Below, piece after piece: positions 1 to 64,000 of a stretch of DNA of 64,000 nucleotides. Every line of letters begins with the position of its first letter. The first letter of the stretch is position 1. The notes under the pieces are model-generated. The model had not been told where the DNA came from, ran no database searches, and worked only from the letters and a program-made list of their open reading frames with translations. A program made the position numbers and the translations under genes. The stretch comes from Beroe forskalii (Eukaryota; Ctenophora; Nuda; Beroida; Beroidae), in the NCBI GenBank assembly GCA_011033025.1, contig WFMF01000392.1:104882-168881 (forward strand), written 5' to 3'.

Positions 1-1180
1 CTTTGGCAAGAATTTTGGTTTTGGTCATTTTACAGCCTTTTAAAAATGTCCCACTTTACCCGCGCTCACCTAAAAACTTCGTAAATTTGTTGTATGGGAA
101 CCATTTATCGATTTTTCTCCATTGCAACGGTTCAGTTGTCATCTGAGTGAAGCCCAAAATGACGAAATTTAATGAGAAAATGTAATTACCTATAATTAGC
201 ACGTTGTGGGGGAAAGAGGGACACTGATAGTTAACAAGGATAATTATCACAATATAAGCAATAAAAGCATTTACAATTCATAATTTGTTTACTAAAACAT
301 CACCTTATAAGTTTCTCTGGCATGAAATTTTATTTTCATTGAAAATCATGTTAATGGGGAAAGTGGGACAGTCAAGTCAGATCAAATGAAATCATGTATT
401 CCTAAGGAAACAATTATGCCGTGGAGGTTGTTTTTCATCAAGATTTTTCACTTTGGTTGTAGTATACTTTATTTTTTCTTGAAAATAGCACTAAATGATA
501 TGGTATAATGATTTTGGGGGGAAAGTGGGACAGTTGCGCAAAAATTGTCAAAAATTCAATAAAAATCTATAATTTTAATTCGTGATGCTGTATTAAAAGT
601 TTTAATAGGCATTATTGATATTCTCACATACATAAGTCACAAAAACAGGGCGATTTTCGATTAGTTCCATACTTTTTATCAATTTTCCCACATTACCCCA
701 CCAATCCAATAATCAAGATTAAATTCCTGTTCCACTTTCCCCACTCACCTGTAAAGTCTTGTTGGCAATAGAATTCCATCTAAATTATAACAAATAAATG
801 TCTAGATCATTATAAAAATCAATTGTTATTGCTGTACCACTTTACCCCACAATGGGTAAAATATATAAAATATGACTGTCCCACTTTACCCAGTGGCTTT
901 TATTGCATGAAATACTGTTGGGGTGTTGCTTTGGAAAATTTTCGAAAATTTGTCCCACTTTACCCCACATCGGTCGTATGCATCATATTGACAGTGTTCC
1001 TCTTTACCCAAAGTGTAGTCTTCACCATAGCTTTGCATAGGTGAAGGTTTTTTGAAATTTCGTTAAGTGTCCCACTTTCCCCCCAGGTGTTCCATTTCAC
1101 CCCAATTTGTCCCTCTTTACCTCCTGTCCCACTCCACCCCGTTTTACCCTAGAATCCATGCAAAATCGCTTGGTGTAGAA
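1..1180. repeat. Degenerate CCCACTTTACCCC repeat region
   Basis: A motif close to GTCCCACTTTACCCC recurs at irregular spacing. It is mostly reversed (GGGGAAAGTGGGACAG) around 209, 356 and 517, and forward around 45, 732, 836, 877, 952, 1069 and 1110. The change of orientation near 600 suggests an old inverted arrangement or a foldback element. Open frames here are short and made of the repeat, so no gene is called. Confidence 0.6.
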
Positions 1181-1319
1181 TTTGTCCACTTTTTACCCCT
1201 TTTTGAGGCAGATTTGACTGTATTAACTGGAGTTAAGTTTGAAACGTTGACTGGTCTGGAGTGTAGAAAGTAAACTGGTGGCAACTGTGGAACGAAGACT
1301 GGTATCAAGTCGGATCAAG

Positions 1320-1435
1320 TATGGAACTTTGACTTGAGTAAAATGCGGATAGTTGACAATTGTCAAGTGTGGACTGTACAGTCCACACTTGACACTGGTC
1401 AACTATCTGCACTTTACTCAAGTCAAAGTTCCACA
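1320..1435. repeat. 116-base near-perfect palindrome
   Basis: Two arms of about 58 bases meet at GGACTGTACAGTCC, centred between 1377 and 1378. The left arm reads GGAACTTTGACTTGAGTAAA and the right arm ends in its complement, with a few mismatches near the middle. There is essentially no loop. It would extrude as a cruciform or be a foldback MITE. It holds no coding potential. Confidence 0.85.
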
Positions 1436-4400
1436 CTTAATTGGTGTCTACTCACTAATTTCAGTGTCTATTTGGAAGGTAGATTTAGGTGTGAAACTGG
1501 AGTTAAAACTTAACTCTCCCCCCCCCCCGTCAAGCTACGATCTACATGTTGCACTCGTTTAAAGTGTGTCACTATTTGTCTACATACTTACATACAATGA
1601 CGTATAATAGCATTGCATTCATGTGTTGGAACTACGAGTATCCTGCTATCGATCAAATGCGGTAACAAGTTTGGTCGCATGACTTGCGCCCTGCAAATCT
1701 TACGTGAATAGTGCGCAGTCACGGGTTTCGTGGGGGCCACAATTCAAATTTTCGATAGGCGAGTAATTTTGAGTAAATTTTGCAAATTTTGTTGAATTTC
1801 TCTTATTCATGTTGATGATTTTTGAGTAAATTTTTGATTTTCGACACAAATTACTCATATTCATTATGATGATTTTTGAGTCCCCCTTTAAAATGCCTTG
1901 ATTACTCATATTCAAAATTATTCAAAATTACTCATGTCACCCCCCCCTAAGTGATTTTTAGTTATGATTTCAATAACGTTTAGATTTAAACCAGGTGACT
2001 TGGATTTCCTCGCCCATATATAATTTGTGTTTTTGTGTTAGTAAGTTTTGTTAGAACGTGTGATTAGATGTTTTGTTGAGCAATATATGTCGGTAAGAAG
2101 GTAGAAAAGTTAATAGTTTTACTTTATGGTACCTCCAGTTCTACAGAATGATTTTTGTCAATTGTCATTTATTACCATAAAAAGTATAAATACTTGACGC
2201 TTGTGCTCTGTGCAGCTTGATGGGTACTCTGTGGTTAGATAAACGTCAAAAATTTTGTTTGTTAAGATTTTTATTCTTCATGTAAGTTGTAACATAGCGC
2301 GTGTCTCACCTCACGTAGGATGGCACCTTTTTTCAATTCACTGGCCCTGGTTTGCCCTTGACTGCTTATCATTATTTATGTTCACTCGCCTTTTCCGTAA
2401 CATTCGACTTCAAGTTTTTTCGATTGCACGGATCATCATACTTCATATTTTTGTCTCTGAGATTTTTATCCTTCATCTAACGACTATCATAGGGTCTCTG
2501 ACCTAACACGCAATTTAGCGTTTAAAAACTGCACCCTGGCATGTTACTAGTTAAGTATTTTCACTTTTCTTGAACCTCCCGCACCGATTATAACATTTAA
2601 TTACTAAATGGCGATGAAATTGATTGCTTTTGGGATATAACAAAAGGTTGTTCCGAGCAAGAAAGGTAAGAAAAACGGCCCAGTTAGGCGTAGTTAATTA
2701 CCCATTTTAAACCCTAATAGTGACGTCAGGCCGGACAATGTAGTTTGTTAAAAGTTTTACTGCTCCCTTACAATACGCACTACGCAGAGCTATACACTTG
2801 AAACTCCGTGTGACAAAAACGATCAATTAGGTGTAATGATATATATATATATATATATTACAAATGTTAACTAATTGTTCGTTTTGTTAAAACCCCTCCC
2901 TTTCCTCCTCCTTTTTACACCTAGGTTCCTACTCCTCTACTGCTAGAGTACCCGTGTTGCGTCATGGTCAGCTCTTACAATGTTGAGTTGATGACATCCA
3001 ATAGCGTTGTTTATTGCGTGCGCGCACTGAGTATGACACACTTGTAGTAGACTTGTGGTAGTACCTGTAGTATATACCTACTGATCAGGTCCTCCTGTGT
3101 ACTGTGTATGTTATGTAGTATGTCTCTTCTGCCTTTTGTGGAAGTATCCTTTGTGGAATTTGGAGTCCCATCTTTAGTCTCTATTGCACACTGAGATGTG
3201 TTACGCAGGCTGATTCGTCCTCACGCCTCTCATTCTAAATGGATGATTTTAATTGCTGTGATAATCTAGCGCCCTAAGGAGATTGGTTTTGTTATCTTGT
3301 ATTAATAAAGTAATAAGAAGAGGCCTGCCTCCGGTCTCTGGCTTCTACTAACTCGAGAAGATTGACATAACGCCCTCTTCTTACTGTGCGTTTCATTCTG
3401 TCATTGCTTTGTTGACTGTGTAAGAAATAGAATATTGGTGTGACTTGCGATATATTCACTTTTTTTTTTATTGTACTTCTACTCTTCAATGCGCGCACAC
3501 ATTTCGCAGAAAATGTCGCGATATTTGACACGCCCCTCTACACTTCAAAAGCATCAGCTGATAATGTTCACGGCTTTTGCAAATCCAGAAGAATACGCCC
3601 CTCTCCAAAATGTGCACATATACATTTGTCACACATAAAAAGGGCAATTCTGCACCTTGCTCACGAGAAATAGGCACTAAATCGAGCACCTAAGATCACT
3701 CAGAACCGCTTATTATTAGTAGCTCAGTACTACGTGTACTATACTCCCAGCAGCACCACATCATATTGCACAATGCACAGTACATTGAATATTGACGCGA
3801 GTATTGAGAGAGAGAACTGTAAGATTTGAGTCTTGTGAGAGAGCGAGAGAGGGGGAGTCTCCTTTCTCAGCTTTGTACTTGATTTCATTGTACTACAGTA
3901 CGACAGTGACTGAAGGGGGGTCTTAAATCTGCTGCAATCTACAAGGCCACAAGGTGACACCTTGTACATCGCCTAGTTAATTCATACCGCGCGCATTATG
4001 TACACCTTGAAGGTGTACATGCTACGCGCGCTTTGTGAATCAAGTAGGCGGTTCAAAGTCATAAATCGTTATTTTGAATCATGATGGTGCAAATTTCTTA
4101 CTGCATTGCGTTTTAACTTCATTAAGCCACCATGAACAGTTGTCCGTATCAATTTCTTGTCAAACGTTACTGTACAGATTGTTTTTATATACGAATATTG
4201 TTATTAATTGTTGGTATATTAATGTGGTTTGATGACTGCAATATTTACTATTACATCTGTTTGTTCACCAACTTTTCAAGCGTACACTAGCTTACTAAAA
4301 GGGCATAAGTTCTCATTAAGACACGAGTATAATTGACGAGCGCCTCCATGTAATGATAATGAACAATACCATGGCACGGACCGTTAGAGCGTCTATTATA

Positions 4401-4688
4401 GCGGCTGCTGTCGCACATTTAATGTAGTGTGGTGTGTAGTTTTTAATGGATTCCGCCTGGCTCAACTGCTGTCTTCGATTAATTGGTGTATCTTGTTAAT
4501 CTTTAATGGATTGCACCTGGCTTGACCCATTGTCGACTGTCTCTAGATTTTACTTTGGCAAAATGCACATCGCCGACACCATTACTCATTAGCTATACTC
4601 ATGCAGAATATGATGACTATTGTAAGTGTTATTGCCAATTATTCATCTCTATCTCCACTGTAATGATAGATATCGTACCGAAGCTGCT
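1436..4688. other. Intergenic stretch with no recognisable gene
   Basis: All frames are short and without recognisable domains. It holds a poly-C run near 1518, a set of ATTACTCAT / GATGATTTTTGAGT repeats at about 1740-1930, an (AT)n microsatellite at about 2839-2858 and a purine-rich run near 3830-3855. I see no splice-supported exon series. Confidence 0.5.
3989..4031. repeat. Short perfect hairpin with GCGCGC flanks
   Basis: ATGTACACCTT (3998-4008) is followed, after one base, by its complement AAGGTGTACAT (4010-4020). GCGCGC stands on both outer sides (3989-3994 and 4026-4031). It is a foldback sequence of unknown role. Confidence 0.7.
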
Positions 4689-5611
4689 ACTGAAATTAGG
4701 CTTTGTAGTCCGATAATCGAAACCGATAATTATCTCCGATAATTCGTCAAAATAAATTATCGGTTTATCTAGATAAAAATTATTTTTATCTAGATAGAAT
4801 AGCAAAAAAAGCTTGCGTTGAAGAATGCTAGTAAAATTGAACAATTTCATGAAAAACTCTCATTTTCGGACTGGTTTCAACTTTAACCAGTCTGAAGGAT
4901 CACTGCCACCAGTCTAGCATGTCACTGGTACCTTTCTGACCAATCACCAACATTAGTCCGACATACCACAGACACCTATTTCGTCGACTGAGTGCAAAAA
5001 AAGCTGAGTGCAAAACAATCCTATCTCCAACTTTTGTCTACGGCCTCTCTGGAGGCCCCTCCACCCTTTGGAATCGATTCCATACTCAAATATGTCATTT
5101 TAGGCCTAAAAATTGAAGTTAAACAAGAATTGCGCTCGTTTTCTCTAACTTCGGCGAGCGCCTTAATTTCCCTCTCCCATTTAAAGATTTAACAATTAAG
5201 GTTGCACGCGTCACGTGATAGTAATTTGCACGTGCATATATAAGTTATTTATCCCGTACACTTTGCAGATTTGTCATGGTTGTCGCGGTTGAACTTGAAC
5301 CAACTAGCATTAATGATTCAATTTCATAATTTTTTCTTCTTCCACAAAATGTTCAAAATTGCTCGTTTTTCAAACAATCAAACAAACTTTGGTAAAATGT
5401 AGATTTGGAGCTTAAATTTTAGCTAACAATTTGATCGGCTAGCTTAGCTTGACTTGCGCGCGCGCACCACGCATGATGTTGAGCTGCAGCGCCGCGCACG
5501 AAACTTGTCGATATGTACATCCATCCTTATCTTGCGGAGTAAATTGCGCGCAACTGCGCGCGCAATTAACGTTGCTAAGCGACTCCAACTGATGGTACCA
5601 TTGTTGACGAA

Positions 5612-5690
5612 ATCTCCCTCAAATATGTGGACATCTCCCTCAAATTTGTGGACATCTCCCTCAAATTTTGTGGACATATCTCCCTCAAAC
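5612..5690 (+). repeat. 22-base tandem repeat, about 3.5 copies
   Basis: The unit is close to ATCTCCCTCAAATTTGTGG plus AC, repeated head to tail inside the left arm of the hAT-like element. The copies translate as repeated SPSN-type peptides in one frame, which reflects the repeat and not a gene. Confidence 0.75.
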
Positions 5691-6319
5691 TTGCGTACCC
5701 ATTTCAGAATTAACAGTGCGGATAAAGGTAGTATACACATCACACTAATTTTTGTCGACCCAATCTTTCAAAAACACGATCTCTGCTAACCCTCTCATTT
5801 GCCTTTTTGTAAAACAAAAACGCAATAGGAGAGGGAAAAAATATCGTAAATCCATTGCCAAATTTTGGTGAGTGAAATACAATCCTATGGTACCTTAGGA
5901 TCCCTGTTAACCATAATCTGCAAAAATAACTTAGTTTATTCTGGAGTTAGGATACCACAATTGATGAATTAGTATCCTATCTCCATTGACATGAATGAAA
6001 TAATTGATAACGCTATTGTACTACAGTGTTACAAGTATCCTATCTCCGATAATTCTTTATATGAGTATATGGCACTCTTGGTACATATACCTGTCCCGTT
6101 CAACGAGATATACCTGCATGTAGTGTGTAACAACAATATTATCTATATGATACCTTGGCAAATTACATGCCAATGCTTGGTTGGTATTTGTAATTCACCT
6201 TGCCTGTAGTCGCACATACAAAGTCAGTGACCTAAAAAATGATTTAACTGATATATATAATAGCAGTGCATAGATCTGTTAGCCACATATATAAGCGATC
6301 GAGATATGACTGAAAGTAG

Positions 6320-6391
6320 GGGGAGATAGCTCAATTGGTAGAGCACCTAACCGGCAATCAGGTCGTTGTGCGTTCAAGCCCCATTCGCCTT
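6320..6391 (+). pseudogene. Degenerate tRNA-like sequence (tRNA pseudogene or SINE head)
   Basis: The sequence can be laid out as a cloverleaf: GGGGAGA acceptor, GCTC/GAGC D stem with loop AATTGGTA, anticodon loop CCGGCAA, and a T-loop region GTTCAAGCC resembling an internal B box. The A box TAGCTCAATTGG is good. Against a working tRNA: the acceptor stem pairs poorly with TCGCCTT, the anticodon and T stems each have a mismatch, and position 33 is C instead of the near-universal T. The nominal anticodon would be GGC (Ala). It lies in the middle of the hAT-like element, which fits a SINE head or captured pseudogene. Confidence 0.5.
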
Positions 6392-8914
6392 GCACATTTT
6401 TCAGATCACCGAGTTTGTTTGTGTGACTATAGGCAGGATGAATTACAAATATCGTATCTTTGATACAGTAATACTTCAAGAGTTCAAGCTTTGGGTCGGT
6501 TAATCCTCACAAGACGGTTTGAAGCTCATCCTCATAAAATTATAAGCTCTCTTATCATATTCAAAACCATTTTCAAAGCATTAATAACATTGGCGCATTA
6601 TAGCAATCCATCATTTACGTCATCTTTTAGTCTTTTGTAGTGCGTAGGAAGTTTTGGTGACGTCACATGGCCGGCAGATCACACGTTGGTACAGTTATTT
6701 GATGTAAAATGTTCACCGTGGCACTGCATACACAAATGTTCTGTGCCACATGACCACTCGTTGATTGCTATGCAATGATACCTAGGCTTTTACCACACAG
6801 CACAAATTCAAGCAGATACTCAGATATGTGATACAGAAAGTCACCAAAACATCATGAACAGGCTGAATGGAAAGTGAACCGGTGAACCCATAGCACAGAG
6901 ATCCTACCCTTTGCTCAAATCCACCATGCCGCATTAATAAGACTGCCCTACCCTCAAAGAGTGGGCTTCTCTTCGACAAGAGGAAAGTCAAAGTGATCAT
7001 TCTTGTCAGATGAGTCCTGAGAGAAATACAACATAAAATGATTGCAGAAAGAAGAATTGGCTGGTAACTTCAAGTGCCCCCACTCTTCAATCAGATGATA
7101 CTCACCTTCATGCTCATCTCATAATATCTTATTTGAATAAAGTTTAGTGTGAATCTGATTCATCGTAATGAGTGATTTCAAAACTATTAAACTCAGAAGA
7201 CAGACTCGATCTTGGAGCATCCTCTGTACATCCTCCTCAACATAAGGATGCTGAACTTATCATCCCAGGAGCCTTCCATTCTCTCGACTTGGATCCCTTC
7301 TAAGCCTATAATAAAGTACTTGGAGAGGCCGATAGATCAGTTTATCGGTTTTTGATTGTTGTCAATAGACCCACAGGAGAACGTGCTTCCCGTCACAAAT
7401 CTGGAACTATATCCTATTATGTCGACAGATTAGACACAGGACTTAAAAGTGACCTGCACTACCATTGTATTGTATTGCATTGTATTGGTCCCTTTCCCGA
7501 GGAAGGGTTTCCTGATGGAAAAACGTTGACACAGGAGCCATAGGACACCATTAAAGGAACAAAAGCGAAGGCAAGGATACCTCTAGTACCCTCTCGTGCC
7601 TGGAGCTTGATGAGAGCAGCATTGAAGTGCACTGACTTGGTTAACTCAATGTTAATCCAGGTGTTAGGCTTGATAGACATATAGGTCCTTTACTGGTGCA
7701 CAATACAGGTTGAGTCAACTACCAACTTCTGTGAAATTTTCAGCAATGCCTTTGTCATTTACTGATGTTGTTGGGCAGTTGGGCACTCAAACTTTGCAAT
7801 CTATGCCTAACTTACTGTCAGCTGTGAAGATATGCAGTCATCCAGGCCATGATCCACAGAATTAATTGCTCTTATTAACTATTTACCATCTTATTTCATT
7901 ACATGTCAGCTTGACAAGTAATAAGGTGGTATCCTGTATTCTTGTAGGGATTTGCTGACTCTGACCAATATCAAACACCCACCATCAGTGCTATCAAATT
8001 ACCAGTTGACCAAGGCCAGTTTTTGTAATTAGAGGTGCCCACTGTCCAAAGAAAGCGCTATAAGGAAAGGGTGGTATTGGTGATGAAAATTCACGTCTGA
8101 AGTGTAGGAAAAGTTTTAACAGATAGAGGGACATAGAGAAAGATTTAAAAAATTAATAAGGGCCAAGGTAAGAGAATTAGAATTGGAAAAATGAAGGATA
8201 TAAGCCTAGTGCCTACCTAGACCTTTCAATATTTCATCTTAAAAAAAAAAAATTGTATTACTACAAAGCCTAAGCCCTCCAGCTGAGCAGTTTCTTGTCA
8301 ATAATATCATATAAATTTATCAAAGTGCCATCATGAATAGAAGTTAGAACCATGATAGGAACTGTTATGGAAGAACTACTGTATTGGAGATAGGATACAT
8401 GTGATACTGTATTTTAATAGTGTTTCTCAATTATTTCATTGATGTCAATGGAGATAGGATATTTATTTATCATTTCTGGTATCCTAACTCCAGGTAAACA
8501 AAAACTATCTATCCTATCTCCTTTTTGGAAAAAACAAATCTCGATTTCTCTCGTGTTGGTGGCGTAAGCAGAGTAAAACCAATTTGTTCTCGTCAGTGTG
8601 CACATAATTTTATAGGATCAACAGTTCACTGGCCGTTTGAAACCGAGGGAAATCAAAGAAACAGTTTTTGTTGAATATCTCGAAAACTAATGACCAATGG
8701 AGATAGGATAGTTGGATATAAGCTTTTTTTGCAATAGGCCGGCGATTTGATGTATAGTTGAAACTATCCTGATGTATCACTTGTTTTGTGGATCACTTGT
8801 TTTGTGGATAACGGATACTGACACAAATCTGGCACCAGTGACACTATTCTGTCGTGTCACAGACACAAGTCAAACTGGCAAGACATATTACTGACACTAA
8901 CAATCTGCTAGATG

Positions 8915-9265
8915 ACTGAAACCAGTCTGCCGTATCACTGAAACCAGTCTGCCGTATCACTGACACCAATCATCCGTATCACTGACACCAGTATGCCGTA
9001 TCACTGACACCAGTCTGCCGTATCACTGACACCAGTCTGCCGTATCACTGACACCAGTCTTCCGTATCAGGCGTATCACTGACACCAGTATGCCGTATCA
9101 CGGACAGCAATCTGCCGTATCGCTGACACCAGTCTGCCGTATCACTGACACCAGTCTGCCGTATCACCGACACCAGTCTGACTTATCGCTGACACCAGTC
9201 TGCCGTATCACTGACACAAGTCCGCCGTATCACTGGCACCCGTCTGACGTATCACTGACACCAAT
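8915..9265 (+). repeat. 22-base minisatellite in the right arm of the hAT-like element
   Basis: About 15 head-to-tail copies of a unit beginning CACTGACACCAGTCTGCC followed by GTAT, with scattered point changes. Single related copies occur in the left arm (about 4865-4980, ACCAGTCTG). Arrays near transposon ends often hold transposase-binding sites; that role here is inference. Confidence 0.85.
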
Positions 9266-9898
9266 CTGATGCATGATTGATACTTTTTGGATGCATCTCT
9301 GACCTAGTCTGCTGTATAGTATTCCTAATACCGTTGTGACGGATTAATGATATCACTGACAAATCAATGATATCAACGTGATATGAACTCTTAAACCAAC
9401 CGGAAGCGCCTTTGGCACCACTATTACGTATCATTGACAATTTTCAGACGTAGTGTTATCACTAACAAAGTTTTACTTTTCACTAACGCCAGTCGGGTGT
9501 ATCTACAATCACCATGATATCAGACTGACGTATATTTAGCGAAAGTAACCAGATTGGCTTGGGCAATGGCAAAAAAGTTTTTTAAAACTGATAGATTTTA
9601 TCTAGATAAAAATTTTATCTAGATAAAACCGAAATAATTATCGGTTTATCTAGATAGAAAATTTGTCACCGATAATGGAAAGCCTAACTGAAATACTGTT
9701 AAGGTTCCTGCACATCTCCTATCTTCATGCCACTTGTTACCACTTTCTGTGCTCCTTTTTTCGTTCTCACATGTCCTATGCTCCACCAACTGCAGTGCTC
9801 TAATTGATTTTACTTCATCGAATTACGGGCAGGATTTGTGCTGGCGCGCACAGGTGTTTGAATTTTTAACAAACTAGTTTCTATGAGGTTTCCATGAT

Positions 9899-10666
9899 CT
9901 TATAAGGGGGGGGGGGTTTCACTGTCCCAATTGTCCCAAACTCAAGAAAAAGTGGATTGGGACAGGGACAATTGGGACATTTGGGACAATTGGGACAAAT
10001 GGGACAGAGAAAATAGAACAAATGGGACTCAAAAAAGTGAATTTGGACTGGGACAATTGGGACATTTGGGACAAATGGGACAATTGGGACAAATGGGACA
10101 GAGAAAATAGAACAAATGGGACTCGAAAAAGTGAATTTGGACTGGGACAATTGGGACAATTGGGACATTTGGGACAAATGGGACAGAGAAAGTGGAACAA
10201 ATGGGGCTCAAAAAAGTAAATACGGACTGGATGAAATGGGACATTTGGGACAAAAATGGCAGAGACAACTGGGATTCAAATGATTGTGTTTTTGAGCAGC
10301 AGTTTAGTGTTTTTTGTCTTTTTACATAGCAGCACTTGCTGCGTTGCAACTTGCAACTGCCACTGTCTTTTTCCCATCATAGGTTTTGGGATAGGGAAGT
10401 GGGAACACTTAACCACTGCAAAGAATCACAACCAGAATATGAACTTAGTATACTCGTATGAATATAACATTCATTTCGATGATAGAAAATCATGAATCAA
10501 TGTAAAAAATGATAAATGACTGATTTTTTCAAATTTTTGTTTGTCCCAAGTGTCCCAAATGTCCCAGTTGTCCCAATTGTCCCAAAAACCAGTCCCAAAC
10601 TCAAAAAAAAGTAAATTGGGACAGGGACAATTGGGACAATTGGGACAGTGAAACTCCCCCTATAAG
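9899..10666. mobile_element. Foldback element built from GGGACAATT repeats
   Basis: The left end reads CTTATAAGGGGG then GTTTCACTGTCCCAATTG. The right end is its inverted counterpart, finishing AACTCCCCCTATAAG. Between them are arrays of 11-base units (GGGACAATTGG, GGGACATTTGG, GGGACAAATGG) at about 9936-10255, a unique spacer at about 10260-10540, and the same motif in reverse (GTCCCAAATGTCCC) at about 10541-10600. The arms can pair over long distances. Long frames here are repeat artefacts. The superfamily is unclear. Confidence 0.7.
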
Positions 10667-11141
10667 TAAGGCAGAAATATAATTTTCATATATCCATTGC
10701 TATTAGGCTGTTCCAAGTTCCAACTTCTAGGTGCTGATGGTTGTTTAGTTACCAGAAAACCTTTTAACATAATTCTCCTGCACCTATGAGTCGCAACTCC
10801 CATCGAATGGGGCTTCTATAACTATCGAAGATAATAGTATCGAGATAATAAAAGCATGGATGCGCGCAGCAGAATATTTATTGTCTAATTCTAATGAATT
10901 CCGGGCCTTCATCTAACCACCGACTTATAAACCAACAGCTATTGACTCGGGTTCACGTCCAAGTCGTCTTGAAACGGATCGGTACTTTACAATTTTAAAG
11001 CGTAATAATGACGTCGGCATACTAAAACAAGGGGTTAAGAGTGGGGTCAAAGCGTTTGATTTTAGGACGCATCCCTTCCCATTTCATACCGAGTCTCTGC
11101 TATCGTATGACATTTCTCTAATCCCGACTACTATCAAAGTA

Positions 11142-11530
11142 TTTACTGACATGGTACTTACTGACATGGTACTTACAGACATGTAACTTACAGACATGTA
11201 ACTTACAGACATGGTACTTTCTGACATGGTGCTTACTGACATGGTACTTAATGACATGGTAATTACTGGCATGATACTTACTGACATGGTAATTACTGAC
11301 ATGGTACTTACTGACATGGTACTTACTGACATGGTACTTACTGACATGGTACTTACTGACATGGTACTTACTGACATGGTACTTACTGACATGGTACTTA
11401 ATGACATGGTACTTACTGACATGGTACTTACTGACATGGTACTTACTACTTACTGACATGGTACTTACTGACATGGCAGTACTTACTGACGTGGTACTTA
11501 CGACGTGGTACTTACTGACATGGTGCTTAC
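11142..11530 (+). repeat. 15-base minisatellite
   Basis: About 25 head-to-tail copies of GACATGGTACTTACT, with point variants (GGTAATTACT, GGTACTTAATG). Because the unit is a multiple of three, several frames stay open (repeating MSVST on one strand). These are not genes. Confidence 0.9.
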
Positions 11531-14500
11531 TAACGTGTGTGCGATTACCAACCTATCTATTATGACTACTAAAGTATTAAGTGCTCTGTGAGCTCTGTGA
11601 TTTTACTGCTCTAAACAGTTCGCTTAAATCGCTACTTTCTCGGTGCAATTATATCGCACGATCCTTGATTCACGCGTCAATAATGTCTAAACGCCCAGCA
11701 GCTGGTCTACAATCTGTGATCTAAGTTGAAAACGCGAGGGACACCAAATTAACAGGCGGTGGTTTAATGTGTGACGTGTTATTATCATGTAGCCCAGGTG
11801 TCGTTACATCGAGATCTGAGAATCACTTGTGCAGCGCCGTGTACGTACGTGATTATCAGTATCACGTACGTACAGATGATACTTGCGTGGAAATTTCAGG
11901 ATCATTTTCAGATATTGTCGCGACACCTGTGTCACTCCCTTAACTTGATTTATGACGAACCGCCTACGTTTCCCTCGTGCACAGTGCAGCTGAATCTGAT
12001 CAGTGATCAAGATGTGATGTTGCAAAGAGCCTTGACCCACGTCACTATGTGACGATTATCACCGGGTCATACAAAAAATACCTCTAATTTTATCTGCATA
12101 TTGCAATATTCTGGAATCCCTTCGAATCACATAAAGGATGCTAACAACCAATAAATTCTTTGGAGGTGACAACATTATCGTGGATTAGAAAGTATGATTT
12201 ATGACGTTGAATTGCCTATTTTTTCAGTCAGCGGTATGTATACAATCACATATTTTAGGATAATGATAATGTTATATGGGAGGATTGTACGATAGTAACT
12301 TAGTTATACTGGACTCTGCAACAAGCCTTGCAAGGCTCATGTTGGTAGTATAGGTACAGCTACTTTAATTTGCGTTGACACGAGGAGCTAAGTTTGTGGT
12401 CAAAAATATGAAGTGCCTGGAAAACTCAAATTCCTTGCATACCGGTCTTAGAAATCGAGCCGATGATTTGCTGGACGATATCCGATTAAGTGCCATTTTT
12501 GCTGCAGAGATAAGCAGATTGATTTTCCTTTTTGACTGCCAATTTCTCAACTTTTTGAAGTTATAATGTACTCGGGACTCTTTAGTGCATATTCGCATCT
12601 TTTTAATTTCATGTTTCATCGAATTGATCGATTATCGTCAGTTTCTTGCCTAATTTCGTTGTCTTCATTCTTCATGCGTAACTAACAAAATGGAGCTCGA
12701 ATTTTGTTTAAAATTGCTGTAGGTACACACTACACTCGACCCTACAGTCTGCACTCCTAGATACATACTGTTAAGTAATTTCTGTTGTGTCTCGACCTAG
12801 TCTACGCCGCGTTACACCCACGTGTTACGCGGCGTCTCGCATATGCTTCCGTGCAGCACGCCGCTAACTTAATAACTTATGATAGACAATTACTAAAAAG
12901 TGCGTGCCGCGCGTATTGTCAGCACGGAAAATCATAATACTCCGCGTAACACTTGGGCGTTACGCAGTGTGAACTTGTCCCCACTGTAAATACTTTCTTA
13001 CCCAGGTGTCTCGACTTTTTGAGGCGCGGCGTATTACACCGTGCCTGGGTGCTTTTTTTACTGCGCGTAACAGCGCGCAGAGTACTTTCAACGCAACGCG
13101 CATCAAAAAAGGACCCAAGCGCGACCTCAAAAGGTCGAGACACCACGGTGATTCAGGACTTAAAAGCAAATTGTAAAATCTGAGCATTGTGTTCCTGAAT
13201 ACTGTCAGTAGATGAGCATGATATTAATGAATCTGAAGGTTTGTTATTATACTGTCACCCCTCCGTGCGGTGTGTATATCACTGTTTTACTGTATATACT
13301 GTCAGCAGCTTGTTTTCCTATATATTTGTTATGTATTAACATAATAATAATATATCGCACATGTGTCAAAATTCCAAAAGTTGGGCTGTTGCGCATATTT
13401 CATCCCAAAAACCCCACTAGAATAACTTAGCTGACGTTAATCGTGCGTATGATTGCAGTACAGTAGTACGACTACAGTGTATCTCAATTCATATTTTGAA
13501 GGTGTTTTTCACTCTCCAAAGTGCTAGTCGTATCACCGATTGTTGTTGGAAGAAGAAAGGAGTTATACTATAGTGCTAGCACGATTCCCTTTTTTAATTA
13601 TCGTAGCCGGATATTTTAAAACTATTTCTTTGTAAACAATCTGAAGGTTTTTAACTGGGTGTTTCCGTTAAATTATCGAGCACTACATCCGCACTATACA
13701 TTGTGTCGTATGTTGTTGTGTCATTACATAATTTGCACTAGTTTTGTCACGTGACTGTAATACCTGATCATTCTAATCGCCTGCAGCTTTTAATACTTTT
13801 CACTTCTCAGCGCTAAATAATTTAGCACAATTATTTAATAGCAGCAAATCATCTGTAGTATTCGCCTGGGATCCAAAAATCAACTAAATGTCAAGGAAAA
13901 GGACAGAAGGTATCCCGTATCACGTCGAGTTGCCATAAGATTCTGAAGATACTGATGAAAAATGATAGGTCTTAAAATTATATTAGCTGTTAAACTGTTG
14001 GATGCAGTAAATCATGTATCTCATTTCACTAGCTGCTCAATGGGGAGCAATGATACGTGTTTCATGTACATTAGAAGGTTATTTCAGTGATCTCTCTCGT
14101 GTCTCGCGTGGCTCAAACTTGTCATTTGCAATGTGTGAGCACTCCTGAACAGTGGGCTATGAAGTATATAAGTTAGGTGGTGTGTTAATATATCCCTCTA
14201 GTCTGAATTAATTACCTGAGGATATTATCGATTGGCACTTCGTGAAAGTAGTTAAACTTGGTAAATAATATTTAAACAGCAACTACTACTACCTCTACGA
14301 CTACAGAGTAGTGGTGTTTGTTGTCTGTACCGCTCCTTACTTTTCAGGAGCTTCTACATTTTGTATACTCACTATACAGATATGATAAATCATGGATCCG
14401 TGCCATTTCCCTGTCAAGGCTCATCCATCTGCGCTTGGAGTGTGTTCGTGAAAAATGTGTTGTTGTGCCTACCGACTGTCTGTCTGTACGTGCATGGTAT

Positions 14501-15150
14501 TTCGCCTGTTTCTGCGATTTGCCAGTTTATTCCGTGTCAGTCTGTCTCGCCATACTGCATGTTTGTTAGTCTGTGGTTGAGCCGTAGGTTAACTAATCAG
14601 TTATGCTTGCTCTGTACACAAGAAAAGTTTAATAATGTAGTATTAAAACTGAATATCCTAATTATCGTTTCCTGAGCTGCTGCTAGCAAAATAACATTAT
14701 TCACGGTGTTACGCGTATTCTTGTTTTCCGAGTTGCATATTATTTAGTTCCCGGTTTACTCTTCGGTATATCTTTCCTGTCACATTATTCACGCTGTTTT
14801 CAATCCTGCATTCTCTCATGTTAGCGGAACTTAAAATTTGCAGGTTACACTGTTTGAGAATCTTCGAGAATTATGCTTAGAATTCTAGGAGCCTAATGAA
14901 TGCTATTTAACCTGAACTTGGTGATTTTTATTTCCGTTCAGTGCGATTATAACGCCGACTAAATTATTTATTCATGCAACGCATTGTTCTTCCTGGCACC
15001 CTTGTACTGTTAGCGAACAGTATTTGATACTTTCTGCTTTTCTAGTTTCGCTGTCTCCGATTTCTGTCGGTTATGAAAGGATGGACCTTGATCGCTTGCT
15101 TCTTGCTGTAAACTCTCAATACCAGTGCCTCTTCTTATCTTGCACTGCGT
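11531..15150. other. Intergenic stretch upstream of the coiled-coil gene
   Basis: No exon series or domain is visible. It contains a hairpin with a 13-base stem (GTACGTACGTGAT at 11841-11853, complement at 11861-11873, loop of 7), a GC-richer foldback at 13005-13144, and one isolated CACGTG near 13749. It precedes the first exon and probably includes the distal promoter. Confidence 0.45.
13005..13144. repeat. Foldback element with GCGCG-rich arms
   Basis: GGTGTCTCGACTTTTTGAGG (from 13005) is matched by the inverted copy CCTCAAAAGGTCGAGACACC (ending 13144). The spacer is rich in GCGC. The region just upstream (12785-12960) repeats CGCGGCGT and GCGTAACAC motifs. It resembles the foldbacks at 21663-21797 and 46606-46736. 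Confidence 0.65.
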
Positions 15151-15157
15151 GATTCAT

Positions 15158-15216
15158 CACGTGATTTGCTTCTCTGTCACGTGACCCTGCCACGTCACGT
15201 GATATTCCGTCACGTG
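15158..15216 (+). promoter_or_regulatory. Cluster of four CACGTG E-boxes upstream of the first coding exon
   Basis: CACGTG occurs at 15158, 15178, 15196 and 15211, mostly in the extended form TCACGTGA, about 55-110 bases before the ATG at 15270. Palindromic CACGTG is the site class bound by USF, TFE/MITF and Myc-type bHLH-leucine zipper factors. The position fits a core or proximal promoter. Which factor acts here cannot be told from sequence. Confidence 0.7.
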
Positions 15217-15269
15217 ATATCACGCGTGACTATCTAACTAAACCCCTCTCCTCCCGGCTCCGCAGCACC

Positions 15270-15558
15270 ATGGCTCCTGTCAGTGACGCAGACAAGAAGA
15301 GCAAGTCTCGCTTCTCCCTCACCGGCAAGAAGAAGGATAAGAACTCTGACAAGAACCATGTCTCCAACTCGTCAGTCGCTGCTGCGGAGGCCTCCCCGGA
15401 CAAGTCTCTGCTCTCTCCCGCGACATCCGACAGAAAGGAGAGCATGGAGTCCGCCTCACGGTCTCCGAGTCTCAATAGGTCTCAGGCGGAGTTGGGTACC
15501 CCCGAGACCGCCAAGAAGGGCTCTAAGTTGAATATGTCCTTCAGAAAGAAGAAGAAAG
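15270..15558 (+). CDS. First coding exon, basic Ser/Lys-rich N-terminus
   Basis: The ATG lies in a strong context (GCACCATGG). The exon encodes 96 residues starting MAPVSDADKKSKSRFSL, with runs such as GKKKDK and FRKKKK and many SP/SR sites. It ends in phase 1 (AAAG|GTAAAA), and joining to 16112 restores DLDASTEQLR. The basic, serine-rich region could bind acidic lipid or be phosphorylated (inference). An open frame continues past the donor into a hydrophobic stretch up to 15743, which would encode an unspliced short form, but the donor and downstream coil argue for splicing. Confidence 0.8.
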
Positions 15559-18500
15559 GTAAAATATTGCTCTCCGTCTTCGCCCTTTGCTGGAGTGTTT
15601 TGCTCGTTCTTCTCGTGGGATTATTGATAATCTCCATTGCTGGTTTTACCATCACTCTCAATTATGAAATAATTTTCATTCTGTACATTTTCCACACATT
15701 ACTCATGCTTGAAGGATTTCAAATCTCAGAAACAAAAATATAAGCTCGTATTTTGGCTTTTCGATTTGAAACTTCTTCAAAGTTGCTGATAATGAAATGA
15801 TATTGGTGTGCATGGGGAGTTTCAAACAAAGTTAGCATGGTTTCTCCTGATATACAAGTCGCGTAAATGATAATAGGCGGTTGACGTTGCCATGACGAGG
15901 CCATGATGATAAAGTTCATGGTGCATTGATTTGATCACACTGCCGATTACTTCAATACGCGACCCAATCTGACAATCCCTGATAATTAACTTGCTGCTGT
16001 TATATACAATCTACATGACATAACCCCATCCCAACCTCTCAAAACTCTTGCTATCTCTTGAGTTTTGTGAGATAACAAGTCTTGTTCTCTCTAACACCTA
16101 CTTCTCCTCAGATCTGGATGCGAGCACGGAGCAGCTGAGGGCGAGTACCGCTGACCTGGCCGCAGCCCGGGATCGGGCTGGGGACCTCGAGAAGAATCTC
16201 ATGATGAAACAAGCTGAACTGGATGATACTCTCGTCAGGTACGCGGGTTTATTGATCACTATTCTGGCAATATATAGCACGAATCACTATGTTTGCCATC
16301 AGCCCTTCCCATACTTTTAGACACTGTGGTTGAGGGTTTGTAGCCAAATCTGTGTAGTGATTTGTTCAGTAGTAACCTGTGATACTGTCCTAATTATCAT
16401 TGGTCGTAACTTGTATTATGTCAATTTAATATACGACAGATAAGTCTTGATTAATTTCTATCATAGTGGTAAATAGCTCTATGAAGTTGTGATTGATGTC
16501 TACCTTGATGATGATGTAGATATCATGATAATCATCTCGAAATTATGTCTTGGAAGAGCGTGATTAACAAATTGCTTCCAGATTATATGTGCATATTATA
16601 TTATTTTAAATTCACATAAATAATTTGTCCCATTAATCGTATTCACTATTCATGTGAACTGCATATATTATGATAATTGTCGAAGTGATAATTGAATACT
16701 GAGCACTTCATTATATTAGATCGGTGAGCCTGAATGTGTGTGCGTAAGTGACATAACATAAAAGTAATGGAAGGTTCTATCAAACTCCATTAACCATTCT
16801 CCTGTATTGAGTTACGTTGTTTAGTCTATACCCTGGCGACGTGGCGTTAAATCTGCACCGGGTTGCACGCCCGCAATATGAATTCGTAATATGTAATGAG
16901 GTCTGGTGTAAGACACGTCATATGGGACCTGGTATTCTTGAAAATATATTCTTCAGCCGGTCGCAACATACCCGTTTTTATTTGCTCGATTTTCCCAATT
17001 TGATTAAAGACTGATCTGTACGGTCTATAAAAAAAGTCTTGAGTTAAAATTCCTAAGTTGAAAGTTTGATAATGGCCCGTTTTTTTTTACTTTTTGAATG
17101 GTTAAATAGTTGAAGATTATTTCTGATTTAGTGCAGTCATGATCGCATTTTGATTATCAGTGGACATATAGCAGATAAAAACTCTTATCAATGTTCATCA
17201 ATTTTGACTTGCAGAGGTTCTTTTTCTTTCTGTCCAAATTTGATATGAGATTCATTTTCACGCTTTTTCTGTATTGTACGAACTTAATTTTGTAAAGATT
17301 TCGAAGACTAAGAAAAGTTGACATTTCATCTTATGCAAGTGAACGCTTTGTGTACTTCCTTAAACTCTGTGTTTATAATTCTTTAGACGCATATCATGTA
17401 TACTATGTCCCGTTTAAGTTCGTAAATTTTAAGGTTACATTTTCATTTTTAAAAATTGACTTATGGACAAATTTCACACATCATTTCAGAGCAAAATGAT
17501 GAACATTTATGGTAAATTAACTTCTATAACCGTTGTTATCGACACAACTTGTCCATCGCCTCTCAACTTAAGGTCTCAAATGAGCAAAATTACCCCTTTG
17601 TAGTTTCTTGAATCCCCACATTACAGCTTGTTCCAGGAGAGTCATAGTGGTAAACGGCTATTGTTTTCCATTAAAAATGTTTCTTGTGAGTGTCAGCCAT
17701 AGCCAGATATCAACGGGAGTCAAATCTTGGGAGTAGGGAGGCCATGGCACGAAGATGTGTTTCTTAACTGCTCTCCTTCGAAAATGCATGTCAATAATGA
17801 CTCGATTTTGAGAGCCATTTGAGGTGTTCTACTAACTTGCATGAACCATGACGACTTCAGCATGTTTTTCTACATCAGCTGACACAAAAACCACGACAGA
17901 TCATCAAAGTGAATATGCCCGTTAACCTTGTTGTGGGAGCCATTTTAGTGGAATAATTAAGGAAAATGAAGATTTTGGGGCTAAAAGCGCCTCAAACCAT
18001 GACTTCAATAGGTGTTAACCGACTTCCAAGAGGCTGAACAGTGTCCCTGTTAAACGTCCAAAAATATTGATGCCAATTCTGGGATAATGGGATATCCCAT
18101 GACTGTAGAACCATGATGTGCCGGGAAACAAACTTAAGGTAATGTGCGCTATTCTCTAAGCACGCCCCTACAGGCTGCGAACTAGGCCTTCCTCTGCTTG
18201 TCTTTCAATCAGATTTGAAATTTTGCCTCATTGACTTTCATCAGTATTCTCAGACGAACAATCGTAGAAATTTTCAGCTCCAATAAATGATTTTTGGTTG
18301 ATGTTTTTTGAAGTTACGGGAGCTGGGTTATTTGAAACGAGGTTTACACACTTTTCACCTCAGCTTCTTTGATCGATGATTCCCGTCGTTTCCGCTGTCA
18401 TGAGCAGTTCCATGGTCACAGAATTTTTCGTTGATACACTGGAGAGTACCAAGGGTAGGTAAAATTTTGGTGTGATTTCCAGGTTGCTTCCTGGACGACA

Positions 18501-21500
18501 TTGAATCTTTCAAAGTGATGACCTCAAATGCACGTTTCAATAACATGTATTTTTCTCACTTCCAGTCAACGTGAAGAAATATGGACTCAAACTTCTGATA
18601 ACCAAATCAGGCCAAGATATGCCTAAATGTTCATCTATTTACTCCAATCTCCAGAACCATTTAGGGTTTTATCTCTATTGCAGTAGATGCAGAGTGTATT
18701 TGAAATTTACGAAGTTAAACGGGACACACTATAGAAAGTCCAATAGAATTTGCGAAGAACTCAAAACAAAACCCCAATTTCGGGGACTGAAGGGGTTACG
18801 CCCCTAGTATTATAATTTGAACATATTTACTGAAGTTTCTTGGCATTTGGTAAATTCCTCTTCCAAGAGACAATATAGTTGTATATTTGGCCTGTTATCA
18901 CCTGCGTCTTTGGAATTCAGTGGTATATTTTTATTGAGAAGTTATTTTATAATTTCACTCCAATATAACTGCCGCATTTTGGTGCTGCTTGCTGCCGTTA
19001 AGTTGTCCCGAACATTGTATGTTAGCTGCACAGTTACTCGAGGTATTTTACTACATTTAGCGTTCAGACGGCCCTTGGCTCATGCCTATGCTTTTAATCC
19101 AGACTTCTAATTGGGATCTTAGAGTGTCAGAGTATCCGCATTAAAGAGTTTAGGTGAACTAGACACTATCTGAGACCCTGCTACTTTGGCTTGAGCTTTG
19201 ACATGACCTTGGAACATGGTTGCTGTGTTACAGTGCGTATAAAGGGGGGGTCTGCTGAGGTGTGAAACCACTGAAACTCCACACGTGGCATTGCCACAGA
19301 GAAACACTCAATCGCCAGCTGGCACTGAAACTCATAATATATTCACATAGAGATCGCACGCAAACAACAGGCAGTCTTACGTCATCAACTCACCACTGTG
19401 AACCATGATAATGACGTCACTCTCAGCTACCTGTTATTAGCATTCACAGAACGAGTGTCTTGTAAGAAGACAGGTGGTGCTATAGGCTCCATTGAACGCC
19501 ACTTATTTCTTTCTTTGTCTTGCTTATGCAGTGTATCGAACCGCTGCCACGTCAATTTTACTCTTCGTTATATTGCTCAGTCTAGATGTAAGTGTTTGGC
19601 CTCTATTATGTCGGTTTTCTACTTATTATGGAGTCATGCACTTGTTTACCAGTCGCTTCATAATGCTATTCCCTCTTGACTAGATTTTATGTTCTGTCAA
19701 TACTCGATTACTCAAACGCCCATCAATCATATATCCGCTCAATGGAGCCAATCAAATACGAATTATTGATCCACACGTCACGCTTTACTTAGAATATATG
19801 AAATTTATCAACTTATAATGAACCATCCCTCTATCTTCTTGGTCATGTGATTTATTAACTGGTCACACATGAATTAACCCTCGCTTAATAAGCCTCAATA
19901 TTATCTACCACTTATTCTCCCTTCCCCCACACTTTATATCAGATGGCTTGAACTGAAAAGTTGTTTGATCCAACGATCTTCCCCTAATTCCCCCTTCCCT
20001 CTCCCAAGCTTCATCATAATATGACAGAATATCTACTTCTCTACCCCTAATTCCCCATTCCCTTAGGCTAGACCAGATGACTTTGAATTACCTCTAATAC
20101 CCCCCCCCAGGCTAGATCTGATGACTATGACTTGCCTCTAATACCCCCTCCCCCCTAGGCTAGATCTGATGACTTTGACTTGCCTCTAATACCCCCCCCC
20201 CAGGCTAGATCAGACAACTATGACATACCTCTAATACCCCCCTCCTAGGCTAGATCAGATGACTGAGAAGGTAGGAGAGTTGGAGTCCGCTGAGAAGGAC
20301 CAGTTGGAGAAGCTCGATGACAGGAAAGCGGAGATAGAGAACTTGAAACGGGAGATATCCAGACTCAAGTCCGTCGAAGAAGAGGTAAGCAAAATGTTTG
20401 TCGATTCCATCTAGAAAAGTATCAATCAATTTACAATGGATAAAGGCATTTTCCATCGTTATCCACAAAACTGCCTTGCAATAAAGGCCCTTGTTAATTC
20501 TGTTCATTTTTCCCCAATTCCCAATAAAAGTTTTTGATCATTTCTAATTTGGAATTTGAAATCGTGTAAGGAGCTTTTATTCATAAAATTGTATACCTAC
20601 GTGTAAATAACACAGTTAAACATAATCTTTGCAAATTTAATTTCTCCGGGGCCGCATTATGTATGGATATATCACGAACATGGTCCAAATATTAAATTAT
20701 TCATCTAATTATTCTGGGGATTTGAAACATTCTTCTAATAAAATCAGCCATGTCCGCTAGTTTAACCTTTGCGTTTATTATTGCGCCCTGCAGTGTTTCT
20801 GTTTTACACTGATGATTTTCCTCCCTATTCCGACAAACCACTGATTAGTGGTTGGAGATTTGGAGCCAGGGAGTTTTCTGGGTTTTAATTATAAGCACCA
20901 ACCATGCCACCCCATACCACGTCATATAATGCAATATTTCTGAATTCAGAAGTAACCGCGCTTATCTTTGAATCGCGCTAATTCTCTTCTGATAAACTCG
21001 AGATAAATCACTCCACCGAAATTCACCGCGCCGGCACTTTCTGCCACGTACAGTCAACGTACACCGTGCATTTCATCTTATCATATTATGCGAATGTGAG
21101 CATTTGACACGTGGGCAATGCAATGAGCAATGGGCACGTGTAAATGGAGGAATGTGTGTATGCAGGAACTCGTGTATGAAGGAATGCATGCGCAGGGTGG
21201 AATGTGTGACGTGTGGGAAACTCGATCCATGTCCTCACCAGGAATTGGGAAATATTCCTGCAGAGGTTACACCAGGGTCCTGTCTGGGGGAGTTTGGCTC
21301 CATATTGAAACCCGCATTAATTAACACCCTGGCGATCTCATTAAATCTAATAAATCGTACATGTATGTATCGTATGGTGGCCCCTGCAATGTTATTACTG
21401 CTCCCCACAAAACACCCTCCTCTTTCGTTAGTGTCACTTTTCTCTGTTTGTTGTCTGATGTTACCATTCCCTCACTTCATGTTTCAATGGCAGTGGCAAC

Positions 21501-24500
21501 TTGTCATAATTATGTTAACCTCGCCATGTTATAATACTGCAGCCTCGTTTGCCTCATGCTCGTGTGGCACTTTAAGTGACCCTATAATGAGGTTACAATT
21601 GGTGTTTTTTCTGGTTTTTGAAAATTATTCCAATCTGTTCGTGATTACAGTTTTACGGTGGCGTGTCGAACTCTTACGTGCGCGGATTTTTCATGCGCGG
21701 CGTAATTGCGCGCAGCTCACTGGCTGTTAATGACAGACACTGAGCTGCGCACGATTACGCCGCGCATAAAAAAGCCGCGCAGGTAGGAGTTCGACACGTC
21801 CCTGTTACAGCATCGATCGTAATAAATACTCGTCCCTCCGGTGCTTGACTTTATCACTCGCCACGCTTCTTCTCTTATTTTGTGGGCGCATAGCGCTACT
21901 TTTATCACTTCATTAGAACGTTTTCGTTCATTCTTTCAAACTGCGTCGCCAACGCCTTACACCCATTCATCATGATTAAAAATGATTTACATACTGTCCT
22001 CGGCTGTTCTCTGTGAAGTACAATACGATAAACACAAGTGCTAATAATTGTAAACTTATCCACTTCCTACTCCTACCCATCCCTGATTTCATGCCTCCAA
22101 CGGATCCCTTCACATCTCACCACCAGGAACTACATGACATATTCATTAGGCTCCCCCCGTAATGACATTACCCTTGTCACTGTTATTATAATATAGTTGA
22201 TACCACCCCCCACCAATAACATTCTCTGCCACACACAGAGACTCGGAACCAGATTTTCTGTTTATAATTTGACCCGATTTCTCCTACAATTTGTAGCTCA
22301 TTCTCCTACCTATAATATCTGATTGCAGTGTGTATGATATTACACTACCCAAACAATACTTGTTTGTATTTTGTTTCTTTGTTGACTCGGATAATTTGTT
22401 ACGTCTGGGAATGCAATTCTGTTTGCAATTGTTTCGAATAATAAAAAGCGCTTTTTTACTGGAAAGTGCACTCCTTAATGAAATGTACTTTGTGTTTAGT
22501 GCAATGATTTTGATGGAAATTTGATCACATATTTTCATGTCCCCTAATTTATCATTAATGTGATCAACGTTTCGTCTCTAAAAGTTTTTGGACATCACAT
22601 CAATTCTCTTTTCTGTTTTTCTACGCACCTTTTTACCGAAGTAGCACACTGCATTGTAGAAATTATTGTTGTTAGGACTTTCGGGGCCACACACAGAAAA
22701 ATGAAAATAAATCAAACTTTTGAAATAAATTTTAAAGCAGAGTGCTGACTCTTCATAAGTCCGAAAACTCGTTGATATCTCTTTTTGAATGAGTTTGTAC
22801 GCCCGCTCATCAATTTTAAATTTCAAATGGGATTTCATGTTTTCAGTTTTGTAATCTGATGTCCATATCATACCAGCGGCAATATTTTTTTCAAAGACAT
22901 TGCATTTATTCTAAAAATTCAGTACATATGTCAAATTCCTCGAGAAAATTTCATTAAATGAAGGAATATAGATGTAAGTTTTCATTCGGAACTGCCAGCT
23001 TTAAAAGAACCTATAGCGGCATAGCGAAGGCCCGTTGTCAAGAATTATGTTCTCTGAGCTCGGGATCACCTAAGTTCTTCACTCTTCACTTCAGATTCGG
23101 AAATTCATCCCTTACCCACAGATTTTCTGACAACTGTACAGTGTACACATCATGATATTAACACAGGCAACACAGACTTCCCTGTTTAAATTAGGCAGTC
23201 AACACAATTTCATCTTAGCTGCTGCTAATATCATAATCGTCTGAAGTTGTGACTGGAAATAGACAGTTCGGTGCCAACTGCCAACAGTTTAACACTTCAG
23301 TTCCTGATGATTATGTCACTGCTATCCGCCTAGTATTCCTGTGTTCTACAACAAAGTCGTGTGAGTGTTGTTACACGACCTGTCATCTGACTCACAACAA
23401 CTCTCCAACCTTGGAGGTGGGCCAAACAACACACAACAACTATCAAACATCGGAGCTGAGCCAAACAAACTCACAACCACTGTCAAACCTTGGAGGTGGG
23501 CCAAACTCACAACAACTCTCAACAAACCTTGTAGTTGAGCAAAACAAACTCACAGCCACTCCCAAACCTTGGAGCTGATCCAAACAACTCAAAACAACTG
23601 TCAAACATTGGAGCTGAGCCAAACAAACTCACAGGCTCACAGCGACTATGAAACCTTGGGGCTTGGGGGGACATGAGCCAGACAAACTCACAGCCACTCT
23701 CAAACCTTGGTCATTGAAGTTGATCCAAACAACCAATCTAAAACCTTGGAGCTGATCCAGACAAAACATGACCACTCTCAAACCTTGGAGCTGAGCCGAA
23801 CTCACAACAAATCCCAAACCTTGGAGCTGCGCCAGACAAACTCACAACATCTCTCAAATTTTGGAGCTGGGCCATTGAGCCTTACAAACAGAGCCGAAGT
23901 CCAGCCAACAGCGCACTGTGTCATATGATCATCTAAAAACAGGACTCAGAACTCTGTCAGAGTGATGGTGAGGAACAGTGAAACGTCCTAGGATCATGTT
24001 AACAGATCCTTCGCACCTTATCATGCCAGTAGCAATATAAGCGAGTTAACTGCTAAGAGTCCCTCATTTAACCAGTTTCTGTGAAAAGCTTTGAACAAGG
24101 TCCTTATTATTAGAAGTTGTGGATCCGCCTGTGAAGTGTAAAAGTGAGTGCCTGTAAAGAATTCTGCACCAGATGAGGCGTGAATTGTTACTAGTCGAAG
24201 ATGGACCCATAACCCCATAACCAAATTGACCCTTGTTGAAAAAAATACGACGTATTAGCTTCTGAAGAAAAATACACGTGTTTTTCTATTAAATACGTGA
24301 CTAACAATGGAAAACGAAAATTTTTTTTATAGTTGCTTGATACGTGACGAATACGAGGAAGATACGGTGAAATACGGATGTCTTCATAATATATGCAAAA
24401 TTCCGAAATTGGAGAAGAAAAATACAGCAGTTTTTGGCAAAAATGCTGATCGTATGTTTGTCGCATTTTCGAAAATGGGTTTTTAACATTGAGAAGAAGT

Positions 24501-27500
24501 AATCCTTTCAAAGATGTTGATTTGTGTTTTGGTTGTAAGATCCACAAAAAATTCGCCAAAATTTCTTGTATTCTTGGGGAATTCTATTTATTTACCGACA
24601 CCTAGGGTCAAACGTCAATTGGTGATTAGGTCTTGGAATAGAAAGCGTGCGTTTACATTTCATTAAATCCATTATAAGTAAGGCGATGGCATTATTCAGA
24701 TTTTGAGACGTTTTGATTATAATAGCAAAGGTAGTTACCTGTTATTTGTTTATATGTTCAATTTTCTTTTATTTGTTAGTTGACAATACGATTTCTTGGT
24801 AAGTTATTCATTTATTTATTACGTTCGTTGAACGCATTTACATAAAATATATTCAATTACATATTCAAGTTTTAACATGTAGGTAAGCTTTATTAAATAT
24901 AACTTATCACCATGTAATATAATCACGGACTTCCCAGTTAAATTTGGAAATTTAAAACTTTCTCCAATCAGCCTATTACATGTCCGTCGTCCCTTACCTA
25001 GCAATATACTAAACTCACATACACTTCTCATATAGACGTCCCCCCTCTCCCATTAGCAAATCTCATATCACAAAACTTCATGTGTCTTGCACTCAGCAGA
25101 TTGTCCCAACCACTTTGGATTCGCACATATATGAAGTGTTTTATCTCCATAATTACACTAGATGTTACGAGAGAAATGAGTGTCCTATCGGCCGGTGTAT
25201 CGGATTACTACTCCTACCACGGTGCCTCAACCCCTCACACAACTCCTTATTATTATACCTGGTACCCATACAGACGCACACACAGCCGTCAGTAACCGCC
25301 TACGAACTGCTGCTACTGCTGCTGGGTCACCATGACGACGAGTAGCAGGAGCAACAAGCTGGGAAGGAATTACGATGATGGTGTAGGGAAGGTGCTTCAT
25401 CAGCAGGAGAATAATGAGAGGAGAGGGAGGGGGAATACAGCAGCGCAGCACCACCAGCATCCACATCACGCGCTGCTACTGCAGTCCTCCTCCTCACCGC
25501 TCTCACCTGTCATTGATACCCGGACTAGTTTCTTTGAGTGCAGTGTCGCGTCCTCCGTACGGAACAAGTACATGAAAACCATTAACGTTGAGTTCGATGA
25601 GTTGTCGCTGAAAGTCAAGAAGGTCGATGTGTTGTTCGAGGATAAGAGGAACCCAAAGAATGGTCTGATACGCTACTCGTACGATGTGAGTTTATTATTG
25701 ATTAATTAAATTATTTTGTTAATGTGTTGGTAGGTGTTGTATATCGTGTAATGTATAATACGCATCTTATTATGGTGTGTGCATGTGTATTGTGTATGTA
25801 CGCTAGTGAAGGCCTCCTGACACACGGTACCCCGTCCACTTTTGATGGACAGGTTGTTGACAGGCGAATGCCAGGTTCGCAGACAGGTCAGGGACAGGTT
25901 CTGATCTGAATTAAAACAGGTTTCAACATTTTAAAAAAAAATTTCCGACGGGTTCTTGACGGGTTCCTGACGGGTTTTGGACAGGATTTAGACAGGTTCT
26001 TGACGGGTTTTTGACAGGTTCTCGACAGGATTTGGACGGGTTCTAGATAGATTTTAAACAAATTCTAGACAGGTTTTGGACGGGTATTTATGCAAGTTTG
26101 GACGGGTTTTGGACGGGTTTTGGAGAGATTTAAGACAGTTTTTTGACAAGTTTTGAACAAGTTAGGTCAGGTTTTGAACAGATTTTGGACGGGTTTTGGT
26201 TCATTTGATGTAATATTAATTGAATGTAATTATATTAATTTTATTTACACACTCGAGTTACATTCTCCATGCGAGCTTTTTTCTTCAATCCTGTGGAGCT
26301 GTACAGGAGATTTTGAAGTCGTTTCATTCCACGACAACAAGCAATAATGCGAAGAACAGGAAGACAGGACATATCACCTACATATAATAAAGTTATAATA
26401 TACGGGAAGAAAATAGAGGATCTGAAGATGATTTTTTTCTCCCCCATTGGCCTTTTGTATACAAAAGGTAATGAAGAGGGTTGGCAGGATCGTGGTTTAG
26501 GAAAGGTGAGAAATAGGATATGTGTATATCAGGTCCAGGTTTACAATACAACTACTGTAATTTCTTGAAAGTGTCCGGATTGCTCCTTTATAATATCAGT
26601 CGCGAAAATGTCCCTCCTTCCGTCCTTCCGTCCGTCCTCTTATCACAAATCTTCAATTCAAAATCACGAATTTCTTAATTCTTGGAGCTTTCGGTTGTCA
26701 AAAATTTTAATCTTATACGTTGACCAGGCCCATCCGTGCCACATTCCCAGTGACTAAAGTTTCATATCGACTAATGTCCTGGAAATTGATCTTCATTTCA
26801 AATACTAAACACGATTTTTTTCCTTCAAAAAAAGATATTGACCGAGGAAATATGAAGAAGGCTTGCCAAATTTGACTATCCTTTGAGAATTGATGTGGAA
26901 AATTGAATCAATATCTACAATAAGACACTGAAATTTTACACATATCGTCACACATAAATTAACATGACACATCATGACTCATGACTTCGTAGCGCAATCG
27001 GCTAACGTGTCGAAATTGGCAGTGCTGTCACGCTGGAGGTCACGGGTTCTGGCCCCACTATAGTCAAATTTCAAATTTTTAATTTCTGAGCTTATCTTCA
27101 GTTTTCTGATAGCAAAAAGTGATCCTACAGCCCAATCAGTTCATCAGAAAGATTTTAAATCATGTCACAGAAAATTTTCAGTAATAAGTTCAATTCAGCA
27201 GTTAGATTTGAAATACACGATGGCATGATACTAAAATTAGCATGTTTGTCCACTGCCCAGGTCGTTTAAACTTCTTATTTCCAAAATTTTGAGTTTCAAG
27301 ACATCAAAGCATCACGGGGAGGAAATTAGCGCCTGCAAACGTACGGAACAACAGTCAAACAACAATAATTTTGTCGGCAGGCGCAATTCTTGTTAATATA
27401 TTTAGTGAAATTGTGTACAACAATGATGGAGCTGTTGACGTGAAAACAATGCAAAAACTCTATTGAGGCGACATTTCTTTTAGCTCCAGAACTCTGGCAT

Positions 27501-30500
27501 CTGGGGGCTGCCGCCCCAGACCCCTGCTCTTCTTTCTTTCCATTTTTAATTTATTTAGTAAAATTGTGCACGACAACAATGGTGGATCTGTTGACATGAA
27601 AGTCGACGGACATTGCCCCGTCTATTTCTTCTGACTGGATGGCGAGGTTGCAAAGTGACGTCCAAATGTGGAACGTTGCGCCGCGCGCGCGGGTAGGGTA
27701 ACATCCTACGAACATGAAAGCAATGCAAAAATTCTATTGCGTTGACATTTCTTAAAACACCAGACCTCTGGCTTCTGGGGCTGCCGCCCCAGACCTCTGC
27801 CATTACTAATACATAAAATTAAATTACATTTATTTTCAAAAACGTCCTTTTTGCGGATGAGGCGCCGCGAGGTGACACCAAGTGACCTTAAAATTTGCAC
27901 GCCCCCAAAAATTGTGGGCTGGATCCATACCTGATCGGACAAAATTATCACGGAAATTGAACTCACGCTGAGCACATCAGCGTGAATATTAAAATGTCTG
28001 TGAAAATTTTGTCCGTGATAATGTCCAAATGATTTTCAGGTACGTGAAAATTAAGTCCGGTATTTCCTCTTAAAATTTCTAGGGTAGAGACGTAAAATTT
28101 CTGACTTTATCTCTTTAAACGCACACAATAAAATTTTTAAGGAAATTATACTTCTTTTTATGCTGAGAACGAAATATGGAAATTAATCATATTAATTAAC
28201 GAAATATATTGAAAAAATCTTGAAATCAAGTATTCAAATCGTGAAAAAAATCGAACCGAAAATTTCGAGATTTTCTTGAAATTTGATGGCAGGATCGAGC
28301 GTGAATATTAATGTCCGTGAAATTTTAGGTCCGTGAAACTTAAGTCCGTGATAATTATGTCCGATAAGGTACTTCAAACCTCCTGAGAGTATGGAGAACT
28401 TAAGTTATTTACGTCAGAAATTCACTCTATTGTTCGGGTCATATGTTGCGGTTTGGGATTTGCAAATTTTATGTTTTATTATATTCGTAACTAGTTCTCA
28501 TTAATTATTATATTTTGTTTAGAAGCCTCCGCGGTACCCTTCGTCCCTTCATGAGTTTACAAACTAATTGTTTACTTTTTCGAGTAACTGTCGGGTTAAT
28601 TTGCAAATTTTTATGTTTATTATTCTTAACTAGTTCATTAATTCAAATTTTGTTTAGAAGCCCTCCGAGCTACCCTTGAACAGTTCATGAGTTTCCAAAA
28701 CTAATTGTACTTATTCAGACGTTAATACCCTTATTTACTTCCCAAAACTCCTATTACAGTGCCCAGAATTTACATTTTTTTACTCGAGTTTTTTTCATGA
28801 AACTTTGGGAACCTAGTGAGAATGGTTATAATAGTAGGAGTTTGAAATTTCAGCTCTCTACCTTTTTTACTTTTTGAGATATGAAGCTGGTTCGTTTTCG
28901 TTCCACTGGACTGGGCCGAAATTGAACCGAACTCCAAATTGGATATAAACAAACGTAAATAAGATTTAAATGGTCAGAGATTGAAAATTATGGTACTGTA
29001 GCATGACAAAGGTCATGCATTCGTTTAAGATACCTAATCACCGATTTGGTGCATTTTTTGGCCCACTGGGCATAACTACATATATGGCTGTTTTAAGTTA
29101 CAAATTGACTTTTATAAGTATATCTACCTTGTCTTATCAATTAATTAGCTATACCTTAGCCTTAATAAAACATTAGTTGCAAGTTTTAATCCTTGAAACA
29201 GATCTGGTATTTTTCGGCCCACTAGGCAGACTTGCTTTACTGGGTATTAATTGCTCTTATTATACTGAAATACTATCTTGGTTGTTTTTAGTAAATGATA
29301 ATAAAAATTGGTGCAATAATTCAAGAAAAATGTAAATGGTGCATTTTCGGACCACTGGGAAAGTGTGTTTTTCAGAATCAAAACAAATTCTAATCTTAAA
29401 AACTGAAATTTGTATATTCGAATGAAAACCGTTTTAGGCTTACAGAATCACATCTTTGTTTTTTAATAATTCTACAGTCTTTACCAATATTAGCATATTA
29501 GCATATTATTCAATGAAATTTGACGGGTTTTGGACGGGCTTTGGACGGGTTTGACAAGTTTTGGACAAGGGTTGATGACGGGTTTTGGACTGTTTTGGAC
29601 GGGTTTTGAACGGGTTTCGGACAAGTTTTGGACGGGTTTTGGACGGGTTTAAACAGGTTCATGACGGGTTTTCGACGGGTTTTAAACAGGTTCATGACGG
29701 GTTTTTGACAGGTTCATAACTGGGTTAAAACAGGTTTCGACAAAGATTTCGACAGTTTGTGACAGGTTGTGAACGGGTTCGTGACAGATAAAGAAAATTT
29801 TACGGGCAGGTTCTCGACAGGTTTAGGCCAGGTTATTGACAGGTCTTGAACGGGATTTCGATTTACTTATTAGAGATTGGGACGGGTTCTCAATAGGTTT
29901 TGGACAGGTTTGTGACGGTTTTAGACGGGTTTAGGACCGTTTTCAACTCAATTGAGACAGGTTTTGACGGGGTACCGTGTGTCAGGAGGCCTTAGTGACT
30001 TAGCAAAAATTTATAACGCCAATGTACACCGTTTTAAAAACAGTTATTTGCCTAAGTTCCCAATTTCAAAGATTGGAAATTTTGTGATATCGGATACGAA
30101 AACATGGAGCATAGGTACCTGTCACTCAGTGCTTATTTTAAAAATGAATTTAAATGTCAAACTGTATGATACTACGAATAGCATAAATCAACTGGAATGT
30201 TAACGGTCATTCCTCAATTGTTACTCACTCGGTAGAACTTTTTGGAACTCTTCGCGCGTCATGTATCAAAACACGTGACATGGCGTCGTAATGTCATTGG
30301 TCGAGTAACTTGATCAGACAAAAATAGAGCTATCACGACTCAAATTAAAACATTGGATCAATGTCAGATAGTGTCAAATAGTGCAAGTATGAAATATGTG
30401 ATTGATGATTTAATTAAATCATTTAATTTAATGCTAATGATTTTAAATTCGAATTATGAGCTTCGAGTGGAACTCGATAGTTACTTAAAGTTGGTAAATT

Positions 30501-33500
30501 CATTCATAAATCAATGCGTCTCAAAATGAAGCTTTCCAAGGAAATTCTTTGGCAAGCCTCTACCAATACCATAACTTATCAGAAAGCCTTTGAAGATACT
30601 AAGATACGGAGAAATAATAATTTCAGATTTTAAAGGCTGCCAAAAATGATCGCCTCTGTTCTAAATGTTTTTACTATAGTATGCGACCTGAATTCATATC
30701 CGGGAACATATTTTTATGTATTTCATATTTTTGGCCAGTTTGCCGAGTTTGAAATCCAATTTACGGAGCGGCCTTGTATCCCTTAGATCGTTATGTAATA
30801 CCATAACTACACACTATTTCGGGGTGGATTTTCCATATTCCATTCGGCTTCCTCGATGAATATTCCCAAATCCACAGCTCAATATAGTGTAGTAACAGTA
30901 TAATACATCAACCGGTACTCAGTAGGATCCATTATCACTCTCGGACAGCAATGATGACGCAGTATCTGGCGTCTGTGTGTCCTGTACACATTGTGTACAC
31001 TCGGTGATGGTATATAATAATACCATATGTTCTTATCAGCGAGTATACATCCTCTTATCTTATTTACATTTTAAACCCATGTGTTGCTTTCTACATTTTG
31101 TGTTACAGTTTTCCTTGCTTTCTCACAGTTTGTCCCTACTGACAGCTGTAAAACATGCCTCATACCCACACATCAATAGCCACGAGAATACTGAGAATGT
31201 TTATCCTTGAAATTCCATTGTGAAGCCAGAAAAATCCTCGACGATGAATGAGATTCATTGGCACTTCTGTGCGCTATTTTTAAAGTGTCAAAATTTCTCA
31301 CAAGGTACTTTAGTACCGATATTAAATGAGATAACCGCTGGAATGCTGCATGTGTTATTACCCATAGGACTGTCAACTGCATTTGACCATTTTCATTCGT
31401 TCTTTTTCCCAGATCACCAAACATGCGATAAATCGTACAATTAAATCATCAGTCAACATGTCTTAGACCTTGAATTGGAGGTTCTTATTGCTGTCTGGTA
31501 TCTGAACTTGAGTTTAGTCTGAATGTCTTTATCAATAGCTGTCCAATAGCCATATCCCTGACACTCTGATATAGCTAACACTTTGGTCATTGGTTGATGT
31601 CACGTGACATTGTTCATTGGTTGATATCACGTGACATTGTTCATTGGTTGATATCACGTGACCTTCACCACGCGTCTACCACCACACTACACCTCTAGCT
31701 CTTCTCTCCTTCTCCTCCTCTCTCGTGTGGGGTGATTACCCACAACTTTAAACACCCCAGGCGTGGGTTTAGTACTCCTCCGAAGTACATGTCAATATAC
31801 TGATAGGAGTATATTAGGAGAAGTATACTGTCAATTTAATGCGTAATGTGTACCTCCCAACGCTAGCCAATAAACCGTGTGTGTGTTGATACACTAGTGA
31901 CAACACATGACACAACTATAATATACAGCATGCCTGTGGTATTTTGTCGACAGACAAGTAGGAATTTATATACGGTCGTCAGCCTCCTCAGCTGAACTAT
32001 ACCTGACTAGGAGTTTATTGTTTTCCCTTTGACACGTTCGTTTGGTCCGGTAGTACGTTATATCGATTACGTACAAATAGAGAGAGAGGTTTATTATATT
32101 GTACGTGATCTGGTCGTCGAAGTCGTTTTACTTTAAATTGGTAAATTTGTGTACCCAATCTGAGTGTAGATTTGTTACTCCGAGCAACTGTGGCGGCCGT
32201 TGGTACGAAGATTCCCAAATTCCTGGGATCGCCTATGGGACAGAATGGCTCCGTGCAGGTCACTGTCAAGGTAAGTATTGCGTAGAAAATTGGCCCCAAA
32301 TTGTAATTGGGATTATTTCATTTTAAGCTCCAATGATTACCAATTTTCATTTTTCCTCACATTTTGAAACCATTCATTCTATCACCAAACTATAACTGAG
32401 CTGATAGCACCCCCATTGTTCTATGCCGTGCAACCCGTTACAACTTGTGTTTACCCATCACATAACAATACCAAACACTGCTTACTACATCCTTATCAGT
32501 AATCAATTTCTCCGATTAGAGATGATCGATTGATAGCATGAACTGTACATACTCTCAATCCACACACTCACTAGTCACACTCGCCCAATAGGCGTATCTA
32601 TATCCTCAACTCACCATTCTAACGCCTGATAATGACATCACTCCTCACCGCCTATTGCACCGGTAGGAGATGCTCTGTCAACATGCATGTATGCATGACG
32701 TCACTCAGAAAACGGTGAGCTGCTGCCGACACTTGTACACTTTCTCGTGCAGTCTTTTTAATGTTTTATTGCTGAGAAAAACCTGCATCATCTCCTGTAC
32801 ATTGACTGCGTTTAATGAGCTCCTATCACGTATTTTTACTCATTCTTTCCGACTTTTTTTAGATTTTTACTCCAGCGGAGTTGTATGTATTACACCATTT
32901 ATTTTGCGGTTTTGTTTTTACCTATTTTACAATCAACACAGCTCAAAGGGTTGGTTAGATGGTTCAGAAGGAGATTCTGGTATAAAACTCCAGGAGCCGG
33001 TTAACAGCACTTCTGTACTGTAGTATGTAGATAAAAATACAGGTCAAAGAGGGCTCGACAGTAGACAAGTAGCCGATCTTGCCTCTCTCATCTTCAACAT
33101 TCTATCTAACATTCTTGACACCCTCAGTAAACATCAGTTACTGATCGAGAATATTAGTATGAGTAGATTATTTCATGCATATCATTGCATATCGATAAGT
33201 CAATAGTATGGTGCCCAGTATTATTGGTTCTGGTTCGTTTTGTTAGCATTATAATATTAATGAAATATTAATTTATCCTAAACTTATCTCATATATTCAT
33301 GTGGTTTGGTATGGGTGATTTAAGAACTTCTGCCATTTTTTCTGTACTAAAGTACTAGTATCGTAATTTAATAGCCTTAAGACTTTAGTTTTGTTAATCG
33401 GTTAATGCAGCCCTGGGAGTAATTTATTCCGGTGTCATTTCCATCAGGCATAATATTATTTATAATTACTGGCTCCTTGTGTTATCTCCTAAAATAGACG

Positions 33501-36500
33501 TGTTTAAGTAGCCTAATTATCAGGAACCAGCGTTGAAAAGCCGTGACTACGTCCATTTTACCAAGCAATAAAGTGAAGCCAACGTGGCCAAGTACTATTA
33601 ATGAAAATAATTTTACTTTAAATTGAGCTGGAAAATGGGAAATAAAGTATTGTTGAAGTTTTAAATTATTATGATCACTTTACGTGGAGATCTTAGGGTA
33701 ATTGAAAGTTCTCAATTTGATTATCTATGTTTAAGATCTTATCAACTTACATTTCGCAAGAGACATGTCGGACGGTTAAGTCTTTACTATAATTCTGTTA
33801 TTTGGTTTATCGTATCCTCGGCCTTATCGAGTAGTGTATAGCGTCTATCAGGCAGTATCAGTCATTTGAGAGCTTATCCGACGGATCGCGTGTTATGTGT
33901 AGCTAGCTTAATGCGATCGCTGATGAGGTGCTAGATTGGATTTTTGATAAAAAACGGTTAAAAGTATTCAATCAATTTGAATGGTGGTGTTTAAAATTTG
34001 CGAACCAGATGCTGCGTAGCAGCGCCGAGTGACTGAGTGAGCTGTGTAATTTGCAGGTCCAACGGGCCTGCTTGTACAATTGCAAATTCATTATCATACA
34101 GAATTGATTCTTCGTGGCTCTTCTGTCTTCACTTAATTAGGTATTCACTTCACTTCTATAGAAGGAATAGAAGATTGAATTGAAATTAGTCATCTTGCAT
34201 TTTGTGTGAAAATTTTGTCTGTATGTCTGACTTCTGTACAATTTTTCTATGTTGATTAGGGTTAGAATAGTTATTTGTTTTTAATAGCTATCTACCATAT
34301 TGAATTTTATCCCACGATGTGTTTTTTTAGTCCCTTAACCAAATTTTCGACAACTTTTATTGGTGGGACTCCATCCATAATCTTGCAGGACCTTTTTCCG
34401 TATTCCGCGGTTTTGGAAATTTGTTAGTAAGTTTCTTGTATTTTTATTCGCCTCAATAACATATTTTTAGCATGTTGGGGACTTTTTAGAGAAGGAATTT
34501 AGGTCTAACGTTACATTATTTTTGTAATCAGATTGTAAAATACTATTTCTACTATTTAAAAGTAAAACCGTTTGAGACATGGTTATAAATATTTTCCATA
34601 TTCCCTACACATGACTTCTGCATAAGATAAATCATTTTGTTGATGCGATGATTAATAATAAGATTATTTTACCAAATGTTTTATTTTCATACGTGTCTAC
34701 TGCGTGGGATAAATCATTGAACGGAAAATGATAACTTTTAATAACATTATTGTTACAAAGTACGTTGAAATTCAACATTTTGGTTTTGGTTTCTTTGTTT
34801 GTTAAATCGCTAGTTGGACAGATGCTATGATATGAATGAACTGATCTGGATGAACATTATATGAATTCAAATGATCTTCATCAAGTTGGTAATACTATAG
34901 TAGCCCAAGCAAAGTCAAAATTGTGCATTCAACAACATGCAAACAGCAATTTGAATTTGATACTTGATAGTTGAATAAAGCAAGAGTTCAGTTACAAAGT
35001 TATAATACATGTTTGTTCACTCGGCTTCATTTTAATTGGGAATGAATTTATTAAAGGCTATTTTACCTATTAGCATAATTCGAGGTTATCTTACATTGAA
35101 TTAACCTCACCGAGTCTTGTTAATCACATAATTAATCAACCCATAAACTAATATCGTTGCTAAGTTGGCTGAAGAGACTAATGAGTGATAGGATGCATAG
35201 TTAACTCCACTGTATGACTCCATTACGTTTGCTTACACTAAATCATTGCTCCGATGCTTCACTTAACTGTTTCGCGTTATGTACGTAGCCGTAAGACTTA
35301 CCCGTTGCACGTACGTACGTAACTCCTTTCCGCACGTCACTGCAAGTGGGGGGGGGGGCAACGCCATTTTAGGCCATCGACACATTCAAAATCACTAATT
35401 GGCCCTAGAAAATATGACCTTAAATGGCCTTCAAAATTCAAATATCTCAGATGTTTACCAAATCAAATGGCCTTCAAAATTGAAAATTTCCAGTCTTTTT
35501 TAAGCCATTCACAAGACACAACATCAAATTTTTGCATCAAAATACCTTACTAATTTCATGATCAAATTTTATGGGGCTTATGTTCAAAGCACTCTATCTC
35601 GGACAGACAAACATTATTTCCATAAGAGCTTCATTTGATATCTGGGTAATTCAGTAAAGCAAACTGAGGGCAACACCTCAGACACACTGATGGCATAAGG
35701 CGGCATTCTGGAGGAACGCCGCCTCATCTTCGGCGGACCTAGAGCTAACCTAAGGCGGACTAGGATGCACTCCGCATCACAAGGATGACATTACTCCCCT
35801 GGTCTCTGGCATCGTATAATGATTTTGAATAGTTCGAATTTTTCAGTGTTACTATTTTTGGAAAATTTTTGAGACCTGTTTACCTGAAAATCACAGAAGA
35901 ATCCAAAAGTAATTGCACCTTTGAAATATTTTCTCAGTGATGTAGATTTAATTCAATTCAAAGTCGGATTTCCCATGAGTGATTGAGTTAATTACATTTT
36001 AATTTTAGGTCCAAGGAAAACTTGCAGTCTGGAAATCATGTTAGGGAAGGCAGAAGTGTAGGATGGGTGACGCCTTCAGGGTTGTGAGTGGATGGGATAG
36101 GGTGGAGGTCTTCCGTTTTGAGAAATTGGCCGAATACCTTAGTACAGAATATTTATACGTCACGAATTTCATACGGATATTATTTATACGACATAAAAAT
36201 TTATACGATTTCATCAGCTACCAAGAAAATAGAAATTCGGCTGCATGAATTAAGTAAAATTTTGAAATTAATTATTCAATGTGAGACAAGAGAACGGGTC
36301 CACTAAGCCATCGGTATCCCTTATGTTTTGAGTATCACGTATTTTTCACTGCTTTAGCGATACCAGCTGCAGACCATCCTTGTAAAACGTTTCGCTTTCC
36401 TTCTGGTGTCTTAAAGTAAGTGAAAGCCTTTGATATTGTCTTTGCATGCAGAGTTCGAAGAACAGCTTTTCCTGTATTTACTTTGATGTCATCTATTCGT

Positions 36501-39500
36501 AGAGAAATGTTAAGGCATAGACTAGTAATCTCAGCACTAGCATCCTGTTCAATACGTTTCAATGTACGGTTAACAAGAATGGAAAATGGCGACAAGAATG
36601 GAAAATTTGTACGACAATAATTTATACTTCATAAATTTTATACGACATGAAATTTATACGAAAAAGTCAATATTCGTATAAATATTGTGATGTATAAATA
36701 TTCTGTACTAAGGTAGTAACTTATAAACGGGACCATAATCACCAATTTAATTTCATTCAAATCTGCTTGAAACTTGTAAAATCTTGATTTTTATCAAACA
36801 CACTGCTATTCGTAGATTAATAACAGTCCTACGGAAATTTGAAGTAAAGTGTAGGGCCCTTAAGGGCCATGCAACACATCTAGAATTGCATGGCCCTAAA
36901 TGGCCTCAAATGGCTTTGCCCCCCCCCCCCTCCCATACTAGGCTTTACACGTAACTACCTGCTGTACGTTACTACTAGGCTTAACACGTAACCCTTTGTT
37001 GTACGTTACTGCTAGGCTTTAGCTTTACATAAAACTCCCTGCCGTTACAAGTTACTCCTTGCTGCAGTAAAGTTACTCCTGCCAAGCGTTACTACAAGCA
37101 TTGCACGTGACTACTTTCCCAGTACTTGCGTTGCACGTTACCCAACCCATGCACCAACTAATGCCATTGTCAATTGTGACAGATTATAGCGGCTATAATA
37201 TAGCCGTGAGACATTTTGACATGTTTCTGGATTGTGTTATCGGTGGTTTAAGTTGTTGACAAATAATAACAAGTTTATACGGCTGGGTGTAAAGCTTCAG
37301 CCTCAGTTGTCTTGAACTTCAGTCTTGTCATTGCTGTAAAAGTCCTACTTGAGAAGCTTTATTAATGAGAGGTGCGTAGATCATATAAAAACAATTCAGT
37401 TACAGAAACTGTCAAATGTGCTAGAAAACGTACCTAACACTGATTGATTTAACGTTCCCCTTTTCATGCATTTCTGCGATAATTGGATGCCTGAAGCTGC
37501 CCAATTAGCGGTACTTATCTCTAGGTTCTTGAGAAATTGGAGGCCAATTAGCCGCTAATTAATAGTGTCACATCGTAACACTTTAAGTTGTACAGCACCC
37601 CTACAAATCCCCGCGCGTGGATTCTGTCATATGGTGTAGCTGCTAAGGAGTGATAGTTGGTTAGAGAGTGACGTCATCATCTTTGTTAAACGCGTACCCA
37701 AGATGACGTCACCCCGTCTATTGGTCTACTAACAGTCTTCCTGACTAAACACGCACCAACTCGTCGGACTGCAGAGGTTTCTCTTGAGTACACTCACATA
37801 GGTCACGCGCGGCTAGTAGCAGGGAGCTGATGACGTCATTATCATTGTTTAACATGACGAACTGATGACGCGGCTCTCCCTACCCTCCTGCGCGCGCAGT
37901 GTGTGTGTAGTGTTGCCTCTTATCGTACGGAGGGCGAAGTGTCAACGCGCATATGTGCATATTCCGTAATTATCGTGGTGTCACGTGAGTGTCAATAGAG
38001 CCAATGACGACGCTGTATAACATCCGTGATATTATAGTGTACGAGCCGCTGCAGATTCTCTTTATTCTACCACCTACCTATTGTAGGAGATCTCTTGACG
38101 TGCTTTGTTCGGTATTCAAATCATTGTATTGGTGTATATTATTTTGTAAAACTAAATTAGTTTGGTGAAGGAGCTCAATTGTGTATGTACTTGTTTAGTT
38201 GCCGCCTTCAGTAGTCGCCAAGTCGTGTTCAACCGTGAAGGATCATGGTCAACAAAACTAAGCATCTTACCCGCGTATGTACTTATCATCTTATCATCGA
38301 TACTATTTGACTAACAAATTCCTCCCTTTTCTCGCCTGCTTGACAGTTTTAGTTAATATATGCACTTTTTCCTTGCCCTCCTTGTCTTCATTCCTACGTT
38401 ATAGTGTGTCTGTGAAAATCATTGCACAGTTAGCACCAGTAGAATTACGCTTCACAAATCCATCTTTCATCTCAATTCAAAACAAACATAAGACAAATGC
38501 AACTTTTCATGCGCCCTCCTAAGTTTGACCTTTTACTCAATGGCGGTCGATGGATTCACACAGCACAAGAGGAGAAAAGTAGCGTAACATAAACATTTCT
38601 CATAAAAGCAGTGGCTCTCCATGGTTCCCATAACAAGCGGATTTGGATGGGGCGCTATACCCTAGAATCTAGACATAGGTTTTGAACAAAAGTTACAAGA
38701 TCTTAAACATAACCATGATCCTAACAATCACCAAGTCCCAGGAACATACTCCTCAATCGTGCTGTGCAAGGGATATGTAGTCTCAAGTTGAGGCAGGTTT
38801 CTTCAAAAGTTGAGACAGACATGTCCTCTGAGTTGTTCCAACGTTTGTGTCGAGATACTAGGATGCTGCCATAAAAACGGCATACTCACTTTAACGAATC
38901 TGCCCTGGGATAAATGATTATTTTATGGTCACGATAGTGTTCTAAATTCTAACTAATAAATTCTAGTTTTCAGATGAAATTTATCAAAATTTTGCTCACA
39001 AGCATCGTCCCACAATAACTCAGATATACCTCTCTGGCTCACTTGCCCCCTCCTACTCACGGCTCACCCACACACCTGCTGGCTTCCCTGGAATTGCCCC
39101 CTCCTCAAGAATCACTAAAGGAAGCGACTTACTAACATATCATCACCCGTCCAACTACATCACCCGTCCAACTACATCACCCGTCCAACTACATCCCCCT
39201 CCAACTACATCACCCTCCAACTACATCACCCTCCAACTACATCACCCTCCAACTACATCACCCTCCAACTACATCACCCTCCAACTACATCACCCTCCAA
39301 CTACATCACCCTCCAACTATACCCTCACTCGAACTCCCCCCCCCCTCCAACTTTACCCCCACTCCAACTTTACCCCCTCTCCAAAGTCCAACTATATCCC
39401 CCTCTAACTTTACCCCCACTCCAACTTTACCCCCACTCCAACTTTACCCCCACTCCAACTTTACCCCCTCTCCAAAGTCCAACTATATCCCCCTCTAACT

Positions 39501-42500
39501 TTACGCCCACTTCAACTTTACCCCACTCCAACTTTACCCCCTCTCCAAGTCCAACTATATCCCCTCTAACTTTACGCCCACTCCAACTTTACCCCCACTC
39601 CAACTTTACCCCTCTCCAAAGTCCAACTATATCCCCTCCAACTTTACCCCACTCCAACTTTACCCCCCACTCCAACTTTACCCCCACTCCAACTTTACCC
39701 CTCTCCAAAGAACCAACTAAATCCTCTAACTTTACCCCCACTCCAACTTTACCCCCACTCCAACTTTACCCCCACTCCAAAGTCCAACTATATCCCCCTC
39801 TAACTTTACGCCCACTCCAACTTTACCCCCACTCCAACTTTACCCCCTCTCCAAAGTCCAACTATATCACCCTCTAACTTTACGCCCACTCCAACTATAC
39901 AGTATACCCCCTCTCACGGCACATTCCCGCAGCACGAGCGGATGAAGGCGGAGAGCGCGAGGCAGGCCGAGGAGACGGCCCGCAAGAACGAGGAGACGGC
40001 TCGCAAGAACGAGGTGGCTAACCTCACTGCCACCGTGGAGGCTCGGGATCTGGAGATAGCGGCGCTCAAAGAACAGATGGCGGAGCTGGAGAAAACCGGG
40101 GAAGTCTCCAAGAAGTGCCTCAAAACACTTCAGGTAAAACACAGCGGGGTGATTGATATTTTGGCGCCTAACTTGAAAGTTGTTACCTGCGCACGTGATA
40201 AGTCACGAGAGACTGTATCTTGTTTGACTCTAGTTTTATGGGCTGTTTTTGGATGCTATATCGCTCATAATACCGGATCCTTGATAAGTACAATTACATC
40301 ACTGGAGTACTAGAGTTTGCGATACTTGCCGAAGTGATGAGCGATGACTCATACTGTACATCGGCTGTTACTCAACTTACCGACTTTAGGTCGTAAGCAC
40401 CCACACCGGATATGTTAGCGGTTAATGATGACGTCATTACCAAGCTTTATTGCGTTAAGAAAGTGACGTATAACCGAACCTAATATTCCTGCACGACCTC
40501 TGCTATGATAGCACACTGAATTGACAGGCGGTCAGAATGACTTCATGATAAAAGCGTAATGTAGTAAGTTGATGACGCTGAACCGCCTATTTTCCGTGCT
40601 CGGGTTTTCCTGAGAGTTGGGTGTGTTTCCTGGTCTTCCTCCTGTCATCACCCCCGAGTACGATTATTAAAACATGTGCGGGGTGTGATTTATCCAACAC
40701 ACTGCTTTCACCCTGTGTGGGAAAACTTCTCATACACAAAATATGGTAATTTATTATCCATAGGTAAGTAGGTAGCTAGAGAGCTTAGCAATGGTGTTCT
40801 AAGATTGATTGCGGAGTTAGGGTGCATTGACCTATCGGACTAGAGCGGAGGGCCCCATTCCCCAAGTCTGATTGGTTCTTTGGCTAGTGTGTTCATGAGT
40901 CTTAATCCTTATCCCCATATTGTGACTTCTAAATTTAATGAATTCACTGAACAGGTAACTGTGAAGGAACTGGAAGGAAAAATCTCGGAAATGGAAAGTC
41001 AGAAGGAGGAGCTATCCAGTACCTTCGCTGCTGATTTAGAGAAGGAGAAGACCAGACATAACTCAGAGCTTGAAAAACAGGTATACTCGATATCATTTTG
41101 AAGTTTTAAATTGAGGGTAAGTATTTAACTTATATCTTACAAAATTCATTGCGTTGACAAAACATTTACAAAATCAATAAGTAACTCATAATGAACGATC
41201 AGTCGAAGACTCTAATGATTCTTTTTACTGGGGATATGAGTTTAAAAGTAAAACCGTTTTGAAACTTCACACAAGATAGATAGGAATGTCGTCTTTGCAC
41301 GCTCGCCTGTGTTTCCCACCCGGACAGTCTATGAACTGTAGACTCTTGTCCACACACAGTCCAATCTGATAGAGGAGCTGTCTGCCTGCTTTGTGTCTGC
41401 ACCAGTATCTCGCCGTCTCAAGCCCCAGACCATCACTCACTGCCTGGTGTATATCCGTGAGATTATACCCTCTTATCTCGCTCTCTACCACTCCCCCTGC
41501 CCTCAACACACCCTCCATGTCCGCTCTCTCAAGTAACTCTAATGTCCGGTTGAAGTAGTCGGCAATGTCCGGTAGAATGTCCGCCGAACATGTCCCGTGT
41601 TTGCAGTACTCGTGTTCCCAGAACCGCTCACTACCGTACCCTCGCCACATGCTGGGCCACCTCACCTCCATCTCAGCGAGCAAGGTGGTAGGGAGAGCGG
41701 TGAGGTTGAGTGAGCAGGGAGTGGTAGGGCAGGGAGTGGTAGAGCAGGTGGAACAGTACTGGGGCCAGGAGGAGTAGCTGACACTGGGCCACAGTCCATG
41801 AACTGTCCAGGAGGGAGTGGTAGGGGGGATACACCCACTCCTCTGATAGCAGACTGCAGAATGGCGTTGTAACACGAGGTCTAGGTAGTTGTAGTGAGAG
41901 GAGGCAGGGGTTTGCTGGACCAAGGGCAGGAGGAGGAGGAGGATAAACAACAGAAACATAATGCTAATATAATGCTAATATTATTGTGAAATGAGAGGCG
42001 ATAAAATCAGTAAATAAGTTTGCACAGTCTTATCAAATTTTTGCACCGGAAGTAATTATCGAATCATGATTTAATGGCCTTATCGCTCCTTAGGGGTAAT
42101 TTTATCTTTTTTCAGCAGCAGTGCCATGCCCAATTCCAAAACTGTTCAAATCCTTAATTTCATGACCCGTAATTCAATAAAATTTTCTCTCACGTAACGA
42201 TGACACACATATTCCGCATATCAGAGCACCCTGGGAATCCTAAAACTCTCGTCTCCCAGGTGGGTCAGATTGAAGCTAAACTAAACGAGAAAGAGAAGCT
42301 TCTGGAAGCTCTGAACGCGGAGTTGGCTGAAGTCCGACAACAGAGTTCCACCCTGTCCTCTGAGCTGGACTCCTACAAGAGTGACGCTGAGTCGTCCTCG
42401 GGACTGGAGGAAGAGTTGGCAGCTCTCCAGAAACAACTGGCTTCCCTCTCCACCTTGCCTGCAGGTGGGTGGACTGTGTGGATTGTGGATGTGGGTTTGT

Positions 42501-45500
42501 GTGCGTGTGGCTTGTGTGTGAAATTGTGAGGTTTCACTCAGGAATTCAAGGGTTTGTCACAAGGTTTTATAATTCTACCCTGATCTGGCTAAGTGAATGT
42601 TGTCTAGATAGGTAGCTCTGTCATGTGTGAAATGTTTATCTGTATGTGAGCGGTTAAGTGAGTGGTGCACTGGTCTACGCTGAATGTTCCGGTATTTTCC
42701 AAGGTCTAAAGGTTCCATACTTGCACACCTGAAATATAACTTAAATACCCCATTAGAATATTTTGAGTTTATTTACTTGTCTATTTAGTTTTACAACATT
42801 AACCTTAGCACGAATTGTCCGTCGGTAAGCTATATAAATGGCCAATAGTGTTTTATTGAACATAACATACATAATTTCACGCCTTTCTGACGCATAGCTA
42901 CCTGCACGGTAGAACTTTTTAAATGTCTTCAAGTGAGTTTAACGAAGTTGTGTTAATTAACTAATAAACCTTGTTGATGTACTGCAGATAATTTCATTAA
43001 ATTACCGTCTAACAATCTAACATGGAAAAGGAAATGAATCCTGCCGTGAAGTAGGTAGTGTCTGTGTTAAATGTCTTTCAATGAAACTTTCCACTTATCT
43101 TAATTTAAATATATCTAGACTGTTAACCCGCCATGTTCATTAAACTGAATAAGCATAGCCCATATAACTATCTCTTTTTAAAAGCTATACACTGACTGGA
43201 CTTAATCCGTTTTCAATTAACAATCTAAAGTATTTAAATGTTCAGCGCCGCGATTATCGGCCTCTCGGCGTTGACATTTACCCACCTCCAAAATTTATTT
43301 TCTCCGAATTTTCTTAACATTTTCCGACTCGATTTATCCTGCTGCATTACCGATCCCCACCATAAAAATGATTGAAGTTATTCTCCGAATAATTAGCAAA
43401 TATTGACAAAAAATGGAAGCCATAAAATATTTCTTCTAGCAAGATAATGCAGTGCGTTTTTGTTGTCAGTGCAGTTATATAGTGTATACATTTTGTTACC
43501 AGTTCGTGCAGTTTCGATTTTTGTTGTAGAACGGCTGTAAATTTTAATCTGATTTAGCTTGAATAATGTTTTTGCAATTGAAAAAAGCTTACTAAAGGCA
43601 ATAACAATAAAAAACAACAAAAAATCTAATCAATTTAAGTGATGAGCATGTTTATTATCTCTAAAACCTGGCAATAGCAGTAAGCGCTGTACTACTTGTG
43701 TGTTAATTGTCTCTCCCCGTCCACACAGCTCTGGAAGCAGCAGAAAGCAAGCTCTCGGCCATGTCCCAAAGCCTGGAAGCCAAAGACGCGGAGCACCAGG
43801 AAGTAACCGCCGTTCTCAAGGTGCAGATCAGCGAAAAGGATGAGGCTGTCAACCGGCTCGAACTCGGCATCGCCAACCTCAATGATGACGTGAAGAGGGA
43901 GGTGGAGGCCAAGGGTACTGCCGAGGGCAAGGTTATCGAAATGGGGCAGGAACTGGCGGCGCTAAATGAGAACTTGGCAGCATCCCAGAAAGGTAAAGCA
44001 GAGAGTGGGCGTGAAGCATGTGTGTGGTGTGTGGATGCAGTGTGCAACGGAGTGTGCGAAAAGACGTGAAGCATCATTGGGATCACATCCAAGATAAACA
44101 TTATGTTGTCAGCATCCTGGATCCTCAATCATACCATGATCCTGTGCATTCGATCTTCGCATTTAATTCAGTACATCCTGTCATCACTCAATACATGGAA
44201 ACTTGAGATTTTTCATATTGTGTCATGGAAAACTTCAAAATCATTGCTTGCTTTTTGCATATCATCTCAAGTTCAAATTCACTTATGAATATCTCCTTTT
44301 ATGTTCATGATTTTGATCCTAAAGCAGCCATATTTCATTTCCTCTATGCTAACCCTTTTTCATTAATTGATCATTCTTTCTACATTTCGCAATCAGAAAA
44401 TGTTTCTAATTTGACAAGAAATTCGGTGCTGCCAAATAGCTATTTTCCCTCATTCCAAAACCGACAAACAAGTAGAGAAGTTGCACCAAATTATGCCTGA
44501 AGCACACTCTATCTAGCGTACCTGCCTGAATGCTACCTTCGGTAGAAATTCTAAATCTAGATTCTGGTCAATGGTCATAGACCGCTGGACCTGTGTCACA
44601 TGATCACAGACTCCCAAAGCACAAAGCACCCTTTACAGAGATCACAAAGCTACATTTAACATCATTTAAGTCTTTTCATGAAATATTTCAGAGAGAGAAG
44701 TCCTTAACTCTACATCTGCTGAACTGACTCAGGAACTCCGTGTTTTAAATGACAGAAACTCAGAATTAGAGGGCAAATTATCGGCTACCGATGAAGCCAA
44801 AATTCTGACAGAAACCGAGAATGCGTTCCTGAAAACGCAGTTGACAAACGCTGAGAATGGTACTTCATTTTCTCTTCTTGCTTTGAATCATGAAACATTC
44901 TTTACGCATTCACTCAACCATACCATCTGTCACACCATCAAAAGTTCTATATGAAGTTTGAGGCTATGCTATGCTATTCTTTGTGCCCAGTGTTTTGGAA
45001 TTTCGCTGGTGTTTTTGCTTCATTATTCACTTTCAGATGCTCAAGAGAAGATTTCTAGTCTGGAAAGTAACAATTATTCGCTCCAAACAGAGCTGAACAA
45101 TCTGAAAAACACCCAGAACAACTCTGCTGATTCCCTCTCCGACATTCAGGCTGATCTAGCCTCCAAAACAGCGGACCTTGAGAAACTAAGGTCTCGTAAC
45201 GTAGGGTTGGAAGCGGAGAAACTGGCTCTGGAAAGCACCATCTCAGAGTTACGGGGCACACTTGATTCTGCTAATGAGAACTTGACTTCGCTGCAGCAGT
45301 CCAACTCCACAGAACAAGCCAACTTTTCCGAACAAAACGAGGCTTTCCAAACCAGACTAGGATCGCTGGAGAGTGAGCGAAGTGAGCTGCTGAGTAAGAT
45401 CGAGGAGCAGGAAATAGAGAAGAGTCGGCTGTCTGAGGACACTAAGACCCTACAAGACCTCCTGGCTAAGGTCACCTCGGAGCGAGACCTGGCCCTCAAC

Positions 45501-48500
45501 GACCTCTCAACAGCCCAGGGTGAGATAGGACTCAAGATCGAGGAGGAAGTCCTCAAACAAACCGCCTCGCATCAGGAGCTCCTGGTCGTCGAGCAGGAGC
45601 AAGTCAAGACCCTCAACTCCAGTCTGGTCCAGGCTGAGACCCAGGTTCAAGACTTCAAGAACAAAGTCTCAGAGTTGGAGGCGTTGCGAGCCCAGCTCGA
45701 TTCTGTCGCTGGTAAATTTGTTGTGTTTTGTCTCTTTCTCCCTCTGAGGGTGTGTCGTTTTGTTACCTTGTTCTGGTTCTGATAAATGTGCTAATTGCTC
45801 ACAGTGGTGTTTTGATTTGTAGTTGAAATGGCCAAAGGATGATTCTAAGTTTATTTAATATCAATCGTTTTGGGACCAGTCCATTCAGTACTTTTTGAGG
45901 AGCAAGGCACACCCTGAACAGAACGCAGTTTTCCACTTGTTCGACTGATCAGCCAATCTATGCATAGAATTGGCCAAACAATTGCCCCTCAAAAAGTCGC
46001 TGTTTAGGCTTTTACTCAGGTCTTCTCCAAAAGCTGTTTTTAAGTTTTTTATGAAATGGGTGGCACTGATATGGTGGCCAAGTTACTGTAATTTACATAA
46101 GGACATTAAATTCAGAATATTTTGACGTGTCTTTGAATTTGACCTAAGTGTGTCAACTGATGAAAGAAGATACTTGAGTTACTTCCCTAGAATCCTAGAT
46201 ATTTGATGTTATTATTATTGGTGATGCACCGGCACATATTTGCAGATCTCACAGTGTGCTGAGGTACCTGCAAAATAGGTACCTGGTTTAACCTCAGCAG
46301 ATACCATTTCCTGTAATGTGCCACTTTGTCACAGGTGAACTGTCGGCTTCTAAAGACGAAAAAGCTGCTCTCCAAAAGAGATTCGACGAACTTGACGGTT
46401 AGAATTTGTCTCTTGTTAGTCCTACCAATCATTAGTTGTATAGACTGGTTCTTGTATTATCGTAGGGCTGTTCGGGTCATAAGCATTCAATGTGCTGCTT
46501 TCATTACTCAAGTAAATCAGGAGTGATGATGTTTAAAGGGAGTAAAATATGTTCAGTTTTTTAACTACCTGTGAAGCATTGTTTGAAGCATTATTTCATC
46601 AATTACAGTGGCAGTTCAAACTGCAGTTTTGTGTGCGCAGCAGCGTACAGACATGTTAATATGTCTTTACGCCGCGCAAACATATGCCGCGCACACATAC
46701 GCCGCGCACACAAAACTGCAGTTCAAACTGTCACTGTTAATATCTCTTAATAACATCTGACGCTGGAACTGCACACTTATACTCTTCATTAAGGGAATAT
46801 TGCTAACTATGGACACGCGGCTTTGTGACTATTCCTCAAACTCTTATCATCTAAAACTTTCACTAATACTCTGTCACTGTGAATGATGAAACGAGAAAGA
46901 ATTCCTCATGAACCACGGACTCAATCGTAGACATTTAATTACACTTGTTATCGCATTGAGACCGGCTTCTTGTGAACCATTCTTGCCTCGTTATTGGAAC
47001 ACTGTTTTAGGGTAGATCCATTCTGAAATTCACCCTTCATTGATGAAGTTAACTTCATCCCTTCGGTGCCATATAACCTTTCAAGCAAAGCTGGCTGCAA
47101 GCCTATCCCAATCATCCTGTATACCAGGAGAGTCTAAGTCGAAAGAGAGCAAATACGGGGACATGCAAGAACAGCTGACCCAAATGAAACAGGAAAAGGA
47201 AAAAATAGAAAAATCTATCAAAACTTTCGAGAATTCAATCAAGAGTTCAAAAGGTAATATTTGTACCTGAATTAGAATTGATCGTGCAACCAACTTTAAA
47301 CACAAATTGATCGCCCTGCTGCAATGATGTTTTGTATCCTCGCCCTGTTTGTAAAGACGTAATCATAGATTTTTATCCACGTATCTTAAAATTGTATTTC
47401 TTGCATGACTCGATTCTGCAATTCAGTACAACTATTTTATGATCATTGATCGGCCTGAAACTTGTTGCTTGAATCTTTGTAAAAACGACTTCGATTCACG
47501 GTCGTTCTATATCACCCACTCTTTATATTGGAAGTCTGTTGTGTCTAAGCTAAACACAATAGAGTTTCAATATAGAACTCTAACTACGAGATTACTCCTT
47601 ATCTCGAGATTTCTTATGTCTACAATTCTACACCTTGCATGCTGTTCTGGGTATTCACCAAAGGATCACGAATATCTTTGCTAATGAGAACCCATTCCAT
47701 CACTAATTGATTGAATAATATATAATTATCTTTGTCAATAAATCCTTATTCTAACCAAAGTCATTGTCAAAATCGACATTTGGTACTATTGTAACAAGAT
47801 TTGAGATTGCATGGCGAATTTATGCATGACTTTCAAGTTATTTTTCCATTCATTAGTGAGCTTGAACACTCTACGAAGCTCTTACTTGGGATCTTTTGGA
47901 ATATTTTCTGTACCGATTGCATGAGAATGAGATTCATTCCTGCTCAACTATGATATTTCTGATACGTTTCAGCCCCAATTCAGCGATTCCCATTCTTCTT
48001 CAGACTCCACCAGTGGTGGAATTTATCGATTATATATCATTTACAACTTGTGGTATCAATATATTATGGGCTTTACAGTTGGGATAATATGCCGCAAATA
48101 TCTACACGCTATACACTTACAGTCAAGGTGTTGAGGGGGATGAAGCCTAGCCCGAAAACCCAAGCCCCACCCTACTTTTATGCTTCTTGGTTTTTGAGGG
48201 CATCACCCCCTCCTATATTTTGTACACTCAACAAAATATACAATTTACACATTTTTTGCAATATAGCAGAAAGCATTTAACTCCTCCTTCTCTTCCAGGA
48301 AAGTCTGAGCGGTTGAACGGGAAGCACGAGAAGGAAATCCAGGACATCCGAACCCAGCTATCCAAAGCCAACAAGGATGCGGAAACTCAGAAGAAGGAGT
48401 CCAAACGAAGCAAAGGTAAGATTCTCTGCAAGATTCCAGTTCCTCTAGCTACTAACATGTTCTAGCTACTCACATGTTTAAACAAGAAACATGCCATCTC

Positions 48501-49351
48501 CAATAGCATTTTTTATCTTATGTATTGATATCGCTGAATTTCATCCCATATACATTATACACTACACTCCCACCTCCCTCCAGACCAGCTGCTGGATGTT
48601 AAAGCGACTCTAGCTGAAGCGCAGGACAAGCTCAGCAAGTTGTCTGAGGAGAAGAAGAGTTTGCAGCTGCAACTGAGCAACACCGCGCCCCCCAACACCC
48701 CCTCCACACCCCCACCCCAGGCTACTCCTGACCTCGACACCGCTAATATCGGTAGGCGAACATTTCATATTCTAATTTCTAATTAATTCACAGAAATTTG
48801 TAGAAATAAATTCAAGCTTCGGTTCAATCATTATACCACTTAGAGTTACTTTTTGTTGGTGCGTGATGCACCGACCACACACTTTCCACCACGAGGGAAG
48901 TGGTGGCGACTCTCAGAGAGTTCTGCTGAGACACAACTGCATGTACTACTTGCTAGGCTAGCTAGACTAGCTAGACTAGCACCCTTCACTCGGGAGTTAA
49001 GGCTTGTCAAACACATTGACTATTTCAGATAAGATACAGGAGCTAGAAAAGCAGATATCAGACCTCAAAGAGGCTGCCAAAGAATCCCCACCTCAATCAG
49101 AACAACCTTCCCAAACGGTAACAACAATCCCCTGTTCCCTGGCACTATATTTGCACATTTCTTATCAAATTCCTTTTAAAAGTCTGTATTCTGTAACTTG
49201 TCTCTTGTACAGTATGCTTTCCTGATCTATTATTATTTTACCTACAAGTGTTTGATGTGTCCCCTCTCAGGCGCTTATCACTGGATTGTTGGGCGTTGCT
49301 GGAGTCAGCGGAGCTGTGTTCGGCTACATCGGCTCTCTCTACGGGTGTTAA
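15270..49351 (+). CDS. Long coiled-coil protein with C-terminal membrane tail (about 944 aa, 16 coding exons)
   Basis: Coding exons by splice and frame logic: 15270-15558, 16112-16238, 20249-20384, 39933-40133, 40955-41080, 42260-42464, 43729-43992, 44692-44859, 45037-45711, 46335-46397, 47128-47253, 48299-48415, 48584-48751, 49029-49117, 49271-49351. One small exon may be missing, so '16' includes that allowance; 15 are seen. All phases join without a stop. The N-terminus (residues 1-96) is basic and rich in S and K. Residues about 97-905 are heptad-like and rich in E, K, L, Q, as in golgins or kinectin-type rods. A Pro/Thr-rich break (PNTPSTPPPQATPD) precedes the last coil. Residues 919-944 form a Gly-rich hydrophobic segment ending SLYGC, suggesting a tail anchor. 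I do not recognise an orthologue. A scaffold or tether on an internal membrane is inference. Confidence 0.8.
16239..20248. other. Intron 2 of the coiled-coil gene
   Basis: About 4.0 kb without coding exons of the host gene. It holds a degenerate Tc1/mariner-type transposase remnant on the minus strand (about 17590-18160). Its last 200 bases are a pyrimidine-rich tandem array that duplicates the splice acceptor. Confidence 0.6.
17590..18160 (-). pseudogene. Decayed Tc1/mariner-like transposase fragment
   Basis: Reading the minus strand, about 17760 to 17700 gives PWPPYSQDLTPVDIWLW. This matches the conserved PYSPDLNPIE-type block near the third catalytic acidic residue of Tc1/mariner transposases, followed by a stop and then a frame with EQAVMWGFKKL. 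Upstream on that strand are broken frames with WFYSHG- and SADVEKHAEVV-like stretches. Multiple stops and frame changes show a dead copy inside an intron. Confidence 0.6.
20020..20264 (+). repeat. Five tandem copies of a 45-base unit carrying a splice acceptor and exon start
   Basis: The unit consists of CCTCTAATACCCCCC, an AG, and GCTAGATCAGATGACT, the first 16 bases of the exon at 20249. Copies have their AG at 20065-20066, 20109-20110, 20157-20158, 20202-20203 and 20247-20248, spaced 44-48 bases apart. Only the last continues into the open coding frame. If any of the upstream four were used, the frame would hit TAA in CTCTAATAC. Confidence 0.85.
20249..20384 (+). CDS. Third coding exon of the coiled-coil gene
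   Basis: It encodes LDQMTEKVGELESAEKD and further heptad-like sequence ending in KSVEEE. It starts by completing an Arg codon from 16238 and ends in phase 0 before GTAAGC. The 19.5-kb intron that follows is by far the largest in the gene and contains three alternative first-exon candidates. Confidence 0.8.
21663..21797. repeat. Foldback element, about 60-base arms with GCGCGGCGTAA
   Basis: GTGTCGAACTC at the left is mirrored by GAGTTCGACAC at the right. Within the arms TGCGCGGCGTAATTGCGCGC faces its complement GCGCACGATTACGCCGCGCA. The loop is about 12 bases around 21725-21737. This looks like a small hairpin MITE; no target duplication was established. Confidence 0.75.
23385..23880 (+). repeat. 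Minisatellite of about 36-42 bases
   Basis: Irregular head-to-tail copies built on CTCAAACCTTGGAGCTGAGC and CAAACAAACTCACAAC. The long frames across it are repeat artefacts. Confidence 0.75.
25332..25685 (+). CDS. Candidate alternative first exon of the coiled-coil gene
   Basis: The ATG lies in a good context (TCACCATGA). It opens 118 codons: a His/Ser/Gln-rich low-complexity half (HHQHPHHALLLQSSSS), then a denser region (KTINVEFDELSLKVKKVDVL) and RYSYD. It ends exactly in phase 0 at GAT|GTGAGT, so it would join the shared exon at 39933 in frame. There is no acceptor-like tract close to the ATG, as expected for a first exon. Alternatively it begins an unrelated nested gene whose next exon I could not find. 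I recognise no domain. Confidence 0.55.
25848..26205 (+). repeat. Left subterminal array, GACGGGTTTTG-type units
   Basis: Degenerate units of 10-12 bases (GACAGGTTCTT, GACGGGTTTTG, GACAGGATTTG) run directly inside the left end of the 4.2-kb element. Confidence 0.8.
26983..27064 (+). pseudogene. tRNA-like sequence (probable SINE head)
   Basis: TAGCGCAATCGG at 26990-27001 is a fair RNA polymerase III A box, and GGTTCTGGCCC at 27045-27055 a fair B box, about 45 bases apart. GACTTCGTAGCGCAATCGG resembles a tRNA 5' half. The arms do not pair well enough for a working tRNA. It lies inside the 4.2-kb element. Confidence 0.4.
27600..27713. repeat. Dispersed repeat, copy 1 of 3 in the window
   Basis: A block running from GACGGACATTGCCCCGTC through CAAAGTGACGTCCAAATGTG to GGGTAGGGTAACATCC. 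Related copies lie at about 51030-51125 and 51527-51635. The block is GC-richer than its surroundings and includes a CRE-like GTGACGTCC. The flanking sequence CTGGGGCTGCCGCCCCAGAC (about 27505 and 27777) is also repeated. Confidence 0.7.
27930..28369. mobile_element. 440-base TA-flanked MITE
   Basis: The ends read CCTGATCGGACAAAATTATC and, inverted, GATAATTATGTCCGATAAGG, with TA on both sides (27928-27929 and 28370-28371). Internal CGTGAATATTAA motifs occur twice. TA target duplication with CCT-type ends fits the Tc1/mariner/pogo group. It is nested in the 4.2-kb element. Confidence 0.7.
28440..28710 (+). repeat. Two tandem copies of a unit of about 140 bases
   Basis: GTAACTAGTTCTCATTAATT... 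with TTTTGTTTAGAAGCC and CATGAGTTTACAAACTAATT (28486-28570) recurs with small changes at about 28625-28710. It is non-coding and lies inside the 4.2-kb element. Confidence 0.65.
29520..29985 (+). repeat. Right subterminal array, GACGGGTTTTG-type units
   Basis: About 35 units of 10-13 bases (GACGGGTTTTG, GACAAGTTTTG, GACAGGTTCAT), matching the left array and in the same orientation. It ends against the right inverted repeat. Confidence 0.85.
30000..31580. other. Intronic stretch with nothing recognised
   Basis: Short frames only. A TGTACACATTGTGTACA inverted repeat lies near 30983. I see no exon with paired splice sites. Confidence 0.4.
31587..31663 (+). promoter_or_regulatory. Three tandem ATTGG plus CACGTG modules
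   Basis: A 27-base unit, TCATTGGTTGATATCACGTG followed by ACATTGT, is repeated three times. Each has an inverted CCAAT box (ATTGG) about 9 bases from CACGTG. It lies about 570-650 bases before the candidate first exon at 32235. Paired CCAAT and E-box modules are typical of animal promoters (NF-Y with bHLH-zip factors). The same CACGTG class clusters before the exon at 15270. Confidence 0.65.
32235..32270 (+). CDS. Candidate alternative first exon, MGQNGSVQVTVK
   Basis: A 12-codon exon ending in phase 0 at AAG|GTAAGT, a consensus donor. Joined to 39933 it reads through in frame into HERMKAES. Gly2 and Ser6 fit the N-myristoylation pattern M-G-x-x-x-S/T. The ATG context is weak (-3 is C). The reading frame is open upstream back to 32143, so a longer exon in this frame with an upstream acceptor cannot be excluded. 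An overlapping frame from 32099 is open but would leave phase 1 and has no matching acceptor nearby. Confidence 0.45.
32585..32660. repeat. Short foldback of the AATAGGCGGT type
   Basis: CCAATAGGCGTA at the left is answered by CACCGCCTATT at the right, about 75 bases apart. A similar pair is AGGCGGTCAG / CTGAACCGCCT at 40519-40592, and looser ones lie near 11753-11965. It is a probable small MITE family. Confidence 0.5.
33025..35340. other. Intronic stretch without coding signal
   Basis: AT-rich and free of long frames. It includes one copy of a dispersed hairpin repeat at 34003-34085. Confidence 0.4.
34003..34085 (+). repeat. Dispersed repeat with GCAGG/CCTGC hairpin, copy 1
   Basis: Contains GCGAACCAGATG, GCGTAGCAGCGCCGAGTGA and GCAGGTCCAACGGGCCTGC, the last a hairpin. 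A second copy is at 58556-58625, with GCAGGCCCACCGGGCCTGCT. Confidence 0.65.
36137..36713. mobile_element. 577-base TA-flanked element carrying a pogo/Tigger-like fragment
   Basis: The ends read CCTTAGTACAGAATATTTAT and, inverted, ATAAATATTCTGTACTAAGG, with TA on both sides (36135-36136 and 36714-36715). Inside, TTATACGA motifs repeat toward both ends. A minus-strand frame (36335-36595) resembles the C-terminal end of DDE_1 transposases. TA targets are the rule for pogo/Tigger elements, so ends and cargo agree. Confidence 0.75.
36335..36595 (-). pseudogene. Fragment of a pogo/Tigger-like (DDE_1) transposase
   Basis: An 86-codon frame with LHAKTISKAFTYFKTPEG followed by LQGWSAAGIAKAVKN. Its layout resembles the LHAxWI...GR...GWxxAGI region found near the end of DDE_1 domains in jerky/Tigger-type transposases. 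The catalytic residues and the DNA-binding part are absent, so this is a deletion derivative that could move only with help from a full copy. The family call is from memory of motif shape. Confidence 0.5.
37669..38005 (+). promoter_or_regulatory. CRE, E-box and CCAAT sites before the fourth first exon
   Basis: Full palindromic CRE sites TGACGTCA occur at 37669, 37704 and 37831. CACGTG is at 37982 and CCAAT at 38001. They lie 240-580 bases before the ATG at 38245. The combination suggests a promoter that could respond to CREB/ATF-type factors. Confidence 0.55.
38245..38274 (+). CDS. Candidate alternative first exon, MVNKTKHLTR
   Basis: The ATG has context GATCATGG (-3 is A in the wider reading ATCATGG). 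Ten codons end in phase 0 at CGC|GTATGT. Splicing to 39933, only 1.7 kb downstream, gives MVNKTKHLTR-HERMKAES. It is a short basic start and the nearest promoter to the shared body. Confidence 0.5.
39140..39900 (+). repeat. Pyrimidine-rich 13-17-base minisatellite abutting a splice acceptor
   Basis: First about ten copies of CTCCAACTACATCACC, then about 30 of CTCCAACTTTACCCCCA, with interspersed CTCCAAAGTCCAACTATAT. The coding-strand sequence is nearly all C, T and A. The array stops about 30 bases before the acceptor CCCGCAG at 39932 and so forms or extends its polypyrimidine tract. Confidence 0.9.
39933..40133 (+). CDS. Shared fourth coding exon of the coiled-coil gene
   Basis: 67 codons, phase 0 at both ends, beginning HERMKAESARQAEETARKN. 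It contains a direct repeat TARKNEE/TARKNEV and a strongly charged heptad pattern. Four upstream exons (ending 20384, 25685, 32270 and 38274) all have a compatible phase-0 donor, so this is the likely hub where different N-termini join the common rod. An ATG at its fifth codon could also serve as an internal start. Confidence 0.85.
40519..40592. repeat. Short foldback of the AGGCGGT type
   Basis: GACAGGCGGTCAGAATGACT is answered by GATGACGCTGAACCGCCTAT about 50 bases later. It lies in the intron between 40133 and 40955. Confidence 0.5.
41267..41959 (-). CDS. Secreted RNase T2-family ribonuclease, intronless
   Basis: An acid, non-base-specific endoribonuclease that cleaves RNA through a 2',3'-cyclic phosphate, acting in lysosomes or outside the cell. 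The 230-residue protein starts with a hydrophobic signal peptide (MFLLFILLLLLPLVQQ). It carries both family signatures: CAS I WTVHGLWP (His54) and CAS II FWEHEYCKHGTC (His116, Glu117, Lys120, His121). Many cysteines and NLT/NRT sites suggest disulfides and glycosylation. The length fits the family (about 220-260). The gene lies whole inside the intron 41081-42259 of the coiled-coil gene, antisense to it. Lack of introns amid intron-rich genes suggests a retrocopy or a naturally compact gene. All visible catalytic residues are present, so it is probably active. Confidence 0.92.
   Translation of the reverse strand: MFLLFILLLLLPLVQQTPASSHYNYLDLVLQRHSAVCYQRSGCIPPTTPSWTVHGLWPSVSYSSWPQYCSTCSTTPCPTTPCSLNLTALPTTLLAEMEVRWPSMWRGYGSERFWEHEYCKHGTCSADILPDIADYFNRTLELLERADMEGVLRAGGVVESEIRGYNLTDIHQAVSDGLGLETARYWCRHKAGRQLLYQIGLCVDKSLQFIDCPGGKHRRACKDDIPIYLV
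43729..48751 (+). CDS. Run of seven coiled-coil exons with identical 1-1 phase
   Basis: Exons 43729-43992, 44692-44859, 45037-45711, 46335-46397, 47128-47253, 48299-48415 and 48584-48751 are all multiples of three and all begin and end in phase 1. Each donor splits a codon after its first base, usually G. The largest (45037-45711, 225 codons) runs DAQEKISSLESNNYS to RAQLDSVAG and is an uninterrupted coiled coil. Any of these exons can be skipped without shifting the frame. The short ones (21-42 codons) are good cassette candidates. Donors are mostly GTAAx; 46397 uses the weaker GTTAGA. Confidence 0.8.
46606..46736. repeat. Foldback element with GCGCGGCGTA core
   Basis: CAGTGGCAGTTCAAACTGCA is mirrored by TGCAGTTCAAACTGTCACTG, and GTTTTGTGTGCGC by GCGCACACAAAAC. 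The centre holds ACATGTTAATATGT and several CGCCGCGCA copies. It is an intronic hairpin MITE. Confidence 0.8.
49271..49351 (+). CDS. Last coding exon: C-terminal hydrophobic tail and stop
   Basis: 26 codons, ALITGLLGVAGVSGAVFG then YIGSLYGC and TAA. A Gly/Ala/Val-rich hydrophobic span of about 20 residues with only two polar residues at the very C-terminus fits a tail-anchored protein inserted after translation into ER, Golgi, mitochondrial outer or similar membranes. GxxxG-like spacing could support helix pairing. The frame is fixed by the phase-0 donor at 49117. Confidence 0.8.
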   Translation, partial: ALITGLLGVAGVSGAVFGYIGSLYGC

Positions 49352-50708
49352 TATCTTAGTGTGTCAGACTACGCCTTGTTGTTGTTATGAGACTTTGTTG
49401 CTACACCAGCAACACCAATGTTGCTTCACCACTACTACCACTGCCATACATGGATTGCAAGTTGTGCTACCAAGGACACCGTGCTTTGTTGCTAATGGGA
49501 AATATAGTCATGTTGCTAGGTGTAAGTCACCATGATGTCACCATGCTGTCACCATGATGTCTTGTCACTCTACTCACTACTTCAGTTCCTGGGCAATGTG
49601 GGACGATGGATTATTTAGGAAGTTCTTACCCATCTTGCTGACCTTGTGTTCTCAGAAAAATTACTCTTTCGTAGTTGCGTAGCCAGTGACTTCTCCTAGA
49701 CAGGCATTTTAAAAATTTTTCTCCATTTCAATTCTTCCAACAACAATGTTATACGTATAATGACCATCATGATATTATTATACTTAGCTAATAATTGTAC
49801 TAATAACAGTGAAGCAGTAATGATCAATGCTTTACTTAAGGATAGTGGGTTTGGCTTATCTTTATTGCATATCATATGATTCAGGGTTGTTTTGGCTGAT
49901 TTCTACTGTGATTATCATCACTTGGTAGTGTCATGTGGATTAACCGGGATCAAATATCACATGACTTGTGTCCTATCTCTATACTATGTCATGACTGGGC
50001 TAAGTTACGTTGTCTCGTAGATGAGAACTTTTATTTAATCGCTTAATAAAATACATACTAAAAGTGTGGATCTTTTTCAGACTCATTTAACTTATTTCAT
50101 CCCCAAGTTTTGTAGAACATGATGTAAAGGTTGCGGTGTACCATTTTGCTGATGATATTGGGGAATAAAGTTTAAAAGTTCCGACATACCATGGGTGCTA
50201 TGGTTCCTCATTACCATCCCTCATGTAGGTGAGAAGAGGGAACGGCCCGTAGTAGTGCACATTGTGCACTCTCTTTTAGATGCGTTAATTAACTGGTAGT
50301 TTCATAGTTCCTTTTGTAACTACTTTTAAAATTAAAGTAAAAACTCACGGTGCGATGCACCTGTAGTGATCTACTATTTCCTATTACTTACCAAATACAT
50401 CTACTATGTTTTTACGTCTATTTTTTGATATCCTATCGTCAACTAAAATGTACCATGAACATGGTGGTTCACACTGACACTGTGATCTTTATATAAATAT
50501 AATTATGGATTTCTGACACAAGTGAACGCCTGCGGTAATTCTGTTTTGCTGCATCATTGGAGTATCAGCAATGTTCTAAATTTGCCTTTCATGGTGGTTT
50601 TGAAGTCTTCATGCCTTAACTTACATTAAACTTGTTTGCAAGATTGAAAATTTTACTGTTAATTTTGTTTTGATTGCTATTGTTGTTCAATTTAAGTTTA
50701 ATAATAAA
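49352..50708 (+). other. 3' untranslated and flanking region of the coiled-coil gene
   Basis: No coding signal follows the stop. AATAAA occurs at 50164 (GGGAATAAAG) and 50703 (ATAATAAAGA), two candidate polyadenylation signals. The true end is unknown. Confidence 0.5.
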
Positions 50709-50988
50709 GAACTGAAGTTTTCTTATTTATAATTATATGATTTTCTGCCTTGCTAAGCACGTTTGTCCCTGTGTGGCTCGCGCGCCCGGCACGCTTCTCC
50801 AGCGTAGAGAAGCGCGCGGCGCGTTCACACACCTATGCGGGCTTAGGAATTCTTTGCCAGACGTTGCCTGGCCACCTTCGTACGCGGAGAGTCTGGGCAC
50901 TGGCAACGTCTGGCAAATCTTTCCAACAAAATTGTCGCTACAAGTTGTCATTGTCTGACGTCGTTAGTCGGGGCGCGCGCGCGAGGGG

Positions 50989-51028
50989 GTCAGGCAACGC
51001 CTGACAAAGTTGTCAGGCGTTGCCTGAC
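50989..51028. repeat. Perfect 19-base-stem hairpin
   Basis: GTCAGGCAACGCCTGACAA (50989-51007) and its exact complement (51010-51028) are separated by AG. The inner half GTCAGGCG..CGCCTGAC is itself near palindromic. It lies beside GCGCGC runs at 50970-50983 and related TGGCAACGTC motifs at 50860-50915. Confidence 0.85.
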
Positions 51029-51129
51029 TCGACGGGCGATGTCCGTCCCTTTCTTCTGACTTTTTGTTGGACGAAGGCGCAAAGTGACGTCCAAATGTGG
51101 AACGTTGCTCCGCGGCCCGCGCGGGTATG

Positions 51130-51366
51130 TCTCCCATATAAACGGCTCTGAGTGACGTCACAGATCTAAACGTCAATTTTTATGTATCCAAAACTTAACC
51201 ATTGCCCTAACCGAAACCCTAACTTTAATCCTAACCCTAAACCTAACAATTCCTGACCCTAACCAGAACCCTAACCTTTATGCTTAAAGCGCTAGATGCG
51301 CTTAATTATATTTTTCTGAGTGACGTCATTGTCATAGATAATGAAGGCTCCCGTTTACATGGGAGA
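51130..51366 (+). mobile_element. 237-base MITE with telomere-like core, copy 1
   Basis: The ends are TCTCCCATATAAACGG and, inverted, CCCGTTTACATGGGAGA. GAGTGACGTCA lies near each end. The core (51190-51285) is degenerate (CCCTAA)n, resembling animal telomere repeat. A same-length copy lies inverted at 51695-51931. Confidence 0.8.
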
Positions 51367-51694
51367 CTCACCGCCGCGCGCGCGAGGGTAGGGTAACATC
51401 TTACGATTGCCTGACCCCTTCGCGCGCGCCACGACTACGCAGACGTCAGACAAAACAGGGGTATACGTGTTAAGCAATAAATGAGCGTCAGTTAAATGGT
51501 TTTTTACATGTGTTTTGTGTTTTAGACTCGACGGACATTGCCCCGTCTATTTCTTTTGACTGGATGGCGAGGTTGCAAAGTGACCTCCAAATGTGGAACG
51601 GTGCGCCGCGCGCGAGGGTAGGGTAACATCCTACGAGTTTTAGACGCGTTTTTTTTTTTATGAATTTCATGTTTTAGACACAAAAAACGGTACG

Positions 51695-51931
51695 TCTCCC
51701 ATGTAAACGGGAGCCTTCGTTATCTATGACAATGACGTCACTCAGAAAAATATAATTAAGCGCATCTAGCGCTTTAGAGGAAAGGGTTAGTGTTTTGGTT
51801 AGGGTCAGGATTTGTTAGGTTTAGGGTGAGGATTAAGGTTAGGGTTTTGGTTAGGGTCACAGTTAGGTTTAGGATACAGAAAAATTGACCTTTAGATCTG
51901 TGACGTCACTCAGCCCCGTTTACATGGGAGA
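51695..51931 (-). mobile_element. 237-base MITE with telomere-like core, copy 2 (inverted)
   Basis: Same ends and core as copy 1, in opposite orientation, so the core reads as degenerate (TTAGGG)n. The 328 bases between the copies hold a dispersed GACGGACATTGCCCCGTC repeat. Confidence 0.8.
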
Positions 51932-51949
51932 GATACCCAAAAAACACTA

Positions 51950-52178
51950 AAAAAGGTGGCTAAAACATGGAAAAAAAACATGGAAAAGGTGCCTAAAACA
52001 CAGAAACCAGTAAAACGCGTCTAAAACACAAATTTTATGAAAAATGTGTCCAAAACAGAAAAAACATGAAAAACGTGTCTAAAACATTAAAAAACACTAA
52101 AAACGCGTCTAAAACACAAAAAAACACTAAAAATGTGTCTAAAACACAAAAACACTAAAAACGCGTCTAAAACACAAA
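51950..52178 (+). repeat. A-rich minisatellite
   Basis: Irregular copies of ACGCGTCTAAAACACAAAAA, 15-30 bases long, with runs of A. Confidence 0.75.
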
Positions 52179-52567
52179 AATAGCCAAATGTCACCCTCAA
52201 GTTTCCATTGGATTTTTTCTCAATTTGATTCCACAAATTTGGCTGGGAAGTGGGATTCTTGCTCTGACAATCCACATATTGTTCAAATAGGCCTACCTCA
52301 TAAAAAGGCAAAAGCTATCGCAATTTTAACACCCAAAAAACTGAGGTGGGTATTGGACTGATGAGTGATGATGCCAGCACACCATTATGGCATTGGTGTG
52401 ACACACTTGTATCTGGCTGTTCCTGAAATCCTGAATATTATTTTACAACAAGGAAACATGTTAAAGTTTGCTACCAGAGTTGGATATAAGTCTTGTCAAT
52501 CTTCTTTGTAGAACAATTAATATTTATATTTATGTTGTTTGTGTAAAATAAATTTTCTTGTTTTCCT

Positions 52568-53350
52568 CAACAAATACAGTCATCTTTGTAGTCAAGCCAC
52601 AGAACTCTCCAACAACTCCAACTGTAGTCTTTGATCGGATCCATGAAAGAAAGATCGAAATAAAGCATCTGAAACTGAAATGATATGGTGCAATGAAAGC
52701 TAACACTCTGGCACATTGACTTTCGACCATGTTGTGGGGTTGAATGCATTGGACAGGTGCTCAATGCTCCCCCAACCACAACTTGTAGTGTGAGTCTCAG
52801 AAGCTCCCAGTTCATCGAGGAAATTAAGTTCATCAATGTCTTTATTTAGTGTAGGGAAGATAAAGTTCCATCAGGTCCTGACAAGATCAAGTCGACTGTG
52901 TTTACTTGTAAACATAAATCAGGCTGTGACTCTGAAGAGACAAGAATGAACCAGAGAAACAATTGGTCTCCATTCTGGGTGACTTCATCCTTGGTTGCAA
53001 GGTTAAAAACATCTTCTTTGTAGAACAAATACAGTCATCTTTGTAGTCAAGCCATAGAACTCTCCAACAACTCAAACTGTAGTCTTTGAGGGGATCCATG
53101 AAAGAAATTCCTTCATTAGAGGGCTAGGCAGATCCAAATAAAGCATGAGACACCAAAAATGATATGGTGTACTGAAAGCTAACACTGTGGTACATGGACT
53201 TGTGCCCTTGCCCCTTGTTGTGGGGTTGAATGCATTTGGCGACTCCCACTGCTCCCCCAACAACAAGATGAGGTGTGTTAGTGTCAGAAGCTCCAAGTTC
53301 ATCAGGGAAATTAAGTCCATCAATGTCTTTATCCATTGTAGGGACTGTGT
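52568..53350 (-). repeat. Tandem duplication of a unit of about 460 bases with decayed coding on the minus strand
   Basis: AATACAGTCATCTTTGTAGT and the following sequence to ATTAAGTTCATCAATGTCTT (52573-52845) recurs at 53031-53330 with many changes and one insertion. The two halves also share GTGTTTACTTGTAAACATAAATC-like segments (52898, 53346). On the minus strand the copies read as related broken frames (DYKDDCICSTKKMF; LSFMDPIKDYSWSCW; LNFPDELGAS). This could be a dead gene fragment or duplicated exon. I recognise no family. Confidence 0.6.
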
Positions 53351-53529
53351 TTACATAAATCTGGCTGCGACTCCAACTTTATACTTAAGTTTGTTTTTTG
53401 GCTAGAGTTCTGTTTCAGAATGGAACCCATGGTCTTCAATTCCATTCATTTCCATGTGAAGTGAAAATTGTCATATGTCTGTGTTATTTTAAATTATTTT
53501 TCTGTGTTATTTTCAGGAATCATAGATCA

Positions 53530-55474
53530 ATGAGCAACATGGAAGCAAATGCAGATGATGTAAAATGCAAGGATGGCAAAAAGTTGATGAAGGAATATAG
53601 AAAAACTCTTACAAAGGCAAGTGAGGTTGCTGCTGATATTGTAAATCAAAGTGCTTCAGTACTAACAGAAGATGGAAATGGAGGAATATTTGAAGATATT
53701 ATTAACAATGAAAATATCAAAATAAGCCCTGAACTTTCTAAGGTTTTAAAACAACATCAATCTGCTCAAGAGAGTGGTGAGATAGAAATGCTTGAAAAGT
53801 TTCTTCAGTTGCATCTTGAATCTGATGATGAAAAAGACGATGATCCTTATGGTGATGGTGAGCAATCAAAGATGAGTGGCTTTGAAGCAATGAAATTAAG
53901 AACTCAATGGGCATCTGGTTTTGACTACAATCCTGATAATAATCCAAGTTTGTCCAAATGGTGCAAAGCTTGTTATTATGGAGACCTCAGCAAGGTGCAA
54001 AAGTTTCTCGGCATGGTCACATCTGATGAAGACAGGAAGAAGTTGCTTGAAAAGAGAGAAAGTATGATAAGATTCTGTGCAATTTTTCATGTCATATGTG
54101 GTGCAAGGATGAACCCATCTCCAGACCATATTGAAATTGCAAAGATGCTTGTAAGCAGTGGGTGTAATGTCAATGCTAAAGATGTTGCCGGATATACACC
54201 TCTACACCACTGTTTAACTCAGTATGGCAATGATACAACTTTGGAAATTGCTAAAATTATTGTTGATGGTGGAGCTAATGTTAATGCATCTAATCGTTTT
54301 GGGTGCACTCCTTTATTTGAACCTTGTATGACCTTCAATTATCAATTCATTGAATTCCTTGTCTGCAATGGAAGTGATCCTAGTATTAAGGATAATGATG
54401 GAATTTCTTGTCAAGTGTTTGGATCAAGAAACCCAAAGGTGCATTCATTGTTTTCAAAAGGTTACAGAGCAATGGCAAAAGCAAGTAAAGAAAATCCTGG
54501 GGAATCTTCTGAAGATAATGAAAATACATGTAGCTACTGCAATAAACCTGGAAAGTTGAGTAAATGCTCTGGTTGCCTGATGGTTAAATACTGTAGTCGA
54601 GCATGCCAAACATATGACTGGAAAGGTCATAAACCCATTTGCAAATCTCTCCACCAAAACAAAAAAGCTACAGGGAATGTTGTCTATGTGAAGCCAGTTG
54701 TGAACCCCTATGGTGATGAAATTGTCATGTTTAATGAGAAAACTAAGAGTATTGAAGTAACCAAAAGGAATGCTAGCAACAAAACTAAATATGATGAAAA
54801 GGCTATGAAAGTGAAAATTCAGGTAAAAATCCACTTGATCAATTCTATGATGTTTGAGCATTAGTGTTCAATAACATTCATTTTCTTTTCACTTTGTATT
54901 ATCTACCTGCCATTTCAAAGACAAATGAACATTGCTTTTATTTTTGCTTTACATTATTAATATGAATCATTAATGTATTATAGATTTTTCATGACAGGTA
55001 TCACTTCAACAAGGAAGAGCTGGCAATGGTCCAATGTTGGTCTACAACAAAGATAAATCTTATAAGACCTACATTCTCCCAGAAGGTTATTGATAATAGT
55101 ACTATGATAATTATATTATAACCATTGGATGTAGATATAAGTAATGCTAGTTAAATATATCAAATCACAATTGGCAGCATGAAGCTGACAACTTGAATGG
55201 GAAACATGAGACATGTGCATGAGTATGACACATCTTCCTTATAATCAAGAAGTAGGTATACCAATACCTATCAATACTTATTAAGAACTAAATTTGTTTA
55301 ATCATAGTTTTTCAATACAATAAATTGAAATTTTCAGATGAGAACTTCAAAGCTGTACATTCCAAAGTTGTTGAGAAGGGATTTGGTGGAGTTAAAGCTT
55401 ACTTTGCATGTACATTGAAGAAGAATGGAGACCTTCAAATCGATTTGTCTCAAACCTTTTCAGAGACATTCTGA
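53530..55474 (+). CDS. Ankyrin-repeat and MYND zinc-finger protein (505 aa, 3 coding exons)
   Basis: Coding exons: 53530-54822, 54998-55085, 55338-55474. An acceptor TATTTTCAG at 53516 just before the ATG suggests an intron in the 5' leader. The first 130 residues are acidic with no clear domain. About 199-300 carry ankyrin-type repeats (AKDVAGYTPLHHCL; GGANVNASNRFGCTPLF). 334-371 are a MYND zinc finger with its Cys/His series CSYC...CSGC...YCSRAC...HKPIC. The last 74 residues (YKTYILPEDENFKAV, GGVKAYFACTLKKNG) form a small unassigned end. Proteins of this layout are usually protein-interaction factors; the target is unknown. Codons end mostly in A or T, unlike the GC-ending codons of the neighbouring LANCL gene. 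Confidence 0.85.
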
Positions 55475-55983
55475 AACATCCTGAAGGCCCTGGAGTATAA
55501 AATTAACTTTTATAATTTATATATCATATAACTTTTTTTATTAAAATCTATTGCATGATGTAGAATTGACATATTATAAAACCTGCCTTGCGCAGGTTAA
55601 ATGTTTTTGTTGAATGAGCAATCTCCTGGTGATAAGCTTTTTATCGTTTCAATTTCTAATGCATTTTTAACTTATAGCTTGAATTTGATGTAATTTATTT
55701 TAATTTCCTTGGTATCATTGTTATTGTTGATGTCATATTTTTATTATTGTCCTTATATAACATATCTCATGTCTGTATTCGTATTACAAATTATAGATCT
55801 CAGTACCTTATGCCAAGTCTGTTCTCTTCAAAATTCACGAAAGGGCTACACTAATTGACTCCAATTAGATTGATGTTTAAATCCTTCAAATTGTCGATAA
55901 TTCTGATTTATAGACCGAACAATATACAGTGTCACTCATCCCTAAAACATGTTCCATTGAGGCAATAAGAAACTGCATGTCTC

Positions 55984-58900
55984 ATGGCTCACTACCTGCC
56001 CAAAGACAGGCGCTACTTCACAAATTCCCTCCTTGACTATGATGAGAAGCTCTCCTTGGAGGAAATCCAGACAATGTACAAGTCAGATCTTGTTAGAGAG
56101 ATATCTACCATCGTGGACCTTATCAACAGGTAAACTTTGCCATCATTACTTCATTAGCAGATAATATCTATATCAATGAACAGTGAGCGATATAAGGTAT
56201 ATGAAATACACGTGCCTTTCGGGTTCATTTTGGGATATGTCCCGAGGGCGTTAGCTCAAGGGAGGTAGGTTGGTAAAGTGCACTTCCAAGGATGTACTGT
56301 GCCTTAGGTCATGACCCTTTACATAAGACATCTGAGGGGTTATGGTCGCCCGAGGGATGTATCCGGTTTAGACCCATAGCCTAAAGGGCGAGAGTCTAAT
56401 CCAGTAAACCAATGTGGACCCGATCAGGCAAGTGTCTAATGTATCATATACACCAATGGAAACGTCAGAGAGTTCTACAATAGTTTATGCAACTTTCCTC
56501 TAAAAAAGGAGGCAAACCAGCTTATCAGATTCATGTCCATATTGCTGAATTTGACTGATGTGACGTTTCCTGCCTATTCCTTTCTAATTGACACAAATTG
56601 TGACTTACCTCATTGATGTTACACTCTGCAGTAATAAACCCACGCAGGAATGTGGTGGCTGATCCCCGTGCCGAGGATGGTGGTCTGTATGTCGGTCTGT
56701 CTGGAGTTGCATACGGTCTTTTCCACGTGTCTCAGTCAGAGCACCTACCCCAGGAGCTGAGAGACGTGTGCCTGGCGACTGCAGGGACTTACCTCCACGC
56801 CTCCCTCGAGTACTGCTCCAAGAAGTCTGAGGAGAGGAAGTGTACTGGAGCTGCCTTCTTGCTGGGACACCTGGGGGTGTACGCCTTCGCAGCTGTGTAC
56901 TATGCCAAGTGTGGGGATGCGGAGCAGTCAGGAGTGTATGTGGCTAAGTTCATTGCCCTCCATAAGATGTGTAAACCAGTGGATTTCTTGTCTTGTGGTG
57001 GAGATGAGTTGCTGGTCGGTAGAGCTGGTTACTTGTGTGGTGTGCTGTATCTGCAGCAGCAACTGGGAAGTAATACCATCCCTGGAGCTGTTATCAGCAG
57101 CATAGTATCCTCCATCATCCAGTCAGGGAGGAAGACATCTGCAAGACTAAACTCCCCCAGCCCCCTCATGTACACTTACTACGACACGCTGTACCTGGGG
57201 GCTGCTCACGGTCTCTCCTCAATCCTCCAGATGCTCCTCCAGTTCTCCCAGCACTTGGACCAGGAAGCTCTCAAAGATGTCAAAGCTGCGAGTTACTGCC
57301 TGCTGAGTTGTGAAACACAGAGTAACAATTACCCTGCTGCACTACATGAAACCAGGGACCACTTGTGGCACTGGTGTCATGGAGCTCCTGGGGTCATTTA
57401 CTTCCTCATCAAAGCTAATGTTGTGCTGCAGGTGATTGCAATGTTTTTACTTTTTACACTTCTGTTAAATTCATTCATAATGCGTTACAGTTTTCATCAG
57501 TTTCCATAAATTTCACTGCAATGATTATCAGAACCTCGGCAGTCGGCAGTTAGGAATCTTATATATAATTTGGAGATGGCACGTGAATTATGTTTGTCTG
57601 TGCGGGCGCACAGTTTAAATTTGAGCTTGCCAAGAAATTATCAAGAGAAACGAATGCAAACGGGAGAAATGAGGTACCGTTGCTATGGAGTTGGATATTT
57701 GCGCACATGCAACATGAAGTAGTTCGTAAAGTAGTGTTACTATTACATTAGTGATTTAAGATGCCAATATGTTGCTTTTAAATGTTGATGCTTTTAAACT
57801 TTAAAGTTCATGAGGCATGTAGTAATATTTAGGACGACAGTTATTGGAAGTTTAGGAAAGTAGGAAGTTATTACAAAAATCTCTAAGCGGTAGAGTTCAA
57901 CCGATGAAATAAATTCGCACTGAACGATGTCCGTACGTCTCGGCGTGTTTCAAAATTAATGAGAAGTTCACGAATTTCGATTCAGAACACTTCACGTAAA
58001 CGTAAGGGAAAACAAAACTGTTGAACTAACGAAATGAACGAAATGTGGTGCGCACATTGTAATATTGCGCGCTGAAACTCTGCGCGCGGCGCTATTTTTC
58101 TGCACAAAGTTATTTTAGATCGACTAACATACGTACAAGAGGAAATGCGCGGCGTAAAATTATGAATTTGATTTTGCTGTGCTTTGCCTGAGCGCGTGCA
58201 ACGCAAGGCCTAAAATTAATCTTTAATTCATTTCCACTTATTACACAGCTTTATTCAACGTATACAAATGAAGGAAAAATAATAATTCACGGTAAAACCA
58301 GTCAAACATTGCGTTAGTGTTCCCTAATGCCTAACCACACGCACGTCGGTGCGTCGCAATTTTGTCGTTTGGTCCTTTGAGCCATCAGACAACGCACTTC
58401 GGCAACTTCAGTTCCTATCAACCTATCTTTTTACTTACTTAATTCTGCTGGCTCCTGATTTCATCTAACCAGATGCTCTAAGATAAGGCTTACGCACGCG
58501 CGGCCTGAGGAGGAACGACGCTGGTTAGGGCAAGCTGTTGTTAACTTGGTAAGAATTTGCGAACGAGGTGGCGCGTAGCGCCGCCGAGTGAGCAATGTAA
58601 TAGCAGGCCCACCGGGCCTGCTAGTTATTCATAAATATAATTGAATAAATTCACTGGGCATATATTTTGCACGTGCCTCGCATCTACTGTTCCCCTTACT
58701 CCCTTATTCGCTCCCAAATAACTGTCCCATATCCCATCTATCTTCCAACTTTTCCCTCTGTTTCAGGACAGTAAGTTCGGAGATGCTGCGCTACGGGCTG
58801 GAGGAGACAGTCTCTGGAAGCACGGGCTGCTGCTGAAAGGGCCTGGCATCTGTCATGGGGTGGCAGGCAGCGGCTACGCCTTCCTGGCCCTCTACCGGGC

Positions 58901-59096
58901 TACTCAGAAGGAGAAACACCTCTACCGGGCTCACCAGTTCGCGCAGTTCATGTTCACGGAGGAGTTCAGGGAGCTGGCCCGCACTCCTGACTGCCCCTTC
59001 TCCCTCTTCGAGGGGTGGGCGGGAACTCTCTGCTTCCTCACCGACTTACTCGACCCCAACTCTGCTGCCTTCCCTTTCTTTGATATCTTCAAGTAG
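55984..59096 (+). CDS. LanC-like protein, glutathione S-transferase-like (419 aa, 3 exons)
   Basis: Exons: 55984-56129, 56648-57431, 58767-59096; the phases 2 and 0 fit exactly. The protein is a seven-fold alpha-toroid relative of bacterial lantibiotic cyclases. Animal LANCL proteins bind glutathione and zinc and add glutathione to dehydroamino acids. The zinc ligands are visible: Cys292 in HWCHGAPGVIYFL and Cys339-His340 in GICHGVAGSGYAFL, matching Cys276, Cys322 and His323 of human LANCL1. GLYVGLSGVAYGL, LYLGAAHGL and PFSLFEGWAGTLCFLTDLL are further family blocks. The second exon starts at AG|GAATGTG (56648); a nearer CTGCAG at 56632 would give a stop. Length is usual. It lies 510 bases after the MYND gene and 608 before MCM6, all on the same strand. 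Confidence 0.93.
57432..58766. other. Intron 2 of the LANCL gene
   Basis: 1,335 bases, non-coding. It includes GCGCGGCGTAAAATT-type foldback fragments (about 58070-58165) and the second copy of a dispersed hairpin repeat (58556-58625). Confidence 0.6.
58556..58625 (+). repeat. Dispersed repeat with GCAGG/CCTGC hairpin, copy 2
   Basis: GCGAACGAGGTGGCGCGTAG then GCCGCCGAGTGAG and AGCAGGCCCACCGGGCCTGC. It matches the copy at 34003-34085 in layout and in the terminal hairpin. Confidence 0.65.
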
Positions 59097-59703
59097 ACGC
59101 CCATGCCTCATGTGCTATTTATAAGCTTCATTAATTAATAAGTACCTACCATGTTTTGTTATTACAATAGTATTTATTTTCAGTTTCGACTTCGCTCGTT
59201 CAGAATATCTAATAAGTATTTTAGAAAATGATCAACTACTTTTGGTATATCAGACTGAAAAAGGTCACCGTGATTTATATTAATTTTCATGATGCAGTTT
59301 ATGATTTATGATTGACAATCTTATGATTATGAATAATTTAGAAAAGAATATTTTATTTCAAATTACTTTATTAGAACTCTTGAACTTTTAAATCGATCAT
59401 AACATTTATTTATGTAAATATTGTATGAATATTTGAGACAACGTTTTGATTCCATATTTATTATTTTACATGAAAAACATCATTTTATTTAGGTACTCAT
59501 TTATCTTAGGTGAAATAGAATTTTTACATGTCACATAAACTATTAATGCCGAAAGAATTTTATTTCAAAAACTGAACCTACTTAAATAGATCGGCCTCTA
59601 GAGATCATTAATATGTATCTTTGTGTTTATAATCGACTCATCGTAACATCTTATTTTTGACGAGTAACAGACTACAATCTACAATTCTCTCCATTTACCA
59701 GGC

Positions 59704-60889
59704 ATGGATGTCACAGATCGTTCCCAGGGACCTGTCAGGGTCAAGGATGAACTGGCAGAACGGTGTCAACGTCTCTTCTTGGCATTCCTCCAAGAGTTAG
59801 TGACACCATTTGACACCCATCTTAACACCAATGACACCTGTTACATAACAAATTTTCACTTCTAACTCAGTAACTCTACCAGTGGAACAGTTTGATTATA
59901 CTTTCATTTCCTACGAATTTTCCCTGAATTCTTTATATTACTTTTCACTAATTTCTTGAACGACGGTTTTCTAATTCTTTTCTTGATTGATGGCCTGCTT
60001 TATCATCAGTCGAATCATGGATAAAATTGATAAGATAATTACTTCATTTACCTATTTACGTTATCACAATTTTAGCATTCGTACAATTCATATAATGATA
60101 CGAACATAATATGATAAGAACAGAAATTATTATCATACTAATATTATTGTGTGTAATTTATATGATATGAATAAAGAGATAAGAATAAATCAGAGATAAA
60201 ACTTGCTAAACGATCTCACACTGAATGGTGCAAAAAATCGTCATTAATATTAATAATTATCAAATTTCACTTTGGGCAACACTTTTATACCATATATTGA
60301 AATACACTACGACCATCATCCCATACTAATTTTCCACAATCAAGAGGATTAATTCTAATCATTACTATTATATCCCACAATCCAAATGAATATCAGCTAG
60401 CTAACCAAGTAAGATATACCTTTGTACCATTTGAAATTATCTGTAATCCCCCGCTCAGATTTGAGAAGCCTGGCGCCGAGGGTGAACCGAGGTACGCTCC
60501 AGACGTTATGGAACTAGTGGCACCGGAACGGAATACGCTTACTGTCAGTTTCAAAGGATATCGAGAGTTACAACAGAAACCTCGCTAACACGATCATAGA
60601 CGAATATTACAGGTAGCGAAATCCAAATGAATTGGATTGTACATACATCTTTCTACCAGTTTACAGTTCTATGAGATGTCGAGATAAAAAGTAAACTTTT
60701 GCCTGTTCTCGTGACTTCATCACCTGTCTTATTCATATCAAATTAAACTACTTCACCCATCTAATTCCTCAGAGTATATCCGTACCTGTGTAAAGCTCTT
60801 TCCACCTACATAAGGAATGAGCACCCTGGTAGTGTACAAGAGAAGAAACAGTTCTACCTTAGTTTCATCGACTTCATCGGACATACCAA
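59704..60889 (+). CDS. MCM6: MCM6 replicative helicase subunit, N-terminal exons, with a one-base frameshift
   Basis: MCM6 is one of the six ATPase subunits of the MCM2-7 replicative helicase. Exons: 59704-59795 (MDVTDRSQGPVRVKDE, ending FLAFLQ), 60459-60612 (FEKPGAEGEPRY, APERNTLTVSF, then in the +1 frame DIESYNRNLANTIIDEYY), 60773-60889 (RVYPYLCKALSTYIRNE to FIDFIGHTK). They match the order DEVAEKCQKLFLDFLEE, PERNTLVVSF and FYRVYPYLCRAL of animal MCM6. In exon 2, TTCAAAGGATATC has one A more than the frame allows (60553-60555). As written, the frame stops at CGCTAA. Either an assembly homopolymer error or a real mutation explains it. The zinc-binding and AAA+ parts are not in the window; the next intron exceeds 3.1 kb. 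Confidence 0.85.
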
Positions 60890-61836
60890 GTGAGTTTATT
60901 TAGCTTTTATATTGTCATCAATATATCCGAAATCCGTTACCTTTATATACTTTCATAGTGGTATGAATTATTGTTTGTCCTTATTAAAAGGTCATTGGCG
61001 ACTTTCTAACCTTAAAAGGTACATACTTTAAATTTTACAAACTCATAAATTCTACTGACCGTTTTTTCTAAAATCAATTTCGAACAGTCGGCTTGTCATT
61101 CAGCCGCTCGGTTAGCCACTCAGCTTGCCAGTTAGCCGGTCGGCTAGCCGGTGAGTTTTATTTTTCGATCCATTGATGAGCGAAGTGTGTTATCAGAGAT
61201 TCAAGTAAAAATTGTGTGGTTTTTGTGTAAAATTTGTGTGGTTTTGTGTAAAATTTGTGTGGTTTTTAACACACATGACCGTTGAAATACTGAAATCATG
61301 TTACAGTCATTGCCTTGACAACATAACCATCCATTGTTAAACACGTCCATTACATCAGCGAATGTTTTTGGAGACTGATGAATACTGGATAGGACATAGG
61401 TCCTTTCCATATCAATCCTGAGCTGGGAAATCCACCCGCGTGCCACAGTGCGCGCCACTGTCACAATGTGAGTAGACCTTACGAGCAGTGTGGCAGCCAC
61501 ACTGCCACACTCGTTTGCCACACTGCCACACTCATTTGCCACACTGCCGCATTGCCACACTGTGTGGCAACCTTTTCATTGCCACACTGCCACACTCGCT
61601 GTAAGGTCAGCACGCCTAATGGGATAGTGTGGCAATGTTGACCTATACGAGTCATGACTGCCACATAATGATTAGATTTATAACCGTACATGTTACTATG
61701 TTAGTACTTTTGATGAAATTACGTAGCGTAATTGTATTGTATTGGCTTATTAGATTTGGAAAGCGAGGTGAAACAAATTATATCAATGATTAAAGATAAT
61801 AACTGATTGAATAGCAATATTGAAGCTTATTGATTA
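60890..61836. other. MCM6 intron 3 (start), with simple repeats
   Basis: No further MCM6 exon is found. It has short CGGCTAGCCAGT-type repeats at 61086-61155, TTTGTGTGGTTTT repeats at 61210-61266, and a GTGTGGCA palindrome cluster. Confidence 0.5.
61472..61614. repeat. GTGTGGCA palindromic cluster, copy 1
   Basis: GACCTTACGAGCAGTGTGGC opens it and GCTGTAAGGTC closes it in inverse orientation. Between them GCCACACT occurs about ten times in both orientations. A similar cluster is at 63130-63353. Confidence 0.7.
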
Positions 61837-62344
61837 CCTTAGTACACTTAAGAACGGCGTCACTTAATTAGTGCGGTTTGGAAAAAACCGCACTAATTAA
61901 GTGTATAGTACTTAAGTGCGCATAAAATTGAGTGTATGCTAATTAAGTGTTAGTGAACAATTTTTTGAATTTTGCGTTTTTTCTATTTTTTTTCGGGCAT
62001 GAATTAATAAATAACTATACTACCGGACTTAAATGTATTGGTACTTGATAAGTTTATAGTGGCCAAAACAAAAGTACAATTACAAAACGAGCTGTATATC
62101 GTGATCATTAGGTAAAACTTAAATGGTTTAAAGAAAGAAATTGTAATGGATACTATAACTTATTACTGTAAAAAATTTGATTTATTTTTTCATAATTGGA
62201 AAATTTTTGATTGTTGGTCCTATGAATATGATGTCCTGCAATCAAGAGGAAAATTTCAAATTTATTCAAATTTCCACATCGTTTTCTATCTAATAAAAAC
62301 CGCACTAATAAAGTGCTCCGATCTTAAAGTGCGCACTTCTAAGG
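61837..62344. mobile_element. 508-base TA-flanked MITE
   Basis: The ends are CCTTAGTACACTTAAGAACG and, inverted, GCACTTCTAAGG, with TA on both sides (61835-61836 and 62345-62346). Deeper inverted blocks are CACTTAATTAGTGCGGTTT (61871) and AAACCGCACTAATAAAGTG (62297). A second inverted copy of the left block at 61897 makes a perfect hairpin near the left end. The CCTTAG ends match those of the pogo-like element at 36137-36713. Confidence 0.8.
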
Positions 62345-63129
62345 TAATCTGTTGAAATCAATACCGCGTCTCGGCATTCATGTTTCCCTGGCTATTCAAG
62401 TATAGTGCTTATACGAAGTTGCACCTTTTAGTTCACGAAGTGCCAACCTTGAATAATAACACTCATACTGGCGACGTCAAATGTATAGTCCTCATCCTTA
62501 AACAAGTTACAAGATATGAACCTACTAGGAAGTTAATCGTACAAACGAACGTGGTACTTGCTATTTGCATGTAATTCAGTTTAGAGTGGTAACTAAATTT
62601 ATATTGCAATAGGCGGGTTTATTGAATTAGGATTTGACATCGTGAATATGCACTCCAGCTTCTACTTAATTTGTTGTCATACCGCAATAATGATATGAAC
62701 TATGTAAGATTCTATCGGATCAATCATTTGATATTTGGTAAGCTGTGCCATCATGGAACGTGAGTGAACTCTACTCTGTAGTGTTTGTTTAGGATCACAA
62801 TTCACACGTGATTGTCACGTGTTGTAAATACAATTGTAAATTGTAAATTGTTATGCAATTTGTAAATTGTTATGCAATTTGTATAACGCTTAAATTTTGA
62901 TGCACATTGACTCTATTATCATCTCTCATTCTCAATCAAAGATTGGCTACAAGTTAGTCCAGGGTCAGCAGAAAGCAACTGATTACTGAAACACATGTGC
63001 TGTTATCTTCAGGCAAGGGGTAGTTAGCCCGTCATAGGATGATAAATTCAGCCACTGGTTCATGTCAACAGATGACTCTTAACCGTAGTAATGAAATAAA
63101 ATAATCAATCAGATAATTTTCTTCTTTTG

Positions 63130-63353
63130 GAGTAGTGTGGCTGCCACACTCTTCGTAAGGTCGGATAACGGAGTGTGGCAGTGTGGCTGCCACACTGATT
63201 TCGCGTGTGGCAGTGCGGCAGTGTGGCAAAAAGCGTAAAATAGTGTGGCAGAACTCGAAAATCTGCCACACTGCCACTATGCCACACTATATTTGCCACA
63301 CTCTCGAGTGTGGCAGTGTGGCTCTGTGGCAGTGTGGCAAGGGTCGTAAGGTC
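63130..63353. repeat. GTGTGGCA palindromic cluster, copy 2
   Basis: Many GTGTGGCAGTGTGGC and inverse copies, ending GGCAAGGGTCGTAAGGTCTAC, the inverse of the GTAGACCTTACGA beginning of copy 1. The two clusters therefore face each other around the 508-base MITE. Confidence 0.7.
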
Positions 63354-63399
63354 TACTGCACAATGTTCTGCATTGGAGGCGATGTTTTACGGGACTTGT

Positions 63400-64000
63400 G
63401 TCAAATATGTGTCAAATGTGTGTCAAAAGTCCCATGGATGGGACGTGGCGATTTGAGGCGATATATGACCTGAAAACGTATTATTATGATGAGATAACAT
63501 ATTTTAGAGTTCCAGAGTGCCAAACCAACCACGCCCAACCCTCGGCCACGCCCAAATCCCACGTCCCATAATTTCTCGAAAAGTGTGTCAAATCTGTGTC
63601 AAGCCATGGGACGTGGCGATTTGAGACCAGATATGCCTCCAAAACGTATTATTGTGATGGGAAAACATATTTTAGAGTTCCTGAGTGCCAAACCAACCAT
63701 TTCCAACTTTCGGCCGAGCCCAAATCCCACGTCCCATAAATGCGCGAAAAGTGTGTCAAATATGTGTCAAAAGTCCCATGGATGGGACGTGGCGATTTTA
63801 GACCAGATATGCCTCCAAAACGTATTATTATGATGGGAAAACATATTTTAGAGTTCCTGAGTGCCAAACCAACCATCTCCAACTTTCGGCCGAGCCCAAA
63901 TCCCACGTCCCATAAATGCGCGAAAAGTGTGTCAAATAAGTGTCAAAAGTCCCATGGATGGACATTGGCGATTTTAGACCATATGCCTCCAAAACGTATC
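63400..64000 (+). repeat. Satellite of about 175 bases, 3.5 copies, cut by the window end
   Basis: GGACGTGGCGATTT begins at 63441, 63609 and 63785, with GGACATTGGCGATTTTAGAC at 63960, giving periods of 168, 176 and 175. Each unit contains GTGTGTCAAATATGTGTCAA, ACATATTTTAGAGTTCC and GAGTGCCAAACCAACCA. The first unit is shorter and more diverged. Open frames in it shift between units, so it is not a gene. Confidence 0.85.

Follow-up and report, generated by a model that had tools for sequence, protein, structure and literature searches.

Golgins and other tail-anchored coiled-coil tethers, such as golgin-84, giantin and SLMAP, combine a long coil with a single C-terminal hydrophobic segment. 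For dystonin (BPAG1) isoforms a1, a2 and a3, PMC3352338 describes unique N-terminal regions that set the location of a shared coiled-coil-rich protein, and attributes the isoforms to alternative splicing. In dystrophin and utrophin, as described in PMC1790709, internal promoters (Dp260, Dp140, Dp116 and Dp71) give rise to N-terminally shortened rods, some of which begin with a short coding first exon of their own. Here we compare these systems with a gene on the plus strand of a 64-kb window (the whole stretch of DNA that was analysed), for which the first-pass annotation had proposed four alternative N-termini expressed from separate promoters. Those four N-termini are not established; our tentative preference, with a probability of roughly 0.4, is for one main N-terminus together with one or two internal promoters that would feed exon 4.

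The gene, which we call the rod gene, is a real, animal-like and intact gene model: its 15 exons (15270-49351) are all bounded by GT-AG introns, all join in frame, and translate without interruption into a coiled-coil protein of 944 residues, with a single hydrophobic segment at the C-terminus. The stretch 15270-20384, previously taken as one N-terminal unit, does encode the N-terminus, in three exons rather than one (15270-15558, 16112-16238 and 20249-20384; intron phases 1, 2 and 0). Exon 1 encodes a basic, Ser-rich head of 96 residues (22 K/R, 11 D/E, 20 S), the coiled coil begins in exon 2, where phases 1 and 2 match, and exon 3 ends in phase 0 at a 6.9-bit donor. Intron 3 (20385-39932; 19.5 kb, phase 0) separates these from exon 4 (39933-40133), which runs from phase 0 to phase 0, contains an in-frame ATG at 39942 and lies near a heptad register change. 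Exon 5 (40955-41080), likewise phase 0 to 0, starts with VTVKELEGK; it is followed by exons 6 to 14 (42260-42464, 43729-43992, 44692-44859, 45037-45711, 46335-46397, 47128-47253, 48299-48415, 48584-48751 and 49029-49117) and by exon 15 (49271-49351), which encodes the hydrophobic segment ALITGLLGVAGVSGAVFGYIGSLYGC and then the stop. The 14 rod donors score from -1.1 to 7.0 bits with textbook weights, and the 14 rod acceptors from 1.3 to 5.3, two of them below 2, with an ad hoc and crude score.

The product is likely a coiled-coil protein with a C-terminal membrane anchor. The most hydrophobic 19-residue window scores 1.82 at residue 920 of 944, compared with a best value of 0.71 for windows starting before residue 900, and the single hydrophobic C-terminal segment with its short tail is that of a tail-anchored coiled-coil protein. 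An ad hoc heptad score, applied to residues 85-343, finds a long coiled coil with register changes near residues 169-204 and 260-274, the former enclosing the exon 3/4 joint at residue 184; coil-type profile matches extend across much of the remainder. Searched whole, the rod gave 11 NCBIfam matches, mostly of the SMC/Rad50 coil type and far below cut-off, with no family reaching cut-off, and four Pfam matches (ATG16, HMMR_N, DUF7801 and DUF3450), all below cut-off. Exon 9 had no confirmed relatives among viral contigs, collections that are poor in animal sequences.

Upstream of the exon 1 ATG lies a promoter-like cluster of four TCACGTGA sites (15157-15217), followed on the plus strand by an acceptor-like CTCTCCTCCCGGCTCCGCAG (15246-15265; score 4.2) that ends 4 nt before the ATG. 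Of 2438 ATGs, 7 have an acceptor-like site scoring at least 4 within 15 nt; exon 1 is among these 7, as is one neighbouring gene. Because of this site, it is possible that exon 1 is not the real first, promoter-proximal exon, and a cluster preceding an ATG need not mark a transcription start here.

The original argument for alternative N-termini was one of phase. The four proposed stretches do all start at an ATG and span a whole number of codons up to a GT, and exon 4 opens in phase 0. The accompanying estimate of a 1 in 27 chance was wrong; phase-0 ATG-to-GT examples are expected many times over in the intron. Counting donors that score at least as well as the weakest claimed site, we found 36 phase-0 donors reachable from an open ATG (50 pairs, 42 ATGs), the counts for phases 1 and 2 being 32 and 25, so that the three internal matches represent a selection from 36 comparable donors. 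The first-order Markov expectation for phase 0 was 28.8 (sd 5.4); a count of at least 36 occurred in 11% of 200 surrogates. Among donors of at least 4 bits there was a mild excess (6 vs 2.5 expected, attained by 3% of surrogates). We therefore rejected exon phase as evidence for alternative N-termini, the match being at chance level. Since exons 4 and 5 are both phase 0 to 0, splicing onto 40955 or 42260, and not just onto 39933, would keep the frame.

The internal candidates had further been said to lack acceptors of their own, which is true of strong acceptors; weaker AGs are present upstream. By the crude score, the highest-scoring AG in the preceding 60 bp reaches 1.7 for both 25332 and 38245, with none of at least 1.0 for 32235, and in the preceding 300 bp the top values are 2.8 (25332), 1.7 (32235) and 2.9 (38245). 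A six-frame Pfam search of 20385-39832 for a nested gene, in which stops were translated as residues (table 28), found no family at cut-off and one weak match below it (Diguanyl_cycl_sensor, E 0.029). The same method detected LANC_like, Ank and MYND in 53001-62702, which served as a control; on the plus strand of 4001-13902 it brought no family to cut-off.

Evidence of a different kind comes from promoter-like site clusters. A scan of the window with seven motifs, a list chosen after E-boxes and CREs had been noticed in the sequence, gave three clusters (at least 3 sites per 300 bp), one upstream of exon 1 and two in intron 3, at 31.6 kb and 37.7-38.0 kb. Nine overlapping windows were observed, compared with a second-order Markov mean of 0.07 (30 surrogates). 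A palindromic 8-mer test that used no chosen list and excluded low-complexity words returned five clusters, while 98 of 100 surrogates had none; three were those of the motif scan, and the other two (9348 and 9600) precede no known gene. By excess, TGACGTCA ranked 3rd and TCACGTGA 4th of 256, behind two GC-alternating words.

The 31.6-kb cluster (31587-31661) is a tandem array of three 27-bp copies, each with an inverted CCAAT and TCACGTGA; its rarity is overstated, because one event was copied and Markov surrogates do not generate such arrays. In 3/3 copies CCAAT and E-box lie 12.5 bp apart by our convention of centres, half a base over the 10-12 bp at which human USF/MITF sites lie 5' of CCAAT in PMC7793273, and the minus-strand order is that of the human pairs. 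The other intronic cluster (37669-38007) contains three TGACGTCA, one TCACGTGA and one CCAAT, the pair at 37981/38001 being 18.5 bp apart. Cluster direction is not given, because E-box and CRE sites are palindromes; minus-strand donors of at least 3 bits in 30000-31587 and 36000-37700 were confined to 3.3 at 30229 and 3.9 at 37434, which is not decisive for a minus-strand promoter. Three published observations count against a promoter reading: NF-Y/USF pairs occur in LTR repeats too (PMC7793273), in human promoters the motifs of USF and NF-Y tend to avoid each other (PMC6238301), and fly promoters show no peak of TCACGTGR or CRE (PMC1779564). Either intronic cluster region may be a solitary LTR; self-comparison with a low-complexity filter found no repeat copies of 31000-32500 or 37300-38400 within the window. 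As random points have a candidate ATG within 574 bp in 66% of cases and within 239 bp in 36%, the proximity of clusters to such ATGs carries no significance of its own. The proposal of separate promoters is supported in part: promoter-like clusters precede exon 1 and two of the three internal candidates, with none before 25332, and internal promoters in intron 3 are plausible.

As a first exon, 32235-32270 is a plausible candidate. Its predicted coding end, MGQNGSVQVTVK (12 residues), leads on the plus strand into the donor AAG/GTAAGT, which at 8.2 bits is top among 3782 plus-strand GTs in the window and lies ~610 bp past the 31.6-kb cluster, roughly 0.03 of the intron length; an ATG-linked phase-0 donor of at least 8 bits occurs in ~8.5% of surrogates. 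The start context at 32235 is merely moderate, and 31690-32235 contains five short upstream ATGs. N-myristoylated proteins start with the motif MGxxx[ST]. The candidate's MGQNGS fits it, as the earlier description of a myristoylation-like N-terminus implied; the fit is weak evidence, 2 of 327 intron ATGs showing the motif. A VTVK in this peptide that resembles the start of exon 5 was judged a chance likeness, and phage records, which hold few animal sequences, contained no near match to 31560-32300. At 38245-38274, also on the plus strand, the candidate coding end MVNKTKHLTR (10 residues) precedes the donor CGC/GTATGT, which is poor (-0.6 bits, below 13 of 14 rod donors); the best donor beyond the 38.0-kb cluster, in 38000-39140, scores 0.1 bits. 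This candidate has a cluster upstream, yet is weak.

The remaining candidate, 25332-25685 (plus strand, 118 residues, fair donor), rather than supplying a rod N-terminus, could be an exon of another, unrecognised transcript, or a small single-exon gene of 126 codons that ends at 25709. We regard this reading as unlikely though worth keeping in view. Its 354-nt length was matched in 8 of 200 surrogates, its GC3 is 0.65 and its start context (gtcaccATGA) is good. Its codon score ranks 1-4 of 122 intron ORFs (1st with 25200-26000 excluded from the background; 1, 2, 4 and 4 when recounted four times against the entire intron), by a scoring that is weak, leave-one-out failing for the ankyrin/MYND gene and being near zero for RNase T2. 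A single-sequence model gives a partly confident beta fold, with three predicted strands in residues 79-116 (pLDDT 71-88 in ten-residue blocks from residue 81) and a low-confidence first part; pLDDT for the whole model is 56. These features have to be set against a frame shifted by two that scores higher over the first half of the ORF, an overlapping minus-strand ORF that scores equally, four upstream ATGs within 24990-25332, and no further exon found downstream. The peptide had no Pfam or NCBIfam match and no PDB-sequence match better than E 0.7, and its model gave 339 matches to PDB folds at E up to 10, none at 0.001. The idea of an ABC-transporter (ABCG-like) origin gained no support, and the exon had no confirmed relatives in viral contigs, where animal sequences are few. 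There is no support for 25332 having a promoter of its own: TATA-like words aside, the only listed site in the preceding 400 bp is one CCAATCAG at 24964.

The locus could also be an ordinary gene with a single N-terminus, the intronic stretches being chance frames and the clusters being repeats, enhancers within the intron or promoters that drive unrelated non-coding transcripts. We consider this a serious possibility, given the near-chance number of phase-0 ATG-to-GT stretches, the poor 38274 donor, the brevity of the 32235 and 38245 peptides and the non-significant nearness of clusters to ATGs; it sits less easily with a kind of cluster missing from nearly all surrogates, one of which precedes the window's best plus-strand donor, and with the mild excess of stronger phase-0 donors. 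That all four N-termini exist, with four promoters and four coding first exons spliced to exon 4, is highly improbable. Each is in phase 0 with exon 4, whose acceptor is the only one, among the 28 scoring at least 2.5 in 25700-39931, to be followed by an open phase-0 frame longer than 33 codons; however, phase is uninformative, 25332 lacks a cluster, 38274 is a poor donor, and the predicted beta strands closing the 25332 peptide would be an odd neighbour for a coil. Rather improbable, too, is a split at intron 3, in which exons 1-3 would yield a soluble 193-residue head and internal promoters the anchored rod. Read-through from exon 3 would add nine residues (VSKMFVDSI) before a stop at 20412-20414, and AATAAA follows at 20480 and 20523, within ~110 bp; with 50 AATAAA on the plus strand of the window, two in 110 bp have a chance of ~0.003, a post hoc figure. 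AT-rich sequence nevertheless commonly contains poly(A) signals, and the exon 3 donor is good and in phase with exon 4, with coil on both sides of the joint.

Under our preferred reading, of one main N-terminus with internal promoters, the gene would produce the 944-residue rod predicted from the intact gene model, with its likely membrane anchor. One or two promoters in intron 3, at ~31.6 kb and 37.7-38.0 kb, are suggested by the site clusters, and their transcripts would splice a short first exon, most likely the one ending at 32270, to exon 4. The products would be rods of ~757-772 residues that retain the anchor and lack the basic head and first coil segment, with a very short new N-terminus or with none, starting at the exon 4 ATG. 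Because that ATG is in frame, the leader exons could be non-coding even with working promoters. The far end of the rod would lose the partners of the basic head and would not gain a new domain. A more elaborate scheme, in which three promoters of E-box, NF-Y/E-box and CRE types answer to different factors and choose what the free end of the anchored rod holds, and in which the 31.6-kb form is myristoylated so that the rod bridges two membranes, strikes us as hardly credible.

Internal promoters feeding exon 4 would be an arrangement of an already known kind. The rod has the same layout as golgin-type tethers, and differs in reaching no family cut-off. Its 31.6-kb cluster resembles the NF-Y/USF composite described in PMC7793273 in having a putative E-box 5' of CCAAT at ~12 bp, three times, just beyond the published spacing; it differs in being a 27-bp tandem array of putative sites. 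From PMC3352338 on dystonin comes the likeness of a putative myristoylation motif in the N-terminus of one isoform, comparable to the MGQNGS proposed here; dystonin differs in its actin-binding and microtubule-binding domains and in having isoforms that are described there, whereas the rod forms are proposed, and we claim no sequence relation. With dystrophin and utrophin (PMC1790709), the rod gene would have in common internal promoters and shortened rods; those systems have spectrin repeats instead of a long coiled coil, and they are conserved across species. If internal promoters do feed exon 4, it would be site clusters, not exon phase, that point usefully to alternative first exons in raw sequence, and a tail-anchored coiled-coil rod would share the arrangement of dystrophin, with different input signals for each promoter.

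The rod gene, a coiled-coil gene on the plus strand spanning 15270 to 49351, is a solid model: its 15 GT-AG exons join into a single open frame of 944 residues. A basic, Ser-rich head of 96 residues opens the protein; behind it come a long coiled coil and, at the extreme C-terminus, a single hydrophobic segment (residues 920-938, hydropathy 1.82; the best window beginning before residue 900 reaches 0.71), and profile searches with the complete protein returned no Pfam or NCBIfam family at cut-off. The first-pass annotation had treated 15270-20384 as the first exon set; its phase-0 end stands, but the region consists of three exons, the introns after them being in phases 1, 2 and 0. The joint of exons 3 and 4 falls at residue 184, within the stretch (169-204) where the heptad register shifts by an ad hoc score, and exons 4 and 5 are each in phase 0 at both ends. 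A minisatellite of ~45 bp in the exon 3 region (20042-20264) carries imperfect copies of the exon 3 acceptor and first 16 nt (CCCCTAG/GCTAGATCAGATGACT), placing several look-alike acceptors upstream of the real one. A C-rich minisatellite array (39141-39900) stops about 30 bp short of the exon 4 acceptor.

Judged by its gene content, the DNA of the window is animal-like: near the rod gene are predicted genes for a LanC-like (LANCL) protein (about 56.6-59.1 kb, at least two exons), an ankyrin-repeat/MYND-finger protein (53530-54864, apparently one coding exon) and, on the opposite strand within rod intron 5, an apparently single-exon Ribonuclease T2 (41267-41959, minus), about 85 bp upstream of which lies an ETS-like site. 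The window also holds a tRNA-Ala (GGC) at 6320-6393 (ARAGORN and Rfam) and, on the minus strand of rod intron 2, a segment (17658-17825) that we take to be a Mariner-like transposase fragment, its Pfam DDE_3 match reaching E 0.18 only.

Three ATG-to-GT stretches within rod intron 3 (25332-25685, 32235-32270 and 38245-38274) had been proposed to supply, with the exon 1 start, four N-termini spliced from four promoters to exon 4 at 39933, their phase match being put at about 1 in 27. That argument fails. The phase 0 of the three stretches is not evidence, because they were picked for ending in phase 0. Counting donors that are reachable from an open ATG and score no lower than the weakest one claimed, we found 36, 32 and 25 in phases 0, 1 and 2 on the plus strand of the intron, and 37, 39 and 41 for the three phases on the reverse strand; a first-order Markov model predicts 28.8 (sd 5.4) in phase 0, and 11% of 200 surrogates (simulated Markov sequences) reached at least 36. 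With textbook donor weights, the intron held 9 phase-0 donors vs 8.3 expected at 2 bits (43% of surrogates), 6 vs 2.5 at 4 bits (3%) and 1 vs 0.09 at 8 bits (8.5%), so that good phase-0 donors are in mild excess at most. The phase argument for alternative N-termini is not solid.

The window has ten copies of the E-box TCACGTGA where about one would be expected; the maximum in 60 surrogates was four. Scanning the window for seven standard motifs, a list compiled after the E-boxes had been seen and the 37.7-38.0-kb sequence read, gave three promoter-like clusters with at least three sites per 300 bp, at 15157-15217, 31587-31661 (a 27-bp unit in three copies) and 37669-38007. The same three were among five clusters found in a list-free test of palindromic 8-mers, from which alternating ones (ATATATAT, GCGCGCGC etc.) were excluded, although these cluster too; no known gene follows the other two (9348 and 9600). 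Such clusters were absent from 98 of 100 surrogates and single in two, a rarity that is overstated for the 31.6-kb cluster because the surrogates lack tandem repeats and its three copies count as a single event. By excess among the 256 palindromes, TGACGTCA ranks third and TCACGTGA fourth.

In every 31.6-kb copy, 12.5 bp separate the E-box centre from the central A of an inverted CCAAT. One study places human USF and MITF sites 10-12 bp 5' of CCAAT, and assigns one set of common NF-Y and USF sites to HERV repeats (PMC7793273). No second copy of the 31.6-kb or 37.7-38.0-kb cluster region was seen within the window. An inverted-repeat element (51123-51938) bears four TGACGTCA sites, so CRE-like sites can be repeat-borne in this DNA. 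According to two further papers, USF and NF-Y motifs tend to avoid co-occurrence in human promoters (PMC6238301) and fly promoters have no peak of TCACGTGR or CRE (PMC1779564), which counts against assuming that such clusters are promoters in any animal. The clusters at 31.6 kb and 37.7-38.0 kb can fairly be read as putative internal promoters of the rod gene.

The candidate at 32235-32270 begins 574 bp downstream of a cluster, has no acceptor scoring at least 1 (crude score) in the 60 bp upstream, and ends at a donor (AAG/GTAAGT) with the top score among 3782 plus-strand GTs (the minus strand has one at 8.6); its drawbacks are five short upstream ATGs and a length of only 12 residues. That at 38245-38274 lies about 240 bp past its cluster with one upstream ATG, and has a poor donor (-0.6) and 10 residues. 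A candidate ATG lies within these distances of a random intron point in 66% and 36% of cases, respectively, so cluster-to-ATG position proves nothing alone. Nine nt past its acceptor, at 39942, exon 4 carries an ATG in the rod frame; any leader spliced to this exon could thus yield a 757-residue rod while itself being non-coding.

The stretch at 25332-25685 is notably long (matched or exceeded in 8 of 200 surrogates), with a good start context and a fair coding score, and of the 28 acceptors downstream scoring at least 2.5, only that of exon 4 leads into a phase-0 frame longer than 33 codons. Four ATGs lie upstream, and the motif scan found no promoter-like cluster before it. Residues 79-116 of its peptide were modelled from the single sequence as three beta strands (pLDDT 71-88 in ten-residue blocks from residue 81; 56 overall); the model had no fold match at E 0.001, and the peptide matched no Pfam or NCBIfam family and no PDB sequence below E 0.7. 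Its codon score ranked 1st of 122 intron ORFs against a background excluding 25200-26000; when the background took in the entire intron, four variants placed it at ranks 1, 2, 4 and 4. The latter ranking made it slightly less probable that the stretch is a real exon of some other transcript, which we consider rather unlikely, and marginally more probable that the rod gene has one ordinary N-terminus, a reading we hold as tentatively plausible.

Two features concern the 5' end of the rod gene and a short form. An acceptor-like site (15246-15265, score 4.2) ends 4 nt before the exon 1 ATG, and another (53497-53516, score 4.3) 13 nt before the ankyrin/MYND ATG at 53530; across the two strands, such a site falls within 15 nt of just 7 ATGs, counting these two, out of 2438. 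The RNase T2 start has a weak one only (1.3), and the LanC-like start was not located. Acceptor-like sites next to the start codons of two genes hint that this organism has introns in 5'UTRs or a trans-spliced leader. Reading exon 3 past its donor (20385-20528) meets a stop at 20412-20414 and then AATAAA at 20480 and 20523; post hoc, a head-only protein produced through intronic polyadenylation is possible.

Taken as a set, the four coding N-termini of the first-pass annotation are unlikely. The arrangement proposed for the rod gene has known counterparts: dystrophin has internal promoters of the same kind (PMC1790709), and dystonin exchanges its N-termini, one of which bears a putative myristoylation motif (PMC3352338).
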